Source of the DNA: Chloroflexota bacterium
Lineage (GTDB): Bacteria; Chloroflexota; UBA11872
Direction of reading: 5' to 3'
NCBI GenBank assembly: GCA_022821905.1
Contig: JAJECS010000020.1
Span: forward strand, 1-64,000
Length of the DNA: 64,000 nt
Part shown: piece by piece, positions 1-64,000 of the stretch
How the letters are laid out: each line of letters opens with the position of its first letter
Numbering within the stretch: position 1 is the first letter of the stretch
Position numbers and translations under genes: made by a program
The notes under the pieces: generated by a model
Databases searched by the model: none
What the model saw: the letters and a program-made list of their open reading frames with translations, nothing else
Told to the model about the DNA's origin: nothing

Positions 1-4
1 CCTC

Positions 5-35
5 GCGCGGGGTCCCGCCGCACGGGATCCCGCGC
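5..35. other. GC-rich hairpin at window start
   Basis: Two 13-base arms (5-17 and 23-35) pair completely around a 5-base loop, with one G-U pair. It may be the transcription end of a gene left of the window. No T-run follows on either strand, so a rho-independent terminator is not established. Confidence 0.35.
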
Positions 36-113
36 TGACCCGACCGCCCAACCACCGCACTGTGCTCCAAGAGCGGCCGATGCGCCTCTCCATGCGCTCC
101 AGCCCCAATTATT

Positions 114-231
114 CAAAGGTCTCCGAAGGCGGGAATCCACCCTTCATTGAGCCTGGGGGCGGACAAGATGCGCCCGGTCATCCCCAAGTCCGGCTGGATA
201 CTGCAAAGGTCTCCGAAGGCGGGATTCCACC
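114..231. repeat. Direct repeat pair, about 28 bp, 90 bp apart
   Basis: A 28-base unit beginning CAAAGGTCTCCGAAGGCGGG occurs at 114-141 and again at 204-231 with a single mismatch (GAATCC versus GATTCC). The two copies frame unique sequence. The stretch 36-333 holds no convincing gene; short frames crossing it have no recognisable product. The element looks like an intergenic repeat family unit, perhaps one end of a longer element outside the window. Two copies are too few for a CRISPR array. Confidence 0.55.
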
Positions 232-333
232 TGACCGTCACCTCCGCGCCCCCGGCATTCCCCGCCCCCAGGGCACCCTCCCACGCGCCAATCGCTGCAT
301 CGCACGGCGCAGCTTCGATATGCTCCACAGATC

Positions 334-1917
334 ATGGCCGCCGTAGCTTTTGAACTCGAAGTCTTCCGCCATCTCTTCGCGTCCGTCGCCGAGGAGATGG
401 GCGTGACCGTGCAGCGCAGCGCGCACTCTCCCAACATCAAGGAGCGGCGCGACCATTCCTGCGCGGTGTTCGACCACGAGGGCCAGATGGTGGCGCAGGC
501 GGCCCACGTTCCGGTGCACCTGGGCGCCATGCCCATGGCGGTGCAGGCGGCTGTCGACTTCTACCGCGACCGCGCGCCCGCCGCGGGCGACGTGATCATC
601 GTCAACGACCCTTATCTCGGCGGCACGCACCTGCCCGACATCACCACCGTGTCGCCGGTCTTTGTCGGCGAGCCGCTCGAGATGTGGGGTTGGGTGGCCA
701 CCCGCGCCCATCACGCGGACGTCGGCGGGCTGACACCCGGCTCGATGCCGATGTCCACGGAGCTCTTCCACGAAGGCATCGTCATTCCACCCCTCAAGCT
801 TGTAGACGCTGGGACCATCGACGAGCAGTTGGTCGAGCTGATCTGCCGCAACGTGCGCACGCCCGACGAGCGCCGCGGCGACCTGGCCGCCCAGCTGGCC
901 TCGCACCAGGTCGGCGAGACGCGGCTGCAAGCGTTCGCCCGCCGCTACGGACCGAGCGAATTGAGTCGCATGGCGCGGGAGCTCATGGCCTACACCGAGC
1001 AGCTGGTCGTCGCGCGTCTGCGCCGCGTCCCCAACGGCGAGTACACGTTCGAGGACTTCCTCGACGACGATGGGCGCGGCGGCCCCTCGACGCCGCTGCG
1101 GGTCACCGTCACCGTGCACGACGGTCGATTCATCGTCGACTTCGCGGGCACGGCGGCGGCGGTGCCCGGCTCGCTCAACGCGCCGTCCGCCATCACCCAC
1201 TCCGCCGCGCTCTACATCGTGCGCTGCCTCGCGGGCGCCGACGTGCCGGCCAACGACGGCGCTAGGGCCGTGCTGGACGTGCGCGTGCCCCTTGGGACGG
1301 TGCTAAATCCGCAACCGCCGCACGCCGTGGCGGCCGGCAACGTCGAAACCTCCCAGCGAATCGTGGATGTGCTCTGGGGCGCCCTGGCCCAGGCGTTGCC
1401 GGACGAGGTGCCGGCCGCCAGCCAGGGAACGATGAACAACCTGGTCATCGGCGGAACCGATCCGCGATCGGGCGGCGCCTATACCTACTACGAGACCATT
1501 GCCGGCGGCTCTGGGGCCGGCCCCACGCGACCCGGAACCAGCGGCGTCCACGTCGCCATGACCAACACGCTGAACACGCCCATCGAGGCGCTCGAGCTCG
1601 CCTATCCGATGCGCGCGCGGCGCTATGCGCTACGGCCTGGATCCGGCGGCGCCGGGGCGCATCGCGGCGGCAACGGCGTGGTGCGCGAGGTCGAAATGCT
1701 GGCGCCGGCGTCGGTGACCATCGTGGCGGAGCGGCGTCGGATCGGTCCCTGGGGCCTACGCGGCGGGAGCGCGGGCCGCCGAGGACGGGACCGGGTCCAC
1801 CGCCACGGTCGCTGGCGTGACGTTCCGGGCAAGGGCACCCATGAACTCGAGGCGGGCGATCGGGTTCAGGTCGCCACGCCCGGCGGCGGCGGCTGGGGCG
1901 CTAGCGACGCCGATTGA
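334..1917 (+). CDS. hyuB: Hydantoinase B / 5-oxoprolinase family protein
   Basis: This is the beta-type subunit of the ATP-dependent hydantoinase, 5-oxoprolinase or acetophenone carboxylase family, which opens cyclic amides such as hydantoins or 5-oxoproline with a HyuA partner. The N-terminus carries the family block with NDPYLGGTHLPDITTV (about residues 90-105) and the His-rich RAHHADVGGLTPGSMP. The C-terminus ends in the usual glycine run TPGGGGWG. At 527 residues it matches full-length HyuB. No hyuA is visible, so the partner probably lies left of the window. The substrate cannot be told from sequence. Its last 17 bases overlap the tail of the convergent thpR gene. The ATG was chosen because the conserved region starts a few residues later. 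Confidence 0.85.
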   Translation: MAAVAFELEVFRHLFASVAEEMGVTVQRSAHSPNIKERRDHSCAVFDHEGQMVAQAAHVPVHLGAMPMAVQAAVDFYRDRAPAAGDVIIVNDPYLGGTHLPDITTVSPVFVGEPLEMWGWVATRAHHADVGGLTPGSMPMSTELFHEGIVIPPLKLVDAGTIDEQLVELICRNVRTPDERRGDLAAQLASHQVGETRLQAFARRYGPSELSRMARELMAYTEQLVVARLRRVPNGEYTFEDFLDDDGRGGPSTPLRVTVTVHDGRFIVDFAGTAAAVPGSLNAPSAITHSAALYIVRCLAGADVPANDGARAVLDVRVPLGTVLNPQPPHAVAAGNVETSQRIVDVLWGALAQALPDEVPAASQGTMNNLVIGGTDPRSGGAYTYYETIAGGSGAGPTRPGTSGVHVAMTNTLNTPIEALELAYPMRARRYALRPGSGGAGAHRGGNGVVREVEMLAPASVTIVAERRRIGPWGLRGGSAGRRGRDRVHRHGRWRDVPGKGTHELEAGDRVQVATPGGGGWGASDAD

Positions 1918-2527
1918 ACAGCCGAAAGCCCCGCTCGGCCTCCGCAGCCGGCGGCGCGTCGGCGTCGAATTCGACTTCCAGCACCTCGCGGTAGACGGCG
2001 CCGGCCGGCGACAGGTCGCTCTCGAACAGCGATACCGCCGTCACCGTGTGGGCGCCGAGCGTCCCGAGACGCGCGGCCTCGAAGCGACGCGCCACGCCCA
2101 TCCGCGACGACAGCGTCGCCTGCCGACCGATTCGCGCCAGCGTGACGTGCGGACTGAACGGCCGGGCCCCCATGCGCAGTCCAATGCCCTGCATCTCGCG
2201 CGTGACGGCTGCCTGTAAATCGGCCACGGCATCGAGGTCGCCCGCGACCCCGACCCACGCCACGCGCGGCTCGCCGCCCGTGGGAAACGTGCCGCCGCCG
2301 CCGAACCTGAGCGCGAAGGGCGAGCGCCCGCGCGTGGCGGCCTCCAGGCCGGATCGGATGCTGTCCGTGGAGTGGGCCGGCACTTCGCCCAGAAACGCCA
2401 GGGTGAGGTGCAGACTCTCGGGCGACATGCAGCGCACGTCGCGCACGTCGCCGACCAACGATCGCGCGCGGCGGGCGAGCTCGACCCGCAAGTCCTGCGG
2501 ATAGGAAATGGCGACAAACGCTCGCAT
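1901..2527 (-). CDS. thpR: RNA 2',3'-cyclic phosphodiesterase (2H family)
   Basis: This 208-residue protein belongs to the 2H phosphoesterase (former 2'-5' RNA ligase) family, which opens 2',3'-cyclic phosphates on RNA ends. Both catalytic HxTx motifs are present: HLTL in SLHLTLAFLG near residue 45 and HVTL in FSPHVTLARIG near residue 130. The N-terminus MRAFVAISYPQ is typical of the family, which fixes the ATG at 2527 although the frame stays open upstream. The gene is convergent with hyuB and overlaps it by 17 bp. A TATACT hexamer lies only about 9 bases upstream of the ATG, so the transcript may be leaderless. Confidence 0.88.
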   Translation of the reverse strand: MRAFVAISYPQDLRVELARRARSLVGDVRDVRCMSPESLHLTLAFLGEVPAHSTDSIRSGLEAATRGRSPFALRFGGGGTFPTGGEPRVAWVGVAGDLDAVADLQAAVTREMQGIGLRMGARPFSPHVTLARIGRQATLSSRMGVARRFEAARLGTLGAHTVTAVSLFESDLSPAGAVYREVLEVEFDADAPPAAEAERGFRLFNRRR

Positions 2528-2535
2528 AGGCTGCG

Positions 2536-2543
2536 AGTATAAT
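2536..2543. promoter_or_regulatory. Candidate divergent -10 element
   Basis: A perfect TATAAT on the plus strand (2538-2543) points toward the DXS-like gene at 2621. The overlapping TATACT on the minus strand (2536-2541) points toward thpR. No good -35 hexamer is seen for either direction, so this is a weak call. Confidence 0.35.
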
Positions 2544-2620
2544 TTCACGCCTCGGGTGGGATTGATTGTCGGCTGCGCCCACTGCAACGCTCGGGGCGCT
2601 CCCACGCGCGAGGTACAACC

Positions 2621-3910
2621 ATGGCCGCGGCTGAAGGCGTGCTCATCGGAGAGGGGTCCGCGCCGCTTGACACCGCGCGCCGACAGGAGCTGGGCGAGCA
2701 GCTCCGCGAGCGCATGCGTCGCGCCGACACCGGCGCTTCGGCATCCGCCATGGCCGCCGCCGACCTGGCCGTCGCCATCCACACCACGGTTCCCAACCCG
2801 GCGACGACGGTGTTCTGGGATGCCGGCGGCCACACCGACGCCTACCGGCACCTGCTGGGTCGCCCACCGTCGACCGCGGCCCCGCCGGCGCCCGGGCGCG
2901 CGGTATCCGAGGCCGTCGGCGCCGCTGTCGCCCGGATGCTGCAGCACGAGGCGACATCAATCGTCGCGGTCATCGATGGGCAGGGGCTGAGCGCCGGATT
3001 GGCGTTCGAAGCTGTCAATCACGCCGGCCACCTGCAACTGCCACTGGTGCTGGTGCTGGTTGACGCCCCGACCACGCGCACCCGCAGCGTCGGCGCGGTG
3101 TCGCGTCACCTCACGCGGCTGCGCGGTCACCCGCGCTATGCCGACGCCAAGGCCCTAATCGAGCAGGCGCTCAGCCGGATGCCCGCCGGCGGCCAAGCCG
3201 TCGAGGTAGCCCGGCGACTCAAGAACTCAATGCGCGAGTTGCTCATTCCGACCGAAATCTGGGAAGAGTTGCTTGGCTTCACCTATCTCGGACCCGTGGA
3301 TGGGGCAAGCGCCGACGCATTGGCGGAATCGCTGGCGCTGGCCTTGGAGGTGCGGCGACCGGTGCTCCTGCATGTGGCGGCCCCCGCCGGCGCGGCCGTG
3401 CGGCGTCAGGGGCTCAACGGCGCCGCGGCGGCGCGTGCGACCTGGCTGGGAGCGGCGGCGACCGCCCTGGCAGACCTTGCGGAAGCCGACGAGCTGTGCG
3501 TGACCGTGAGCGCGGGCGGCTCGGCCCGCGCAGCGTTGCACGCCGTGGCCGAGCGCGTGCCGGAACGGTTTCTGGATGTCGAGCTCGGCGAGGCGCACGG
3601 CATGTCGCTGGCGGCGAGCCTGGCCCGAGAGGGTCTGCGACCGGTCGTGGCGCTCGCTGCGTCGCGCACGCTGGCGACCATCGCCCCTCTGCTCGACGAA
3701 GCCACGCAGGCCCATGCGCCGCTCACCATCCTGGCCTATCCGGACGCGGCGCCCGACATGGCGGCCGATGTGCTGTCGCGCAACGCCGTCCCCGGCCTTG
3801 ACGTGGTCGTGCCCACGCAACCGCACGACCTGAAGGACCTTCTGGCGGAGGCGCTGGTCAGCCAACGCTGGACCCTCATTCAGCTGCCCGCGTCCGTCAC
3901 GCAGGAGTAA
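2621..3910 (+). CDS. Degenerate DXS-like (transketolase fold) protein
   Basis: This 429-residue protein aligns over most of its length with 1-deoxy-D-xylulose-5-phosphate synthase: WDAGGHTDAYRHLLGR near 66-81, VIDGQGLSAGLAFEAVNHAG at 117-136, FTYLGPVDG near 220, and DVELGEAHGMSLAASLA near 330. Real DXS is about 620 residues. Here the C-terminal transketolase domain is absent and the N-terminal active-site His region is shortened. The thiamine-diphosphate motif GDG...N is lost: GDG reads DGQ and the NDN segment reads VDAP. The glutamate that deprotonates thiamine appears kept (GEAHG). The frame is intact without stops, so it is not an obvious pseudogene. I expect no DXS activity; a regulatory or novel role is unproven. 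dxr and ispG of the same pathway lie about 18 kb downstream. Confidence 0.7.
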   Translation: MAAAEGVLIGEGSAPLDTARRQELGEQLRERMRRADTGASASAMAAADLAVAIHTTVPNPATTVFWDAGGHTDAYRHLLGRPPSTAAPPAPGRAVSEAVGAAVARMLQHEATSIVAVIDGQGLSAGLAFEAVNHAGHLQLPLVLVLVDAPTTRTRSVGAVSRHLTRLRGHPRYADAKALIEQALSRMPAGGQAVEVARRLKNSMRELLIPTEIWEELLGFTYLGPVDGASADALAESLALALEVRRPVLLHVAAPAGAAVRRQGLNGAAAARATWLGAAATALADLAEADELCVTVSAGGSARAALHAVAERVPERFLDVELGEAHGMSLAASLAREGLRPVVALAASRTLATIAPLLDEATQAHAPLTILAYPDAAPDMAADVLSRNAVPGLDVVVPTQPHDLKDLLAEALVSQRWTLIQLPASVTQE

Positions 3911-3928
3911 CCGTTCGTCACCGACGCG

Positions 3929-4804
3929 ATGCACGGCGATCCCTCACCAGTCATCGACGCCCACACTCACGTCGTGCCCCCGGACGTCGCGGGCGATCGG
4001 GAACGCTTCCTCGAAGCCGATCTTTGGTTTCGTCGTCTTTACAGCAATTCCCGGCGCACCCTCGCCACCGCCGACGACCTGGCGCTGGAGATGGCCCGCT
4101 CGGGCGTGAACACCACCGTGGCTTTCGGCTTCGCCTGGCGCGACCCGAGCCTATGCGTGCACAACAACGACTACATCCTGGAGCAGGCCGCGGCGCACCC
4201 GGAGTCGCTCGTGCCGTTTTGCGTGGTCTCGCCGTCCGACCTCGAGTTCAGCATCGTCGAGATGGAGCGGTGTCGACGGAGGGGCGCGATGGGGGTGGGC
4301 GAGCTGTTTCCCGAAGGGCAGGGCTGGAACCTGAACGACCGCGGCGCCCTGCGCGAGTTCATCGGGGCGGTGCGGGGACTTGACCTGGTGCTCAACCTGC
4401 ACGTCAGCGAGCCGGCCGGTCACGACTATCCCGGCAAGGACTCAACCACGCCAGCAGCTATCTGGCCGCTGATCGAGATGGCGGGCGGCGAGGTGCCCAT
4501 CGTGCTCTCACACTGGGGCGGCGGCGCCGGGTTCTACGAGCTGATGCCGGAGGTGCGGGACCTCACCCGGCAGATCTACTACGACTCGGCGGCCAGCCAT
4601 CTGCTGTATCTGCCCCAAGTCTTCGACGTGATGGCGCGGTTGGCCCCAGGCCGGATCCTGTTCGGCAGCGACTTCCCACTGATGACGCAGCGTCGGGCAT
4701 TGCGTCACGTGCGGGCGGCGGGACTCGACGCCGAGACGATGGCGGCATTCCTGGGCGGAAATGCTCGAAAGCTGGGGTTGGGCGGCGCCTCTAGATTGAC
4801 ATAA
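3929..4804 (+). CDS. Amidohydrolase (TIM-barrel, amidohydrolase 2 family)
   Basis: This 291-residue metal-dependent hydrolase resembles the ACMSD / 4-oxalomesaconate hydratase branch of the amidohydrolase superfamily. It shows DAHTHV at residues 10-15 (metal-binding HxH), LNLHVSE near 153, LSHWGG near 190 and FGSDFP near 247, where the last Asp is the usual metal and base residue. It could be a decarboxylase or a hydrolase; the substrate is unknown. It starts 18 bp after the DXS-like gene and may be co-transcribed with it. The stop codon TAA is part of a TTGACATAA motif copy (4796-4804). Confidence 0.8.
   Translation: MHGDPSPVIDAHTHVVPPDVAGDRERFLEADLWFRRLYSNSRRTLATADDLALEMARSGVNTTVAFGFAWRDPSLCVHNNDYILEQAAAHPESLVPFCVVSPSDLEFSIVEMERCRRRGAMGVGELFPEGQGWNLNDRGALREFIGAVRGLDLVLNLHVSEPAGHDYPGKDSTTPAAIWPLIEMAGGEVPIVLSHWGGGAGFYELMPEVRDLTRQIYYDSAASHLLYLPQVFDVMARLAPGRILFGSDFPLMTQRRALRHVRAAGLDAETMAAFLGGNARKLGLGGASRLT
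4796..4804 (+). repeat. TTKACATAA motif copy 1
   Basis: TTGACATAA on the plus strand, overlapping the last codons and stop of the amidohydrolase gene. It is one of ten copies in the window, all six left of 42.2 kb being on the plus strand. Confidence 0.7.
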
Positions 4805-4823
4805 CGGACACTGCGCGAGTCCG
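4805..4823. terminator. Small hairpin between convergent genes
   Basis: The whole 19-base gap between two convergent stop codons is an inverted repeat, CGGAC and GTCCG around a 9-base loop. It could serve both genes as a weak terminator, but there is no T-run. Confidence 0.3.
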
Positions 4824-5693
4824 CTAGCGCGCCAGCTCCCGCTCGATCTCGGCCGTGAGGCGCGCCAGGTGGGTCGAGTCGTAGCCCACCTCGGCAGCCT
4901 GCTCCACGAGTTGACGCGTTTGCTCCAGCCCGGCGCGGTGCTGCTCCGAGCCGGGCTCCTCGCGCACGGCCACCTGCAGCGCGTCTCGCGCTTGGAGATA
5001 GGCCTGGCGCCCCTGCTCCTCCGGCGACTCTTCCTGCACCCCGACTCCGAGCAGCCGCTTGGTCAACGTGACCGCGGAGGCCGCGTCAGGCGCATAGCCG
5101 TCGGCGTTGATCTCGTCGGCGTAGCGCTGCGTGACCGGCGCGCCGCCGATAATGCACTGCACCTGGTCGTCGAGACCCGCCGCCTCGACGGCTTCGATCG
5201 TGCTGCGCATGTTCGTCATCGTCGTGGTCAGCAGCGCCGACATACCCACGATGTGCGCGCCCTGGCTCAGCGCTTCCTGGACGTATTCGTCGGGGTGGGT
5301 GTCGATCCCGGTATCGGTGACGTCGAACCCGGCGCCCTCAAGCATCATCGCCACCAGGTTCTTGCCGATGTCATGCAGATCGCCCCGGACCGTTCCGATC
5401 ACCACGCGGCCCAGCGGCTCGATCCCGGACTCGGTCAGCAGCGGTCGCAGAATGGCCATGCCGGTCTTCATGGCCCTGGCGGAGATCAGGACCTCCGGCA
5501 CGTAGTACTGGTTGGTGCGAAATAGCTCGCCCACGACGTCCATCCCGGGGATCATGCCGTCGTTGATGATCGCTCCGGGTGACACGTCGGCCTCAAGGCT
5601 GGCCTTGACGAGCCGGTCCACGCCCGGAGCATCACCCTTGATGATGCAGTCGCTCAGCTCTTGGAATGTCGCGTCGATGTCGATATCCGCCAT
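4824..5693 (-). CDS. Cobalamin-binding corrinoid protein with C-terminal extension
   Basis: This is a B12-carrying protein of the MtaC/MtbC/MttC type, which shuttles methyl groups between a substrate methyltransferase and a folate or thiol acceptor. Residues 1-90 form the methionine-synthase-like cap helices (MIPGMDVVGELF). The Rossmann B12 domain follows, with the cobalt-ligand motif DLHDIGKN near 125 and IIGGAPVTQRYADEI near 185. Such proteins are usually about 210 residues. This one has 289, with a charged helical tail from about residue 210. No cognate methyltransferase or reactivase is nearby, so its partner is unknown. It is divergent from rdgB across 187 bp. MetF and FchA at 34-35 kb could be downstream folate users. 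Confidence 0.85.
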   Translation of the reverse strand: MADIDIDATFQELSDCIIKGDAPGVDRLVKASLEADVSPGAIINDGMIPGMDVVGELFRTNQYYVPEVLISARAMKTGMAILRPLLTESGIEPLGRVVIGTVRGDLHDIGKNLVAMMLEGAGFDVTDTGIDTHPDEYVQEALSQGAHIVGMSALLTTTMTNMRSTIEAVEAAGLDDQVQCIIGGAPVTQRYADEINADGYAPDAASAVTLTKRLLGVGVQEESPEEQGRQAYLQARDALQVAVREEPGSEQHRAGLEQTRQLVEQAAEVGYDSTHLARLTAEIERELAR

Positions 5694-5880
5694 GGCACGT
5701 CCTGGGTCGTCGGGGGAATTCTTGCCGGCCCTCCGCCGCGTCCTCTACCACGTAGCGCGTACGGACCCGGTCCAGCCGCGAGCGTACCATCACCACGCCC
5801 CGCGCAACCGCCAATCGAGTCTCCCACGGTCGCACGGCGCCGTGCCACGATTGGCCGCCCGACATCGGTGAAAAAATCTC

Positions 5881-6510
5881 GTGCACCGACCCCTATCGTC
5901 CGCCGTCGTGCTCGCCAGCGGAAGTCCGCACAAGCTGGTCGAGTTTCGGCGGCTGTTTCTCGGCTCGCCGGTCCGGATCCTGCCCGCGACGGAGGTGGCT
6001 TCTCCGCCGAAGGTGGCAGAGACCGGCGCTACCTTCCTGCAAAACGCGCGACTCAAAGCCGTGGTCTACGCGCTGGCATGCCGTGCGTGGTGTCTGGCCG
6101 ACGACTCGGGATTGGCAGTTGACGCCCTGGGGGGCGCGCCGGGCGTGCGGTCGGCGCGCTACGCCGGACCCGATGCGAGCGATCACGCGCGCAATGCCAA
6201 GCTGCTGGCGGCCCTGGCCGACGTGCCCGATGCGCGGCGCAGCGCCCGCTTTCGATGCGCGGTGGCGCTGGCGACGCCGGACGGATCGGTCGTGTACACC
6301 GCCATTCGCAGCTGCGAAGGCCGAATCGCGCCTGCGCCGAGAGGCGGCCAGGGATTCGGCTACGACCCGCTCTTCATCGTCGGCACGGGGGATCGGACCA
6401 TGGCGGAGCTGACGCCCGACGAGAAAAACCGCGTCAGCCATCGCGGGAAGGCCGCCCGCGCGGCGCGACACTTCTTGGAAGAACGTCTGGCGACGCCGCC
6501 GTCCAACTGA
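5881..6510 (+). CDS. rdgB: XTP/dITP diphosphatase (RdgB/HAM1)
   Basis: This 209-residue house-cleaning enzyme hydrolyses dITP, XTP and related deaminated purine nucleotides to monophosphates. The family blocks are all present: ASGSPHKLVEF near 13, DDSGLAVDALGGAPGVRSAR near 79, GFGYDPLF near 160 and SHRGKAARA near 188. The start is GTG; conserved sequence begins about ten residues in, so it cannot be much later. A downstream GTG (5908) would give a slightly shorter protein and is possible. Confidence 0.92.
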   Translation: MHRPLSSAVVLASGSPHKLVEFRRLFLGSPVRILPATEVASPPKVAETGATFLQNARLKAVVYALACRAWCLADDSGLAVDALGGAPGVRSARYAGPDASDHARNAKLLAALADVPDARRSARFRCAVALATPDGSVVYTAIRSCEGRIAPAPRGGQGFGYDPLFIVGTGDRTMAELTPDEKNRVSHRGKAARAARHFLEERLATPPSN

Positions 6511-6581
6511 ACGCCGTCGTTTCGCGGCGCGCGGCACCCCCTTTGCTACGCTCCGGCGCGCCAGCGATCCCCCACCGACAC

Positions 6582-7253
6582 GTGCCTCCCGACGCCCGCG
6601 CCGTCCTCGTCACCGCCGCCGGATCACTTACCTCGCAAGCGATCGGACGACGCCTGGCGCGTGACGGAGCTTGCGTGGCGTTTGCCGCTGCCGACCGCGA
6701 GACCGCATGCGCGGCCGCTGCAGCCATCCGTGCCGACGGCGGCGAGGCGGCAGGATTCGAGATTGACGCGCGGGACTGGACGTCCACCCGGCGCGGGGTG
6801 CAAGAGGCGCGAGATCGTTGGGCGCGGCTAGACCTCCTGGTGAATGTGGTCGACGACCTGCCGGCGGCGCCCTTCCTGGCGCTGTCCGAAGACGACCTCA
6901 CCGAGTCATTCGACGCCGCCCTGGTGGGTCTCATGCACGGTGTGCGGGCGGCCACGGAGCAGATGCGGGCGGCGGACGCCGGATGCATCGTGCACGTGTT
7001 CCCCCTCGGCGGCGACGACCATGTGCTCGGCGGCGCGACGGCCGGCGCGGCGGAGATGCTCACGCGCGCCGCAGGCGTCGAGCTCGCCCCGCACGGAATC
7101 CGCGTCGTCGGAATCGCCGCCGCCAGCGTTCGCGACGACCCGGCGGCCATCGCCGACGCCGTGGCGTTCGCGGCCTCGTCCGACGCCAGCTACGTCACCG
7201 GCTCAACCCTGGTGATCGCGGAAAGGCACACCCAGCAGTGGATCGCCCGGTAG
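6582..7253 (+). CDS. Degenerate SDR-fold protein
   Basis: This protein of about 223 residues has the overall pattern of a short-chain dehydrogenase but lacks its functional residues. The cofactor loop that should read TGxxxGIG reads TAAGSLTSQAIG. The NNAG segment reads NVVDD. The YxxxK catalytic pair is replaced around GGATAGAAEML. The C-terminal segment SYVTGSTLVIAE is SDR-like. The frame is intact. A GTG at 6582 is my start; an upstream ATG would overlap rdgB deeply and is unlikely. It overlaps the following intact SDR gene by 16 bp, so the two are probably translated together. A non-enzymatic partner or structural subunit is one possibility; function is unknown. Confidence 0.6.
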   Translation: MPPDARAVLVTAAGSLTSQAIGRRLARDGACVAFAAADRETACAAAAAIRADGGEAAGFEIDARDWTSTRRGVQEARDRWARLDLLVNVVDDLPAAPFLALSEDDLTESFDAALVGLMHGVRAATEQMRAADAGCIVHVFPLGGDDHVLGGATAGAAEMLTRAAGVELAPHGIRVVGIAAASVRDDPAAIADAVAFAASSDASYVTGSTLVIAERHTQQWIAR

Positions 7254-7966
7254 CCATCGTCACCGGCGCCGCGCACGGCATCGGGCGCGCGTGCGCCCTG
7301 CGCCTGGCCGACGACGGCTTCTACGTCGCGGCCACGGACATCGACGACGCGGTGCACGGGCACGCCGCCGAAGGCCGGATCGAAACGCACGAGCTCGACG
7401 CCGCGGATATCGCCGCCGGCCACGCGCTGGTCGAAGATGTTGCGGGACGCCTCGGCGGCGTCGACGCGCTGGTCAACAACGCCGGATACACGGAGCGCCG
7501 ATCCATCGAAGAGCTAGAAACCGCCGAATGGCGACGCATGCTCGACGTGCACGTGCGCGGGCCTCTGTTTCTGATTCAGACCGTCGCGCGCGATCTGATT
7601 CGGCGCGGCGCATCTGGCGCCATCGTGAATATGACGTCCATCCGCGCCATCGTGGCCGAGCCGGGCCAGCTGCACTACTGCGCCGCGAAGGGCGCGCTCC
7701 ACGCGCTTGCGCCGGCGTTGGCGCCGGAGTTGGGGCGGCACAACGTGAGGATCAACAATGTCGCGCCGGGCCTGGTTGCCACACGCATGACGGCCAACGT
7801 GCGCGCCGACCCGGAGGCCCTGTCGCTGCGCCTGCCCCGCTTGCCGATGGCTCGCTACGCGGAAGCCGACGAAGTCGCGGCCTGCGTGGCGCATCTCCTC
7901 TCGAAAGACGCCCGAGCCATCTCCGGGCAAACACTGGCGGCCGACGGCGGGTATCTGGCTGGCTAA
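7238..7966 (+). CDS. Short-chain dehydrogenase/reductase (SDR)
   Basis: This 242-residue NAD(P)-dependent oxidoreductase has a complete SDR signature: TGAAHGIG near residue 9, NNAGYTERR near 79, the catalytic Ser in NMTSIRAI near 129, YCAAKGALHAL near 145, and the C-terminal ISGQTLAADGGYLAG. The start is a GTG lying inside the end of the preceding degenerate SDR gene. The pairing of one dead and one live SDR in overlapping frames suggests a heteromer, but that is inference. The substrate is not predictable. Confidence 0.85.
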   Translation: MDRPVAIVTGAAHGIGRACALRLADDGFYVAATDIDDAVHGHAAEGRIETHELDAADIAAGHALVEDVAGRLGGVDALVNNAGYTERRSIEELETAEWRRMLDVHVRGPLFLIQTVARDLIRRGASGAIVNMTSIRAIVAEPGQLHYCAAKGALHALAPALAPELGRHNVRINNVAPGLVATRMTANVRADPEALSLRLPRLPMARYAEADEVAACVAHLLSKDARAISGQTLAADGGYLAG

Positions 7967-8008
7967 GGCGGGTTCGGATTCGGTCGCGCCCATGCTCGAT
8001 ACTTGAGC

Positions 8009-8833
8009 ATGCGTGTCTCCGATCGGCCAGCGTTTCGCCCCTCGCGTCGGCGCGGCCAGAACTTCCTTGTGGACCGCGGCATCCAGCGACGCATCGCCCA
8101 GGCGGCGCAGCTGCCGCCCGATGCGGTGGTGCTGGAGATCGGCGCGGGCACCGGGCTGCTCACCGAAGCGCTGCGACCGTTCGCGTCTCGGGTTATCGCG
8201 GTGGAAGTCGAGTCCGAACTCGCAGAGCGCTTGCGCGAGCGTTTCGTCGGGGACGATTCGGTCACGGTGGTCCATGCCGACGCGCTGGCGTTGGACATTG
8301 CCGCCCTGGAGGTTTCCGACTATCACGTCGTCGCGAACCTGCCCTTCAGCGTCGGCACGCGGCTGCTCGTGGAGCTGCTCGAGTCGTCGGCCCCACCGCT
8401 GAGCCTCACGGTCCTGCTGCAACGCGACGTGGTCGAGCGCGCCTGCGCATCCCCCGGGAGCATGCGGCTGTTGAGCGTGATCGTGCAGTCGCTGGCGCGG
8501 CCTCGGCGGCTCTTCGACATTCCGCCGGGTGCATTCCGGCCCCGACCCAAGGTCACGTCCACGCTGCTGCGCCTGGAGCCGAGGCCGCTCGACGACCGGG
8601 ACCGCGTCCGCACTCTTCGCCGCATCGGCGCCGCCCGCCGGGCGTTCGGGCAGTCTCGCAAGCAACTGGCCAATGCCCTGGGGGCGCCGGCCGGAATCGC
8701 CGCGGCGCTGGAGACGCGTGGCATCGATCCCAAGCGGCGGCCCGAGACGCTCTCGCTGGAGGAGTGGGACGTCGTGGTTGAGGCGCTTGCCTGCCTGCCG
8801 ACAACCGCCGCAGCCGCGTCGCTTGCCACATGA
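8009..8833 (+). CDS. rsmA: 16S rRNA dimethyladenosine transferase
   Basis: RsmA (KsgA) dimethylates two adjacent adenosines in the 3'-terminal helix of 16S rRNA late in 30S assembly, using S-adenosylmethionine. Visible motifs are GQNFLVD near residue 16, the SAM loop EIGAGTGLLT near 43 and NLPFSVGT near 112, the last matching the NLPY-type catalytic motif of this family with Phe for Tyr. Length (274) is normal. ATG 8009 was preferred; a TTG two codons upstream is possible. It is the first gene of a tight rsmA-pth-mfd run and overlaps pth by 4 bp. Confidence 0.93.
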   Translation: MRVSDRPAFRPSRRRGQNFLVDRGIQRRIAQAAQLPPDAVVLEIGAGTGLLTEALRPFASRVIAVEVESELAERLRERFVGDDSVTVVHADALALDIAALEVSDYHVVANLPFSVGTRLLVELLESSAPPLSLTVLLQRDVVERACASPGSMRLLSVIVQSLARPRRLFDIPPGAFRPRPKVTSTLLRLEPRPLDDRDRVRTLRRIGAARRAFGQSRKQLANALGAPAGIAAALETRGIDPKRRPETLSLEEWDVVVEALACLPTTAAAASLAT

Positions 8834-9459
8834 GCTGGCTCCGGCGCTTTCGACGCGACTCCACGAAGACTGGCCCGGCGTTCGTAATCGTCGGGCTGGG
8901 CAATCCGGGACCGGAGTATGCCGGCACGCGGCACAACGCGGGGTTCGACGTGTGCGATCGGCTGGCCGACCGGCGGCGCGATTGGCGCCGCACGCGCGGC
9001 GCGCTCACGTGGCAAGGCGAGGTCGCGGGCGTGACTGTGACGCTCCTCAAGCCGAGAACCTACGTCAACGCCTCCGGACCGGCCGTGGGCCGGGCGCTCA
9101 ACTCGGCCGGCCTTGCCGCCGACCGGCTCATCGTGGTGCAGGACGATCTCGACCTGGCATTTGCGCGCGTGCGCCTGCGTCACGGCGGATCGTCGGGAGG
9201 GCATCGCGGCATCGAGTCCATCCTTCAGGCCGTGGGCGGCGCTGACTTCCTGCGCGTGAAGATCGGCATCGGCCGCCCGCCGACTGAAATGGACCCGGCC
9301 GCGTACGTCCTGCAACGATTTGCCGCGTCCGAGCGCGAAGCCATCGACGCAGCATTCGATCGCGCGGCCGATGCGGTGCGGGCGCTCCTGACGCGGCCGC
9401 TGGCCGACGTGATGCAAGAGGTGAACCAACAGCATGCGACTGTCCGACCTCGCGGCTGA
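8830..9459 (+). CDS. pth: Peptidyl-tRNA hydrolase
   Basis: Pth releases peptides from prematurely dropped peptidyl-tRNA. The 209-residue protein has the conserved GLGNPGPEYAGTRHNAGF block (about residues 22-39) with the catalytic His in TRHNAG, plus DDLDL near 99 and GGHRGIES near 118. Its ATG overlaps the rsmA stop in an ATGA, which implies translational coupling. Its end overlaps mfd by 26 bp. Confidence 0.95.
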   Translation: MSWLRRFRRDSTKTGPAFVIVGLGNPGPEYAGTRHNAGFDVCDRLADRRRDWRRTRGALTWQGEVAGVTVTLLKPRTYVNASGPAVGRALNSAGLAADRLIVVQDDLDLAFARVRLRHGGSSGGHRGIESILQAVGGADFLRVKIGIGRPPTEMDPAAYVLQRFAASEREAIDAAFDRAADAVRALLTRPLADVMQEVNQQHATVRPRG

Positions 9460-12400
9460 GTTCGCCGCCGAGCCGACGCTGACCGCGGCGTTGGCGGCGG
9501 CGGGGCAGCAGGACGGCGCACTCACCGTGGAACTGCGCGACGCCCTGAAGCCCCTGTACGTCGCGTTGCTGGCCGAACGCCTCAGCCGCCCGCTCATCAT
9601 CGTGACCGCCGAGGAAGCGCGCGCGGCCGAGCTGGCGCATGACGTCGACATGTGGGCCGGTGACATTCCGGTGCTCCATTTCCCCGACGTGGATCAACCG
9701 GCGTTCGCCATGCTGGCCATCAATCATGAGCTGCTCGCGCGCCGGGTGGCGGTGATGGGCCGGCTGGCCCACGCCAATGAAGGCGATCCCATCGTTGTGG
9801 TCGCGTCGGCGCGGGCCCTCATGCGGCGTCTCATGCCGGTGGACGAGTTTCGGAGCAACTACCTGACGCTGGCGCCGGGCGCCATCACCGACCTAGAGGC
9901 GTTGACCCGGCGCCTGGTGAGCTTGGGCTATGAGTCAACGCCGCTGGTCGAACGGCCGGGCGAGTTTGCCCACCGCGGCGGCATCGTGGACATCTTCGCG
10001 CCCGGCGCCGGGCTTCCCGTGCGGGTCGACTTCTTCGGCGACGAGATCGAATCCGTGCGCAACTTCGATCCCGACTCCCAGCGTTCGCTGCGACCGGCTC
10101 CCGAGTTGATCATCACCCCTGCCACCGAGGTGCCGATCTGGCTTGGCCACGGAGTCGCCGGACGCCTGCGCGAGCTTCCGCTTGCCGACCTGCGGCCCGA
10201 GGATCGCCAGACCTGGAACAGCCACCTCGAGCGACTCGAAGGCGGCGAGTATTTCGATGACGCCGCCTTCTACACCACCAGCCTGCTTCCCGACGCCGTT
10301 TCCCTGCTCGACTACGCACCGCAAGGGATGTGCGTCGTCGATGAGCTCGAGCAGCTGCGGCTGGCCCTGCGCGACACCGAGCGCACCGCGACGGAGAACC
10401 GCGAGCGCCTGGCAGCCAACGGCGAGCTTCCCGCGGACTTCGCCTCGCCGCTGTTCCCCGCGTCCGCCATGGTCGAGCGCGTCGAGGGCGCGCCGGTGCG
10501 CTTGACCTACGTCCCAAGCCTGCCCGGCGCCGCGGACGGCCGGCGCACGGTCGTCGAGCAGTTCGGCCCCGTGCCGTCATACGCGGGCCGGCTGCGGCGC
10601 CTCTCCGACGACCTGGAGGCGCTGCGCCGCGACGGTCGCCGGGTGGTGATCGTGAGCTACCAGGGTCGCCGCCTGCAGCGACTGCTCCTCGATCAGCATC
10701 TGCCGACGGCATCGCTGGAGGACCTGGAGCACTTGGACGCCTCGGGATCGATCAGCGTGCTCGGCGGCACGCTCAGCGAGGGGCTGCGCCACGACGGGCT
10801 GCGTCTCACCGTGGTCACCGACGCCGAGGTGTTTGGCCGCCGGCGCGTCCGGCGCGGACGCCGATCGCGGCGCGGCGCGGAGCGGACCTTCCTCGCCGAT
10901 CTCCAGCCCGGCGATTTCGTGGTGCACGTCGACCACGGCGTGGCGCGCTTCAACGGCATCGTGCAGCTGGAGGACACGGGCGGCGCGCGCGAGTACCTGC
11001 TGCTGCAATACACGGGCGACGACCGCCTCTACGTGCCGGTGGACCAGGTCGCCCGCGTCCAGAAGTTCGTCGGCATGAGCGACGCCGAGCCCAAGCTCAG
11101 CCGGCTCAACACCGCCGATTGGCAGCGGGCGAAGCGGCGCGCGCGGAAGTCGGCGGAGTCGATCGCCGGGGAGCTGCTCGAAATCTACGCCGCGCGCGAG
11201 CTGGCCACGGGCCAGGCCTTCGGCGCCGACTCCACGGCGCAGCGGGACTTCGAGGAGGCCTTCGCCTTCATCGAGACCCCCGACCAGCTCCAGGCCATTG
11301 CCGACACCAAGACCGATATGGAGCGCGAGCGCCCCATGGACCGCCTGGTGGCCGGCGACGTCGGCTATGGCAAGACCGAGGTGGCGCTGCGCGCGGCTTT
11401 CAAGGCCGCGATGGACGGGCGGCAGGTGGCGGTGCTGGTCCCGACCACGATCCTGGCGCAGCAGCACTTCGATACCTTCGTTTCGCGGCTCGCCGATTTT
11501 CCGGTCAAGGTCGAGCTGCTCAGCCGGTTCCGCAGCCGCCCGGAGCAGCTGGACGTCCTGGCCGGCCTGGCCTCCGGTGACGTCGACATCGTCATCGGCA
11601 CCCATCGGCTCCTGCAGAGCGACGTGACGTTCGCCGATCTGGGATTGATCGTTGTCGATGAAGAGCAGCGCTTCGGCGTCGCGCACAAAGAGCGGCTCAA
11701 AGCGCTGCGCAAAAACGTGGACGTGCTCACGCTCACCGCCACGCCGATCCCGCGCACCCTGCACATGGCGCTGGCCAGCCTGCGCGAGATCAGCGTGATC
11801 GAGTCGCCGCCCGAGCAGCGCCTCGCCGTCAAGACCTACGTGACCACCTACAACGACGACATCGTGCGCGATGCCGTCCGCTCAGAGCTTGGGCGCGGCG
11901 GGCAGGTCTACTTCCTGCACAACCGCGTCCAGACGATCTACACCTGGCAACGCCGGCTGCAGGAATTGCTGCCGGACGTGGAGATGCTCGTGGCCCACGG
12001 GCAAATGCCGCCGGCGGAGCTCGAAGAAGTGATGTATCGCTTTGCCCGGGGCGACGCCCACGTGCTGGTGTCCACCGCCATCATCGAGAACGGGCTCGAC
12101 ATACCCAACGTCAACACCATCATCGTCAACGACGCGTGGCAGTTCGGCCTCGCGCAGCTTTATCAGCTGCGAGGCCGCGTTGGCCGGGCCGCAGCCCAGG
12201 CCTATGCCTACTTCATGTATCAGAAGGGGCATACCCTCACCGAGCAAGCCCAGAAGCGCCTCCAGACGATCCTGGAGGCCTCGGATTTGGGCGCGGGATT
12301 CCGCATCGCCATGCGCGACTTGGAGATTCGCGGGGCGGGAAACCTGCTCGGCGCCGAGCAGCATGGCCACATGAGCGCCGTTGGATTCGACCTCTATTCG

Positions 12401-12907
12401 CGCATGCTGGCGGAAGCCGTGGACCGGCTCCGGGGCGTGGCGCCCGAGCCCGAGCTGCCGACCGCGGTGGTGGACCTTCCGCTGGACGCCTATCTGCCCG
12501 ACGACTACATGGGGTCCTACGCCACCAAGGTGCGCGAATACCAGCGGCTGGCGCGGCTGCGGGGGATCGACGAGGTCGAAGCGGCGATCACGGACATCCG
12601 CGATCGGTTTGGCGCGCTGCCCGAGCCCGTGGACAATCTGGCGTATCTGCTGCGGATCAAGGCGCGGGCGCAAGCGTTGGGATTCTCTGCCGTCACGACC
12701 TACGCGCGTGAGCTCCTGATCAAGGCGCCGCCGGAGTTCGCGCCGAGCCCAACGGTGATGCTCAGAGCGGGCGGCTGGGGCGTCAAGCGCGGTCAGGCCG
12801 GACTCGTGTGGCCGGATTTCGCGCGCGATGCAGAATGGCAAGCCAAACTGATGCGCTTGCTTGACGACCTCGTACGCTGGGACGCGCTCGCGCCGGCATC
12901 TTCGTAG
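9434..12907 (+). CDS. mfd: Transcription-repair coupling factor
   Basis: Mfd displaces RNA polymerase stalled at DNA lesions and recruits UvrA. The 1157-residue protein has the UvrB-like N-terminal module (VDFFGDEIESVRNFD near 195), the RNA-polymerase interaction domain beginning GDFVVHVDHGVARFNGI near 494, Walker A GDVGYGKTE near 641, the DEEQRFG box near 740, TATPIPRTL near 769 and GRVGR near 914, then a C-terminal TRCF domain. Length is standard. The start ATG lies inside the end of pth. Confidence 0.97.
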   Translation: MRLSDLAAEFAAEPTLTAALAAAGQQDGALTVELRDALKPLYVALLAERLSRPLIIVTAEEARAAELAHDVDMWAGDIPVLHFPDVDQPAFAMLAINHELLARRVAVMGRLAHANEGDPIVVVASARALMRRLMPVDEFRSNYLTLAPGAITDLEALTRRLVSLGYESTPLVERPGEFAHRGGIVDIFAPGAGLPVRVDFFGDEIESVRNFDPDSQRSLRPAPELIITPATEVPIWLGHGVAGRLRELPLADLRPEDRQTWNSHLERLEGGEYFDDAAFYTTSLLPDAVSLLDYAPQGMCVVDELEQLRLALRDTERTATENRERLAANGELPADFASPLFPASAMVERVEGAPVRLTYVPSLPGAADGRRTVVEQFGPVPSYAGRLRRLSDDLEALRRDGRRVVIVSYQGRRLQRLLLDQHLPTASLEDLEHLDASGSISVLGGTLSEGLRHDGLRLTVVTDAEVFGRRRVRRGRRSRRGAERTFLADLQPGDFVVHVDHGVARFNGIVQLEDTGGAREYLLLQYTGDDRLYVPVDQVARVQKFVGMSDAEPKLSRLNTADWQRAKRRARKSAESIAGELLEIYAARELATGQAFGADSTAQRDFEEAFAFIETPDQLQAIADTKTDMERERPMDRLVAGDVGYGKTEVALRAAFKAAMDGRQVAVLVPTTILAQQHFDTFVSRLADFPVKVELLSRFRSRPEQLDVLAGLASGDVDIVIGTHRLLQSDVTFADLGLIVVDEEQRFGVAHKERLKALRKNVDVLTLTATPIPRTLHMALASLREISVIESPPEQRLAVKTYVTTYNDDIVRDAVRSELGRGGQVYFLHNRVQTIYTWQRRLQELLPDVEMLVAHGQMPPAELEEVMYRFARGDAHVLVSTAIIENGLDIPNVNTIIVNDAWQFGLAQLYQLRGRVGRAAAQAYAYFMYQKGHTLTEQAQKRLQTILEASDLGAGFRIAMRDLEIRGAGNLLGAEQHGHMSAVGFDLYSRMLAEAVDRLRGVAPEPELPTAVVDLPLDAYLPDDYMGSYATKVREYQRLARLRGIDEVEAAITDIRDRFGALPEPVDNLAYLLRIKARAQALGFSAVTTYARELLIKAPPEFAPSPTVMLRAGGWGVKRGQAGLVWPDFARDAEWQAKLMRLLDDLVRWDALAPASS

Positions 12908-12957
12908 GATCGCCGAGCGAACCGAAGACCCAAGAGGCAAGGACAACAACCACCACC

Positions 12958-15663
12958 ATGGCCGCACGCAAACGCGCCGCCTCCACGGCGACCAAGGCCC
13001 GCCGGGCAAAGAACCTCGTCATCGTGGAGTCGGGCGCCAAGGCCGCCACGCTGCAGCGCTTCCTTGGCTCGAAGTACAAGGTCGTGGCTTCGGTGGGGCA
13101 TGTGCGCGACCTGCCGGCCAGCGCCTCCCAGGTTCCCAAGAACATCAAGGGCAAGAGCTGGGCCACGCTGGCGGTCAACGTGGACGAGGGCTTTCGCCCG
13201 GTCTACATCGTTCCCGCCGACCGGAAGCGCGTCGTCGCCAACCTTCGCAGCGATCTGAAGACGGCCCGGGAGCTTTTGATCGCGACGGACGAAGACCGGG
13301 AGGGCGAGGCGATCGCCTGGCACCTGGTGGAGGTCCTGAAGCCGAAACTGCCGATCCGGCGCATGGTCTTCCACGAGATCACGCGCCCAGCCGTCGAGGC
13401 GGCGCTGGGGCGCACGCGCGACATCGACCAGCACCTGGTTCGCGCGCAGGAAGCGCGTCGCGTGCTGGATCGGCTGATCGGATATCTGGTGTCACCCGTT
13501 CTCTGGAAAAAGGTGCAGAGCGGCCTCTCCGCCGGTCGGGTGCAGACGCCGGCGCTGCGGCTCATCGTCGACCGGGAACGCGAACGCATGGCGTTCGTGC
13601 ACGCGGCGTATTGGGGCCTGTCGGCCACCCTGACGCCGGCCGACCGCCGCGACGCCGAGTTTTCCGCGCTCCTGGTCAGCCTCGGCGGCCAGGATGTTGC
13701 GACCGGCGACGACTTCGACCCGTCCACGGGCGGCCTGATAGCCAACCGCCGGGTCCGCCGGATCGACGAGGCCGACGCGCGCCGCCTGGCGGCAGCGCTC
13801 GCCGACGCGACGTTTCAGGTCGTCAGCGTGGACAAGCGCCCGGTGACGCGCCGCCCGGCGCCCCCGTTCATCACGTCGACGCTGCAGCAGGCCGCCTCAC
13901 GCCGGTTGCGCTTCAGCGCCCGCCAAACGATGCGCGTGGCCCAGCAGCTCTACGAGAGCGGCTACATCACCTATATGCGCACGGACTCGCCCACGCTGTC
14001 CCAGCAGGCGATTGGCGCCGCGAGGGACGAGGTGAGAAAGCGCGCCGGCGACGCGTACCTGCCCGAGAAACCGCGGCGCTATCGCGCGCGAGCGGCTCGT
14101 GCGCAGGAGGCCCACGAAGCCATCCGGCCTGCCGGCGAGCGCTTTCGGCACCCCGATGACCTGGGCGATGACGTGGACGCCAACGGCCGGCGCCTCTACA
14201 CCCTGATCTGGCAACGCACGCTGGCCTCGCAGATGCGAGACGCCCACTTCGAGCGGACGCGGGTTCGGATCGAGGCCGCGGCGGGCGACGACGGGACGGC
14301 GGTATTCCAGGCCAACGGGCAGATCGTGGTCTTCGACGGCTTCCTGCGGATCTACGGTGGCGGCGACGACGACCGGATCCTGCCGGACCTGACGGATGGC
14401 GAATCCCTCGCGGTCGTTGGCCTCGAACCCAGCGAGCACGCGACTCGACCGCCCGACCGCTGGACGGAGGCGAGCCTCATCCGCGAGTTGGAGCGGCTGG
14501 ATATCGGTCGCCCGTCCACCTACGCCACCATTCTCGAGACGATTCAAGACAAATATGTAGCGCGTAAAGGCTCGGCGCTGATTCCCGGCTGGCACGCATT
14601 CGCCGTGATCCAGCTGATGGACGTGCACTTCCCCGAGCTGGCTGACGCCGACTTCACCGCCCGCATGGAAGACGGTCTCGACCGCGTAGCCGCGGGCGAG
14701 CTCGACCCGCTGCCCTGGCTGTCGGCGTTCTATTTCGGGACCAACGGCGCGTCGGCCAACGGCAAGGAGGCCATGCTGCACGATGGCCTGCACCACCGCA
14801 TTGACGCGAGCTGGGACGCCATCGACGCGCGCGCCGTCTGCACGATTCCGCTGGCCGGAGGGAACGGCACGCGCGTTGCGGTCCGAATCGGGCGTTACGG
14901 CCCATACATCGAATCGTCGGAAGGTGAACGGCGAGCGCGGGTGCCGGAAGACCTCGAGCCCGATCAGTTGACCGCCGCCGCCGCCGCCGAGCTGCTGGAG
15001 CAGGCGACGCGGGGAGATCAGCCGCTCGGCGCCGACCCCGATTCGGGACTGCCCATCTATCTCAAGCAGGGTCGACGCGGCGCATATTTGCAGCGCGGCG
15101 ACGGCCCGACGGGGCGCGGGGCCGGCGGACGGAAGCGCCCGCAAACCACCAGCGTGTGGCCCACCATGGACCCCGAGTCGATCACCCTCGACCAGGCGCT
15201 GGAGCTGCTCGCCTATCCGAAGCGGCTCGGCACGCACCCCGAGACGGGCGAGGACGTGACGGTGCAGGACGGGCCGTACGGCCCCTACGTGAAGTGCGGC
15301 GGCGAATCTCGCAGCTTGCCCGGACGCGGCAATGCGCGGTACGAAAAGCTGGAGTCCGTAGATCTGGCTGAAGCCCTCGAGGTGCTGCAAACCCCGCGCC
15401 AGACGCGCCGCCGCGGTGAGCCGCCTCCGGCGCTGGCCGAGCTCGGCCCACATCCGGACTCGCAGGCGGCCATCACGGTCCGCGACGGTCGCTACGGCCC
15501 CTACGTCACCGACGGCACGCTCAACGCGAGCCTGCCCAAGGGCCGCGATCCGTCCTCGATCACGCTGGCCGAGGCGGTGGATCTTCTGGCGGCCCGCGCC
15601 GAGCGGGTGGCGGCCGGCGGCGGTCGCGGACGCAGGCGGTCGGGGCGCCGGCGGGGCACGTAA
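12958..15663 (+). CDS. topA: DNA topoisomerase I
   Basis: This type IA topoisomerase relaxes negative supercoils. At 901 residues it shows the Toprim segment NLVIVESGAKAATLQRFLG (about 17-35), ATDEDREGEAIAWHL near 104 with the metal acidic residues, and the active-site tyrosine in YITYMRTDS near 340. Instead of C-terminal Cys4 zinc fingers it carries glycine-rich repeat modules: GRYGPYIESSEG, GRRGAYLQRGD, GPYGPYVKCGG and GRYGPYVTDG (about residues 643-870). This tail type is known from other bacterial TopA proteins. The last about 20 residues are a basic Arg/Gly tail. A purine-rich stretch GAGGCAAGGAC upstream acts as ribosome-binding site. Confidence 0.96.
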   Translation: MAARKRAASTATKARRAKNLVIVESGAKAATLQRFLGSKYKVVASVGHVRDLPASASQVPKNIKGKSWATLAVNVDEGFRPVYIVPADRKRVVANLRSDLKTARELLIATDEDREGEAIAWHLVEVLKPKLPIRRMVFHEITRPAVEAALGRTRDIDQHLVRAQEARRVLDRLIGYLVSPVLWKKVQSGLSAGRVQTPALRLIVDRERERMAFVHAAYWGLSATLTPADRRDAEFSALLVSLGGQDVATGDDFDPSTGGLIANRRVRRIDEADARRLAAALADATFQVVSVDKRPVTRRPAPPFITSTLQQAASRRLRFSARQTMRVAQQLYESGYITYMRTDSPTLSQQAIGAARDEVRKRAGDAYLPEKPRRYRARAARAQEAHEAIRPAGERFRHPDDLGDDVDANGRRLYTLIWQRTLASQMRDAHFERTRVRIEAAAGDDGTAVFQANGQIVVFDGFLRIYGGGDDDRILPDLTDGESLAVVGLEPSEHATRPPDRWTEASLIRELERLDIGRPSTYATILETIQDKYVARKGSALIPGWHAFAVIQLMDVHFPELADADFTARMEDGLDRVAAGELDPLPWLSAFYFGTNGASANGKEAMLHDGLHHRIDASWDAIDARAVCTIPLAGGNGTRVAVRIGRYGPYIESSEGERRARVPEDLEPDQLTAAAAAELLEQATRGDQPLGADPDSGLPIYLKQGRRGAYLQRGDGPTGRGAGGRKRPQTTSVWPTMDPESITLDQALELLAYPKRLGTHPETGEDVTVQDGPYGPYVKCGGESRSLPGRGNARYEKLESVDLAEALEVLQTPRQTRRRGEPPPALAELGPHPDSQAAITVRDGRYGPYVTDGTLNASLPKGRDPSSITLAEAVDLLAARAERVAAGGGRGRRRSGRRRGT

Positions 15664-15839
15664 CCCGGTTAGGGAGTCCGCGCCCGACGGACAATCCGCC
15701 TGCGATATGCTTGGCGCACGCTCGTGACTTGCGGGCGAATACACACGCCGTCTGATTTGCTGCGCCCTGCCGCGAAAGCGGTCGGCAGCCGAGCCGACGA
15801 CGGCGGATGAGCCAAGGGCAAACGAAAGGACGATGCGGC

Positions 15840-16886
15840 ATGGCGGTTGCGACCATGCGAGACCTGTTGGAAGCCGGGGTGCACTTCGGTCACCGCACAC
15901 CACGGTGGAACCCGAAGATGCGCCCGTTTATTTTTGGGGCCCGGGGCGGCATTCACATCGTCGACCTGCAGCACACCGTGCGCGGCCTCATGGCCGCGCA
16001 GTCGTTCACTCGATCGGTTTCCGCCGACGGGGGCGACATCATCTTCGTGGGCACCAAGCAGCAGGCGCAGGAAGTGGTGCGCGAGGAGGCTGAGCGCTGC
16101 GGCGCGCACTACGTGGTGCACCGCTGGCTCGGCGGCACGTTGACCAACTTCGACACCCTGCGGACGCGCGTGCAGCGCCTCCGCGAGTTGCAGGCGCGCC
16201 AGCAAGCGGGCGACTTCGAGCGCATGTCGAAGAAAGCCGCCCACGCGCACGCGATCGAGACGGCCCGGCTCGAGAAGCGGATGGGCGGCATTCGCAATCT
16301 GTCGCGGCTGCCCGCCGCGCTCTTCATCATCGATCCGAAGCGCGAGGCGATCGCCGTCAAAGAGGCCCAGCGCCTGAACATCCCCATCATCGCCCTCACC
16401 GACACGAACTGCGATCCCGAGGTCGTCGACTACGTGATTCCCGGCAACGACGATTCGATCCGCGCCGTTCGAGCGATCGCCGAGCAAATCGCCAACGCCA
16501 TCCTGGCTGGTCGCGAAGAGCATGAGCGGCGCGAAGCCGAGCGCGCGGTGCGAGCCGCCCGCGAAGCCGAAGCCGCCATGGCCGCCGCGGCTCGCGCCGA
16601 GCAGCAGGGCGCATCCACCGCCGACATGGAAGCCGCCATGCTTGAAGCGGCCGGGGAAGCGGCGGCGGCAACGCCCGCCGCCGGAACCCAGGAATCCGCC
16701 GAGCCTGCGGCTCCATCCCCGGCGAAACCGGCGGCGCCAGAGGCTGCCGCGGCGCCTCGCGCCGCCCGTGGCCGACGACGGCCCGCGGCCCAATCCAGAC
16801 CCGCCCCCCGAGGCCGGCGCAAGCCGCGCGCCGCATCGCCGCCGCCGACCTCGACGACACCCCCGCAGGACGCCAGCAATGCCTAA
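15840..16886 (+). CDS. rpsB: 30S ribosomal protein S2 with long C-terminal tail
   Basis: The S2 core runs from MAVATMRDLLEAGVHFGHRT to about residue 240, with FGARGGIHIVDLQ, VGTKQQAQ, HRWLGGTLTNF and NIPIIALTDTNCDP all intact. S2 is normally 230-260 residues. Here about 100 more follow: first a Glu/Ala/Arg helix, then a Pro/Ala/Arg-rich disordered tail ending before the stop. ATG 15840 is chosen because S2 begins just before the MRDLLEAG block; GAAAGGA lies upstream as ribosome-binding site. It opens the rpsB-tsf-pyrH-frr cluster and overlaps tsf by 8 bp. The 176-bp gap after topA should hold the promoter, but I could not assign one. Confidence 0.95.
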   Translation: MAVATMRDLLEAGVHFGHRTPRWNPKMRPFIFGARGGIHIVDLQHTVRGLMAAQSFTRSVSADGGDIIFVGTKQQAQEVVREEAERCGAHYVVHRWLGGTLTNFDTLRTRVQRLRELQARQQAGDFERMSKKAAHAHAIETARLEKRMGGIRNLSRLPAALFIIDPKREAIAVKEAQRLNIPIIALTDTNCDPEVVDYVIPGNDDSIRAVRAIAEQIANAILAGREEHERREAERAVRAAREAEAAMAAAARAEQQGASTADMEAAMLEAAGEAAAATPAAGTQESAEPAAPSPAKPAAPEAAAAPRAARGRRRPAAQSRPAPRGRRKPRAASPPPTSTTPPQDASNA

Positions 16887-17358
16887 GGTTTCAATCGAGG
16901 ATATTCGCGCACTACGGGCCGAGACCGGCGCCGGCGTCATGGACGTCAAACGGGCCCTCGAGGATTCGAGCGGTTCCATCGAGGACGCCCGTGCGTTGCT
17001 GCGCGAGCGCGGCCTGGAGCTTTCGGCCAAGCGCTCCGACCGCGAAACGGGCGAGGGCATCATCGAGGCCTACGTGCATCCGGGACGTCCGCTGGGCGCG
17101 ATGCTCGAGATTCGCTGCGAGACGGACTTCGTCGCCCGCACGCCCGAGTTCACGGCCCTGGCGCACGATCTCGTGATGCACATTGCGGCCATGGCGCCGG
17201 AGCGGGTCGCCGAAGATGAGACGGGCGACGGGCAAGCCTTGCTCGACCAACCCTGGTTTCGCGACACCTCGCGCAAGGTGCACGAGGTCGTGCAAGACGT
17301 CGAGGCCCGGGTCGGCGAACGAATTCAGATTGCGCGGTTCAGCCGGTACGAGATTTAG
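16879..17358 (+). CDS. tsf: Elongation factor Ts, compact form
   Basis: EF-Ts recycles EF-Tu-GDP. This form has only 159 residues, against about 280-290 in E. coli and about 196 in Thermus. The N-terminal UBA-like domain (IRALRAETGAGVMDVKRALE, residues 8-27) and the EF-Tu-contacting TDFVAR motif near 78 are intact. The second half is a short single core subdomain ending QIARFSRYEI. The start ATG lies inside rpsB. No frame break is seen, so the short length is genuine. Confidence 0.93.
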   Translation: MPKVSIEDIRALRAETGAGVMDVKRALEDSSGSIEDARALLRERGLELSAKRSDRETGEGIIEAYVHPGRPLGAMLEIRCETDFVARTPEFTALAHDLVMHIAAMAPERVAEDETGDGQALLDQPWFRDTSRKVHEVVQDVEARVGERIQIARFSRYEI

Positions 17359-18649
<1,291 letters not shown>

Positions 18650-18653
<4 letters not shown>

Positions 18654-19408
18654 ACGCCAGCGCGGACGTCACGGGATCCGACACGACGACGCCCGACCAT
18701 GTCGCCATCATCATGGACGGCAACGGGCGCTGGGCGCGCAGCCGCGCCCTGCCCCGAACCGAGGGCCACCGCGAGGGCGCCCTGCGGGTGCGCGGGATCG
18801 CCGAAGCCTGCATCGACATCGGCATCTCCACCCTCACGGTGTTCGCCTTCTCCACCGAGAACTGGGACCGGCCGCACGACGAGGTGGACGTGCTGATGGC
18901 CCTGATTCCCGAGCGTCTCGCCGCCGAACGCGCCACGATTTTCAATAACGACGTGCGCATTCGCGTGCTTGGCGAAATCGAGTCGCTGCCACTCGCGGAC
19001 CGCGTGGCCGTGCGCACCATCGTCCGCCAGACCGTCAAGCACCAGGCGCTGACGCTCAACATCGCCTTCAACTACGGCGGTCGCTCGGAGATCTTGCGCG
19101 CGGTGCGCAATCTCATGCGTGACGGCATTGCCCCGGAGGATGTGAGCGAGGATCTGTTCGCGTCCTACCTCTATACCAGTGACATCCCCGACCCCGACCT
19201 GGTGATTCGCACGGCCGGGGAGCAGCGCTTGAGCAATTTCCTCATCTGGCAGGCGGCGTACGCCGAGCTTTACTCCACGCCGACGCTGTGGCCCGATTTC
19301 ACCCGCGACGAGTTCGACAAGGCCCTGGCCACTTACCGGCAACGCGAACGCAAGTTCGGGCGCGTGGCGGATCAGCCGCGCGTGGTAAGCGACCTCATCT
19401 CCGGATAG
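18650..19408 (+). CDS. uppS: Isoprenyl (undecaprenyl) diphosphate synthase
   Basis: UppS condenses isopentenyl diphosphate into the C55 carrier lipid for cell-wall synthesis. The motifs HVAIIMDGNGRWA (catalytic Asp), FSTENW, NIAFNYGGRSEI, DLVIRTAGEQRLSNF and WPDF are intact. The only standard start in this frame is ATG 18713, but it would begin the protein at MDGNGRW and delete the conserved first beta strand HVAII. The frame is open upstream, and the first plausible initiator is CTG at 18650, overlapping the frr stop as CTGA. I therefore set the start there; this is inference. Expression is probably coupled to frr. Confidence 0.85.
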
Positions 19409-19414
19409 CGTTCG

Positions 19415-20200
19415 CTGCGCGCGCGCGTCCTCAGCGGGGCCGTCCTCATTCCGGCCGTGGTGGCGGTCGTCTGGTGGCACCCGTCGGCGCTGGCGGTGCT
19501 CGTCATCGTCGGGGCGGCCCTGACCGCGCGCGAGCTATCGCAACTCCTTCTGCGCAGCCCGCGCCAACATCTGCGGGCGCTCGCCCCGGCGTTGGCGGCG
19601 TTGGTCGTGGCGCTGGCCGCGGTGCCCGAGGATGAGCGAGTGTGGCTGGGGACGCTCACGGCCGCACTGCTTGCCGCGGGGCTGATCGCCCAACTGGCGA
19701 CGACGGACTCGCACCGCTTTGCCAACTGGGCGCTCGCGGCGGCCGCCGGCGGCTACGCCGGGGCGCTGCTCGGGCTGGCCGTGGTGCTCCGTGCATCGCC
19801 CGACGGATTCGCCTGGACCCTGCTGGCGCTGGTGGTCACGTGGGCCTACGACTCGCTGGCGTACGTCGCCGGACGCACGGTCGGACGCCACGGCTTCATG
19901 ACGCACATCTCGCCTCGCAAGACCTGGGAGGGTGTGGCCGGCGGCACCGCCGGCAGCATCGCCGCGACTGCGGCCTTCCTGCCGTTCCTGCCGATCGAGG
20001 CATGGCAGGTCGTCCCCTTCGGCCTGGCGTGGGCCGCCGCCGCCCAAACCGGCGACCTCGTGGCGTCGATGGTCAAACGGGACGCCGGGGCCAAGGACAG
20101 CGGCCAGTTGATCCCAGGCCACGGTGGTATGTTGGATCGCGTGGACGGCCTGCTGTTCGTGGTGCCGGCCGTGTTCGCCGCCGCCCACTTCATCGGCTAG
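19415..20200 (+). CDS. cdsA: Phosphatidate cytidylyltransferase
   Basis: CdsA makes CDP-diacylglycerol from phosphatidate and CTP at the membrane. The protein is almost wholly hydrophobic with several membrane spans and carries the C-terminal signature KDSGQLIPGHGGMLDRVDG (about residues 228-246), plus SPRKTWEG near 167. The first standard start, GTG 19457, falls inside the first membrane helix. The codons just upstream encode LRARVLSGAVLIPA, which matches the conserved CdsA N-terminus (LRxRVLSGxVLIP). CTG 19415 is therefore the better start. It lies 6 bases after the uppS stop and in the same frame as uppS. Confidence 0.85.
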   Translation: MRARVLSGAVLIPAVVAVVWWHPSALAVLVIVGAALTARELSQLLLRSPRQHLRALAPALAALVVALAAVPEDERVWLGTLTAALLAAGLIAQLATTDSHRFANWALAAAAGGYAGALLGLAVVLRASPDGFAWTLLALVVTWAYDSLAYVAGRTVGRHGFMTHISPRKTWEGVAGGTAGSIAATAAFLPFLPIEAWQVVPFGLAWAAAAQTGDLVASMVKRDAGAKDSGQLIPGHGGMLDRVDGLLFVVPAVFAAAHFIG

Positions 20201-20246
20201 CGATCCCGAGGCGCGGGCACCCCGCCCCACCTATCCGGAGCACGCG

Positions 20247-21407
20247 ATGACGACGGCACGCAAGCGAATCGTGATCCTCGGCGCCACCGGATCCATCGGC
20301 ACCCAGACCCTCGACGTGGTGCGGACGCACCCCGATCATTTCGAGGTGGTAGGGCTCACCTGCAACTCGAGCGCCGATCTGCTGATCGAGCAGATCGACG
20401 AGTTCAACGTGCCGGCGGCGTGCCTGCGAGACGCCTCGGGGGCAACGGCGGCCTGGCCGGCGACTTGCGAGCGCTTGCCCTACCCCGAGGGCTTGGAGCA
20501 GCTCGCGGCGCGCGACGACGTGGACATCGTGGTGGTAGCGACGATCGGCGGCGACGTCGGATTCCGCCCCACCGAGGCCGCGCTCCAGGCCGGCAACACG
20601 GTCGCCCTGGCGAGCAAGGAGCTTCTGGTGATGGGCGGGCGGCTGTTCCGCGACCTCGCCGACAGCACCGGCGCCCAAATCCTGCCGATCGACAGCGAGC
20701 ACAACGCCTTGTGGCAGTGCCTCGTCGGCGAGGACCCGGGTTCGGTTCGGCGACTCATTCTCACGGCCTCGGGCGGGCCGTTTCGCGAGACCGACGCCGC
20801 CGCCATTCGCGACGCGACCGCCGAGGAGGCGCTCAAGCACCCGAACTGGGTCATGGGGCCGAAGATCACCACCGATTCGGCCAGCTTGATGAACAAGGGA
20901 TTCGAGGTCATCGAGGCCCACTGGCTGTTCGATCTGCCCTACGACCGCATCGAGGTGATCATTCATCCTGAATCCATCGTGCACTCCATGGTTGAATTCC
21001 ACGACGGCTCGCTGAAGGCCCAGCTTGGAACCCCCGATATGCGCCACCCCATCCAGTACGCGTTGGCCTACCCCGAGCGGCTGAACGCCGCCCATTCGAG
21101 CCTGGCCCTGGACGAGCTTCAACAGCTGCGGTTCGAGACGCCGGACCTGGAGCGATTCCCGCTGCTGCGCGCGGCCATGGACGCGGGGCGGGCCGGCGGC
21201 ACCGCCCCGGCCACGCTGTGCGGGGCCGATGACGCCGCGGTCGAGATCTTCCTGCGCGGCGACCTGCGCTTCGGGGAGATGGTGGACGCCGTGCTCGGCG
21301 CCATGGCGGCGACGCCCGTGCGGCCCCTGGATTCGCTCGACACGGCCCTGGACGCCCATCGGGAGGGCGTCGAGCACGTTCGCCGGAGCCTCGCAGCCGC
21401 GTCGTGA
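20247..21407 (+). CDS. dxr: 1-deoxy-D-xylulose 5-phosphate reductoisomerase
   Basis: Dxr (IspC) converts DXP to 2-C-methyl-D-erythritol 4-phosphate, the committed MEP-pathway step, with NADPH. The 386 residues show ILGATGSIGTQTLDVV near 10, ALASKELLVMGG near 120, the metal and substrate block PIDSEHNALWQCL near 148, TASGGPF near 173 and HPNWVMGPKITTDSASLMNKG near 198. ATG 20247 follows GGAG at a 7-base spacing. The end overlaps rseP as GTGA. Confidence 0.96.
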   Translation: MTTARKRIVILGATGSIGTQTLDVVRTHPDHFEVVGLTCNSSADLLIEQIDEFNVPAACLRDASGATAAWPATCERLPYPEGLEQLAARDDVDIVVVATIGGDVGFRPTEAALQAGNTVALASKELLVMGGRLFRDLADSTGAQILPIDSEHNALWQCLVGEDPGSVRRLILTASGGPFRETDAAAIRDATAEEALKHPNWVMGPKITTDSASLMNKGFEVIEAHWLFDLPYDRIEVIIHPESIVHSMVEFHDGSLKAQLGTPDMRHPIQYALAYPERLNAAHSSLALDELQQLRFETPDLERFPLLRAAMDAGRAGGTAPATLCGADDAAVEIFLRGDLRFGEMVDAVLGAMAATPVRPLDSLDTALDAHREGVEHVRRSLAAAS

Positions 21408-22837
21408 ATCCGATCGAAGCCCTGCTGGACTCCGGGGCCAGCATGCTGGTCGTGATCCCGATTTTCCTGGCGCTGCTGTCGCTGATCGTGTTCGTGCACG
21501 AGCTGGGGCACTACGCTTTCGCGCGCCGATTTGGCGTCGCGGTCCACACGTTTGCCATCGGCCTTCCGCCGCGTCTCTGGTCGCGCCTGCGCGGCGACGA
21601 CGCCATTCCGGCGGAGCCACTGGCGCAAGACGCCGCTTCGCAAGTCGACGGCGCGGTGCGGCTGGTGGGTGCGTCCGACCCGGACGACCCCGGCCTGCGG
21701 AACCGCATCCTGCTGTACAACAACGTCGAACCGCCGACGCGCGCCGAATTGCGCGCGGCCCAGGCCCAAGGCGCGGTCGGCGCCATCCTGGCCGTGCCGC
21801 CGGAGCTGACCGCGCACCTCGCAGGCGCCGATTCGCTGGCGCTGCCGGTGGTCCGCGTCGACCCCGAAACGGGAACGGCCATCGCCGCGCGGCTGCGCCA
21901 GGGCGAGCTTCAGGCGGAGCTGCGCCGGGGCCCGCAGGCAGCATTCGATTCAGCCGGGGCATCCATTCATCTGGGCGGCACACGCTTCGCCATCAACGCC
22001 GTGCCGCTGGGCGGCTACGTGCGCCTGGCCGGCGAGTCCGGCGACTTCGACTCGCCGCAGGGATTTGCCCGACGCACGCCCTGGCAGCGCGCGGTGATCC
22101 TCGTGGCCGGCCCGCTGATGAACTTCCTGCTCGCGCCGATCCTCTTCATGCTGGGATCGCTGATCGCCGACGAGGTTGGAGCGCGCATCGTGGAGGTCGC
22201 CGAGGGCTCGCCGGCGCAGAGCGCCGGTCTGCTGGCCGACGACCGCATCCTGGCGGTTGACGGCGCCGCCGTCGCCAGCGTGGGCGACCTGATCCGCGCC
22301 CTGGACGGCGCGGCCGGACAACCGGTCACATTCGAACTCCGGCGCGGACCGGATTCCGTCTTCGTGCGCGCCACTCCGCGCGTCGAACCGCCGCCGGGCG
22401 AGGGCCCCCTCGGCATCCGCATCGGTCCCGTGCGCGAGTCCGCCCCAATCCACATCGCGGCGGCGCGCGGGGTCACGCGCACCATTGAGTCGCTCGCCCT
22501 GGTACCGCTGGCGCTTGGCGAATGGATCGGCGGCGGCCCGGTGCAGGTCGCCGGACCCGTGGGCATCGCCGCCGTCGTCGACCAGGCGGCGCGCCTCGGA
22601 CTGGAACGGGTGCTCTTCCTCGGAGCGGTCCTGTCGGCGCAGATCGGGCTGATCAACCTCTTTCCGTGGCCGGGTCTGGACGGTGGCCGGCTGGTGTTCG
22701 TGGGCTTCGAATGGCTCACCGGCCGGCGACTGAATCCGCGCCGCGAGGCCGCCTTCCACTTCGTGGGCATCATGCTGCTCATGGCGCTGGCGGTGGTCGT
22801 GACGGTCAGCGACGTGCAACGCTTGGCGGGGTTCTAG
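21404..22837 (+). CDS. rseP: RseP-type site-2 protease with inserted PA-like domain
   Basis: This membrane zinc metalloprotease cleaves transmembrane substrates such as anti-sigma factors. The first membrane helix carries HELGH (residues 32-36). A PDZ domain lies near 263-330 (GARIVEVAEGSPAQSAGLL). The second metal motif NLFPWPGLDGG is near 420 in the third helix. Between the IGLPPRLW loop (about residue 60) and the conserved AINAVPLGGYVRLAGE (about 197) there is an extra stretch of about 125 residues, where RseP proteins normally have about ten. Its core (ILLYNN...AQGAVGAILAV...LPVVRVDPETG) resembles a protease-associated (PA) domain. The gene starts with GTG overlapping the dxr stop. Confidence 0.88.
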   Translation: MNPIEALLDSGASMLVVIPIFLALLSLIVFVHELGHYAFARRFGVAVHTFAIGLPPRLWSRLRGDDAIPAEPLAQDAASQVDGAVRLVGASDPDDPGLRNRILLYNNVEPPTRAELRAAQAQGAVGAILAVPPELTAHLAGADSLALPVVRVDPETGTAIAARLRQGELQAELRRGPQAAFDSAGASIHLGGTRFAINAVPLGGYVRLAGESGDFDSPQGFARRTPWQRAVILVAGPLMNFLLAPILFMLGSLIADEVGARIVEVAEGSPAQSAGLLADDRILAVDGAAVASVGDLIRALDGAAGQPVTFELRRGPDSVFVRATPRVEPPPGEGPLGIRIGPVRESAPIHIAAARGVTRTIESLALVPLALGEWIGGGPVQVAGPVGIAAVVDQAARLGLERVLFLGAVLSAQIGLINLFPWPGLDGGRLVFVGFEWLTGRRLNPRREAAFHFVGIMLLMALAVVVTVSDVQRLAGF

Positions 22838-22919
22838 GCCCGCGGATTGCTGGAGTCCATCCCGATAACCGGCTACGCTCGGGGCGACCCAGGTTCGTGC
22901 AGGGTGAGGTGAAGCTGCG

Positions 22920-24023
22920 GTGATTCGACGCCGAGGGTCATTCCCCATCAAAGTCCGCGACGTGGAGATCGGCGGCGGGGCGCCGATCAGCGTCCAATCG
23001 ATGACGATCACCGACACGAAGGACGTCGTCGCCACGCTCGCCCAGATCCATGCGCTCGTCGAGGCCGGCTGCGACATCGTGCGCATCGCCGTGCCTGACA
23101 AGTACGCCGCCGAGGCGCTTCCCGAAATTCGCGCCGGCACGGACGCGCCGCTTGTGGCCGACATTCACTTCGATCACCGGCTGGCGCTCATGGCCGCCGA
23201 AGCCGGCATGGACTGCCTGCGCATCAATCCCGGCAACATCGGCGGGCGCGAGAAGGTCGAAGCCGTGGTGCGCGCCTGCAAGGAGCGCGAGATCCCGATT
23301 CGCATCGGGGTGAACGCGGGCTCGATCCAGGAGGCCTGGTCCAAGAAGATCGACCGGCGCCCCGAAGGCCAGGAGCTCGTCGAAGCCATGGTCGAGGACG
23401 CGCTCGAGCACGTGAAAATCCTCGAAGACTTGAATTTCGATCAAATCAAGATCTCGCTCAAGTCGTTCGAGGTCGAGGTGACCGTCGAGGCCTATAAGGC
23501 CATCGCCCAGCAGACCATGTATCCGTTCCACATCGGAATCACGGAGTCGGGTCCGCCGCGCACCGGCATCATTCGCTCGGCCGTCGGGCTGGGAAGCCTG
23601 CTGTATGACGGCTATGGCGACACCATGCGCGTGTCGCTGACGACCGATCCCGTCGAGGAAGTCTTCGTCGCCAACGAGATCCTCAAAGTGCTGGGCCTCA
23701 AGGAAGCCGGCCCCACGATGGTCTCCTGCCCGTCCTGCGGGCGCTGCGAGATCGACCTCTTTGGCCTGTCCGACTCGGTCGAAGAGGTGATGGGAACCAT
23801 CAAGGAGCCGCTCAAGGTCGCCGTGATGGGCTGCGTCGTCAATGGCCCCGGCGAGGCCATGGATGCGGACATCGGCATTGCCGGCGGCAAGGGCCGCGGC
23901 GTGATCTTCCGCAAGGGCGAGATCCTGCGCACCGTGGACGAGACCGACATGCTGCCCGTGCTGACCGACGAGATCCGCAAGCTGGAGGCCGAGTTCGCCG
24001 CCAATGGCGAGTCGTCCGACTAG
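22920..24023 (+). CDS. ispG: 4-hydroxy-3-methylbut-2-enyl diphosphate synthase
   Basis: IspG (GcpE) reduces methylerythritol cyclodiphosphate to HMBPP with a 4Fe-4S cluster. The 367-residue bacterial-type protein has the N-terminal TIM barrel (VQSMTITDT, DIHFDHRLAL, RINPGNIGG) and the cluster ligands in SCPSCGRCE near 270 and GCVVNGPGE near 305. The start is GTG with GAGGTGAA upstream. It ends the run dxr-rseP-ispG, leaving an 82-bp gap after rseP. Confidence 0.96.
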   Translation: MIRRRGSFPIKVRDVEIGGGAPISVQSMTITDTKDVVATLAQIHALVEAGCDIVRIAVPDKYAAEALPEIRAGTDAPLVADIHFDHRLALMAAEAGMDCLRINPGNIGGREKVEAVVRACKEREIPIRIGVNAGSIQEAWSKKIDRRPEGQELVEAMVEDALEHVKILEDLNFDQIKISLKSFEVEVTVEAYKAIAQQTMYPFHIGITESGPPRTGIIRSAVGLGSLLYDGYGDTMRVSLTTDPVEEVFVANEILKVLGLKEAGPTMVSCPSCGRCEIDLFGLSDSVEEVMGTIKEPLKVAVMGCVVNGPGEAMDADIGIAGGKGRGVIFRKGEILRTVDETDMLPVLTDEIRKLEAEFAANGESSD

Positions 24024-24052
24024 AGCCTCGGGCAATCCCAAGTAGGACCTCG

Positions 24053-25093
24053 ATGACGTCGATGCTTGCCGTCCGAAAGGCCGCGCCAACCCGTGGCGTC
24101 GAGCTGACCGACCTGCCGCGGCCGCAGCCGGCTGCCGATGAGCTTCTGATCAGGGTGCGGCGCAGCGGCATCTGCGGCTCGGACAAGCACCTGTATCTCT
24201 GGGACGAGTGGGCGGCGGGCAACTACCCCACGCCGTTCACGCTGGGTCATGAGCTGGTCGGCGAGGTGGCGGAACTGGGATCCCAGGTGCAGGGATTCGC
24301 CCCCGGCGACATCGTGGCCATCGAGAGCCATGTCTTCGACGGCACATGCCGCCCCTGCCGCACCGGCAACGCCCACGTATGCGAGAACCTGCGCATTCTC
24401 GGCATCGATATCTCGGGCGGATTCGCCGACTATGCCGTCGTGCCCGCCAGAGTCGCCTGGCGCGTGCCGCCGACGATCCCCTTGGAGCGGGCGGTGCTCT
24501 TCGAGCCGCTGGGCAACGCGGTGCACGCCACCATGCGCTACGACGTATCCGGTCAGCCGGTGGCGGTCTATGGGTGCGGTCCGATGGGTCTCATGGCCAT
24601 CGCGGTGGCCTACACGGCCGGGGCCTATCCGATTGTGGCCACGGATGTTTCAGCCTATCGCCGCTCGTTGGCCGGGCAGATGGGCGCCCACCGAACCCTG
24701 GACGCCGCGAGCCCGACTATCGAGCAGGACATCGTCGACGCCCTCGGCGAGCGCCCCACCGTGAGCCTGGAAATGTCCGGACACCCCACCGCGCTGCGGC
24801 AGGCGCTGCGCGTCTCGGCCAACGCCGGCAAGATCGTGTTCCTGGGCATTCCGCCCAAGCCCATCGTCATCGACCTGGCCGAGGAGTTCATGTTCAAGGG
24901 CCTGGAAGCCTACGGCGTCACCGGACGGCTGATCTGGGACACCTGGTATCGCACCGAGGCCTTTCTGCAGATCCACGGCGATCTGCTCGAGCCGCTGGTC
25001 ACCCACACGTTTCCGCTGCACGACTTCGAGGACGCCATGCAGCTGGTGCTGTCGGGCGACTGCGGCAAGGTGCTGCTCGACGTCGACGGCTAA
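24053..25093 (+). CDS. tdh: L-threonine 3-dehydrogenase (zinc MDR family)
   Basis: This 346-residue NAD-dependent medium-chain dehydrogenase matches threonine dehydrogenase along its length: ICGSDKHLYLWDEW, GHELVGEVAELG, FEPLGNAVHATM, VYGCGPMGLMAIAVA (NAD loop), LEMSGHPTALRQAL, FLGIPP and YGVTGRLIWDTWY. The catalytic zinc ligands Cys and His-Glu are present. In the structural zinc loop the first of four cysteines is Asp (DGTCRPCRTGNAHVC). The reaction gives 2-amino-3-oxobutyrate, which can feed glycine. Glycine-cleavage genes lie at 46-49 kb. A related polyol dehydrogenase role cannot be excluded. Confidence 0.82.
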   Translation: MTSMLAVRKAAPTRGVELTDLPRPQPAADELLIRVRRSGICGSDKHLYLWDEWAAGNYPTPFTLGHELVGEVAELGSQVQGFAPGDIVAIESHVFDGTCRPCRTGNAHVCENLRILGIDISGGFADYAVVPARVAWRVPPTIPLERAVLFEPLGNAVHATMRYDVSGQPVAVYGCGPMGLMAIAVAYTAGAYPIVATDVSAYRRSLAGQMGAHRTLDAASPTIEQDIVDALGERPTVSLEMSGHPTALRQALRVSANAGKIVFLGIPPKPIVIDLAEEFMFKGLEAYGVTGRLIWDTWYRTEAFLQIHGDLLEPLVTHTFPLHDFEDAMQLVLSGDCGKVLLDVDG

Positions 25094-25980
25094 CCGACGG
25101 TCAGCAGGACCACCCCGCCGGCGCTGACCAGCACGCCGACAATGGCGAAGCGTCCGGGGCGCTCGCGCAGGATCACGCTGCTCAGCAAGAGCACGAACAC
25201 GGGCGCCGTGGCGGTGAGCGCACCGCCGCGCGCCGCCCCGATGGCTTGAATGCCCGAGAGGAACATATAGCCGCCCACCGTCAGGGCCAACAGGCCGCTG
25301 GCCAGCGCGATCAGGCTGTCGCGCCGCCCCAGGCTCACCGGCGCCCAACGTCCGCCGGACGCCAGCGCGGCCACATTCAGTCCCAGCGCCGCCAGCGGCA
25401 TCCGCACCGCATTGACGATCTCCGGTGGCAATCCTTCGAGGGCGAGCCTGAGCGCATTCAAGTCGATCGCGAACAACAGCGACGCGAGCAGCGCGAGTAA
25501 GGCGCCCACCGAGGTGCGCAATCGCCACGGTCCCGGCGCCGCCGCGCCGGACCGTGCGGCGGGCTCGATGGCGAGCAGCAGCCCGCCGGCCACGATGAGC
25601 ACGCCACCCACGCCGGCCATCACGGTCAGTGTCTCGCCCAGCAGCGTGACGGCGATCAGGGCCGTGAACAAGGGATAGGTCGATGCCAGCGCGTAGGCCC
25701 GCGAGACCCCAATCCGAGGCACGGCGCGCACGAGGAGCACCTCGCCGCCGCCGATCCCAACAACCACCGCCGCCAGGATGGCCAACAGATTCACCAGGGG
25801 CATGGACACGGCCTCGCCCCAGCGGCCGCCGACAGTGACAATGAGCGCAAATGCCACCGCCGGCGCGATGGCGCGCACGGCGGTGATCGGCAGCGCCCCG
25901 TGCCGCGCGGTTAGGGGACGCAGCGCCACAATGCTCGCCGCCCACGAAAGCGCGGCGCCCAGCACCAACAGCTCCGCCAC
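25090..25980 (-). CDS. EamA/DMT-family transporter
   Basis: This 296-residue integral membrane protein of about ten helices has two repeated EamA modules (N-terminal half ending GGVLIVAGGLLLAI; C-terminal half ending GVLVSAGGVVLLTV). Family members export metabolites such as amino acids or their analogues; the substrate is unknown. The stop overlaps the end of the convergent tdh by 4 bp. No other genes accompany it. Confidence 0.85.
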   Translation of the reverse strand: MAELLVLGAALSWAASIVALRPLTARHGALPITAVRAIAPAVAFALIVTVGGRWGEAVSMPLVNLLAILAAVVVGIGGGEVLLVRAVPRIGVSRAYALASTYPLFTALIAVTLLGETLTVMAGVGGVLIVAGGLLLAIEPAARSGAAAPGPWRLRTSVGALLALLASLLFAIDLNALRLALEGLPPEIVNAVRMPLAALGLNVAALASGGRWAPVSLGRRDSLIALASGLLALTVGGYMFLSGIQAIGAARGGALTATAPVFVLLLSSVILRERPGRFAIVGVLVSAGGVVLLTVG

Positions 25981-26083
25981 AGACCTCTCCAGCGGCTTCC
26001 CGCGTCGTCATTTCCGGCGACACCATGCGCAGCCTACGCCGCCGTGGGACCGAAAACACGGCGTTCCGGGCGTGGGTAGTACC

Positions 26084-26092
26084 ATCACATAA
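26084..26092 (+). repeat. Near match to TTKACATAA upstream of mutS
   Basis: ATCACATAA matches 7 of 9 positions of the motif in the plus orientation. It lies in the 173-bp gap between the EamA gene and mutS and is not counted among the ten exact copies. Confidence 0.25.
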
Positions 26093-26153
26093 CAGTTCGG
26101 CTTTTGTACGGCCTGAACTGGCGCGGTCGCAGGGGAGGCTGGGGCGTGGCGGC

Positions 26154-28664
26154 GTGAGCACGACGACGCTGACACCGTTGCGGCGCCAATACCTTGACAT
26201 AAAACGTCAACACCCCGAAGCGCTCCTGTTCTTCCGCCTCGGCGACTTCTACGAGTTGTTCGACCGCGACGCCGAGCTCGCCGCCGAAGAGCTGCAAATC
26301 GTGCTCACCTCGCGCGAGTTCGGTCGCAGCGGTCGATCTCCCATGTGCGGCGTGCCCCACCACGCCGTGGCGGGCTATATCGCCAAGCTGGTCGAGGCCG
26401 GACATCGCGTGGCGGTGTGCGACCAGGTGACCGCCGCCGGCAATGGCCTGGTGGATCGCGCCGTCACCCGGGTCATCACACCGGGCACGGTGGTCGACGA
26501 GGACATGCTGCGGCCGCAGGCGAACAACTACCTGGCGGCCGTCGTCCCCGATGGCGATCGCGCCGGATTCGCCTACGCCGACGTGACGACCGGCGAGTTC
26601 GCCGCCACCGAGCTGCATGCCGGTCAACTCGGTCCCGAGCTCAGCCGGGTGGCGCCGCGCGAGACGCTGGCCTTCGGTGACGTCGACCTGTCGGGCGCCG
26701 TTACGGGCGCCGAATGGATGGCCGATCCCGCCTCGGCGGAGGAGGCGCTGCGCCGCCACTTCACAGTGCAAGACCTCGACGGACTGGGCCTCACCGACCG
26801 TCCGCACGCGTCGCGCGCCGCCGGTGCGCTGCTCGCCTACGTCACCGAGACGGACGCCAACGCGCTGCACGTGCTGACCGGCCTGCACGTCTACGGCGTG
26901 GGGACCTACATGGAGCTCGATCCCGCCACCCGGTCGAACCTGGAGCTTGAATCCGGGGGGCGCGCCGCGCGCCGCGACCACAGCGTGCTGGGCGTGCTCG
27001 ACCGCACCCGCACGCCGATGGGCGCCCGGCGATTGCGGCGGCACGTCGCCCGTCCGTCGCTCGAGCGCGAGGTCATCGAGCGGCGCCTGGATCTGGTCGA
27101 GGCGCTCGTCGACGACACCGACCGTCGGGCCGAGCTGCGCGACGCCCTGCGGTCCGTCGGCGACCTGGAACGGCTGGCCAACCGCGTGCTGCGGCGCACG
27201 GCAAACGTCAACGACGTCCGCCGTGTGTCCACCGCGCTCGACGGCCTTGAAACCGTTCGCCGAACGCTTGGCGGGGCAGCCATGGCGCTCGAACGCCTGT
27301 GCGCCCGCATCGACACCTGCGACGACGCGCAAGCCTTGATTGCGCGAGCCATTGACGACGGCGAGCGCACCATTCGCGCCGGCTACAGCGACGAGCTGGA
27401 TCGGCTGGCAGCCGGCGCCGGCTCGGCCAAGGCGTGGATCGCCGCCCTCGAGTCGCAAGAACGCGAACGCCTGGGGATCAGGTCGCTCAAGGTTCGCTAC
27501 AACCGCGTGTTCGGCTACTACATCGAGCTCGGCCGCGCCTACGCGGATCGCGTGCCGGACCACTACGAGCGCCGCCAGACGCTGGCCAACGCGGAGCGCT
27601 ACGTGGTCCCGGAGCTCAAGGAGCGCGAGGCCGAAGTCCTCAACGCCCAGGAGCAGATCGAAGCCCTCGAAGCCCTCCTGTTCGAGGAGGTGGTGGAGCG
27701 TCTTGCCGGATGGACGCCCGCCATGCTCGAATCGTCGGCGGCCCTCGCCGCCCTCGACGTCGCCGCGTCGCTGGCCGAGGTGGCGGTGCTGCAGGGCTAC
27801 GCGCGACCAACGCTGACCGACGAGGGACACATTGAAATCGAGGCCGGGCGTCATCCGGTCGTCGAGGCCAGCCAGACCGACCCGTTCGTACCCAACGACA
27901 CCCGGCTCGATCCCGACGATCGACAGATCCTGGTGCTCACCGGACCCAACATGGCCGGCAAGTCCACATATCTGCGCCAGACCGCGCTCATCGTGCTGCT
28001 GGCGCAGATCGGCAGCTTCGTGCCGGCCGACCGCGCCGAGATCAGCCTGGTAGACCGCATCTTCACTCGGGCAGGCGCCCGCGACGACCTCGCCGCCGGC
28101 GCCAGCACCTTCATGGTGGAGATGCTGGAGCTGGCCGCCATCCTGGCCCAGGCCACGCCTCGCAGTCTGCTGATTCTGGATGAGATCGGCCGCGGCACCA
28201 GCACCTACGACGGAATCTCCGTCGCGCAGGCGGTCGTCGAGCACTTGCACCATCACCCGCGGCTGCGCGCCAAGACGATCTTCGCCACGCACTACCACGA
28301 GCTGACCGCGGTGGCCGACATGCTGCCCCGCGTGCACAACGCCAACGTCGCCGTCGCCGAGCAGGGCGAGCGGGTCGTGTTCCTGCGGCGCATCGTGGAC
28401 GGGCCGGCTGACCGCAGCTACGGCGTGCAGGTGGCGCAGCTCGCCGGCTTGCCGCCGGCCGTGATCCGGCGCGCACGCGAGATCCTGGTCGAGCTCGAGC
28501 GGTTGGCGACCGGCGCCAAGGCGGTCCCGAACGTCCAGCTCACGCTGCTGACGCCCGAAGAGCATCCCGTCGTCAAGCGATTGCGCGACCTGGATCCCGA
28601 GCAGTTGAGTCCGCTGGACGCGCTGAGTCTGGTCTACGAGCTGCGCAACGAGGCCGACGCGTGA
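26154..28664 (+). CDS. mutS: DNA mismatch repair protein MutS
   Basis: MutS recognises base mismatches and small loops. This 836-residue MutS1 has the mismatch-reading FYELF near residue 35 (Phe-x-Glu), Walker A GPNMAGKSTYLRQ near 597, Walker B with DEIGRGTSTYDG near 676 and THYHEL near 711. The frame stays open to 26025, but GTG 26154 puts the conserved N-terminus (TPLRRQYLDIKRQHP) at residue 7. The LDIK codons contain a TTGACATAA copy using the ATA codon. The gene overlaps mutL by 4 bp. Confidence 0.96.
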   Translation: MSTTTLTPLRRQYLDIKRQHPEALLFFRLGDFYELFDRDAELAAEELQIVLTSREFGRSGRSPMCGVPHHAVAGYIAKLVEAGHRVAVCDQVTAAGNGLVDRAVTRVITPGTVVDEDMLRPQANNYLAAVVPDGDRAGFAYADVTTGEFAATELHAGQLGPELSRVAPRETLAFGDVDLSGAVTGAEWMADPASAEEALRRHFTVQDLDGLGLTDRPHASRAAGALLAYVTETDANALHVLTGLHVYGVGTYMELDPATRSNLELESGGRAARRDHSVLGVLDRTRTPMGARRLRRHVARPSLEREVIERRLDLVEALVDDTDRRAELRDALRSVGDLERLANRVLRRTANVNDVRRVSTALDGLETVRRTLGGAAMALERLCARIDTCDDAQALIARAIDDGERTIRAGYSDELDRLAAGAGSAKAWIAALESQERERLGIRSLKVRYNRVFGYYIELGRAYADRVPDHYERRQTLANAERYVVPELKEREAEVLNAQEQIEALEALLFEEVVERLAGWTPAMLESSAALAALDVAASLAEVAVLQGYARPTLTDEGHIEIEAGRHPVVEASQTDPFVPNDTRLDPDDRQILVLTGPNMAGKSTYLRQTALIVLLAQIGSFVPADRAEISLVDRIFTRAGARDDLAAGASTFMVEMLELAAILAQATPRSLLILDEIGRGTSTYDGISVAQAVVEHLHHHPRLRAKTIFATHYHELTAVADMLPRVHNANVAVAEQGERVVFLRRIVDGPADRSYGVQVAQLAGLPPAVIRRAREILVELERLATGAKAVPNVQLTLLTPEEHPVVKRLRDLDPEQLSPLDALSLVYELRNEADA
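26194..26202 (+). repeat. TTKACATAA motif copy 2
   Basis: TTGACATAA on the plus strand inside the 5' end of mutS, encoded through the codons GAC ATA AAA. Confidence 0.7.
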
Positions 28665-30376
28665 GCATCCGTCGCCTCCCGCCCGACATCGCCAGCAAAA
28701 TTGCCGCCGGCGAGGTGATCGAACGCCCCGCCTCGGTGGTGAAGGAGCTGATCGAGAACGCCATCGACGCCGGCTCCCAGCGGGTGACGGTGGAAGTGCA
28801 CGAAGGCGGTCTGAGCTTTATTCAAGTCACCGACGACGGCCATGGCATCGCGTCGGACCAGTTGGAGCTGGCGGTCCAACGCCACAGCACCAGCAAGCTG
28901 CGCACCGTGGACGACCTGGCGCGCATCCGCACGCTGGGATTCCGCGGCGAAGCGCTGGCCAGCATCGCCGCGGTCGCCGAGTTGACCGTGGCGTCGGTGA
29001 CCGATCCAGGGGCCCCGGGGCATCGAGTGACGGCGCGCGACGACGCCATCGTCGAATCGACGCCCCACGGCGGGCCGGTCGGAACGCAGGTCACGGTGCG
29101 GGCGCTGTTCCGGTCGATTCCGGCGCGTCGCCAGTTCCTGCGAGCCGAGCGCACGGAGCTGGGTCACGTGATGGACGCCGTGACGCACGCCGCGATCGGG
29201 CACCCGTCCGTCGCCTTTCGATTGCTCGACGGCGAGCGCGAGCGGCTGCGCACGCCGGGCACCGGCGACCTGCGCGCCACGCTGGTGGCGGTCCACGGGC
29301 AATCGGTCGTCAAGGACCTGATCGAGCTGCCGCCCGGCGAGACGCTCGGCATCGATGGATTCGTCTCGCAGCCGCACCTCCAGCGGAGCACGCGCCGTGA
29401 CATCTCGCTCTTCGTCAACGGCCGCTGGGTCGGCGACCGGCTGCTGGCGGGCGCGATCAGCGACGCTTACCAGGGCCTGCTGCCGAGCCGGCGCTATCCG
29501 GTCGTGGTACTCCGCCTGGAAATCCCACCCGAGGACGTGGACGTCAACGTGCACCCGGCCAAGGCCGAGGTACGGTTCCGCCGCGGCGGCGAAATCTTCA
29601 GCCGCGTTTCGGCCACCGTGCGCCGCGCCCTCACCGCCGGCGGCGCGGTGACGCCGGCGCGGGTCGACGAACCGATCCTGGACCAGTTCTATCTGCCGAC
29701 CAGCGCCATGCCCTGGGACGGACAGACGTCGCCGGCGCCGCGCAACCTGCCCGGCCAGCCGCCGGAGGAGCCGCAGTCGGAGGCGGAATCCGACGGCGGC
29801 GGACAGCTTCGCTCGCCAGTTCCCCGCGCAATTGGCCAGATTGACAACACCTACATCGTGGCCGTCGGGCCCGGCGGCGTGTATCTGATCGACCAACACG
29901 CCGCCCATGAGCGCATTCTCTACCACCAGCTGGGCCAAAGCGGCAGCGGCGCCAGCCAGGCCTTGCTCGACCCGGTGCCGGTCACGCTCTCGGCCCCGGC
30001 CTCCGAGTGGGTCGGCGACCACCTGGATGACCTCGCGGCGCTTGGCGTCGACGTGGAGCCGTTCGGCGCGAACGTCTGGCTGGTGCGCCGCGTGCCCGCG
30101 ACCGGACGGGCCATCGACGCCGCGGCCTATCTGTCGGCGGTGGTCGACGAGGCGCGCGAGGCGCCCACCGGTCGCCGCGTGGTCACCGAGCAGCTGCGCT
30201 GGTCCGCCGCCTGCCACGCAGCGGTGAAGGCCGGCGACCACCTCGCCATCGACGAGATGCAGGCCGTCGTCGAGGACCTGGAGCGCTGCGATCTGGGCCT
30301 CACCTGCCCCCACGGACGCCCCACCATGATCCTGCTCACGCGGGACCTGCTCGATCGGCAGTTCGGCCGCGGGTAG
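28661..30376 (+). CDS. mutL: DNA mismatch repair protein MutL
   Basis: MutL couples MutS recognition to strand removal. The GHKL ATPase N-terminus is intact (KIAAGEVIERPASVVKELIE, DDGHGI, TLGFRGEALASI). The C-terminal dimerisation domain contains DQHAAHERILYH (from residue 411), the site of the endonuclease motif DQHAx2Ex4E. The last Glu is His here, while CPHGRP near the end is kept. At 571 residues it is shorter than most, with a short linker. It starts with GTG overlapping the mutS stop. Confidence 0.95.
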   Translation: MSIRRLPPDIASKIAAGEVIERPASVVKELIENAIDAGSQRVTVEVHEGGLSFIQVTDDGHGIASDQLELAVQRHSTSKLRTVDDLARIRTLGFRGEALASIAAVAELTVASVTDPGAPGHRVTARDDAIVESTPHGGPVGTQVTVRALFRSIPARRQFLRAERTELGHVMDAVTHAAIGHPSVAFRLLDGERERLRTPGTGDLRATLVAVHGQSVVKDLIELPPGETLGIDGFVSQPHLQRSTRRDISLFVNGRWVGDRLLAGAISDAYQGLLPSRRYPVVVLRLEIPPEDVDVNVHPAKAEVRFRRGGEIFSRVSATVRRALTAGGAVTPARVDEPILDQFYLPTSAMPWDGQTSPAPRNLPGQPPEEPQSEAESDGGGQLRSPVPRAIGQIDNTYIVAVGPGGVYLIDQHAAHERILYHQLGQSGSGASQALLDPVPVTLSAPASEWVGDHLDDLAALGVDVEPFGANVWLVRRVPATGRAIDAAAYLSAVVDEAREAPTGRRVVTEQLRWSAACHAAVKAGDHLAIDEMQAVVEDLERCDLGLTCPHGRPTMILLTRDLLDRQFGRG

Positions 30377-30467
30377 CACGGGCCGCCGCACGTAGCAGAA
30401 GCCGAGACGCCCCGGCGTCGCGTAGCATCGTCGGCTGACTCCAAGACATTCGGGGTGGGAGGTCGAC

Positions 30468-31256
30468 ATGCGGCTAGCCGACAAGGTGGCAATCGTGACC
30501 GGCGGCGCCAAGGGCATCGGACGAGGCATCGCGACGGCATTCGCCGCCGAGGGCTGCCGCGTGGTCGTCGCCGACATCGACGCGGAAACCGCCGCCGAGA
30601 CCGTGGCCGAGATCGAGGCAGCAGGCGGGCTGGCGGAATTCCGGGCCACCGACGTACGCGAGCCCTCGGACATCGAGCAGACCATCGAGCACACCGTCGC
30701 GGCCCATGGCCGGCTGGACGTGATGGTCAACAACGCCGGTTGGCATCCACCGGCCACGACCATCGACGACACGTCCCTCGAGCTCTTCGAGTCGCAGCTC
30801 ACGCTCAACCTCACCAGCACCTATCTCGGCAGCAAGTTCGCGGTGCCGCATCTGCGCCAGACCAAGGGCAACATCATCAACACGGCGTCCCTGGTGGGAG
30901 TCGTGGGACAGACCCTGGCCGCGGCCTACGCGGCTTCCAAGGGCGGACAGGTGGGCTTCACCAAGGCCCTGGCGGTCGAGCTCGCCCCGCAGGGGGTGCG
31001 GGTGAACTGCATTTGCCCTGCGGGCGTGGATACGCCGCTGTTGTGGGAGTGGGCCAACACCCTCGATGACCCGGCGGCAGCCGCACGGTCGGCGGACGCG
31101 CTGCATCCGCTGGGCCGCATGGCGCGGGCGGAGGAGATCGGCCGCGCCGCGCTCTTCCTCGCCAGCGACGACGCCTCGTTCGTCACCGGCCACGCGCTGG
31201 TCGTCGACGGCGGCGCCACGCTCGACTACTCGCCGGCCCAATACGCCGCAGACTGA
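30468..31256 (+). CDS. Short-chain dehydrogenase/reductase (SDR)
   Basis: This 262-residue classical SDR has TGGAKGIGRGIA near residue 11, NNAGWHPP near 87, the catalytic Ser in NTASLVG near 139, YAASKGGQVG near 152 and the closing motif FVTGHALVVDGGAT. It resembles glucose/ribitol dehydrogenase-type or FabG-like oxidoreductases; the substrate is unknown. A GGGAGG ribosome-binding site precedes the ATG. It stands alone between mutL and a palindromic repeat. Confidence 0.87.
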   Translation: MRLADKVAIVTGGAKGIGRGIATAFAAEGCRVVVADIDAETAAETVAEIEAAGGLAEFRATDVREPSDIEQTIEHTVAAHGRLDVMVNNAGWHPPATTIDDTSLELFESQLTLNLTSTYLGSKFAVPHLRQTKGNIINTASLVGVVGQTLAAAYAASKGGQVGFTKALAVELAPQGVRVNCICPAGVDTPLLWEWANTLDDPAAAARSADALHPLGRMARAEEIGRAALFLASDDASFVTGHALVVDGGATLDYSPAQYAAD

Positions 31257-31305
31257 GGCCGCCGGAGTGCCAGGGCACACCGGCGGCCGCTCGGAACCTA
31301 CCTCC

Positions 31306-31390
31306 TGTCATTCCGAGCGAAGCGAGGAATCTAAGGGGCAGGGGAGAAGTCACAACGCCTTTAGATTCCTCACATCCGTTCGGAATGACA
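31306..31390. repeat. Imperfect palindromic intergenic repeat
   Basis: Two arms, each about 31 bases with a few mismatches, face each other: the left begins TGTCATTCCGAGCGAAGCGA and the right ends CGGAATGACA. Sequences of the type TCATTCCGAGCGAAGCGAGG are recurrent intergenic elements in several bacterial groups. As RNA it would form a long hairpin. It sits in the 216-bp gap (31257-31472) between an SDR gene and a convergent hydrolase gene, where it may help end transcription from both sides. Confidence 0.75.
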
Positions 31391-31472
31391 CGAGGGTAGC
31401 GCCAGCGACTAGAGTCCTCAGTCCAAAGCCGAGACCACAAGACTGGCTAGGCCCCCGCCGGACGACTCCCGC

Positions 31473-32900
31473 CTAGAACCGCTCCGTCCGAATCCCCAGC
31501 TGCGTCCGCGACAGATAAGGCGTGCAGCCGGGCTGCCCTTGAAACTGGGCAAAGTGCGCCGGGATTTCGCCGCCGGCGTCCTCGATCGCCAAGCCGAGCA
31601 GTCGCTCCACCACGTCCGGGTGCTGGTCCGCCAGGTTGTTCGTGAGCTCGGGGTCGTCCTGCACCCGATAGAGCAGCGGCTCCTCGCCCCAGATCGTGGC
31701 GTTGCACCACCAGGCGTCGTCGATCACGGTGACCAGCGGGCCCCAGGCGACCGTCGCGTGGCTGCGAGACGACACCCCATCTCCTGTCAGCAGCGGTCCC
31801 AAGTCTGACCCGTCAACGTCCGGCTCCAGGCCGCCGGCGGCCAGGATCGTCGCCGCCACGTCGGTGTTCATCACCAGGTCGTCGCAGGTCGTCCCGCGCC
31901 CCGCACCGTCCGGCGATCGCATCAACAACGCCAGGTCGGCCACGGCCCGCGTCAGGGGATGTCCCTGCTTGCTCACCAGGCCCTTGTCGCCCGGATCGAA
32001 CCCGAGGTTGTGTCCGTGATCCGAGACCACGATCACCAGCGTGTCGTCCAAGCGGCCACTGAGCTTCAGCGCCTCGTAGAAGTGGCCGAACCAGCGGTCG
32101 CACAGCGTCACCTCGCCGGCGTAGTTCGCCTGGCAACGCTCCAGCTCGCGCGCCGTATACATCCCCTCATGCGGCGCGTAGAGCGATTGGATGATGTCCG
32201 CCGTGTCATCGTCGACCGGGTCGTACATGCGCCGATAGTGAACCGGCGGCTCCCACGGCTCGTGCGGATCGAATGAGTCCACCACCAGGAAGAACCGCTC
32301 CGCATCCTGGTTCTCGTAGATCCAGCGGCTCGCGCTGCGGAAGAGCCGCGCCGGGTAGTAGTCGGCCTCATCCTGGCGAAACTGGTTGTTCAGCAGGTAC
32401 TGCCGGAAGAACTCGGTGCGCTGGTGCACCGGCGGGAAGCGCTCGGGCACGTGATGCCGGATGGCGCCCGGCGGCAGCGCCGGACCGGAGCGAAAGCGGT
32501 CGGTCTCCTGCCCGCGAATCCAATCCCACTCGTCGAATCCGCGGTGGAAGTTCTTCGACGGCTTGAATTGGTGATAGCAATCCGTGAGCAGCGCGGTGCG
32601 ATATCCCACCTCGCGCAGGCGTTCCGCCACCGTGTCCTGCTCCTCGGGGATGGGACCCCATCCCGGCGCGCCGATGAAGTCGCCCTTGAGCTCGCGGTGT
32701 CCGTGAAACGGGTAGGTCCGCAGGCCCGTGTGCACGGCGCGGCGAAACGGCAGGGTCGGCAGCGACTCGGGGTAGGCCCGCGTGAAGCGCACCGACTCAC
32801 GCGCGAACGCGTCGAGGTGCGGGGTCGAGATCCACTCGTTGCCGTAGGCGCCGAGATGGTCTTTTCGCAGCGTGTCGAAGATCACCAGCACGATGTTCAT
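31473..32900 (-). CDS. Alkaline-phosphatase-superfamily (sulfatase-fold) hydrolase
   Basis: This 475-residue protein has the sulfatase fold, beginning NIVLVIFDTLRKDHLGAYG with the metal-binding Asp and ending the metal site with VSDHGHNLG near 300. In formylglycine sulfatases a CxPxR motif carries the modified Cys. Here the equivalent reads TLPFR (residues 49-53) in ESLPTLPFRRAVHTG, so Thr is the likely nucleophile. It is therefore more likely a phospho- or phosphonate-ester hydrolase, or a Thr-dependent relative, than a classical sulfatase. No signal peptide is visible. ATG 32900 was chosen since the fold starts immediately; an ATG at 32924 is possible. Confidence 0.82.
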   Translation of the reverse strand: MNIVLVIFDTLRKDHLGAYGNEWISTPHLDAFARESVRFTRAYPESLPTLPFRRAVHTGLRTYPFHGHRELKGDFIGAPGWGPIPEEQDTVAERLREVGYRTALLTDCYHQFKPSKNFHRGFDEWDWIRGQETDRFRSGPALPPGAIRHHVPERFPPVHQRTEFFRQYLLNNQFRQDEADYYPARLFRSASRWIYENQDAERFFLVVDSFDPHEPWEPPVHYRRMYDPVDDDTADIIQSLYAPHEGMYTARELERCQANYAGEVTLCDRWFGHFYEALKLSGRLDDTLVIVVSDHGHNLGFDPGDKGLVSKQGHPLTRAVADLALLMRSPDGAGRGTTCDDLVMNTDVAATILAAGGLEPDVDGSDLGPLLTGDGVSSRSHATVAWGPLVTVIDDAWWCNATIWGEEPLLYRVQDDPELTNNLADQHPDVVERLLGLAIEDAGGEIPAHFAQFQGQPGCTPYLSRTQLGIRTERF

Positions 32901-33002
32901 GAGCGATGAGGCCCTTGCCGCCATGAGCCGGGCGAGCGGGAAGCTGACCGGGGGATCGTAGCCCAGCTACACCTCGGGCCGTGCCGGCCGGCGGGCGGCT
33001 GG

Positions 33003-33839
33003 TTACCCGCCCTGCGCTTCACGCGTGAGGCTGAGCAGGTTTTCGAGCAGGCAATAGACCGTCAGCGGCCCAACGCCGCCGGGGACGGGCGAGTAGGCCG
33101 ATGCGACCTGAGCCACGCCGTCCGCGTCGACGTCGCCCTTCAGTCCGTCCGCCGTGTAGGTGGCGCCGACGTCGATGACCACCGCACCCGGTTTCACGTG
33201 CTCGCGCGTGATCAGCCCAGGCCGCCCGACGCACGCGACCAGCACGTCCGCCTGCGACGTCACGTCGGCGAGATCGCGCGTCCGCGAGTGGCACATGATC
33301 ACCGTCGCGTCGCGCGCCAGCAGCAGCAGCGCCACGGGCTTTCCCACACTGCGGCTGCGGCCCACCACCGCCGCCCGGCGCCCGGCCAGCGGAATCTCGT
33401 AGTACTCCAATAGCCGCACCACGGCCGTCGCCACACCCGGCGCCAGCTCCGACGCGCCCGCGAGCACCGCGCCGATCGCCGCGCGCGTAATCCGGTCTAC
33501 GTCCTTTGACGGCGGAACGGCCGCGACGACGGATGCGGTGTCCACCGACGACGGCAGCGGGAGCCCCACGATGATTCCCTGGACCTGCTCGTCCGCGGCA
33601 AGCCGCTCGACGAGCCCGACGGCCTCGGCGGTCGTCGACGTCTCGTGGAGCAGTTGCTCGGAGACTGGAACGCCGACCCGTCGCGCGCCCCGCGAGACCT
33701 GCCGGGCATAGGCAGCCCCGGCGGGATGGCTCGCGCTCCGCACGAAGGTCAAGGACGGCGGGCCGGCAAACTCCCCAAGCTCGGTCGCAATCGACGCCCG
33801 CAACTCCCGCGCCGGCTCGCGGCCCGTCAATACCGTCAC
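33003..33839 (-). CDS. folD: FolD-like methylenetetrahydrofolate dehydrogenase, cyclohydrolase residues lost
   Basis: Normal FolD oxidises 5,10-methylene-THF with NADP and hydrolyses the product to 10-formyl-THF. The 278-residue protein keeps the fold: GRSRSVGKP (NADP loop), CHSRTRDLADVTSQADV, GAVVIDVGATY, PGGVGPLTVYCLLENL, and Asp115 in KDVDR. The catalytic Lys that should follow Tyr44 in YxxxK is Val48 (YARQV). The conserved Gln of QLPLP is Gly92 (GLPLP). In E. coli these are Lys54 and Gln98, needed for cyclohydrolase action. I infer dehydrogenase-only function, with the adjacent FchA doing the hydrolysis. GTG start; 4-bp overlap with fchA. Confidence 0.86.
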   Translation of the reverse strand: MTVLTGREPARELRASIATELGEFAGPPSLTFVRSASHPAGAAYARQVSRGARRVGVPVSEQLLHETSTTAEAVGLVERLAADEQVQGIIVGLPLPSSVDTASVVAAVPPSKDVDRITRAAIGAVLAGASELAPGVATAVVRLLEYYEIPLAGRRAAVVGRSRSVGKPVALLLLARDATVIMCHSRTRDLADVTSQADVLVACVGRPGLITREHVKPGAVVIDVGATYTADGLKGDVDADGVAQVASAYSPVPGGVGPLTVYCLLENLLSLTREAQGG

Positions 33840-34462
33840 GACCGCAACTCCACCAGGACGCGATCCGCAGCCGAGTCGGCACGCGCCAGTCCGTCGCGAA
33901 GGCGATCGCAGCTTCGTTTCAACTCGGCGCGCGCCGCCCGGTCGGCGACCGAGCCCATGTTGGCGGCGATGTTCATCTCGCAGATCCGCGAGGCGGCGCG
34001 CGCCAACGCGGCGCCGGCGGCAGCATCGCTCCGCACATGCGGATTCGCCTTGGTCGCCACAATCGAGGCCAGGTCAATGACCTCGATCGCCAGGTCGCCC
34101 ACCAGAGCCGGTACACGGCTGGCTTCCCATGCCGCCGCGGCGACCGCTTCGGACCGCGCGGCCTTGGAAGCGCGTGGCAGCCGGTAGGCCTCGAGGAGTC
34201 CGCTATAGGCAGCAGCATCCAATTCGATAAGCGTCAGCGCCCCGGCGCGAATCTCATCCGCATCCGCCACGATCCGTTCCATCTCGGCGTGCACGGACCG
34301 ATAGCGTTTCCGGGCCAGGGTGAGTCGGCCGCTCATCGCCACCAGCGCCGCGCCCAGCGCCACGCCCGCCGCCGCCGCGCTGCCGCCGCCGGGCGTCGGT
34401 GAGTCGGACGCAAGCGCTGCAACGAATTCTTCAATCGTGGCGCCCGCGCCGACCTCCGTCAC
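33836..34462 (-). CDS. fchA: FchA-type methenyl-THF cyclohydrolase (cyclodeaminase family)
   Basis: This 208-residue all-helical protein belongs to the formiminotransferase-cyclodeaminase C-terminal family, which includes stand-alone 5,10-methenyl-THF cyclohydrolases. The signature SDSPTPGGGSAAAAGVALGAALVAM lies near residues 20-44; other typical segments are KRYRS and NPHVRSDAAAGAALARAA near 140. GTG 34462 was chosen because it sits just past the metF stop (34464-34466) and starts 13 residues before the conserved region; an ATG 14 codons upstream would lie in metF. Its position between metF and folD strongly suggests the folate reaction rather than histidine breakdown. Confidence 0.83.
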   Translation of the reverse strand: MTEVGAGATIEEFVAALASDSPTPGGGSAAAAGVALGAALVAMSGRLTLARKRYRSVHAEMERIVADADEIRAGALTLIELDAAAYSGLLEAYRLPRASKAARSEAVAAAAWEASRVPALVGDLAIEVIDLASIVATKANPHVRSDAAAGAALARAASRICEMNIAANMGSVADRAARAELKRSCDRLRDGLARADSAADRVLVELRS

Positions 34463-34463
34463 G

Positions 34464-35468
34464 CTAGGCCACCGCGCTTTCCACGTCCGCCGCGACAGGC
34501 GCAAGTGCGGGAACCGGCGTCGGCCGGGGCAGCTCCAGCCCGGCGGCCTCCACGATGCGCGGCACGGCCTTTTCCCAGTCGATGGCCATCACGTGCACGC
34601 CGTGCACACCCTCGATCTCACGCACCTGCTCAATGATCTCCAGGCAGATGCGGACGCCTTCCGCGCGCGGCTTTCGAGCGCCGCGCATGCGCTGCATCAC
34701 GGCGTCGGGAACCTCCATCCCCGCGACCTTGAACTTCATGAACTCGGCCATGCGGGCCGACTTCAGCGGTCCCACGCCCGCCAGAATGTGCACCTGCTCG
34801 TGGATACCCTCATCGCGAACGTGCGACATCCACTCGGCAAACCGGTCCACGTTGAAGATCATCTGCGTCAGCGCGAACTGCTGTCCCGCGGCGGCCTTCT
34901 TGACCATGCGGAGCGGGCGGAAGCCATAGGGCGGCGCGAAGGGATTGGCCGCACCCCCGATGAAGAGCCGGAAGTCGCCCTTGATTGGATCACCCGCAGC
35001 ATTGCGATTCTCATCTCGGAGTTGCTTCAGCAAGCGCACGAGCTGCACGCCCTGCAGATCGAAGACCGGCTTGGCCATGGGATGGTCGCCCAGGACCAGC
35101 GAATCCCCGCTGATTGACATAAAATTGCGAATGCCAAACGCCTGCGCCGCAATGACATCCGATTGGATGCCCAGCCGATTCCGGTCGCGGCATGAGAGCT
35201 GCATGATCGGCTCGACGCCGCCCTGGCGGCAGAGCAGCGCCGCGCCCCAGTGCGACATCTTGAGCGCGGCGCCCTGGTTGTCCGTGCAGCTGGCCGCGTC
35301 CACGAATCCCCGCAGGATCTCCGCCTTCGCGCGGACATCGGCGGCATCGGGTCCCTTGGGCGGCCCAAGCTCGCAGGTGACGGCAAAGTGGCCGGCGTCG
35401 AGCACGGCCTGCAAATGGCTGTACGGCGGCCCTGGCGAGAGGCCGTCGACGGGAGGCGAATCAGACAC
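34464..35468 (-). CDS. metF: Methylenetetrahydrofolate reductase
   Basis: MetF reduces 5,10-methylene-THF to 5-methyl-THF on a flavin TIM barrel, supplying methyl groups for methionine synthesis or corrinoid methyl transfer. Visible segments are TCELGPPKGPD near residue 28 (catalytic Glu), SCRDRNRLGIQSDVIAAQAFG near 100, ISGDSL, FIGGAANPF, FALTQMIFNVDRF near 210 and HILAGVGPLKSA. The start GTG 35468 was preferred because upstream frame has no family similarity and would enter miaA. It heads the metF-fchA-folD operon and diverges from miaA over 81 bp. A TTGACATAA copy lies antisense inside the gene. Confidence 0.87.
   Translation of the reverse strand: MSDSPPVDGLSPGPPYSHLQAVLDAGHFAVTCELGPPKGPDAADVRAKAEILRGFVDAASCTDNQGAALKMSHWGAALLCRQGGVEPIMQLSCRDRNRLGIQSDVIAAQAFGIRNFMSISGDSLVLGDHPMAKPVFDLQGVQLVRLLKQLRDENRNAAGDPIKGDFRLFIGGAANPFAPPYGFRPLRMVKKAAAGQQFALTQMIFNVDRFAEWMSHVRDEGIHEQVHILAGVGPLKSARMAEFMKFKVAGMEVPDAVMQRMRGARKPRAEGVRICLEIIEQVREIEGVHGVHVMAIDWEKAVPRIVEAAGLELPRPTPVPALAPVAADVESAVA
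35114..35122 (+). repeat. TTKACATAA motif copy 3
   Basis: TTGACATAA on the plus strand, antisense within metF, where it encodes part of NFMSIS. Plus orientation despite a minus-strand gene. Confidence 0.7.
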
Positions 35469-35549
35469 CGAAAGCGGTTGTCCCAGCAGCCGGCAGATGT
35501 TCGTGATGCATGGTAACGCGGGCAATCGATCGCTCAGGTTATTCGCAAA

Positions 35550-36458
35550 GTGAATGTGTCGCTCGTGGTGTTGACGGGACCGACGGCCTCGGGCAAGACG
35601 GCCGCGGCGATGGCGCTGGCCGACAACTTCCCGATTGAAGTCATCTCGGCCGACTCGCGCCAGGTCTATCGCGGCATGGACGTCGGCACGGCCAAGCCCA
35701 CGGCCGGTGAGCGAGCCCGAGTGCCGCATCATTTGGTTGACATAATCGCCCCAAGCCAGTCCTACAGCGCCCACCGCTTCGTCCAGGACGCGCGCCTAGC
35801 CCTCGACGACATTGGCCGTCGCGGCCGCCTTCCGGTAGTGGTCGGCGGCACCGGGTTCTACATAAAGGCGCTTGTCGAGTCCGAGCTATTGGCCGGGGTG
35901 CCGCCGGACGACGAACTTCGGCTCGACCTGGAAGCGCTGCAGGCACGCGAGGGCCTGGCCGGCCTGGCCGCGCGGCTGGAGCGCGCGGATCCCAAGCGGG
36001 CCGCTGCCATCGACCGCGCCAACCCGCGTCGCCTGATTCGCGCCATCGAGGTTGCCGAAAGCCGCGGGCCTGCGGGCGATTCCCCAACATCGCTACCCAG
36101 CATGATCTTCGGCATCGATCACTCACCCGAGGTCCTGGCAGCCCGCATCGAGCGGCGCGTACACGCCATGTACGCCGGCTGCCTGATCCAGGAGACGCGC
36201 GCCCTGCTGGAATCCGGCGTTTCTCCGGACGCCCCGGCGCTCTCGGGCGTCGGCTACCGCGAAGCGGCCGCCGTGCTCGACGGGAGCCTCACGCTCGAAG
36301 AGGCCCGCCAGCGCACGGTCAGCCGCACGTGCCAATATGCCCGCCGCCAACGCACCTGGTTTCGCCATCAGCTTCCCGTACACTGGCGTACTCCAGAAAC
36401 AATCGTGGAGGCGCTCGCCGCGCAGCTGCGCGGATTGGATGAGGCGAGACGGTCCTGA
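35550..36458 (+). CDS. miaA: tRNA dimethylallyltransferase
   Basis: MiaA transfers a dimethylallyl group to A37 of tRNAs reading U-initial codons. The 302 residues show the P-loop GPTASGKT (residues 10-17), ISADSRQVYRGMDVGTAKP near 32, VVGGTGFYIKAL near 96 and SGVGYREA near 233. The start is GTG. It leads a plus-strand run with dapF, dapL and hflX. A TTGACATAA copy lies in the VDII codons, and a one-mismatch copy lies in FYIK; both use ATA for Ile. Confidence 0.94.
   Translation: MNVSLVVLTGPTASGKTAAAMALADNFPIEVISADSRQVYRGMDVGTAKPTAGERARVPHHLVDIIAPSQSYSAHRFVQDARLALDDIGRRGRLPVVVGGTGFYIKALVESELLAGVPPDDELRLDLEALQAREGLAGLAARLERADPKRAAAIDRANPRRLIRAIEVAESRGPAGDSPTSLPSMIFGIDHSPEVLAARIERRVHAMYAGCLIQETRALLESGVSPDAPALSGVGYREAAAVLDGSLTLEEARQRTVSRTCQYARRQRTWFRHQLPVHWRTPETIVEALAAQLRGLDEARRS
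35737..35745 (+). repeat. TTKACATAA motif copy 4
   Basis: TTGACATAA on the plus strand within miaA (codons for VDII, with ATA for isoleucine). A one-mismatch relative TCTACATAA follows at 35857-35865 in the same orientation. Confidence 0.7.
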
Positions 36459-36459
36459 C

Positions 36460-37302
36460 GTGAGCCTGACATTCACCAAGATGCATGGAGCCGGCAACGA
36501 TTTCGTGCTGCTCGACGGTCGCGAGGCGCTGCCTGCCGACCTGGGTCCGCTGGCCGCCGAGCTTGCCGACCGGCGCTTCGGCGTGGGCTGCGACCAGGTG
36601 CTCGTGGTGCGCGACGGCCATGAATCCCGCTTCGCCATGGAAATCTGGAACGCGGACGGCTCGCGCGCCGAAATGTGCGGCAACGGCATCCGCTGCTTTG
36701 CCAAGTGGCTGTACGAACGCGGCGAGCTGGGCAACCAGCGCGAGGTCATCGAGACGCTCGCCGGCCCCCGCTGGGTCGAGGCCGCGGAGTCTAACGGCGC
36801 GCTTCGCGTCACCACCGGCATGGGCGTGCCGTCGTTCGATCCAAGCTCGCTGCCCATGCTTCCCGGCGAGGCGGCGCCCAACATGACGACGCTGCACGTC
36901 AACGGACACGCAATCGAGATCACGGGGGTCTCGGTGGGCAACCCGCACGCCGTGGCATTCATCGACGACGACGTGGATGCGTTTCCGCTGGCCACGATTG
37001 GACCCCTGGTCGAGCATCACCCGACGTTTCCGGAGCGCACCAATTTCGAGATCGTTGACGTGGCCGCCCCGCGTGAACTGCGGGTCCGGGTCTGGGAGCG
37101 CGGTGCGGGCCTCACCCTCGCCTGCGGCACCGGCGCCGCCGCCACAGCCGCCGCGGCAATCGCCGCCGGGCGAGTAGCGCCCGGCAACGTCGCCCTCGAC
37201 ATGCCCGGCGGGCGGCTGCACGTGACCTGGGACGGTGACGGGTCTGAGGTCACCATGCAGGGTCCCGCAGCGACGGTGTTCACCGGCGAGTGGTCCGCAT
37301 AA
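36460..37302 (+). CDS. dapF: Diaminopimelate epimerase
   Basis: DapF interconverts LL- and meso-diaminopimelate for lysine and peptidoglycan. The 280-residue protein has the N-terminal KMHGAGNDFVLLDG (residues 7-20) and both catalytic cysteines, in MCGNGIRCFAKW near 70 and ACGTGAAATA near 220. GTG 36460 lies one base after the miaA stop. The next gene, dapL, makes the LL-isomer it uses. Confidence 0.95.
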   Translation: MSLTFTKMHGAGNDFVLLDGREALPADLGPLAAELADRRFGVGCDQVLVVRDGHESRFAMEIWNADGSRAEMCGNGIRCFAKWLYERGELGNQREVIETLAGPRWVEAAESNGALRVTTGMGVPSFDPSSLPMLPGEAAPNMTTLHVNGHAIEITGVSVGNPHAVAFIDDDVDAFPLATIGPLVEHHPTFPERTNFEIVDVAAPRELRVRVWERGAGLTLACGTGAAATAAAAIAAGRVAPGNVALDMPGGRLHVTWDGDGSEVTMQGPAATVFTGEWSA

Positions 37303-37336
37303 TGGCGCTGCTTCCCGTGCCAGTGGGTGTCGCCTA

Positions 37337-38512
37337 GTGTCCGCATCAGGAATCCAATTCGCCGAGCGCATCTCGGCCCTGCCCCCTTATCTTTTCGCCG
37401 AGCTCGACAAGCTGCGCGACGCCAAGCGCGCCGAGGGCGTGGACGTCATCAGCCTCGGCATCGGCGACCCCGACCTGCCCACGCCCACGCCGATCGTGGC
37501 CGAGCTCGAGCGGGCGGGCCGGGATCCCGCCAATCATCGCTATCCCGAGTACTACGGCCTCGACGAGCTCCGCGCCGCCATCGCGGATTGGTACGGCCGA
37601 CGGTTCGACGTCACCCTCGATCCAGCGACCGAGGTCGTGCCGCTCATCGGATCCAAGGAGGGCATTGCCCATCTGCCGCTGGCGCTGATCAATCCCGGCG
37701 ACACGGTGCTGATGACCGATCCGGGATATCCGGTCTACGCCATCGGCACCATGCTGGCCGGCGGACACTCGCACATGGTCCCGCTCACCGCCGAGAACGC
37801 CTGGCTGCCCGATCTGGAGGCCATCCCGGCGGAGGCGCTGGAGGCCGCCAAGCTGATGTGGCTGTGCTATCCCAGCAATCCCACGGCGGCCATCGCGCCG
37901 TTCGAGTTCTTCGAGCAGGCCGTGGCCTTCGCCCGCCGCCATGGGCTGGTGCTCGCCCAAGACGCGGCGTACTCCGAGGTGACCTTCGACGGCACGCGCT
38001 GCCGCAGCATCCTCGAGGTGCCCGGCGCGAGCGACGTGGCGGTCGAGTTCCACTCGCTCTCCAAGACCTACAACATGACCGGCTGGCGCATCGGCTGGAT
38101 GGTCGGGAATGCCGAGGTGGTCGAGGCGCTCGGGCGGGTCAAGACCAACGTGGATTCGGGCATCTTCCAAGCCGTGCAACTCGCGGGCATCGCCGCGTTG
38201 GACGTCTCACAGCGCTGGATCGACGGCCGCAACGCCCACCTGCAACGGCGGCGGGACCTCGTGCTCAATGCCCTGCGCGCGTCGGGGCTCGAACCGGAGA
38301 CGCCCAAGGCCAGCCTCTATCTCTGGTCGCCGGTACCGAATGGCATGACATCCGTCGAGTTTGCGCACCGGCTCATCGAAGACGCCGGGGTCATCGTCAC
38401 GCCCGGCGTTGGATTTGGCGCCGGCGGCGAGGGCTATTTCCGCATTTCCCTCACCACGCCCGACGACCGCCTTCGGGAGGCTCTGGATCGAATCGCCGCG
38501 CTCAGCTTCTGA
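37337..38512 (+). CDS. dapL: LL-diaminopimelate aminotransferase
   Basis: DapL makes LL-diaminopimelate directly from tetrahydrodipicolinate and glutamate, bypassing the succinylase or acetylase route. This 391-residue class I PLP aminotransferase shows SLGIGDPDLPTP near 33, YPEYYGLDELRAAIADWY, GSKEGIAHLPLA near 106, DPGYPVY, and the PLP lysine in HSLSKTYNMTGWRIGW near 240. The tight pairing with dapF supports DapL over a general aspartate aminotransferase. Start GTG 37337. Confidence 0.88.
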   Translation: MSASGIQFAERISALPPYLFAELDKLRDAKRAEGVDVISLGIGDPDLPTPTPIVAELERAGRDPANHRYPEYYGLDELRAAIADWYGRRFDVTLDPATEVVPLIGSKEGIAHLPLALINPGDTVLMTDPGYPVYAIGTMLAGGHSHMVPLTAENAWLPDLEAIPAEALEAAKLMWLCYPSNPTAAIAPFEFFEQAVAFARRHGLVLAQDAAYSEVTFDGTRCRSILEVPGASDVAVEFHSLSKTYNMTGWRIGWMVGNAEVVEALGRVKTNVDSGIFQAVQLAGIAALDVSQRWIDGRNAHLQRRRDLVLNALRASGLEPETPKASLYLWSPVPNGMTSVEFAHRLIEDAGVIVTPGVGFGAGGEGYFRISLTTPDDRLREALDRIAALSF

Positions 38513-38555
38513 GAACACGCCGCTCCAGGCTCGCGAGCGAGCCTTTCTATTGGGC

Positions 38556-39779
38556 ATGGACGGGCTGGAGTCGCTGGGTGACTGGCCGGCCGAAACCTCG
38601 ATTGAAGAGTTAGCCCGATTAGTGGACACGGCCGGCGCCGCGGTGGCCGGACGCCGCTGCGTGAGGATTCGCGAACCCAATCCCGCCACGCTGATCGGTC
38701 AGGGTCAGCTGCGGGAAACCATCGAGGCCAGTCGCGCCGCTTACGCGAATGTCCTGGTCATCGACGCCGAGCTGGTCCCACGCCAGCAGCGAAACATCGA
38801 GCGCGCCTTCGAGGGCAAAGTGCTCGACCGCACCGGCGTGATTCTGGACATCTTCGCCGCCCGCGCGCAGACCGCCGAGGGTCGACTGCAAGTGGAGCGC
38901 GCCCAGCTCGAATACCTGTTGCCGCGCCTATCCGAGCTTTGGGTTCAGTTCTCCAGACAGCGCGGCGGCATCGGCCCCTTCCGCGGTCCGGGCGAGACGC
39001 AAATCGAGACCGACCGGCGCCTCTATCGCGACCACATCCGCGACATCGACGCCCGACTGAAGCGCGTGCGCGAGCAGCGCGGCAGCCGGCGGCGCCGACG
39101 CCGCGACGCCGGCCTGAACGTCGCCGCGCTCGTGGGCTACACCAACGCCGGCAAGAGCTCGCTGCTCAACGCGCTCACCGACGCGTCGGTGCTGACCGAG
39201 AACCGGCTCTTCGCCACGCTCGATCCGACCACCCGGCGACTGGGCCTGCCGCAGGGCGGGGAAGTCTTGCTCACGGACACCGTCGGCTTCATTCAGCGGC
39301 TGCCGCCGCGGCTGGTGGACGCGTTTCGCGCCACGCTCGAGGAGGTGCTCGACGCGCAGTTTCTCGTGCATGTCGTGGACGCCGCGTCGCCTGACATGCC
39401 GCGGCAGGTTAAGGTGGTGGAACGCACATTGAGCGAAATTGGCGTGAAAGCTCGGCCAGTCATCACCGCCCTCAACAAGAGCGACCTGGCCCCTGACGTC
39501 GACGTCGCCGACTTTCCCAACGCCGTGCGCGTCTCCGCCCTGACCGGGCAGGGGTTGGATGAGCTGCGCAATCGGCTCGGTGAAGCGGCGCGCGCGTCGA
39601 GCGTCAACGTGACGGTGCGCATTCCCTATGCCGACAGCGAGCTGGTGAGCCTGTTCCATCGTCGCGGCGCGGTCGTGCGCGAGGCCCACGAACCGGACGG
39701 AACCCGGATCGAAGGCACGCTGCCGGCGGCGTTGGCCGGTCGCTATGACCACTACCGCGTCGAGGCCGAGCAGCCGTGA
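38556..39779 (+). CDS. hflX: GTPase HflX
   Basis: HflX is a ribosome-binding GTPase that splits stalled 70S particles under stress. The protein of about 407 residues has the HflX domain with GPGETQIETDRRLY near 145, G1 GYTNAGKSSLLNAL near 193, G3 DTVGFIQRLP near 240 and G4 NKSDL near 309. ATG 38556 is the first standard start, but the frame just upstream encodes ERAFLLG, which matches the usual HflX first strand (RALLVG). TTG 38550 or a non-standard start is therefore possible. Overlaps the next gene by 4 bp. Confidence 0.92.
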   Translation: MDGLESLGDWPAETSIEELARLVDTAGAAVAGRRCVRIREPNPATLIGQGQLRETIEASRAAYANVLVIDAELVPRQQRNIERAFEGKVLDRTGVILDIFAARAQTAEGRLQVERAQLEYLLPRLSELWVQFSRQRGGIGPFRGPGETQIETDRRLYRDHIRDIDARLKRVREQRGSRRRRRRDAGLNVAALVGYTNAGKSSLLNALTDASVLTENRLFATLDPTTRRLGLPQGGEVLLTDTVGFIQRLPPRLVDAFRATLEEVLDAQFLVHVVDAASPDMPRQVKVVERTLSEIGVKARPVITALNKSDLAPDVDVADFPNAVRVSALTGQGLDELRNRLGEAARASSVNVTVRIPYADSELVSLFHRRGAVVREAHEPDGTRIEGTLPAALAGRYDHYRVEAEQP

Positions 39780-41101
39780 CGGCGCGTGGCCGCATCCACA
39801 TCGGCGTCGCCAGCGGAAACATCACGCCCGCCATAGGCGTTGACCTTTCCGGCTTCAGTCCGCGCATGGGCGCCGCCCTGGGCGTACGGGACCCGCTGGA
39901 GCTGCACGTGCTGGTGGCCACCAGCGGCGGCTCCACTGTGATACTGGCGGCATTCGATCTCGTTGGGCTCACGCCGGAGTGGATCCAGCGGACCCGTGCG
40001 CGCGTCGGAGCGGCGACGGAAATCGCGCCGGACCATCAGATGTACGCCTGCACCCACGGGCACGGGGGACCGGAAACCGGCGTGCTGCCAACCATGGGCG
40101 ATCCGGACGACGACTATCTCGACGCGCTGACGGCCAGAACCGTCGCCGTGGCCCAAGCGGCCCTGGACCGGCAGACACGTGCGGAGATCGTTATCGGATT
40201 CGGATCCTCGTTCGCGGGGGTCAACCGCCGCTCCCGGGCCGTCGCCCCCGACGGGCCCGGTGACGGAGGGCCCGACGACATCGATTCAACGCTCATTGCG
40301 GCGCAGGCGCGCGACGGCGACGGCCGGTCCCTTGCCACGCTGGTGAACTACGGCTGCCACCCCACGAGCAGCCGCGAACGCATCTTCTCCGCCGACTATC
40401 CGGGCCACCTGCGGCGGCGCGTGCAGCTGATCACCGGCGCGCCGTGCATCTTCATCAACGGGGCCGGGGCAAATGCCAACCTGCGCTTCGCGGATCCCCG
40501 CGCACGCGGCTACGGCGAGGCCCGCGGCCACGGCCACTCACTCGCGCTGACGGCGGTCCGGGCACTCCAAACGGCGCGGCCGTCGGCCTCGACCACGGTC
40601 GCCGCGGCAACTTGCCCGGCGACGCTGGCACACGCGGAGTTGCCGAGCCCGGCCGAGGCACGTGCGCTGCGAGCGGAGGGCGCGGCGCGCGTCGAATCCG
40701 CCGTCAGCGACGTGATGCGCCGTCACTACCAGGCCTACGAGGTCGAGCACGCCGACCGCGTGCTGGCGGCCCACGCCAATCCGGCCTGGACCGGCCGGCA
40801 GGAGGTCGAGCTTCAGGCGCTGCGAATCGGCGACCTGGCCGTCGTTGCGACGCCGGTGGAGCTGTTTGCCGCGGATGGCCAGGCAATTCGGGCCGGCTCG
40901 CCGGCGCCGGCAACATTCGTGGCCGGATGGAGCAACGGCAACTGGGGCTACCTGCCCACCCGCCGCGTCGCCGCGCACGGCGGCTACGAAGCCGAAACGG
41001 CGCATCCCTGGTACCAACAGCCGGCGGCGTGGACTCCCGCAAGCGGCGACGCGCTGCGCGCCGCCGCGCAAGCGTCCCTGGCCGACGCCTTTAGCGCGTA
41101 A
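39776..41101 (+). CDS. Neutral/alkaline ceramidase-like protein
   Basis: This 441-residue protein resembles the N-terminal catalytic domain of neutral/alkaline non-lysosomal ceramidases (zinc amidases). Supporting segments are GVASGNITPAIGVDLSGF near 10, the His-rich ACTHGHGGPETGVL near 90, VNYGCHPTSSRERIFSADYP near 190 and FINGAGANANLRF near 220. No signal peptide is evident, unlike secreted ceramidases, and the C-terminal beta-sandwich is missing. Bacterial relatives are often unannotated hydrolases, so ceramide as substrate is uncertain. GTG start overlaps the hflX stop; its end overlaps the convergent recombinase gene by 11 bp. Confidence 0.72.
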   Translation: MTARGRIHIGVASGNITPAIGVDLSGFSPRMGAALGVRDPLELHVLVATSGGSTVILAAFDLVGLTPEWIQRTRARVGAATEIAPDHQMYACTHGHGGPETGVLPTMGDPDDDYLDALTARTVAVAQAALDRQTRAEIVIGFGSSFAGVNRRSRAVAPDGPGDGGPDDIDSTLIAAQARDGDGRSLATLVNYGCHPTSSRERIFSADYPGHLRRRVQLITGAPCIFINGAGANANLRFADPRARGYGEARGHGHSLALTAVRALQTARPSASTTVAAATCPATLAHAELPSPAEARALRAEGAARVESAVSDVMRRHYQAYEVEHADRVLAAHANPAWTGRQEVELQALRIGDLAVVATPVELFAADGQAIRAGSPAPATFVAGWSNGNWGYLPTRRVAAHGGYEAETAHPWYQQPAAWTPASGDALRAAAQASLADAFSA

Positions 41102-42119
41102 GCTCCTCGGGCGACCGGCGTCGGCGGCGAGCCCGCGCCGAGGCCTCGTCCACCGGCACGCTGAACCGATCGAAGACCTCGCGCAGATGCGCCGTTTCGT
41201 AGTGGGCGTAGATGCGCTTGGTCGTATCCGGCGAGGCGTGTCCCAGGATGTCCTGCACGTGCGAGAGATTCGCGCCCCGATTGAGCAGCGAGGTGGCCTT
41301 GAGGTGACGGAAGCCGTGGGTGGTGGCGGTCACTCCGACCGCCGCTCCATAGCGCTTGACGACCTTCCAGACCGACTGCGGCGAAAGACGGAGGCGTTCG
41401 CCGCCGCGGCCTGGATCGCGCGGCGCGCCGTGGTGGCGGATGAAGAGCGGCACGTAGGAATCGCGCCGCAGCCCCAGATAGGTGCGCAGCGCCTCGCGCG
41501 CGTCGTCGTCGAAGAAGACCACCCGCTCGCGCCGTCCCTTGCCGGTGATGAGTGCCTGCTGGGCATGACCGTCGTCAACGTCGCGGCGATCGAGTCGCGC
41601 CACCTCGGCGCGGCGCATGCCGGTGCCGTAGAGCACCTGCAGCAAGGCGCGGTCGCGGGCAACGCGCAGCCGCGTCTCCTCGCCGGCGTCGGCGGGGACC
41701 AGCGCGGGCAGCTCGTTCTTGACATAATCAACAATGATCGCCAGCGCATCGTCCACCCGCGGCGTGCGATAGCGCGGGGCGGCCCGCACCCCGTGGAGGC
41801 GCTCGACGGCGCGCTCCAGCGATAGCGTCGTCAGCGAACCTTCGCGCAGGCAATGACGCAGGAAGGCGCGGGCGGCGGCCACATACGTCTGAAGGGTCGC
41901 CTCACGCTCGGGCCCAAGCTCGTCGGCCAGCGCCAGATAGAAGCCTTCGAGCGCCCCGTCGTCCAGGCGGTCGAGCGTGATCTCGTCCGCCCCGGCGTCC
42001 TCACGCGCCCAGCGCATGAAGCGACGCAGACCGGTGCCGTAGGTGCTGCGGGTACGGGGCGATTTGGCCCGCAGGCTATCCAGGAAGCGTTCGGACGCGG
42101 CTTGAAGCGTTCGATCCAT
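41091..42119 (-). CDS. Tyrosine recombinase, XerC/XerD-like
   Basis: This site-specific recombinase of about 342 residues has an N-terminal core-binding (SAM-like) domain (FLDSLRAKSPRTRSTYG) and an intact catalytic domain: Arg in YGTGMRRAEVARL, Lys in TGKGRRERV, HGFRH (His-x-x-Arg), LGHASPDTTKRIY and the nucleophile Tyr in YAHYET. It is a single gene with no integrase-type neighbours, so a chromosome-dimer resolvase or stand-alone Xer role is likelier than a phage integrase. ATG 42119 fits a predicted transcription start next to it; ATG 42125 is the alternative. A TTGACATAA copy lies antisense inside it. A dif-like palindrome lies about 0.8 kb away. Confidence 0.87.
   Translation of the reverse strand: MDRTLQAASERFLDSLRAKSPRTRSTYGTGLRRFMRWAREDAGADEITLDRLDDGALEGFYLALADELGPEREATLQTYVAAARAFLRHCLREGSLTTLSLERAVERLHGVRAAPRYRTPRVDDALAIIVDYVKNELPALVPADAGEETRLRVARDRALLQVLYGTGMRRAEVARLDRRDVDDGHAQQALITGKGRRERVVFFDDDAREALRTYLGLRRDSYVPLFIRHHGAPRDPGRGGERLRLSPQSVWKVVKRYGAAVGVTATTHGFRHLKATSLLNRGANLSHVQDILGHASPDTTKRIYAHYETAHLREVFDRFSVPVDEASARARRRRRSPEELTR
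41719..41727 (+). repeat. TTKACATAA motif copy 5
   Basis: TTGACATAA on the plus strand, antisense within the recombinase gene (which encodes DYVK on the minus strand). Confidence 0.7.
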
Positions 42120-42127
42120 AGGCATTG

Positions 42128-42156
42128 ACTTTACATAACACAATCACAAATGTCAA
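42128..42156 (-). promoter_or_regulatory. Promoter of the tyrosine recombinase gene
   Basis: Read on the minus strand there is a consensus -35 TTGACA (42151-42156), a 17-base spacer and -10 TAAAGT (42128-42133). The expected start of transcription is near 42121, so the mRNA would start at or next to the ATG and be leaderless. The -10 overlaps a TTTACATAA copy (42130-42138). TTGAC at 42125-42129 and GTCAA at 42152-42156 form an inverted repeat that could bind an autoregulator. Confidence 0.6.
42130..42138 (+). repeat. TTKACATAA motif copy 6
   Basis: TTTACATAA on the plus strand, in the promoter of the recombinase gene. It is the last plus-oriented copy before the orientation switch. Confidence 0.7.
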
Positions 42157-42214
42157 GCATCCGTTACCGCCGGCGCTCGCGTCCTGCCGGAACAGCACGC
42201 ATACGGCTGGAGAA

Positions 42215-42799
42215 CTAGGCGTCCTCGAGGATTCCCCCGGCCCCGGCCACCCGCCAGAAGGCGTAGTCCGCGTGGTGGACGATGGTGTTCTCGAGGCTGC
42301 GCTCGACGAGCTCGCCCTCGCCGGAGTGGGCGCCCGCCATGTGCGCCACCTCCTCGGGCAGGCCCACCGTGAGGCAGATGTGCACGCCGTACGCCGGGTG
42401 GCGGATCGACGGACGTCCCGCCTTGCCCGGGGCCGCTTGCCAGCGCGCCTGGTTCACCGGATCGAACTCCCACGGCTTGCCCACGTCGTGACACAGCGCG
42501 CCCGCGACGAGCAGGTCGCGGTCGATGGGCAGCGCGGGAAACTGCCGCTGCATCTCGTCACCGATCAGCATGGCCAGTTGGGTCACGCCGCGGATGTGGT
42601 CGGCCTGGGTGCCGTCGATGAGCGTGGGCATGCCTGGATTGCCGGACGCCGGGATCTCGGCGATGGCGTTGAAGCTGCTGCCGGCAAGCGCCGTCGCCCA
42701 AGCCTCCACGACCTTCTCGCGCAAGTCCGTGTCGCCGATCTCGGCGATTTGCGGCAGCTCCCGCCTGACGTGCTCACGCTGCGCATCGGTAATCGACAT
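42215..42799 (-). CDS. HD-domain phosphohydrolase
   Basis: This 194-residue protein has a metal-dependent HD phosphohydrolase pattern: His in ADHIRGVTQLAML, the HD pair in AGALCHDVGKPWEFD near 110, a His in RHPAYGVHICL and HHADYAFW near the C-terminus. HD proteins cleave nucleotides, cyclic nucleotides or other phosphoesters; the substrate is unknown. A strong ribosome-binding site, GAGGAG, lies close before the ATG. Upstream (42892-42921) is a large inverted repeat overlapping a TATATAT hexamer, so this gene may be controlled through that site. Distinct from the smaller HD protein at 52356. Confidence 0.8.
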   Translation of the reverse strand: MSITDAQREHVRRELPQIAEIGDTDLREKVVEAWATALAGSSFNAIAEIPASGNPGMPTLIDGTQADHIRGVTQLAMLIGDEMQRQFPALPIDRDLLVAGALCHDVGKPWEFDPVNQARWQAAPGKAGRPSIRHPAYGVHICLTVGLPEEVAHMAGAHSGEGELVERSLENTIVHHADYAFWRVAGAGGILEDA

Positions 42800-42891
42800 G
42801 GGACTCCTCACGGCGACGGTGGCTGATTCAGTGTGCCGCAAGCTCGAAGTACGCGGCGAGCGCCTGGCTCGCGCCTGTGTCCACCGATATA

Positions 42892-42921
42892 TAGTAGAAC
42901 TAATGCGTATTAGTTCTACTA
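42892..42921. other. Perfect 13-bp-arm inverted repeat, dif-like or operator
   Basis: Arms TAGTAGAACTAAT and ATTAGTTCTACTA are separated by GCGT. It can also be read as two 11-bp arms around the hexamer TGCGTA (42893-42920), the 11-6-11 layout of dif. The core CTAATGCGTATTAG resembles the E. coli dif core ATAATGTATATTAT. Perfect symmetry would suit a single homomeric recombinase. The alternative is a repressor operator for the HD gene, since TATATAT (minus strand, 42887-42893) abuts the left arm. Confidence 0.6.
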
Positions 42922-43198
42922 ATGCCAACCAGGAACGGACGGCCCGATGGCTGGCGCCGGGTCCTGAGAGCACGGCGGGGCTTGCACCGATCGTCGACAC
43001 CTGCCGCGCCAAATGACCCGGAAGGCGACCACCGTCCCGAGGCACGGGCTGGGCGCCACACCTGGCGATTGCCGGGATTGTCCACCAGTCTCTCGCGCAA
43101 TCGCCCGCATCGGTCACGCGCCGCAGGTCGCCACCCCATCGAGCGCCACTCTGGTCCGCTTGCGACTGGGACCGCACCACGCGAAGACACCCTGATGA

Positions 43199-43207
43199 TT
43201 ATGTAAA
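43199..43207 (-). repeat. TTKACATAA motif copy 7 (reverse)
   Basis: TTATGTAAA on the plus strand, i.e. the motif on the minus strand, between the palindrome and the enolase-superfamily gene. First copy after the orientation switch. Confidence 0.7.
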
Positions 43208-43223
43208 GTATTCGGTCCTGCCC

Positions 43224-44474
43224 CTACGACGAACCCACCAGGCAGCCCACGGCCTCGATCGACCGATACCGCTGATCGAAAGCCACGCTGCCATCGTCCT
43301 CGGTCGTGGTCAGCGTCACGCCGCGCTCGAACACGGGTTGATTGCCCGCCAAGAAATCAGGCTCGTAGACGTCCCGGTCCACGTAGTCGGCGGTGCGCCC
43401 GTCGGCCCAGCGGACCGTGTAGATCGTGCGCGGCAGCTCGAGCGGGCTGGCGTCGGGCCGCCGTAGACGGTGGATGAGGTCTTCATCAACCGTTACGCCA
43501 AGGCCGGGCGCCTGGGGCACCGGCACGTAGCCATGCTCGACCGACAGCGGTTCCGTGAGCAAGTCGTAAGCGTAGGTGTTGAGGCAGGAGATGGCCGGCC
43601 AGCGCGCCGCCGGCAGCACCGCGCCCAGGTGCATGGCGAACGCGGTGGTGATGCCCGTGCCCACCAGCTGGAGCCACAGCGGCATGTTCGCGGCGGCGGC
43701 CTGCGCCCCCTGGTGCAGGCAGGCGGCGGCGCCGGCGCCGACCACAAATCCGTCGCACACGCCTTCACGCACGGCGGTCAGGAATGGCGGCGAGTCGAAG
43801 TGCATGGCGATGGGTCGGGGCACGGCCGCCCGCAGGGAGCGGTTGCCGCCGATGTCGGTCTGGGGAATCGGCGTTTCGAAGATCGCGACCTTGGGATTGC
43901 CCGCCAGCGTCGTGAGCAACGGCTTGGCGTGCCCGGCGTCGACCAACAGCCCGTTGAAGTCCAGGTCCAGCTTCGCGTGCGCGGGCGTTGCATCGCTCAC
44001 GGCTTCCACCTGCTCGACGATGTCGAACCAGGGACGCGCCTTCAGCTTGAACGCGGTATAGCCGGCCTCGATGCCTCGTTGCGCCTCGGACGCCCAGTCG
44101 TGAGGCGGCATGTCGTAGCACCACCAGGCCAGCGGGCATCGCGCGCGCACGGCGGAGCCCATGAGCCGGTGCACCGGCACCCCGAGCGCCTTCCCGACCA
44201 CGTCGAACAGCGCCTGTTGCAGGCCGGCGCCGAGCGAGTCGTCCCAGAGCAGCTCAGCTGGATTCGCACCCATGGCGCGCTCCACACCGGCATCGGTGAC
44301 CACGCCCCAGGTGTAGTGCGGCAGGGTCTCGCCCCACCCCACGAGCCCCGTGTCGGTGGTAACTTTGCATAGCTCGGAAAGGGCCCAATCGGCCAGCCCT
44401 CGCCGCATGTGGCGTCCCGCCGTGGGCGTGTGACCAGCGTCGACGACGATTCGCTCGATGCGCGTAATCCGCAT
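43224..44474 (-). CDS. Enolase-superfamily (mandelate racemase type) protein
   Basis: This 416-residue TIM-barrel enzyme would abstract a proton alpha to a carboxylate of a sugar acid or related substrate. The N-terminal capping domain begins MRITRIERIVVDAG. The barrel has the KxK motif in AFKLKARPWFD near 160, metal-ligand candidates in LDLDFNG near 190 and IFETPIPQTD near 215, and a glycine-rich segment with VVGAGAAACLHQGA. The C-terminus is extended by about 60 residues (EPDFLAGNQPVF). Members in this branch include dehydratases and racemases; substrate not assignable. It diverges from the M23 peptidase gene. Confidence 0.8.
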   Translation of the reverse strand: MRITRIERIVVDAGHTPTAGRHMRRGLADWALSELCKVTTDTGLVGWGETLPHYTWGVVTDAGVERAMGANPAELLWDDSLGAGLQQALFDVVGKALGVPVHRLMGSAVRARCPLAWWCYDMPPHDWASEAQRGIEAGYTAFKLKARPWFDIVEQVEAVSDATPAHAKLDLDFNGLLVDAGHAKPLLTTLAGNPKVAIFETPIPQTDIGGNRSLRAAVPRPIAMHFDSPPFLTAVREGVCDGFVVGAGAAACLHQGAQAAAANMPLWLQLVGTGITTAFAMHLGAVLPAARWPAISCLNTYAYDLLTEPLSVEHGYVPVPQAPGLGVTVDEDLIHRLRRPDASPLELPRTIYTVRWADGRTADYVDRDVYEPDFLAGNQPVFERGVTLTTTEDDGSVAFDQRYRSIEAVGCLVGSS

Positions 44475-44575
44475 CCCGGTACCCGATGACTGTGGCGTGC
44501 CACAGTCTCGCACGCTTGATCGGCGCGCCGCCGACGGCGGCGAGGCTGGCCTCGGCAAGGAGAGGTCGCGCCGCC

Positions 44576-45286
44576 ATGCCTCATCCTGCGTCTCTGGTCG
44601 GCCGCCGGCGAGTCTTGGCTTATGTCGCCGGACTTGGGTTGGCCACCGTCACGCCCGTGACCGCGCGCCCGGCGCCTGCCGTGGAAGCGCTGTCGCTGCC
44701 GGTCCCCGGTGAATCGTCGCCGCGAACCTGGTGGCTCGACCAATGGTACGGCAACACCAGGTTTGCCTACCGCATGCGCCGCAGCATCTACTTCGCGGGA
44801 CAGGGGCTGCACTTTGGCGTCGACTTCGGCATGGCCTGCGGCGGCGAGATCCTGGCCGCCGCGGACGGCATCGTGCGCGAGATCGGCGGCGTGCGCCGCG
44901 CGTGGCCGCTGCACGTAGCCATCGATCATTCCCAGCTTGGCATCACGACCGTTTACGGGCATCTGTCACGGAGCGTCGTGTCGAACATTGGCGAGAGGGT
45001 TCGCCGCGGCGATGTCATTGCCGAGAGCGGCGACTCGGTGACCCACGCCTGCAGCGGCTCGCCCCACCTGCATTTCGAGGTGCGGTACGACGGCATGCGC
45101 GCCAGCACGAATCCCGTGCCCTGGGTCGCCGCCGATTGGCCCGCGATCTACGCGCCGCGCGGTGGGCCCCCATTCGAGATCGACCTCCACAATCCCTCGC
45201 GCTGGCAGTCGATCTATGACCAGCCGGACGTGCGCTTCGGCGGGCCGTACCTCAACGAGTTCGAGCAGGCGTGGCCACCGGCATAG
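44576..45286 (+). CDS. M23-family (LytM) peptidase
   Basis: This 236-residue zinc endopeptidase type normally cuts peptidoglycan cross-links or acts as a LytM-type regulator. Metal ligands are visible in LHFGVDFG (HxxxD) near 80 and HLHFEV near 165. The N-terminus GRRRVLAYVAGLGLATV looks like a Sec or Tat signal (RRR plus hydrophobic run, then ARPAPA), so it is probably exported. ATG 44576 follows AAGGAGAGG at good spacing. It overlaps the next gene by 16 bp. Confidence 0.83.
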   Translation: MPHPASLVGRRRVLAYVAGLGLATVTPVTARPAPAVEALSLPVPGESSPRTWWLDQWYGNTRFAYRMRRSIYFAGQGLHFGVDFGMACGGEILAAADGIVREIGGVRRAWPLHVAIDHSQLGITTVYGHLSRSVVSNIGERVRRGDVIAESGDSVTHACSGSPHLHFEVRYDGMRASTNPVPWVAADWPAIYAPRGGPPFEIDLHNPSRWQSIYDQPDVRFGGPYLNEFEQAWPPA

Positions 45287-46236
45287 ACCCCAACACCGTG
45301 CGGCTGCGGGAGGCGGTCTCCCGCACGGTGCCCTCCGGATGGATCTGGTCGCCAGATGGTGGCGAGGTTTGGGTGCTGGATGTGGGGGAGGACGGGCTTC
45401 CCTATACGCGGGCGGTGGATATTGAAACGGGCGACGAGCGGGTCGTGACGCATGTGTGGGGTCAATTCTCGAGGTCGCGACGGTACATCCTGACCGCGGG
45501 CCAAGAGCGCGAGGACATCCGCGTGCACGATCGCAGCACGCTGGCCACCTGGGAAGTGCCACGGATCGGCAGTCGTCCGCTGCCCAATCCCGCGGAGACG
45601 CACCTGGCGGGCAATCTCTGGCACTCGGGCGCCCAACGGCTGTTCACCACGCCGGCGGACGTCGTTCGCACCCGGTTGGACGGCGGGGACCGACATGTCG
45701 TGGACCAAGTATTGGGTGGCGTCGCCGGATGGCGCGCCGACGGCCGGCTCCTGGTCGTTGGACGCGACATCCCGGACGCGGCCACCACGCTCCGGGTTGT
45801 CAGTCCCGAGGGCGCGCTCGAGCATGAGTGGCTGCTCGGCCGGCGCGTGCGGACGACGCAGGTGTCGCCATCGGGTCGGCACATGACGTTTGCGGTCGTC
45901 TTGGACGAGCGTGGTCGCAATGGACAGTTCGCAATTGACCTGTTCACCGGCCGCAGGCGGACCCTGCCGTCCCGCATGAGTCTGCGCTGGATGCCGGACG
46001 AGAGCGGGCTGTTGGCCGTGTCACTCAGACGAAGCCCCGGCCGCCCATTCCGCCTCTGGCGTCTGGCTGCTCCGAACTTCCATCTGGAAGGCGCGCTGAC
46101 CGATCCGGACCTCCACAACGTCGACATGGAGGTGCTGGACTGGCGCATCAGTCCCACCGGCGCCGCGCTGGCGTTCCGCACGGCGCGTGAGGCGCACCTG
46201 CACGTCCTCACCTGGGAGCGCACCCAGGCCAGCTGA
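45271..46236 (+). CDS. Beta-propeller-like protein of unknown function
   Basis: This 321-residue protein has recurring short repeats in the style of TolB/WD40-like propellers: WIWSPDGGEVWVLDVG, GGVAGWRADGRLLVVG, TQVSPSGRHMTFAVVL, RWMPDESGLLAVSL and DWRISPTGAALAF. No catalytic motif or signal peptide is seen. The GTG start lies inside the end of the M23 peptidase gene, so the two are translated together. It may act as a partner or scaffold, but no function can be assigned. Confidence 0.65.
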   Translation: MATGIDPNTVRLREAVSRTVPSGWIWSPDGGEVWVLDVGEDGLPYTRAVDIETGDERVVTHVWGQFSRSRRYILTAGQEREDIRVHDRSTLATWEVPRIGSRPLPNPAETHLAGNLWHSGAQRLFTTPADVVRTRLDGGDRHVVDQVLGGVAGWRADGRLLVVGRDIPDAATTLRVVSPEGALEHEWLLGRRVRTTQVSPSGRHMTFAVVLDERGRNGQFAIDLFTGRRRTLPSRMSLRWMPDESGLLAVSLRRSPGRPFRLWRLAAPNFHLEGALTDPDLHNVDMEVLDWRISPTGAALAFRTAREAHLHVLTWERTQAS

Positions 46237-46246
46237 GCCGTCGGTA

Positions 46247-47698
46247 CTAGTCGGCGGGGGTCCAGTTCACGTCCGGCGAGCGGTTGGCCGTCACTTCGTC
46301 CAGCCGGCGAACAGGCGCCGTCGTGGGCGCCGCGTGCAGCAAGTCCGGAGCCGCCTTGGCCTCGTCGGCCACATTGATCAGGGCCTCCGCGAACTGGTCC
46401 AGCGACTCGATCGACTCGGTCTCGGTCGGCTCGATCATCAAGGCCTCGTCGACGATCAGCGGGAAATACACCGTGGGCGGATGGACGCCGTAGTCAATGA
46501 GCCGCTTGGCGATGTCGGTGGTGCGGACGCCCAGCCGACGCTGGCGCGTTCCCGCGAGCACAACTTCGTGCATGCAGATGCGGTCATACGGGATGTCGAA
46601 GTGCGGCGCCAGTCGCGCCCGCAGGTAGTTGGCGTGCAGCACGGCGTCATCGGCCACCTCGCGCATGCCGTCGCGTCCGAGACTGCGAATGTAGGTGTAG
46701 GCCCGGATCAAGTTGCCGACGTTGCCGACATGCGAATGCACCCGGCCGATGCTGTCGGGACCCGCCGGCTCCAGCGCATAGCCCGCATCCGTCTTGACGA
46801 AACGCGGACCCGGCAGAAACGGCGCCAGGTGCGCCTGCACACCGAGCGCTCCGGCCCCTGGACCGCCGCCGCCGTGGGGCGTGGTGAACGTTTTATGTAA
46901 ATTCAAGTGCATCACGTCGATGCCCAGATCGCCCGGGCGCACCCGGCCCAGCATCGCGTTCATGTTGGCGCCGTCGCCATACACCTGCCCGCCGGCCGCA
47001 TGGACGCGCCGCGTGACGTCCAGGATTCGCTGCTCGAACAGGCCGAGCGTGGTCGGCAGCGTGAGCATCAGGGCCGCCACGTCGTCGTCGAGCTTGGCGT
47101 CCAGCTCGGCCAGGTCGATGTTGCCGTCGGGCCCCGTGCCCAGGGGTTCAACGCGCATCCCGGTCATCGTGGCCGTGGCGGGATTCGTGCCATGCGCCGA
47201 GTCTGGCACGAGCACCGTCGTCCGCCGCTCACCGCGACTGCGCAGCCATGCCTGGATGCAGAACAAACCGACCATCTCGCCCTGAGATCCCGCCGCGGGC
47301 TGCGTGGTGACCGTGGCGAAGCCCGCAAGCTCAGCCAGCACGGCTTCCAGATCGTGAATGAGCGCGAGCAGCCCTTGCACCGACGACTCGGGCTGGTAGG
47401 GATGCGGCTCGAGCAGTCCCGGCAGACGCGCCGTCACCTCGTTGATTTTCGGGTTGTATTTCATCGTGCAGGAGCCCAGCGGATAAATCGCCGTGTCGAT
47501 GCTGTGATTGCGCTGCGACAGGCGCACGAAGTGCCGCATGACGTCGATTTCCGAGACCTCCGGCAGATCGAGCGCCCCGCGGATCTGGCCCTCGGGCAGC
47601 ACCGCCGCTGGATCGACGGCGTCGAATTGCGGCAGCGGTGGTCGCACGCCGGGGCGGCCGGGACTGGCCAGCTCGAAGATCAACGGCTCGCTAGCCAC
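46247..47698 (-). CDS. gcvPB: Glycine dehydrogenase (decarboxylating) subunit 2
   Basis: This is the PLP-bearing half of the two-subunit P-protein of the glycine cleavage system. The 483 residues include the Schiff-base lysine in LNLHKTFTTPHGGGGPGAG near 270, VPDSAHGTNPA near 164 and YPLGSCTMKYNP near 71. It decarboxylates glycine and passes aminomethyl to GcvH lipoate. The start is GTG, overlapping gcvPA by 8 bp. A TTATGTAAA copy lies at the LHK codons, right at the active-site lysine. Confidence 0.95.
   Translation of the reverse strand: MASEPLIFELASPGRPGVRPPLPQFDAVDPAAVLPEGQIRGALDLPEVSEIDVMRHFVRLSQRNHSIDTAIYPLGSCTMKYNPKINEVTARLPGLLEPHPYQPESSVQGLLALIHDLEAVLAELAGFATVTTQPAAGSQGEMVGLFCIQAWLRSRGERRTTVLVPDSAHGTNPATATMTGMRVEPLGTGPDGNIDLAELDAKLDDDVAALMLTLPTTLGLFEQRILDVTRRVHAAGGQVYGDGANMNAMLGRVRPGDLGIDVMHLNLHKTFTTPHGGGGPGAGALGVQAHLAPFLPGPRFVKTDAGYALEPAGPDSIGRVHSHVGNVGNLIRAYTYIRSLGRDGMREVADDAVLHANYLRARLAPHFDIPYDRICMHEVVLAGTRQRRLGVRTTDIAKRLIDYGVHPPTVYFPLIVDEALMIEPTETESIESLDQFAEALINVADEAKAAPDLLHAAPTTAPVRRLDEVTANRSPDVNWTPAD
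46893..46901 (-). repeat. TTKACATAA motif copy 8 (reverse)
   Basis: TTATGTAAA on the plus strand, inside gcvPB at the codons for LHK. Confidence 0.7.
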
Positions 47699-49049
47699 GA
47701 TGCACCGCCTGCCAGGCGTTCATCAGCGCGTCGAGGTCGGCGCGTGTGGTGAGGTCCGTGGCGCACACCAGCAGGGCGTCAGCGAGCCTGGGATCGACGC
47801 GGCCCAGCGGGTAGCCGCCGAACACGCCCCGGTCGGCCAGCGCCTTGACGGTGTCCTCGGCGCCGCGCGGCGCGTGCACGATGAACTCGTGGAAGTAGGG
47901 CGCCGCATTCGAGACGGTGGCCCCCACACTCGCGAGTGCTTCGGCGCACCGATGCGCCGCGCTCAGGCTTCGCGTCGCGAGGTCGCGCAGGCCCGCCGGG
48001 CCAAGGGCGCTGATCGAGATTGCCGCCCCCAGCGCCACCAGGGCCTGATTGGTCGTGATGTTCGACGTCGCGCGCTCACGCCGGATGTGCTGCTCGCGGG
48101 TCTGCAGGGTCAGCACGAATCCCTGCTGTCCGTCGAGGTCGGTCGTGCGCCCCGCGATGCGCCCCGGCAGGCGGCGAATGAACGCCTGCCGCGTGGCCAG
48201 CATCCCCGCGCCGGGACCGCCGTACGCCGGCGGACCGACCAACGACCGCAGCTCGCCCGCCACGATATCGGCCCCCAGGTCGCCCGGCGGCGTCAGCAGG
48301 CCAAGCGAAATCGGATCGGTGACGACATAGACAATCTTGGCTCCATGGCGTTTCGCGGCCTCCACCACCGGCGTCGGGTCCACCACCCACCCGAAGAAGT
48401 CCGGGCGCTGCAGCACCACGCAGGCGGTCGTGTCGTCGATGGCCGCGGCCACCGCCTCGATGTCGGGCGCGACGTCGTTGCCGGTCCGCGTCCAAGCGTC
48501 GACGGTGCGAAGCTCCACGTCGACCGCCTGGGTATATGTGGCCGCGACTTCCCGGTAGGCCGGATGCACCGTGCCGGCCATGACGACGCCGGAGCGGCGG
48601 GTGATGGCCCGGCACATGAGCACCGCCTCGGCCAACGCGGACGCGCCGTCGTAGAGCGAGGCGTTGGCCACCTCCATGCCCGTGAGCCGGCAGACGAGAC
48701 TCTGAAACTCGTACATGGACTGCAGCGTGCCCTGCGTCATCTCGGCCTGATACGGCGTGTAGCCCGTGTACCACTCGGAGCGCAGCAGTTGCTGATCCAC
48801 GAGCGCCGGCACGAAATGGCGGTAGAACCCAGCGCCAAGAAAGCTGGGAACGCCCTCGGGCACTCGGTTCTGCTCGGCCAGGGCGCGCACCTCGCGCAGC
48901 ACATCGACTTCCGGCAGCGCGGCGGGCAGGTCGAGTGTCGGGTCGCGATGAGCGTCGGGAATGTCGACGAACAAGTCGTCGATCGAATCGACGCCGATGG
49001 TGCGCAGCATGCGTGCGCGGTCGGCGTCGGTGCTAGGCGAGTAGCTCAT
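47691..49049 (-). CDS. gcvPA: Glycine dehydrogenase (decarboxylating) subunit 1
   Basis: This is the N-terminal-half subunit of the P-protein; it forms the active heterotetramer with GcvPB. The 452 residues show FLGAGFYRHFVPALVD near 72, YTPYQAEMTQGTLQ near 100, YDGASALAEA near 136, RPDFFGW and ATSNITTNQAL near 330. ATG 49049 (MSYSPSTDADRARML) is chosen since conserved sequence starts there; it overlaps the end of gcvH by 17 bp. Confidence 0.95.
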   Translation of the reverse strand: MSYSPSTDADRARMLRTIGVDSIDDLFVDIPDAHRDPTLDLPAALPEVDVLREVRALAEQNRVPEGVPSFLGAGFYRHFVPALVDQQLLRSEWYTGYTPYQAEMTQGTLQSMYEFQSLVCRLTGMEVANASLYDGASALAEAVLMCRAITRRSGVVMAGTVHPAYREVAATYTQAVDVELRTVDAWTRTGNDVAPDIEAVAAAIDDTTACVVLQRPDFFGWVVDPTPVVEAAKRHGAKIVYVVTDPISLGLLTPPGDLGADIVAGELRSLVGPPAYGGPGAGMLATRQAFIRRLPGRIAGRTTDLDGQQGFVLTLQTREQHIRRERATSNITTNQALVALGAAISISALGPAGLRDLATRSLSAAHRCAEALASVGATVSNAAPYFHEFIVHAPRGAEDTVKALADRGVFGGYPLGRVDPRLADALLVCATDLTTRADLDALMNAWQAVHRG

Positions 49050-49425
49050 CCACGAATGCGTCGTAGGCCTCGGCGTCCAACAAATCCTCGACGGCCGTGG
49101 CGTGGTCATCCGGACGCACGCGGATGAGCCAGCCGTCCCCCATCGGGGAGCTGTTGACCAGCTCGGGCGCGCCGTCGAGCGCTTCGTTGACCCCGATGAT
49201 GTCCCCGGCCACCGGCGCGTAGAGCGGCGACACGGCCTTCACGGACTCAACGGTGCCGAATTCGTCCATCACCTCGACGTGGAGGCCTACAGCCGGAAGC
49301 TCCACATACACCACGTCGCCCAATTCATCGGCGGCATAGGGCGTGATGCCCACGATGACATCATCGCCGTCAAAGCGAGCCCATTCGTGCTCGCGCGAGT
49401 AGCGTGCATCGCTGGGAAACTTCAT
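49033..49425 (-). CDS. gcvH: Glycine cleavage system H protein
   Basis: This 130-residue lipoyl carrier moves the aminomethyl group between P, T and L proteins. The lipoylation lysine is in FGTVESVKAVSPLYAP near residue 60, and the start MKFPSDARYSREHEWARF is typical. It is the first gene of gcvH-gcvPA-gcvPB. No gcvT is present in the window. The 111 bp before it, shared with divergent mazG, show no clear glycine riboswitch. Confidence 0.96.
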   Translation of the reverse strand: MKFPSDARYSREHEWARFDGDDVIVGITPYAADELGDVVYVELPAVGLHVEVMDEFGTVESVKAVSPLYAPVAGDIIGVNEALDGAPELVNSSPMGDGWLIRVRPDDHATAVEDLLDAEAYDAFVDELLA

Positions 49426-49536
49426 AGGAACCCGTCTACCTGAAGTGGCGCGCGTGGGCCCGCTTGGTCGACGGAGCGCGCCACGGTGCGCGGCAAGACC
49501 GACGCCTAGAATAGCCCAGCCACCCTGCTTGCGTTT

Positions 49537-50820
49537 GTGAAGCTCATGACATTGGTCCGGTCGTGCACGGTCGTCTTCGTGGGCGTCGGCGAGCCTGCCG
49601 CGCTGACGCTCCGAGCTCGTCGGGCGATTGGTGAGGCGGACGCGCTCCTCAGTTGGATCAACCCGCCAATAGGACTTGTGGATCGGCCCGTGATGCGGCT
49701 GGCCACGCCGTCGCGCCAATCGTGGGAGTCAACGCTGCTTGGCCTGGGGACAGCCGACGTGACCTACCTGGCCCCGGGTTACGGACCCGACGACGACCCG
49801 GGGGCGATCGTCGTTCGCGAAGTGCTGGCGGACGCGGGAATCGAGGTTGCAGTGGTTGGTCTGGACGGACCTCAGGCATCCGGGCCGGCGATGATTGGCC
49901 CTGCCGCCGAGTCGTGGCGACCCGACCCGGCGCTGACGGCCGTGGTCCGCGGCGTGCGAGACGCCTCGGAGCTCGAGCGCTGGCGGCGGACGATTGCCGG
50001 GGAGTTTGGGCAGGACGTCCAACTGCGCGTGCGCGCGTGGAATGCAACCACCTGGCAGGACCTCGGCGATCGATCGGCGGACTTCCCCCTGACGCTGCGC
50101 GCGGAGCCGACCGAGGTCTCGCGCGAGCGATCGGTCGCCCGTCTGCGCGAGGTCTTCGAAACGCTGCGGGGACCCGAGGGTTGCCCGTGGGACCGCGCCC
50201 AGACCCACACCTCGCTGCGCAAGTATGTCTTGGAGGAGGCCGCGGAAGTCGTCGACGCCATTGACGACGGCGAGCCGGGAGACCTTTCCGGTGAGCTCGG
50301 CGACCTCCTGGCCAACATCGTGCTCCACGCCGAAATCGCGCGACAGGCGGAGGACTTCGCCTGGCCGGACGTCGTCCAGGGCATCACCGCCAAGATGGTG
50401 CGCCGCCATCCGCACGTCTTTGGCGAGCAGACCGCGCACCGGATATCCGAGGTCGCCGCCATCTGGCAGCACGCGAAACGCGCCGAAGCTGGGAGAGACG
50501 GCAAGGCGATCCGGGATGGCGCGCTGCCCGCACTCGCGCAGGCGGCCAAGATCTCCGCGAGTCTGGATGGCGGTGCGGCGTCGGACGGTCTGGCGCCAGA
50601 CGCCGCGGCTTCGCTTCGCTGGTATCGGGATTCAGCAATCGCCGCCGACCACGCCCGCGCCAGCGACGCGCTGCTGGGTCTGGCACTCGCCGCCAAAGCT
50701 GCCGGAGTAGATCCGGAGTTGGCGCTTCGCGACGCGCTGCGGCGGATTCGCGCGCGGCTCCCGCCGATCGAATCGGCGCAGGCCGACGGTTCGTCGGTTG
50801 AGAATCATTATGTCAAATAA
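49537..50820 (+). CDS. mazG: MazG-family NTP pyrophosphohydrolase with degenerate methylase-like N-terminus
   Basis: The C-terminal half is MazG, an all-helical NTP pyrophosphatase: LRGPEGCPWDRAQTHTSLRK near 210, the metal-binding EEAAEVVDAIDDGE near 231, ELGDLLANIVLHAEIA near 249 and KMVRRHPHVFGE near 285. The N-terminal about 190 residues resemble a tetrapyrrole methylase (VVFVGVGEPAALTLRARRAIGEADALL), as in YabN-type fusions, but the SAM-binding GDP-type loop is not recognisable. The second MazG repeat is reduced. GTG 49537 or ATG 49546 can start it. A TTATGTCAA copy overlaps the last codons before the stop. Confidence 0.88.
   Translation: MKLMTLVRSCTVVFVGVGEPAALTLRARRAIGEADALLSWINPPIGLVDRPVMRLATPSRQSWESTLLGLGTADVTYLAPGYGPDDDPGAIVVREVLADAGIEVAVVGLDGPQASGPAMIGPAAESWRPDPALTAVVRGVRDASELERWRRTIAGEFGQDVQLRVRAWNATTWQDLGDRSADFPLTLRAEPTEVSRERSVARLREVFETLRGPEGCPWDRAQTHTSLRKYVLEEAAEVVDAIDDGEPGDLSGELGDLLANIVLHAEIARQAEDFAWPDVVQGITAKMVRRHPHVFGEQTAHRISEVAAIWQHAKRAEAGRDGKAIRDGALPALAQAAKISASLDGGAASDGLAPDAAASLRWYRDSAIAADHARASDALLGLALAAKAAGVDPELALRDALRRIRARLPPIESAQADGSSVENHYVK
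50808..50816 (-). repeat. TTKACATAA motif copy 9 (reverse)
   Basis: TTATGTCAA on the plus strand at the 3' end of mazG, just before its stop codon. Confidence 0.7.
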
Positions 50821-50913
50821 GTCTCGACTGATGCGACTGTCGGGGTCGCCACGGCCAGCGCCCCCAATCCCTGCCACCATTGGCGGCATGCACTCCGCGG
50901 CACTCGAGGCCTG

Positions 50914-51678
50914 ATGCAGCGCCTCGTCGCCCTGATCAGCGACTTCGGGATCACCGATTCCTACGCCGGCCAGATGGAGGCCGCCGTGCTGGCCCATGCC
51001 CCGGACGCTCGCGTGGTGTCAGTCACGCACGGAATTCCCCCGCAAGACATCGCATTTGGCGCGGTCGTCGCGGCGGCCTCGCTGGAGCGCCTGCCGCCAG
51101 GCGCGATCCTCGTGGCGGTGGTCGATCCCGGCGTGGGCAGCCGGCGACGCGGGCTGATCGTGCGCGCCGCGTCGCGATGGCTGGTGGGCCCCGACAACGG
51201 GCTCCTGACGGGCCATGACGCCATCGAGGGCATCTGGCATCTCGACCGGTCCGAGTACTGGCATCCCGATCCTCACCCCACGTTTCATGGCCGCGACGTG
51301 TTCGCCCCCGTCGCGGGGCACCTTGCGCGCTACGTGCGACCGGACGCGATGGCGACCCCGATCGACGATCCCTTGCCCGCGCCCGGAATCCTGGCCCGGT
51401 CGCAAGGCGGCAGCGTGGAGGGCCGCGTCGTGCACATCGATCGCTTCGGCAATCTGATCACCAATATCCCGAGCGCAGGCGTACGCACGGTTGCGCAGGG
51501 CGTCGTGGAGCTCCGTGATCGGCGCATCGGCGGCGTGCAGCCGACCTACGGATCGGGTAGGGATCCGGTGGCCGTGGTGAGCAGTCTTGGGCTGTTGGAA
51601 ATCGCGGTGCCCGGCGGCAGCGCCGCAACGTCGCTGGGCGCGAAATGCGGCGACCCGGTAGGGCTGCGGCCGACGTGA
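50914..51678 (+). CDS. SAM hydroxide adenosyltransferase (SAM hydrolase family)
   Basis: This 254-residue protein belongs to the DUF62 / SAM hydroxide adenosyltransferase family, which splits S-adenosylmethionine to adenosine and methionine and is related to fluorinase and chlorinase. Family motifs are LISDFGITDSYAGQM near 6, HGIPPQDIAFGA near 39, VVDPGVGS near 70, GPDNGLLTG near 91, FHGRDVFAPVAGHLA near 127 and DRFGNLITNIP near 176. The role in vivo is poorly defined. It stands 93 bp after mazG and 58 bp before an M50 protease gene. Confidence 0.9.
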   Translation: MQRLVALISDFGITDSYAGQMEAAVLAHAPDARVVSVTHGIPPQDIAFGAVVAAASLERLPPGAILVAVVDPGVGSRRRGLIVRAASRWLVGPDNGLLTGHDAIEGIWHLDRSEYWHPDPHPTFHGRDVFAPVAGHLARYVRPDAMATPIDDPLPAPGILARSQGGSVEGRVVHIDRFGNLITNIPSAGVRTVAQGVVELRDRRIGGVQPTYGSGRDPVAVVSSLGLLEIAVPGGSAATSLGAKCGDPVGLRPT

Positions 51679-51705
51679 TGCCGCGGTTCGTGCAGGCACG
51701 ACGCA

Positions 51706-51714
51706 TTATGTCAA
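51706..51714 (-). repeat. TTKACATAA motif copy 10 (reverse)
   Basis: TTATGTCAA on the plus strand in the short gap between the SAM hydrolase and M50 protease genes. Confidence 0.7.
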
Positions 51715-51736
51715 GCCTGGGCTTCGGGGCGTCGCC

Positions 51737-52366
51737 ATGCTGCTGAGATACGCCTCCGATCCTGAGTTGCTCATCACCGTCATCATCGCGTTCGTGGTGG
51801 CCATTACCATCCACGAGGCCGCCCATGCCTTGGCCGCCACCTGGCTGGGCGACGACCTGCCTCGGCTCCAGGGACGCTTGACCTTGAATCCCATGCGCCA
51901 CCTCGACCCGCTTGGGACGCTCATGATCGCCATCGCCTCGTTCGGCTGGGGCCGGCCGGTGCTCGTCAATCCCTATCGCCTGCGATTTGGCGTCAACCGC
52001 GGCATGGCGCTGGTGGCGCTCGCGGGACCGGTGTCGAATGTGGCGCTCGCGGCTGCGATCACGCCGGTGACGCGACAGTTCATCGACTCATCACCGGCCG
52101 ACACCATCACGCTGGCGCTCGTCGTGATCGTGCAACTCAACGTCCTTCTTGCGGCCTTCAACCTGTTGCCGATTCCGCCGCTGGACGGGTTCAGCGTGCT
52201 GGTGGGTGTGGTGCCGGCCCCGCTGGCTGACCAGCTCAACGAGTTGCGGCGGTATGGACCCTATCTGCTCATCGGGATCTTTTTGCTCATTTGGCTGATT
52301 CCCCAGGGAACGATCATCATCACCGGACCTGCCGATTGGGTCTCGAGACTCCTCCTTGGCGTTTAG
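51737..52366 (+). CDS. Site-2 protease-like M50 family membrane protein
   Basis: This 209-residue multi-span membrane metalloprotease has HEAAH near residue 30 in the first helix (ITIHEAAHALAATWLGD), a GPVSN turn near 97 and the second metal motif NLLPIPPLDG near 141. It lacks the PDZ domain of RseP (at 21404) and belongs to the short rhomboid-sized M50B branch. The substrate is unknown. It overlaps the following HD gene by 11 bp. Confidence 0.87.
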   Translation: MLLRYASDPELLITVIIAFVVAITIHEAAHALAATWLGDDLPRLQGRLTLNPMRHLDPLGTLMIAIASFGWGRPVLVNPYRLRFGVNRGMALVALAGPVSNVALAAAITPVTRQFIDSSPADTITLALVVIVQLNVLLAAFNLLPIPPLDGFSVLVGVVPAPLADQLNELRRYGPYLLIGIFLLIWLIPQGTIIITGPADWVSRLLLGV

Positions 52367-52844
52367 CTATCGCGTAAAGCAGTTCGCCCGGACTTTTGTC
52401 CGTGCGGTGCCGCGGGAGCAACTGGACGACGCTTTGGAGCATCTGACCGCCAATGAGCGCCGGCTCTTCGCGCGGCTGCGACCGGTCGACCAACGACACT
52501 CGCTGGCGGTGTATGCGGCGGCGCGGGAAGCCGCGCCCGAGGACCGCGTGCTCTGGGTGGCGGCGCTGCTGCATGATGTGGGCAAAGGCCGGCCGGGGCG
52601 CCTCGATCGCGTGATGCTGACGCTGCTGGAAACGTCCGCCCCGTGGCTGCTCATCCGCTGGCGACGGCATCCGCCGCGCAGCCGTCGCGGCCGAGTCGCG
52701 CGCCTGGTGGCGCATACCGAGGCCAGCGCGAAACTGGCGGCGCTTGCGGGATCGGCGCCCGAGGTGGTTGAGACCATACGGGCCTACGGCCACCGCGACC
52801 ACGCCCGCGGGCGACTGCTGGCGGAGTTGGACGCGGAGCGATGA
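52356..52844 (+). CDS. HD-domain protein
   Basis: This 162-residue protein contains HSLAVYAAAREAAP near 47, LLHDVGKGRPG near 71 and a later HTEASAKLA, consistent with a small HD phosphohydrolase. The probable start is TTG 52356 inside the preceding gene, which gives FSYRVKQFARTFVRAVP. No standard ATG or GTG lies nearer in frame. It is followed by scpA with a 4-bp overlap. Substrate unknown. Confidence 0.75.
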   Translation: MAFSYRVKQFARTFVRAVPREQLDDALEHLTANERRLFARLRPVDQRHSLAVYAAAREAAPEDRVLWVAALLHDVGKGRPGRLDRVMLTLLETSAPWLLIRWRRHPPRSRRGRVARLVAHTEASAKLAALAGSAPEVVETIRAYGHRDHARGRLLAELDAER

Positions 52845-53623
52845 AGGTACCGTGGCGCGCGGTCGGCCAGCATTCGGCGCTCACCGGCTTCGAGGTCCGG
52901 GTCGAGGGATTCGACGGACCGCTCGACCTGCTGCTCGATCTCATCGAGCGGCAGGGATTGGACATCACGGGCGTCTCGGTGCTCGCGGTCACGGACCAGT
53001 TTCTCGCCTACGCGCAGGAAATCGAGGCGCAATACGCCGACGCCGCCTCGGAGTTCCTGCTCGTCGGCTCCCAGCTGCTGCTGCTCAAGTCGCGCGCCCT
53101 GCTGCCGGCCCAACCGGACGATCCGGAGGAAGAAACGGCCGAGGATCTAGCCGCCCGATTGCGGGTGTACGCCGCGTTCCGAGCCGTTGCCGCCGATCTG
53201 GGGGATCGTTGGGAGTCGGGCGCCACCTCGTTCATTCGAGTAGCCACGCCGCTGGTCGCCCAGCCGCCGCTCGAATCCGGAGGCGGCGACTTGGCCGTGC
53301 TCATGGCCGCCGTGCGGTCGCTCACGGCCGGCGCCGAGGAGGCCAACGCCGGTCCGCCGGTGCCGCACCGGCGCGTCAGCGTGGACGAACGCGTGCGTGT
53401 CCTTCACGAGCGAATGGCCAGCGACGGTGAGCTGACGTTCTCAGCGCTCGCCGCCGAGTGCAACGGACGCGACGAGCTTGTCGCGACATTCATGGCGTTG
53501 CTCCACCTCGTGATCGAGCGCAGCGTGCAGGTCGTGCAGGCGCGGCCGTTCGGCGAAATCATGCTGCGTTGGACGGCCGCGACGGCCAACGGCAATGGCA
53601 ACCAATCTGATGACAACGCCTGA
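52841..53623 (+). CDS. scpA: Segregation and condensation protein A
   Basis: ScpA is the kleisin subunit of the bacterial SMC condensin complex. The 260 residues include the SMC-head-binding N-terminus VEGFDGPLDLLLDLIERQ (about 22-39), FLLVGSQLLLLKSRALLP near 75, and a C-terminal winged helix (VATFMALLHLVIERSVQVVQ). ATG 52841 overlaps the preceding HD gene. scpB follows with a 29-bp overlap. Confidence 0.94.
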   Translation: MKVPWRAVGQHSALTGFEVRVEGFDGPLDLLLDLIERQGLDITGVSVLAVTDQFLAYAQEIEAQYADAASEFLLVGSQLLLLKSRALLPAQPDDPEEETAEDLAARLRVYAAFRAVAADLGDRWESGATSFIRVATPLVAQPPLESGGGDLAVLMAAVRSLTAGAEEANAGPPVPHRRVSVDERVRVLHERMASDGELTFSALAAECNGRDELVATFMALLHLVIERSVQVVQARPFGEIMLRWTAATANGNGNQSDDNA

Positions 53624-54221
53624 TCGCGGGTCACCGGCCGCCGACGGCCCAGATCTCTCTGACGGGTTGGTCGACGATCTGGGACTGAGCGTCGTGATCG
53701 AGGCGCTGCTGTTCGTCGCCGATCGTCCGCTGACGGTTGACGAGATTGCCGAGATCACCGGCGCCCCGGCCGCCGACGTGTCCGACTCGATGTCGCGGCT
53801 GCAGGACGTCTATGCCGGACGCGGCATCGTGCTGCTGCGGCATGCCGACGGCTATCGACTGGTCTCGTCGCCGCGGGCGGCGACGTTTTGCCGCCGCCTG
53901 CTTGGTCTTGAGACACGCGCGCGCCTCTCGCGGGCCGCGCTTGAAACTCTGGGGATCATCGCCTATCGACAGCCGGTGACCCGGTCGGAAATCGAGAGCA
54001 TTCGCGGCGTGGACGCCGACAGCGCCCTGGCCACCTTGCTCGCCCGAGGGCTGGTAGAAGAAGTCGGCCGGCTCGATACGCCCGGACGCCCGGCCCAATT
54101 CGGAACGTCCGATCTGTTTCTGGCCTACTTCGGCATTCCGTCGCTCAGCGCGTTACCGGAACTCGATCTTCCCGACCCTGAGCACGGCGACGCCGCATCA
54201 AGCGCGGCAATGGACGATTGA
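53595..54221 (+). CDS. scpB: Segregation and condensation protein B
   Basis: ScpB is the tandem winged-helix partner that binds ScpA in the SMC complex. The 208 residues show VIEALLFVADRPLTVDEIAE near 34, the second domain with LSRAALETLGIIAYRQPVTR near 110 and RGVDADSALATLLARGLVEE near 134. ATG 53595 overlaps scpA; ATG 53610 would also serve. It converges on rpsI with only 7 bp between stops. Confidence 0.94.
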   Translation: MATNLMTTPDRGSPAADGPDLSDGLVDDLGLSVVIEALLFVADRPLTVDEIAEITGAPAADVSDSMSRLQDVYAGRGIVLLRHADGYRLVSSPRAATFCRRLLGLETRARLSRAALETLGIIAYRQPVTRSEIESIRGVDADSALATLLARGLVEEVGRLDTPGRPAQFGTSDLFLAYFGIPSLSALPELDLPDPEHGDAASSAAMDD

Positions 54222-54228
54222 GCGAAGA

Positions 54229-54621
54229 CTAGCGCTTCGTAAACTGCTTGGCCTTGCGCGCGCCGACCAGACCGGGCTTCTTGCGCTCCTTGATGCGCGC
54301 GTCGCGCGTGAGCATGCCGGCGCGTTTCAACGGCGGCCGGAACTCGCGGTCCATTTCGCAGAGCGCTCGCGCCAGGCCCAAGCGGATCGCGCCCGCTTGG
54401 CCGCGCTGTCCGCCGCCCTTCACCAGCGCCGAGATGCCAACGTTGGCCTCTTCGAGCACGCGCAGGGGTTCCAGGGCATGGAACCGGTCAAACGCGAGCG
54501 GCAGGAATTGCTCGATCGGCTTGCCGTTCACGATGAACGGACCGCCGCCCGGAAAGACCCGAACCTGGGCAATGGCTGACTTTCGCCGGCCCAGACCGTA
54601 GTAGTAGTTCCCTTCAAGCAT
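54229..54621 (-). CDS. rpsI: 30S ribosomal protein S9
   Basis: This 130-residue protein is S9: GLGRRKSAIAQVRVFPG near 9, GGGQRGQAGAIRLGLARAL near 69 and the basic C-terminus RKKPGLVGARKAKQFTKR, whose tail reaches the P-site tRNA. Last gene of the minus-strand ribosomal run, 4 bp after rplM. Confidence 0.97.
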   Translation of the reverse strand: MLEGNYYYGLGRRKSAIAQVRVFPGGGPFIVNGKPIEQFLPLAFDRFHALEPLRVLEEANVGISALVKGGGQRGQAGAIRLGLARALCEMDREFRPPLKRAGMLTRDARIKERKKPGLVGARKAKQFTKR

Positions 54622-54625
54622 GGTG

Positions 54626-55039
54626 TCAGGTTACCGCCTTCGGCTGTTGGCCGGTATGGGGATGCTCCGCGCCCGCATACACCCGCAGGCGGCGAAAGCA
54701 GGCCCGTCCGAGAGAGTTCTTGGGCAGCATGCCGCGGACGGCAAGCTCGATCACGCGCTCGGGACGCTGCTCCAGCATGTGGTCAAGGCGTGTCTGACGC
54801 AGCCCACCCGGATATCCCGAATGGCGGTAGTAGTACTTCTGCGTCGGCTTGTTGCCCGTCACGCGCACCTGCGACGCGTTGATGACGATCACGCCATCGC
54901 CGCAATCGAGATTGGGCGCGAACTCCGGCTTGTGCTTGCCCCGCAACAGCTGGGCAATCTCGCTTGCCAGCCGGCCCAGGACCCGTTCGCTCGCATCGAT
55001 CACCCGCCAGTCGCGGGCGCCGGTCGCCTTGGCGCTCAT
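54626..55039 (-). CDS. rplM: 50S ribosomal protein L13
   Basis: This 137-residue L13 shows [19 protein letters not shown] near 11, [35 protein letters not shown] near 68 and [16 protein letters not shown] 55039 ([11 protein letters not shown]) overlaps the truA stop by 4 bp. Confidence 0.97.
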
Positions 55040-55827
55040 GCCGACACCTCCAGGACCACCGCCGGCTGGTCGGCGTAGTCCGTTGCACCCGGATACCGCA
55101 CGCCGACGAGCGTCAAGCCGTGCGCGGGCGCCGTCGCCCCCACGGACGCGCGGTCGCCCGATTCGAGCAGGCGTCGCACGTCCCCGGCCGTCAAGTCTTC
55201 GCGGCCGACCCGCACCAGGGCAGCCACCATCCGCCGCACCATCCGGTGGAGAAACGCGTTGCCCGACACGCGCACGGCAATCATGGAGCCCTCGCGCCAC
55301 ACGGCGATGTTCGTGATCTCCCGCCGGGTGCGCGTTTCAGGTCCGATCGTGAACGCGCGAAAGTCATGGTTGCCAACGAATTCGCTTGCAGCTTCCTGCA
55401 TGCGCGCAACATCCAGGGGTTCGCGCACGTGCCACGCACGGCCACGATCCAAGACCGGACGCTGCGGAGTTTGGGCGATGCGGTATTCGTAGGTGCGCTC
55501 GACCGCGTCCCGCCGCGCGTGGAAAGCGTCGGCCACGGTTGCGAGGCTCAGGGCGACGAGATCCTCGGGCAACCGGGCATTCCAGGCGCGCCAGAGCGTC
55601 GCGTCATCCAGTTGCGTCTCCACCCGCGTGCTCACCACCTGACCCGTCGCATGCGTGCCGGCGTCCGTCCGGCCAGCGCCGGTGACGTGGACCTGGTGGC
55701 CCACGACCGATGCCAGCGCGGTTTCCAGCTCCTGCTGCACGGTGCGCGCGGCGGCCTGGCGCTGGAATCCGGCGAACCCGGCGCCGTCGTATTCGACCGT
55801 GGCGCGGACGGTGCGAGATTGAGTCAC
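55036..55827 (-). CDS. truA: tRNA pseudouridine synthase A
   Basis: TruA forms pseudouridine at positions 38-40 of tRNA anticodon stems. The 263 residues include [14 protein letters not shown] near 11 and the catalytic Asp in [15 protein letters not shown] near 52, plus [14 protein letters not shown] near 195. GTG start. Its place between rplQ and rplM is common in bacteria. Confidence 0.95.
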
Positions 55828-56174
55828 AGCAGCTCCAGCCGAGCCAGGGGAGCGCCGTCGCCCAGCCGGCGGCCCAGGCGATACATCCTGGTAAATCCAC
55901 TGGTGCGGTCGGGAAACCGCTCCGGCACGGTGTCGAACAGGTCCTTCACGACCTCACGATCGGGGAGCCAGGCCAGCGCCTGACGGCGGGCGTGAAGATC
56001 GCCGCGCTTCGCCAGCGTCACCAGGTGATCCACCTCGGGTCGAATGGCCTTGGCCCGCGCCTCGGTGGTCTGCACGTGGCCGTGCAGGAGCAACGATCGA
56101 ACCAGGCCGCGCACCAGCGACTTGCGGCGCGCCGGGTTGCAGCCCAGGTGTCGTCCCTTGCGGCGGTGACGCAT
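55824..56174 (-). CDS. rplQ: 50S ribosomal protein L17
   Basis: This 116-residue L17 starts MRHRRKGRHLGCNPARRKSL and contains VQTTEARAKAIRPEVDHLVTLAK and the C-terminal GFTRMYRLGRRLGDGAPLARLEL. The family may start HRxxxRxLGR; this matches. It overlaps truA by 4 bp and follows rpoA by 2 bp. Confidence 0.97.
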   Translation of the reverse strand: MRHRRKGRHLGCNPARRKSLVRGLVRSLLLHGHVQTTEARAKAIRPEVDHLVTLAKRGDLHARRQALAWLPDREVVKDLFDTVPERFPDRTSGFTRMYRLGRRLGDGAPLARLELL

Positions 56175-56176
56175 GG

Positions 56177-57145
56177 CTAGCTCGTCTCCTCCGCCCCAGC
56201 ACCGTCGGCAAGCGTAAGCCCGCGTTGGGACAGCCCGGCGCGGATTTCGTCAATGAGCCGAACGCCCATGCCGCGCAGCGCAAAGAGGTCGTCTTCGGTC
56301 ATCGCCGCGACCTCCTCGATCGTCTCCACCCCGTGCCGCTTCAGGCAGTTCACCGCCCGATTTGAAAGCTTGAGGTCCTCGAGCGGCTCGCCCGGCGCCA
56401 CGCCCTGATCGGCCAGCAAATCGATTGTCGGCCCGGCCGCGACTTCGTCGCCGCCAATCATGCCGAACGATTTGACAAGCTGCTGGGCGGCGGCGCGCAG
56501 CGCGTCGTGCGGCCCCGTCGTTCCGTCGGTCCACACCTGCAGCACCAGCCGGTCGTGCTCGGTGTCCTGCCCGACCTGGGCGTGCTCCACGTGGTATTCG
56601 ACCTTGGTCACCGGCGTGAACACGCGGTCGAGCGGGATGACACCGATGGGCAGGGACTTGGCGCCCTCCGAAGGCACGTAGCCCACGCCCTGCTCGACGG
56701 TGAATTCGCAGCGCAGCAAGCCCTCGCCGGGCAGCTCGCACAGATAGTGGTCGGGATTGACGATCTCCACCCCGCTCGGCACCTCGATGTGGCCGGCGGT
56801 GATGACGCCCGGCCCGGTTTGCTCCAGCATGCACAGCGAAGGCTCGCGGTTGAACGACCGCAGCCGCACGCGCTTGACGTTGAGCAAAAACTCCACGACG
56901 TCCTCGCGCATGAACTCGAGCGTGCTGAACTCGTGCAAGGCGCCGTCGATGCGCGCCGTGGCGATGGCCGCGCCGGGCAGCGACGACAGCAAGGCGCGTC
57001 GGAGCGGCGTGCCGAGCGTGTGGGCGAACCCGGGCCGCAACGGCTCGATGTGAAACAAGCCGTAGTCGTCGCCGAGCTCCTTGGCCTCGACGGCGATCGG
57101 ATCAGGCTCGACCGGACTGGCGGCTTCCAACGATTCTAGTAACAC
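56177..57145 (-). CDS. rpoA: DNA-directed RNA polymerase alpha subunit
   Basis: This 322-residue alpha subunit has the N-terminal assembly domain (IEPLRPGFAHTLGTPLRRALLSSLPGAA begins near 34) and the DNA- and activator-binding C-terminal domain (DLKLSNRAVNCLKRHGVETIEEVA begins near 258). The residues before the domain are a slightly extended N-terminus, with GTG as start. Lies between rpsD and rplQ as in the usual alpha operon. Confidence 0.97.
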   Translation of the reverse strand: MLLESLEAASPVEPDPIAVEAKELGDDYGLFHIEPLRPGFAHTLGTPLRRALLSSLPGAAIATARIDGALHEFSTLEFMREDVVEFLLNVKRVRLRSFNREPSLCMLEQTGPGVITAGHIEVPSGVEIVNPDHYLCELPGEGLLRCEFTVEQGVGYVPSEGAKSLPIGVIPLDRVFTPVTKVEYHVEHAQVGQDTEHDRLVLQVWTDGTTGPHDALRAAAQQLVKSFGMIGGDEVAAGPTIDLLADQGVAPGEPLEDLKLSNRAVNCLKRHGVETIEEVAAMTEDDLFALRGMGVRLIDEIRAGLSQRGLTLADGAGAEETS

Positions 57146-57202
57146 AGGCGTCCTCTCGGGCGCGGCTGGCGCATGTCGCGCATGCGCCTCCGCACGAAGT
57201 CC

Positions 57203-57835
57203 CTAGCGGGAATAGAACTCAACGATGAGCTGCTCGTTCACAGTTGCGTCAATGTGGTCGCGTTCGGGCAGCGCCGTCACCATGCCGCTGAACTCATCCG
57301 GGGTCACGTGCACCCATGCCGGGCGCCCCATGGCGTCGGCCCGGGTCAGCGCGCCGGCAATCGACTCGATCCGGCGGCTCTTCTCGCGCACCTGCACGTT
57401 GTCGCCCACCTTCAACGTGGCCGACGGAATCGTGTGCTTGCGGCCATTCAGCACGATATGCCCGTGGGTGATCAGCTGACGGGCCTGGGCCCGGCTGAGC
57501 GCGAATCCCATTCGATACACGACGTTGTCGACGCGCAATTCCAACTCCTGCAGCAGGCGCTCACCGCGCGAGCCGGCGCCGCGGCCCGCCCGCTTGAAGT
57601 ATCGGCGGAATTGTCGCTCCAGCACTCCGTAGAGGCGCCGGGCCTTCTGCTTCTCACGCAGCTGCACGGCGAACTCGGTGGCCCGTCGGCGCGAAAGCCC
57701 GCGCGCGCCGGGGCCGCCCCGGTCGCCGCGTCGCTCAATGGCGCATTTCGGCGTGTGGCAGCGATCGCCCTTCAGGAAGAGCTTTTCGCCCTCGCGACGG
57801 CAGAGCCGACAGACGGGACCGGTGTAGCGTGCCAT
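57203..57835 (-). CDS. rpsD: 30S ribosomal protein S4
   Basis: This 210-residue S4 is a primary 16S rRNA binder. It has MARYTGPVCRLCRREGEKLF with a CxxC pair and further Cys at CHTPKCAIE, so a zinc-binding form is likely. The S4 RNA-binding domain follows: LDNVV-type segment RVDNVVYRMGFA near 108 and QLITHGHIVLNGRK near 123. Confidence 0.97.
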   Translation of the reverse strand: MARYTGPVCRLCRREGEKLFLKGDRCHTPKCAIERRGDRGGPGARGLSRRRATEFAVQLREKQKARRLYGVLERQFRRYFKRAGRGAGSRGERLLQELELRVDNVVYRMGFALSRAQARQLITHGHIVLNGRKHTIPSATLKVGDNVQVREKSRRIESIAGALTRADAMGRPAWVHVTPDEFSGMVTALPERDHIDATVNEQLIVEFYSR

Positions 57836-57859
57836 GGGCGATAGTTCCTCGAATGCGTC

Positions 57860-58249
57860 CTAGACGCGTCGGCGCTTCGGTGGGCGCGGACCGTTATGGG
57901 GGATCGGCGTCACGTCGGAAATGCTTGTGATGTTGAGTCCGGACCCTTGCAGCGCGCGGATCGCCGCATCGCGCCCGGACCCCGGACCGCGAACGTAGAC
58001 GTCGAGGTCGCGCATGCCCATGTCCATGGCCTGCCGCGCCGCCTGATCGGCCGCCTGCTGCGCCGCGAAGGGCGTGCTCTTGCGAGACCCCCGGATGCCA
58101 ACCGTGCCTCCGCTCACGCTGGTCAGCGTCTCGCCCTGGAGGTCGGTGATCGTGATGATCGTGTTGTTGAAGGTCGCGTGCACGTGCGCAGCGCCCTTGG
58201 GCACCGGCGTGCGGTCCCGGCGACGGGCGCGACTGGATCGTTCGGCCAT
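57860..58249 (-). CDS. rpsK: 30S ribosomal protein S11
   Basis: This 129-residue S11 contains [19 protein letters not shown] near 21, [14 protein letters not shown]-like [14 protein letters not shown] near 51, [16 protein letters not shown] near 87 and the C-terminus [17 protein letters not shown]. Normal length. Confidence 0.97.
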
Positions 58250-58250
58250 G

Positions 58251-58634
58251 CTAGCCCCGCTTAATCACGCGCTTGCGGATTCCCACCGCACGGCGCGGTC
58301 CCTTGCGTGACCGGGCGTTGGTCCGTGTGCGCTGACCGCGCGCCGGCAGACCGATGCGATGGCGGAGACCGCGATAGCATCCAATTTCACGCAGGCGCGC
58401 GAGATTGGTTTGCACCTCGCGACGCTTCTCGCCCTCCACGCGAATGTGGCGGTCGATCTGATCGCGAATTCGCCCCAGGTCGTCGTTGGTCAGATCGATG
58501 ACCCGCTTGGCCCCGGGCACGCCCGCGTCCGCCAAGATTCGACGGCTGGACGTGCGCCCGATTCCGAAGATATAGGTCAGCGCGATCTCGACGGGCTTCT
58601 CCCGCGGAATGTCGACCCCGGCGATGCGTGCCAT
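58251..58634 (-). CDS. rpsM: 30S ribosomal protein S13
   Basis: This 127-residue S13 starts [20 protein letters not shown] and has [14 protein letters not shown] near 22 and the C-terminal [20 protein letters not shown], which contacts the P-site. One base separates it from rpsK. Confidence 0.97.
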
Positions 58635-58646
58635 GGCGCTACCTGC

Positions 58647-58760
58647 CTACCCTTGCCGCTGCTTGTGCTTGGGGTTCTCGCAGATCACGAGAACCCGGCC
58701 ACGACGACGAATGATGCGGCACTTGTCGCAACGCGGCTTCACGGATGCGCTGACTTTCAT
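58647..58760 (-). CDS. rpmJ: 50S ribosomal protein L36
   Basis: A 37-residue gene read from the minus strand gives [20 protein letters not shown] followed by a segment ending in [11 protein letters not shown]. The CxxC...C...H set (Cys11, Cys14, Cys27 and the His of PKHKQ) is the zinc-ribbon form of L36. It lies between infA and rpsM as usual. Confidence 0.96.
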
Positions 58761-58769
58761 GCGACGGCG

Positions 58770-59099
58770 CTACTCGACCCGCTCGTTGCGCAGCCGCCAG
58801 GTGATGCGCCCGCGCGTCAGGTCGTAGGGGGAAAGCTCCAGCTTGACGCGGTCGCCCACGCCCACGCGAATGAATCGCAGCCGCATGCGGCCGGACAGGT
58901 GGGCCAGGATCGCCGGGGGCTCACTCTCGTCGGAGCCCGTGACCAGGCGCAGCGGCTTTCCGTTCGGCCCGATGGGGCGCACCAGGAACATGGTGTTGGG
59001 CAGGGTGTCGACGACCTCGCCCTCGACCTCGATCATCGGCGACTTGCTCTTGCCGTTGGAGTCAGCCGTCCGGGCCTCGCGTGCCGATCGCTGGGCCAT
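58770..59099 (-). CDS. infA: Translation initiation factor IF-1 with extension and insertion
   Basis: IF-1 occupies the 30S A-site during initiation and is normally about 72 residues. Here it has 109. The core blocks are clear: [20 protein letters not shown] (22-41), [20 protein letters not shown] (64-83) and [15 protein letters not shown]. Two additions stand out. About 21 polar residues precede the core, and about 20 residues ([20 protein letters not shown], 42-61) sit in the loop where other IF-1 proteins have a short turn (ENGHEV). The ATG overlaps the map stop, and the frame is continuous. Confidence 0.92.
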
Positions 59100-59887
59100 C
59101 AGGCGCCCGCCCGACGGGTGAGGACGATCGGTCCGGACGCACCAACGACCACCGTATGCTCGAAGTGCGCCGACAGGCTGCCGTCGGCGCTGCGGGCGGT
59201 CCAGCCATCGGCGTCGAAACGCACGTCGGGACTCCCGACATTCACCATGGGCTCGATGGCGAGCGCCGTGCCCACCTCGAGCACGGCACCGGTCCCCGCG
59301 ACGCCGAAATTCGGCACCTGCGGCGGCTCGTGCATTTCCTCTCCGATTCCGTGTCCCACAAATCTCCTGACGACCGAGAACCCGGCGCTCTCAACGAGCC
59401 GCTGCACGGCCGCGCCGACATCACCGAGCCGATTTCCCGGTTGTGCGGCGGCGACTGCCGCATCTAGCGCGTTGCGCGTGACGGCGATCAGACGCTCCGC
59501 CTCGTCGTCGACTTCGCCGACGGCAACGGTTACCGCCGAGTCGGAGTGCCATCCGTCGAGGATCACTCCACAATCGATGCCAATGATATCGCCTTCCTGC
59601 AGCGCATTTCCACTAGGGATGCCATGCACGATGACATCGTTGGTCGAGGCGCAGATGCTGCCGGGAAAGGGCGCGATCCCGGGCGATCCGGCCGGCACGC
59701 CCAGGAACGACGGCGTGCCGGCATTGTCGCGAATGAACTCCTCCGCCACCGTGTTGAGCTCGCTCGTCGTGACGCCGGGCGCCACCGCTTCCTCGACCAG
59801 GGCCAACGCGCGCGCCAGCAAACGGCCCGAGGCCCGCATCCCCTCGATCTGTTCGGGCGTCTTCACCACCACGTTGCCGGCGTTCAT
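59099..59887 (-). CDS. map: Methionine aminopeptidase, type I
   Basis: Map removes the initiator Met from new proteins. The 262 residues show the metal ligands Asp in [18 protein letters not shown] near 99 and Asp108-type DSA, His in [18 protein letters not shown] near 172, and Glu in LAIEPM and FEHTVVV. ATG 59887 ([17 protein letters not shown]) is the natural start, overlapping adk by 4 bp. Confidence 0.96.
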
Positions 59888-60459
59888 GCGGCGATCGCCT
59901 CCAGCGCATTGCCGATCCGCTGCGCCACGGTATCTATGTCCGCGTCGCCGTCCACCCGGGCCACGAGGCCGCGCTCCGTGTAGTACTGAATCAGCGGCGC
60001 CGTCGCGGTCTGATAGACCTCCAGCCGATAGCGCGCGGTCGCGTAGTCGTCGTCGTCCCGGCCGCGGCTCATCAGCCGACCGAGCGCGACCTCGTCGGGA
60101 AGATCCAGCACCAGCACCACGTGCACGCGCGCCGAATAGCTGGCGAGCACGGCGTCCAGCGCCTCCGCCTGCGCCAGCGTTCGCGGGAATCCGTCGAAGC
60201 AAATCCCCGTATTCCGCTGCCCGGCCACGAAGCCCTCGACGAGTTGCATCACCAGATGGTCGGGCACGAGACGGCCCGATTCAACGTAGTCGCGCACCTG
60301 CATCCCGACCGGCGCGCCCTCCTCGATCGCCTGGCGAAAGAGCCCGCCCGTGGACACATGGGTGATATTCAGGCGCTCCACCAGCATTTCAGCCTGGGTG
60401 CCCTTGCCAGCGCCCGGCGGCCCAAGAAAAACGATGATCAATGGTGAGTGAATCGCCAA
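59884..60459 (-). CDS. adk: Adenylate kinase
   Basis: Adk equilibrates ATP, ADP and AMP. The 191-residue form has P-loop GPPGAGKGTQ near 13, STGGLFR near 36, FDGFPRTLAQAEAL near 87 and a short LID (MSRGRDDDDYATARYRLEVY), without the long zinc-binding lid. A TTG start gives MAIHSPLIIVFLG. It follows secY by one base, in the usual secY-adk-map order. Confidence 0.95.
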   Translation of the reverse strand: MAIHSPLIIVFLGPPGAGKGTQAEMLVERLNITHVSTGGLFRQAIEEGAPVGMQVRDYVESGRLVPDHLVMQLVEGFVAGQRNTGICFDGFPRTLAQAEALDAVLASYSARVHVVLVLDLPDEVALGRLMSRGRDDDDYATARYRLEVYQTATAPLIQYYTERGLVARVDGDADIDTVAQRIGNALEAIAA

Positions 60460-60460
60460 C

Positions 60461-61741
60461 CTACCGGATGAAACCTTCGTAGTTGCGCATCAACAGTTGG
60501 GCCTCAAGCTGCCGCATGGTATCGAGCACGACGCCGACCACGATCAGCAATCCCGTGCTGCTGAGCGCCACGGCGTTGACGTTCGTCACCAGCTGCGCCA
60601 GGAAGGGAAGCACGGCGACGAACCCAAGAAACAGCGACCCCGCTACCGTCAGGCGATTCACAACGCGCATCAGGTACTGCTGCGTGGGGCGGCCGGGTCG
60701 TATCCCCGGAATGAATCCGCCGTTCTTCTGCAGGTTCTCCGCAAGGTTCTGCTGTTGAAAGATGACCAGTGTGTAGAAGTAGGTGAAGGCAATCACCAGG
60801 AAGAACGTCGCCACCCAGTAGATGAAATTGCTGGGGCTCATGGCGTTGGCGATGCCGCTGGCCAGGCCGGCCAGCCACGTAATGTCCGTGCCTTCGAAGT
60901 AGCTGGCAATGGTGCCCGGCAGCAGCATGAAGGAGAACGCGAAGATCAGCGGGATCATCCCCGCCGAATTCACCTTGAGCGGGATGTGCGTGCTCTGGCC
61001 GCCGTACATGCGATTGCCGCGCACGCGCTTGGCGTAGTGCACGGGAATGCGCCGTTGCGCCTCCTGCACAAACACGATTGCGCTGATCATCGCCAGGCCA
61101 ATCACCACCACCGCCAGGAATCCGCCGATGTTCTCGCCGGCGAACAGGGCCTGTCCCACGGCCTGCGGGGCCCCCGCCACGATGCCCGCGAAGATGATGA
61201 TGGAGACGCCGTTGCCCACGCCGTTCTCCGTGATGAGCTCGCCGAGCCACAGGAGGAACATCGACCCGGCGGCCATGACGATCAGCATGGCCACGATCTC
61301 GGGGGCTCCCAAGGACGGCGAGATCAGGTCGGCCTGCGAGCTGCGCAGCAGCGTGATCTGGCCGAAGCCCTGCAGCATGGCGAAGGGAACCGTGGCGATC
61401 CGGGTGTACTGCGCGATCTTCTTGCGCCCGCTCTCTCCCTCCTTGGAAAGCTCCTGCAAGCGCGGAATCAACGGCGTGAGGACCTGAAACGCGATCATCG
61501 CGGTGACGTAGGGATAGACGCCCAACGCCACGATGGAAAAGTTTTCGAGCGCGCCGCCCGACAGCAAGTTCAGAAATCCGAGGAGTTGATTGCCCTCAAA
61601 GAACTCCTGCAGCCGATCCGTCGCCACCCCCGGCATGGGGATGTGCGCCACGAGGCGAAACAGCACCAGGAGGCCAATCGTGAACAGGATCTTCCGGCGT
61701 ACATCCGGCAATCGGAACGCGGTGATGGCGGTCTGGATCAC
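60461..61741 (-). CDS. secY: Protein translocase subunit SecY
   Basis: This 426-residue ten-helix membrane channel is the core of the Sec translocon. It begins with FRLPDVRRKILFTIGLLVLF near 9 and includes the plug region GGALENFSIVALGVYPYVTA, IGLAMISAIVFVQEAQRRIP and the cytoplasmic loop RVRGNRMYGGQSTHIPLKVN. GTG start overlapping the rplO stop by 4 bp. Confidence 0.97.
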   Translation of the reverse strand: MIQTAITAFRLPDVRRKILFTIGLLVLFRLVAHIPMPGVATDRLQEFFEGNQLLGFLNLLSGGALENFSIVALGVYPYVTAMIAFQVLTPLIPRLQELSKEGESGRKKIAQYTRIATVPFAMLQGFGQITLLRSSQADLISPSLGAPEIVAMLIVMAAGSMFLLWLGELITENGVGNGVSIIIFAGIVAGAPQAVGQALFAGENIGGFLAVVVIGLAMISAIVFVQEAQRRIPVHYAKRVRGNRMYGGQSTHIPLKVNSAGMIPLIFAFSFMLLPGTIASYFEGTDITWLAGLASGIANAMSPSNFIYWVATFFLVIAFTYFYTLVIFQQQNLAENLQKNGGFIPGIRPGRPTQQYLMRVVNRLTVAGSLFLGFVAVLPFLAQLVTNVNAVALSSTGLLIVVGVVLDTMRQLEAQLLMRNYEGFIR

Positions 61742-62184
61742 GCAGGAGTTTCCTCGGCGGCGCCGCCGGCCTCCTCGATCTTCTTCTTGGCCGCAGCCGA
61801 AAACTTGGGTGCGCGAATGGTCAGCGCATGCGGCAGGTCGCCGCCCGCCAGGATCTTGAACAGGCCGTCGTCGATGATGCCGCGGGCGCGCAACTCCTCC
61901 GCCCCCACCACGGACCCTTCGTCAAACTGAGCCAGGCGGCCCAGGTTCACCGGCTGGTAGTCGGTCCGAAATCGGTCGTTGGTAAATCCGCGGCGGGCGG
62001 GAAAGCGCCGCAACAGCGGCGTTTGGCCGCCCTCGAAGCCCGGCGTTGGCCCCGGCCCGCTGCGCGCGCCCTGGCCGAGCATGCCGCGACCGGACGTCTT
62101 GCCGCGTCCGCTGCCTTCGCCACGACCGACCCGCTGGCGACGCCGTCGCCGTTGTGACGTTCGAACGAGCTCGTGCGGTTTCAC
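61738..62184 (-). CDS. rplO: 50S ribosomal protein L15
   Basis: This 148-residue L15 has the basic glycine-rich N-terminus RVGRGEGSGRGKTSGRGMLG near 22 and GFEGGQTPLLRRFPARRGFT near 52. GTG 62184 (VKPHELVRTSQRR) follows GAGGAGTAG at a proper spacing, so it is preferred to an upstream start that would overlap rpmD. Confidence 0.95.
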   Translation of the reverse strand: MKPHELVRTSQRRRRRQRVGRGEGSGRGKTSGRGMLGQGARSGPGPTPGFEGGQTPLLRRFPARRGFTNDRFRTDYQPVNLGRLAQFDEGSVVGAEELRARGIIDDGLFKILAGGDLPHALTIRAPKFSAAAKKKIEEAGGAAEETPA

Positions 62185-62191
62185 GATTCGA

Positions 62192-62386
62192 CTACTCCTC
62201 GGCCTCGCGGCGGCATTCGACGAGGTGCCCCACGACCACGAGCATGCCGTCGATCGCCGGCGACTGCTCGCGCTCGGCGGTCTTGCCAATTCGCCCCAGG
62301 CCCAGCGCGCGCAGGGTCTCCTGCTGGCGACGCGTGGTGCCGATCGAGCTTCGCACCTGACGTAGATGCAGCTTGGCGCTAGCCAT
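62192..62386 (-). CDS. rpmD: 50S ribosomal protein L30
   Basis: This 64-residue L30 has LHLRQVRSSIGTTRRQQETL and ALGLGRIGKTAE, typical of the bacterial short form. Start ATG 62386 lies inside the end of rpsE. Confidence 0.95.
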   Translation of the reverse strand: MASAKLHLRQVRSSIGTTRRQQETLRALGLGRIGKTAEREQSPAIDGMLVVVGHLVECRREAEE

Positions 62387-62921
62387 CGCCGGGCGAATCG
62401 ATCTGGGCCAGACGCAGCGCGCGCTGCTCGCTCGGGTCGCTCAGCGCCTGCAGGGCTTCAACGGTTGCCTGAACGACGTTGATGGCGTTCGACGAGCCGA
62501 TGATCTTCGTGAGCACGTTTCGCACGCCGGCCAGCTCCAGCACGGCGCGCACCGCGCCGCCCGCGATCACGCCCGTCCCCGAGCCTGCGGGACGCAGGAT
62601 GACCTTGGACGCGCGAAATCTGGCTTCCACGTAGTGGGGAATGGAGCCATCCTCGGTGAGCGGCACGTCGAACATGCCGCGGCGCGCCCGCTCCTGGCCC
62701 TTCTGAATGGCGTCCGCCACCTCGCGGGCTCGGCCGACGCTGACGCCAACGCGACCGTTGCGATCGCCCACCACGACGATGGCGTTGAAGCCGAAGCGCC
62801 GCCCACCGCGGACGACCTTCGATACACGCTTGATACGCACCACGCGATCTTCGAATCGCTGGCGCTCGCCGTCAGCGTCCAGAAAACTTGCTTGTCGTCG
62901 CCCGCGACCATCGAATTGCAC
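62379..62921 (-). CDS. rpsE: 30S ribosomal protein S5
   Basis: This 180-residue S5 has the dsRNA-binding-like N-domain (EDRVVRIKRVSKVVRGGRRF near 24, then VVVGDRNGRVGVSVGRAREV) and the C-domain ILRPAGSGTGVIAGGAVRAV near 108. GTG start. Overlaps rpmD by 8 bp. Confidence 0.97.
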   Translation of the reverse strand: MQFDGRGRRQASFLDADGERQRFEDRVVRIKRVSKVVRGGRRFGFNAIVVVGDRNGRVGVSVGRAREVADAIQKGQERARRGMFDVPLTEDGSIPHYVEARFRASKVILRPAGSGTGVIAGGAVRAVLELAGVRNVLTKIIGSSNAINVVQATVEALQALSDPSEQRALRLAQIDSPGDG

Positions 62922-62923
62922 GG

Positions 62924-63277
62924 CTAGAACTCCAACCCATCGGCTCGCGCCGCGTCCGCCACGGCCTTCACACGTCCGGCGTAGGCAAACCCGCCACGAT
63001 CGAATACCACGCGCGACACCTTCACCGCCTTCGCCCGCTCGGCAATGGCGCGACCCACGCCGCTGGCCTGCTCACGCCTCGAGCCTTCACCCGCGCCGGA
63101 CTCGAGCGTCGAGGCGGCGGCCAGCGTGACGCCGCGGGCGTCGTCGATCACCTGGGCATAGGTGTGCTTCAAGCTGCGAAACACGGCCAGGCGCGGACGC
63201 TCCGCCGTGCCGCGAACCCGGGCCCGCAGGCGTTGATGCCGCCGCAACCGGCTGGCGCGCCGTGAGTGCGTCGCCAT
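62924..63277 (-). CDS. rplR: 50S ribosomal protein L18
   Basis: This 117-residue 5S-rRNA-binding protein shows [20 protein letters not shown] near 13, [14 protein letters not shown] near 33 and the C-terminal [20 protein letters not shown]. One base is shared with rplF. Confidence 0.97.
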
Positions 63278-63831
63278 TAGGCCGTCGCCAATCCGGCTGC
63301 GGTCTTGCCGGGCTTCTGCCGGACGTACTCGCCGGCATAGCGGACGCCCTTGCCCTTGTAGGGATCGGCCGGACGCACCGCGCGAATCTCGGCGGCGATC
63401 TGGCCCACGGCCTCTTTGTCGATCCCCTCGACCACGATATGCGTTGGGTCCGGCACCTGAATGTCGACGCCCTCCGGGGGCCTGATCACCTGCGGATGCG
63501 AGAACCCCAATTGCAGATCGAGGGCGCCGCCTTGCAGCGAGGCGCGGTATCCGGTTCCTTGAATTTCGAGGCGCTTCTGGAAGCCGTCCGTGACGCCCGA
63601 CACCATGTTGGCCAGCAGCTGGCGCGTCAGGCCGTGCAGCGCCCGCTGCTTGCGCTCGTCATTTGGTCGGGTCACCTGCACCATGCCGTCGGCCGCGGTG
63701 ATCGTCATCGACGCCGGCAGCGCGCGCGCCAGCGAGCCCCGCGGCCCCTTGACTTCAACCGCGTTGCCGTCGCCGACGTTCACCGTGACCCCTTCGGGGA
63801 TTGGTACTGGAAGCTGGCCGATGCGTGACAT
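63277..63831 (-). CDS. rplF: 50S ribosomal protein L6
   Basis: This 184-residue L6 starts [20 protein letters not shown] and ends with the signature [22 protein letters not shown] region, where KGKGVRY is diagnostic. ATG at 63831, following rpsH with an 8-bp gap. Confidence 0.97.
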
Positions 63832-63839
63832 GACGTTGG

Positions 63840-64000
63840 CTACCAGACGAAGGCGAGCACTTCGCCACCGAGTCGGCGTCGTCGCGCCTCGCTGCCGGTC
63901 ATCAATCCACTGGACGTGGAGACCAGGGCCACGCCGATGCCGCCCATCACGCGCGGAATCTCGCGGGCGCGGGTGTAGACGCGGAGGCCTGGGCGGCTCA
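63840..64000 (-). CDS. rpsH: 30S ribosomal protein S8 (C-terminal part, cut by window edge)
   Basis: The last 53 codons read from the window edge: [19 protein letters not shown], then [20 protein letters not shown] and GGEVLAFVW before TAG. The segment STSxGxMT followed by GGEVLAxVW is the C-terminal signature of S8. The 5' part lies right of the window. Confidence 0.94.

Follow-up and report, generated by a model that had tools for sequence, protein, structure and literature searches.

What does a rare nonanucleotide that changes its orientation only once mark on a Chloroflexota chromosome? In this study, we analysed a window of 64,000 nucleotides (positions 1 to 64,000 of contig JAJECS010000020.1, assembly GCA_022821905.1). 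The original prediction placed ten copies of TTKACATAA in this window with a single orientation switch near 42.2-43.2 kb, and took them for a polar chromosome-organising signal. All ten were found at the predicted positions and on the predicted strands, six on the plus strand followed by four on the minus strand (Table 1). Their excess over chance was larger than anticipated: across 100 dinucleotide shuffles the count averaged 0.02 and never exceeded 1, so the 0.1 copies expected in the prediction had been generous to chance. By Markov over-representation score, TTGACATAA ranked first among the 9-mers of the window. The gene context described for four copies was correct, as was the occurrence of the rare ATA codon at two of them.

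The count on each strand was then extended to the whole genome (G000, 2.95 Mb), as had been proposed. TTKACATAA occurs 52 times (27 plus, 25 minus) on 13 contigs, against 2 occurrences of the reversed control. Seven contigs carry a single copy, and five carry 3 to 10 copies each in one orientation per contig (30 copies altogether). The contig of the window (C15) has six plus copies followed by nine minus copies, and the lone switch, between 42138 and 43199, is the only within-contig orientation switch of the genome.

Table 1. Positions of the motif copies, the dif-like site and the two Xer genes in the window's own genome
Feature	Position	Strand	Remarks
TTGACATAA copy	4796..4804	+	Toward dif; its TAA is the stop of ORF 3929-4804
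TTGACATAA copy	26194..26202	+	Within mutS, sense; GAC-ATA codons
TTGACATAA copy	35114..35122	+	metF-like gene, antisense
TTGACATAA copy	35737..35745	+	Within miaA, sense; GAC-ATA codons
TTGACATAA copy	41719..41727	+	Antisense in dif-adjacent xer gene, encoding DYVK there
TTTACATAA copy	42130..42138	+	5' end of dif-adjacent xer ORF; nearest copy left of dif-like site
TTTACATAA copy	43199..43207	-	Nearest copy right of dif-like site; between ORFs
TTTACATAA copy	46893..46901	-	Within gcvPB
TTGACATAA copy	50808..50816	-	3' end of mazG-like gene
TTGACATAA copy	51706..51714	-	Between two ORFs of at least 150 aa, outside such ORFs
dif-like site	42892..42921		Perfect inverted repeat TAGTAGAACTAAT GCGT ATTAGTTCTACTA, at polarity switch
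dX, dif-adjacent tyrosine recombinase (Xer)	41091..42143	-	R-K-H-R-H-Y residues all present
XerD-class protein gene	C19:34579-35412		Away from dif

The switch coincides with a dif-like site. Its arms are perfect over 13 nt and can also be read as 11-bp arms around a 6-bp centre. A single occurrence was found in each of 18 of the 19 genomes of the window's family, and none in 42 other genomes. Among 30 Xer loci scanned, 17 had this site, and 14 of these 17 were flanked by motif copies on both sides, every copy with the correct sign. Thus, two inverted 11-bp arms, a 6-bp centre, one site per chromosome and a nearby Xer gene, the features that define dif, are all found in the window's family. GC skew, with which motif orientation was to be compared, was of little use, since the dif-ward strand in stretches of seven genomes showed only slight skew, negative or positive (-0.031 to +0.026).

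Polarity was also seen in relatives. In G006, a single-contig relative, 44/44 copies are oriented toward the dif-like site, and their density climbs toward it (150-kb bins: left 6, 4, 5, 2, 2, 3, 1, 2, 0, 0, 1; right 8, 4, 3, 1, 2, 0, 0, 0, 0, 0). G005 has 55 copies; they switch on C13, where the dif-like site lies, and once in the opposite sense on C2. G029 has one switch, on C2, without exception among the 51 of its 66 places that were listed. Polar blocks, some with exceptions, were also found in G019, G020, G034, G052, G043, G047 and G063. The exceptions comprise three copies in G020, a mixed contig in G034 (C3, four plus and two minus) and, in G047, a single copy within the polar stretch and a mixed last 400 kb of the contig (11 plus, 9 minus). 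G021 and G058 have many, and the 46 copies of G045 have no polarity. None of the 25 copies of G055 is contradictory, in a genome too fragmented for much inference. Copies per genome number 28-66 in f1, f2, f4 and f5 and 3-13 in the nine genomes of f3, and the two genomes of f13 have zero.

Conservation in relatives, another proposed test, was clear. Aligned copies of the window were intact in three congeners at 10/10, 8/9 and 9/9 places (27/28), compared with 32-41% of all 9-mers. This conservation points to selection on the motif copies. Close to the switch, TTGACATAA also ranked highest of the enriched polar 9-mers in G006, C15, G029, G052 and G034; in an unbiased scan of 140 kb of G043 it was not first, and TTKACATAA stood at 4/0 there. 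Gapped words were used to look for another polar motif. The ACATAA core in G029 cleared the unflipped-arm null (5.1 vs 3.9), words other than this core were slightly above the null in G006, C15, G052 and G043, and nothing exceeded it in G034 and G047. The poly-G words of G006 came from just two runs.

We compared the motif with known dif sites. Read on the opposite strand, TTKACATAA becomes TTATGTMAA, which is the XerD arm in published dif sites. The dif sites listed there end in TTATGTAAACT in B. subtilis and TTATGTCAAGT in F. alni (Kono 2011, PMC3025954), of which the reverse complements are AGTTTACATAA and ACTTGACATAA. The motif likewise corresponded to the XerD-arm sequence TTATGTNAA on comparison with the dif sequences in excerpts of PMC2731167 and PMC3025954. 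The original prediction had noted a resemblance to the E. coli dif arm TTATGTTAA beside one to KOPS, and the dif arm proved the better lead.

The copies are isolated arms. No consistent partner arm was found six bases beyond them (G052 shows T at +7 in 5/7), which indicates that complete dif sites are not what they represent. By manual count, only about 7 of 11 positions agree between the motif and the family's own dif arms in the window's family (AGTAGAACTAA), and the f1 dif arms differ from it. G043 has a candidate dif with a motif-like arm, ACTGTACATAA, which departs from the motif core at a single position. It is the sole such 28-mer in 140 kb of that genome in a scan for the core with at most one mismatch, a centre of 6 and the partner TTAT; the same scan found none in the examined stretches of G047, G052 and G029. 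Candidates at the switches of G034, G043, G052, G058, G063 and G021 show 2-3 mismatches in their arms, and chance could account for some of these candidates; in G047 no convincing candidate was found.

A XerD-class protein (207-356 bits) is encoded in all 14 genomes classed as array-bearing, a class that includes G011 and G025 by copy number (polarity in G011 was seen only near dif) and G058 despite its polarity exceptions. A [TS]RQG[FL]W stretch is present in all 14 proteins. In 12 of the 14 genomes, a residue other than lysine stands at the position of E. coli K172, with the residues of G063 assigned by eye, and all 12 lysine-less proteins retain [TS]RQGFW. In the window's own genome the change is K to N in alignment to E. 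coli XerD (1A0P). Three of the 12 losses are the mild change to arginine (G052, G058, G063), and equivalents of H244 or R148 are additionally lost in five proteins. The lysine is retained in G043 and G047, both with arrays. The dN/dS of XerD between G000 and G005 was 0.055. Loss of catalytic residues in XerD is accompanied by constraint at the protein level. A XerD with TRQGFW is also encoded in G026, the 13 copies of which were not called an array, and in G061, with 9 copies and no polarity, which shows that XerD is not sufficient for an array.

We propose, with a probability of about 0.57, that the array consists of oriented XerD-type half-sites that are likely read by XerD and most likely serve as a directional terminus signal for translocating complexes, chiefly for SMC unloading. 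Isolated half-sites would lie on both chromosome arms, most crowded near dif, with the end that would face the centre of dif turned toward the terminus. Their likely reader is the XerD-class protein, the gene of which is distant from dif. In the window's family, dimer resolution has probably passed to the dif-adjacent recombinase acting on the palindromic dif; such a take-over is not valid for every family, because the second Xer of G019 and G029 does not adjoin the switch. XerD without its catalytic lysine would have kept a putative DNA-reading stretch, and when bound it would most likely present a directional terminus signal to DNA-translocating complexes. Its first role may be to unload SMC arriving from the origin, by analogy with B. 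subtilis, whose XerD carries out this unloading near ter (Karaboja 2021, as cited in excerpts of PMC12322038, PMC8242196 and PMC8357415).

The geometry that led the original prediction to KOPS stands, since the copies run from origin to terminus, converge on a dif-like site and, in G006, grow denser toward it. A KOPS equivalent, in which the gamma domain of FtsK reads the AT-rich motif and FtsK is thereby steered to dif, would gain from the gamma-domain match in 56 of 61 genomes, from a KOPS role that looks vacant, and from the altered gamma recognition helix of f1, f2 and f4. The role looks vacant because GGGNAGGG has no dif-ward lean in four of five genomes (toward/away: G006 18/32, C15 9/12, G029 10/10, G052 13/16, G043 18/9). 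However, it leans away from dif in G006, and its dif-ward bias in G043 suggests that FtsK may use something else than the motif there. TTKACATAA is also not a G-rich octamer of the GGGNAGGG or GAGAAGGG type. The divergence of gamma in f1, f2 and f4 at first seemed to track the motif, but other families broke the pattern, and the FtsK reading lost its leading place once the polar motif turned up unchanged in families with an ordinary helix (G052, G043, G034). The motif stays constant while the helix varies (GRSKAQK, GNKLARR, GATKANR, GYPKAAR, GYNRAAR). The gamma domain of G052 has IGYNRAARxIE, in common with 2j5p and 2ve8, solved FtsK gamma structures from E. coli and P. aeruginosa, and despite that helix the top polar 9-mer of G052 is TTGACATAA (7/0). 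Conversely, f3 and f5 have a near-identical helix, yet copies are few in f3. The match to the XerD arm would be a coincidence if FtsK were the reader. We therefore consider FtsK an improbable reader, with perhaps one chance in four left to it.

A role for FtsK through XerD is still less probable. Half-site-bound XerD, met in one orientation, would orient or stop FtsK, and the crowding of the array near dif would suit this. XerD is activated by gamma (excerpts of PMC5357621), and a solved structure of a XerD-FtsK gamma fusion exists (5dcf). Against this, the RQ-QQ FtsK contact motif named in the excerpts of PMC5357621 is not seen at the C-terminus of four XerD-like sequences from the window's family, and gamma has likewise diverged in f1. 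A polar fork trap of the Tus-Ter or RTP type, letting forks pass toward dif and blocking them once beyond, is consistent with the orientation and the terminus enrichment. We consider it very unlikely, as the copies are Xer arms and the last 400 kb of G047 carries both orientations, which would be unexpected of a fork block, subject to the position of the G047 origin. Ordinary promoters, or codon or composition effects, can be practically dismissed. TTGACA resembles the -35 hexamer, but the polarity is strict whatever the gene strand, with copies inside genes of both strands, and the core runs on to ATAA and takes in TTTACATAA. Single-base variants are nearly absent in f1, with the exception of TCGACATAA.

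The XerD half-site reading has partial counterparts in known systems. As far as the excerpts cited for B. subtilis go, the array shares with its XerD/SMC unloading a XerD-class protein, the XerD half-site sequence and terminus enrichment. It differs in that 28-66 copies per genome in f1, f2, f4 and f5 lie along the arms and are polar, with polarity computed on the Chloroflexota side; the catalytic lysine of XerD is mostly gone here, and SMC unloading is putative. Like KOPS and SRS, the array is polar, converges on dif and is denser near it, whereas its word is rich in AT and identical to a Xer arm, and the gamma helix varies independently of it. The 11-6-11 site and adjacent recombinase gene of the window's family resemble single-recombinase systems (XerS/difSL, XerH/difH and archaeal XerA/dif), but the array copies are half-sites on their own and a second, degenerate XerD is retained. 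Archaeal ASPS, as described in excerpts of PMC5357621, are likewise a polar signal around dif that is not tied to FtsK; those are 4-mers, in contrast to a rare 9-mer of clear Xer identity. Literature searches on KOPS in Chloroflexi, the word TTGACATAA, XerD with SMC and XerD with Chloroflexi gave no report of such an array among the matches listed.

How SMC and FtsK recognise the terminus is an open question beyond a few model species. The array provides a code written in sequence, suggests which protein reads it and maps the signal across the genome, all testable with one purified protein. For draft genomes in which GC skew is too faint to be of use, it also provides a terminus landmark. More broadly, and with slightly less than even confidence, we suggest that solitary XerD half-sites, read by a catalytically impaired XerD, provide chromosome-wide polar addressing in many Chloroflexota, with terminus signalling split from recombination and independent of FtsK KOPS. 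The motif looks like a directional signpost for a retired enzyme. If this is true, XerD reads polar half-sites far from dif, and in some lineages the terminus job alone would keep a decayed XerD under selection.

All ten copies of the polar 9-mer TTKACATAA that the original prediction had claimed in the window were confirmed at their positions, at about 500 times the shuffled expectation. A genome-wide excess was also found, with 52 copies of the motif versus 2 of the reversed control. In the whole source genome (G000; 2.95 Mb, 31 contigs), 27 copies were forward and 25 reverse. The motif occurred on 13 contigs: seven had a single copy, five had 3-10 copies in one orientation, and the window's contig, C15, had 15 copies whose orientation changes once, being plus up to 42138 and minus from 43199 onward. 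The features at this switch are listed in the table.

Features at the motif orientation switch of the window
Feature	Position	Strand	Description
Dif-like inverted repeat, perfect	42892-42921		13-nt arms, 4 nt between; lies between the switch-flanking motif copies
Tyrosine recombinase gene (dif-adjacent Xer)	41091-42143	minus	<1 kb from the dif-like site

The window was aligned with the equivalent region of three congeners at 87-90% identity. Motif copies were intact in 10/10 cases in G005, 8 of the 9 aligned in G003 and 9 of the 9 aligned in G002, against a background in these alignments of 32-41% for all 9-mers and 33-36% for AT-matched 9-mers. At up to four copies per genome, the flanks were only 50-70% identical despite an intact core. 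Within the window's family (f1, 19 genomes), position 3 of the core is G or T, position 2 accepts some C, and other substitutions are nearly absent. In an unbiased scan for enriched polar 9-mers near the switch, TTGACATAA ranked top in G006 (11 copies toward, 0 away), C15 (12/0), G029 (10/0), G052 and G034 (7/0 each); it was not top-ranked in the scan of G043.

The motif was present at 28-66 copies per genome in f1, f2, f4 and f5 (32 genomes of the same class), at 3-13 in f3 (9 genomes) and at zero in f13 (2 genomes). Polar blocks were further seen in f8, f17, f12 and G063, and weakly in f20; G061 (OY282441.1) and G045 had copies without polarity. In G006, a single contig of 3,002,743 bases with 44 copies, the copies from 864,678 to 2,440,746 were all plus and those from 2,442,916 round to 116,829 all minus, with the dif-like site at 2,442,548 and dnaA at 800 kb, within the gap where the orientation reverts. 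Density per 150 kb was 6 and 8 beside dif and dropped to 0-2 at the far ends. The single 1.52-Mb contig of G047 carried 91 copies. Left of the switch, 42 pointed toward it and 1 away; to its right, as far as 1.11 Mb, the counts were 28 toward and 0 away. Since 12.8 away copies were expected in this polar part from the control rate, wrong-way copies seem to be avoided there. The last 400 kb (G047:C1:1115000-1521287) was mixed (11+/9-) and is perhaps an acquired or unconstrained region; reductive dehalogenase genes lie close to both contig ends. GC skew on the strand reading toward dif was weak, with both positive and negative values (between -0.031 and +0.026), in the switch stretches of G006, G000, G029, G034, G043, G047 and G052, and would therefore be a poor terminus locator here.

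From its sequence, the inverted repeat at the window's switch can also be divided in the manner of dif, into two 11-bp arms flanking a 6-bp centre. When at most 3 mismatches were allowed, a single occurrence of its arms was found in each of 18/19 f1 genomes and none in 42 others; the f1 genome lacking them is 76% complete. Relatives of the dif-adjacent Xer (E <= 1e-20) were likewise found in 18/19 f1 genomes, one apiece, those of G010 and G013 being split into two pieces. The dif-like site was present at 17 of the 30 Xer loci scanned. The motif flanked it on both sides in 14 and on one side only in 3, and every copy at all 17 loci was aimed at the site. Among named relatives of this Xer, the best 24 of 80 loci (L202-L225) were all labelled Chloroflexi/Chloroflexota. 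The archaeal XerA model also matched the window's protein. In G020 (f2), the dif-like site at L137 position 92 is ACTAGATATAA TGAATA TTATATCTAGT, with perfectly palindromic arms, which we take to resemble archaeal dif. G029 has a perfect inverted repeat at its polarity switch (G029:C2:609616-609651; L110:19616-19651), with 15-nt arms and a 6-nt centre; its arm, AATAAGTTCCGAGAA, differs in sequence from the f1 arm. An antisense motif copy within xer (41719-41727, codons 139-143) overlaps DYVKN, which was common to the 3 f1 Xer proteins aligned and absent in 7 from other families. The overlapping DNA signal may dictate the protein sequence there.

Compared by sequence, the motif equals the XerD arm of dif, rather than KOPS. 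In PMC3025954, the dif of B. subtilis terminates in TTATGTAAACT and that of F. alni in TTATGTCAAGT, and many proteobacterial arms in PMC2731167 are TTATGTTAAAT and relatives. A dif candidate at the G043 switch, the sole such 28-mer in 140 kb, has an arm 1 core mismatch off the motif; the same scan in stretches of G047, G052 and G029 found no motif-like dif arm. The reader of KOPS is FtsK gamma (PMC5357621). A gamma match was found in 56/61 genomes, and its recognition helix was strongly unlike between array-bearing families. The helix is strongly diverged in f1, f2 and f4 (GRSKAQK, GNKLARR and GATKANR versus GYxRAAR-like elsewhere; L105:4837-7011 and other loci). The gamma of G052 has IGYNRAARxIE in common with solved gamma domains, and in this genome GGGNAGGG showed no lean toward dif (13/16), whereas TTGACATAA leaned 7/0.

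XerD was searched by model in 21 genomes, 14 classed as array-bearing and 7 others. A XerD-class protein was found in 14/14 array-bearing genomes (207-356 bits), all retaining [TS]RQG[FL]W. G044, from the other group, had no match at 1e-12. The best matches of G045 and G030 were weaker (156 and 196 bits) and without the RQGFW stretch, G048 and G060 had a XerD with GRESVW or ARESVW there, and G026 and G061, outside the array-bearing class, had one with TRQGFW. Residues were assigned by alignment, with the G000 XerD also aligned to 1A0P and G063 judged by eye, and are numbered as in E. coli XerD, where K172 is catalytic. The residue aligned to K172 was non-lysine in 12/14 array-bearing genomes and lysine in G043 and G047; equivalents of H244 or R148 were further lost in G019, G029, G025, G034 and G058. 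The XerD-like proteins of G000 and G005 were identical at 284/294 residues with a dN/dS of 0.055, and are therefore constrained, not dying. R-K-H-R-H-Y was intact in the second Xer proteins aligned. The second Xer was located at the switch in f1 and in G020, G034, G052, G058 and G063, but elsewhere in G019 and G029.

In B. subtilis, SMC is unloaded by XerD near the terminus, as later papers report of Karaboja 2021. The simplest account is that Chloroflexota bear an extended polar set of putative XerD half-sites that would serve a terminus-signalling job like that of B. subtilis XerD. Where another recombinase took over dimer resolution, XerD would have retained the terminus-signalling job alone.
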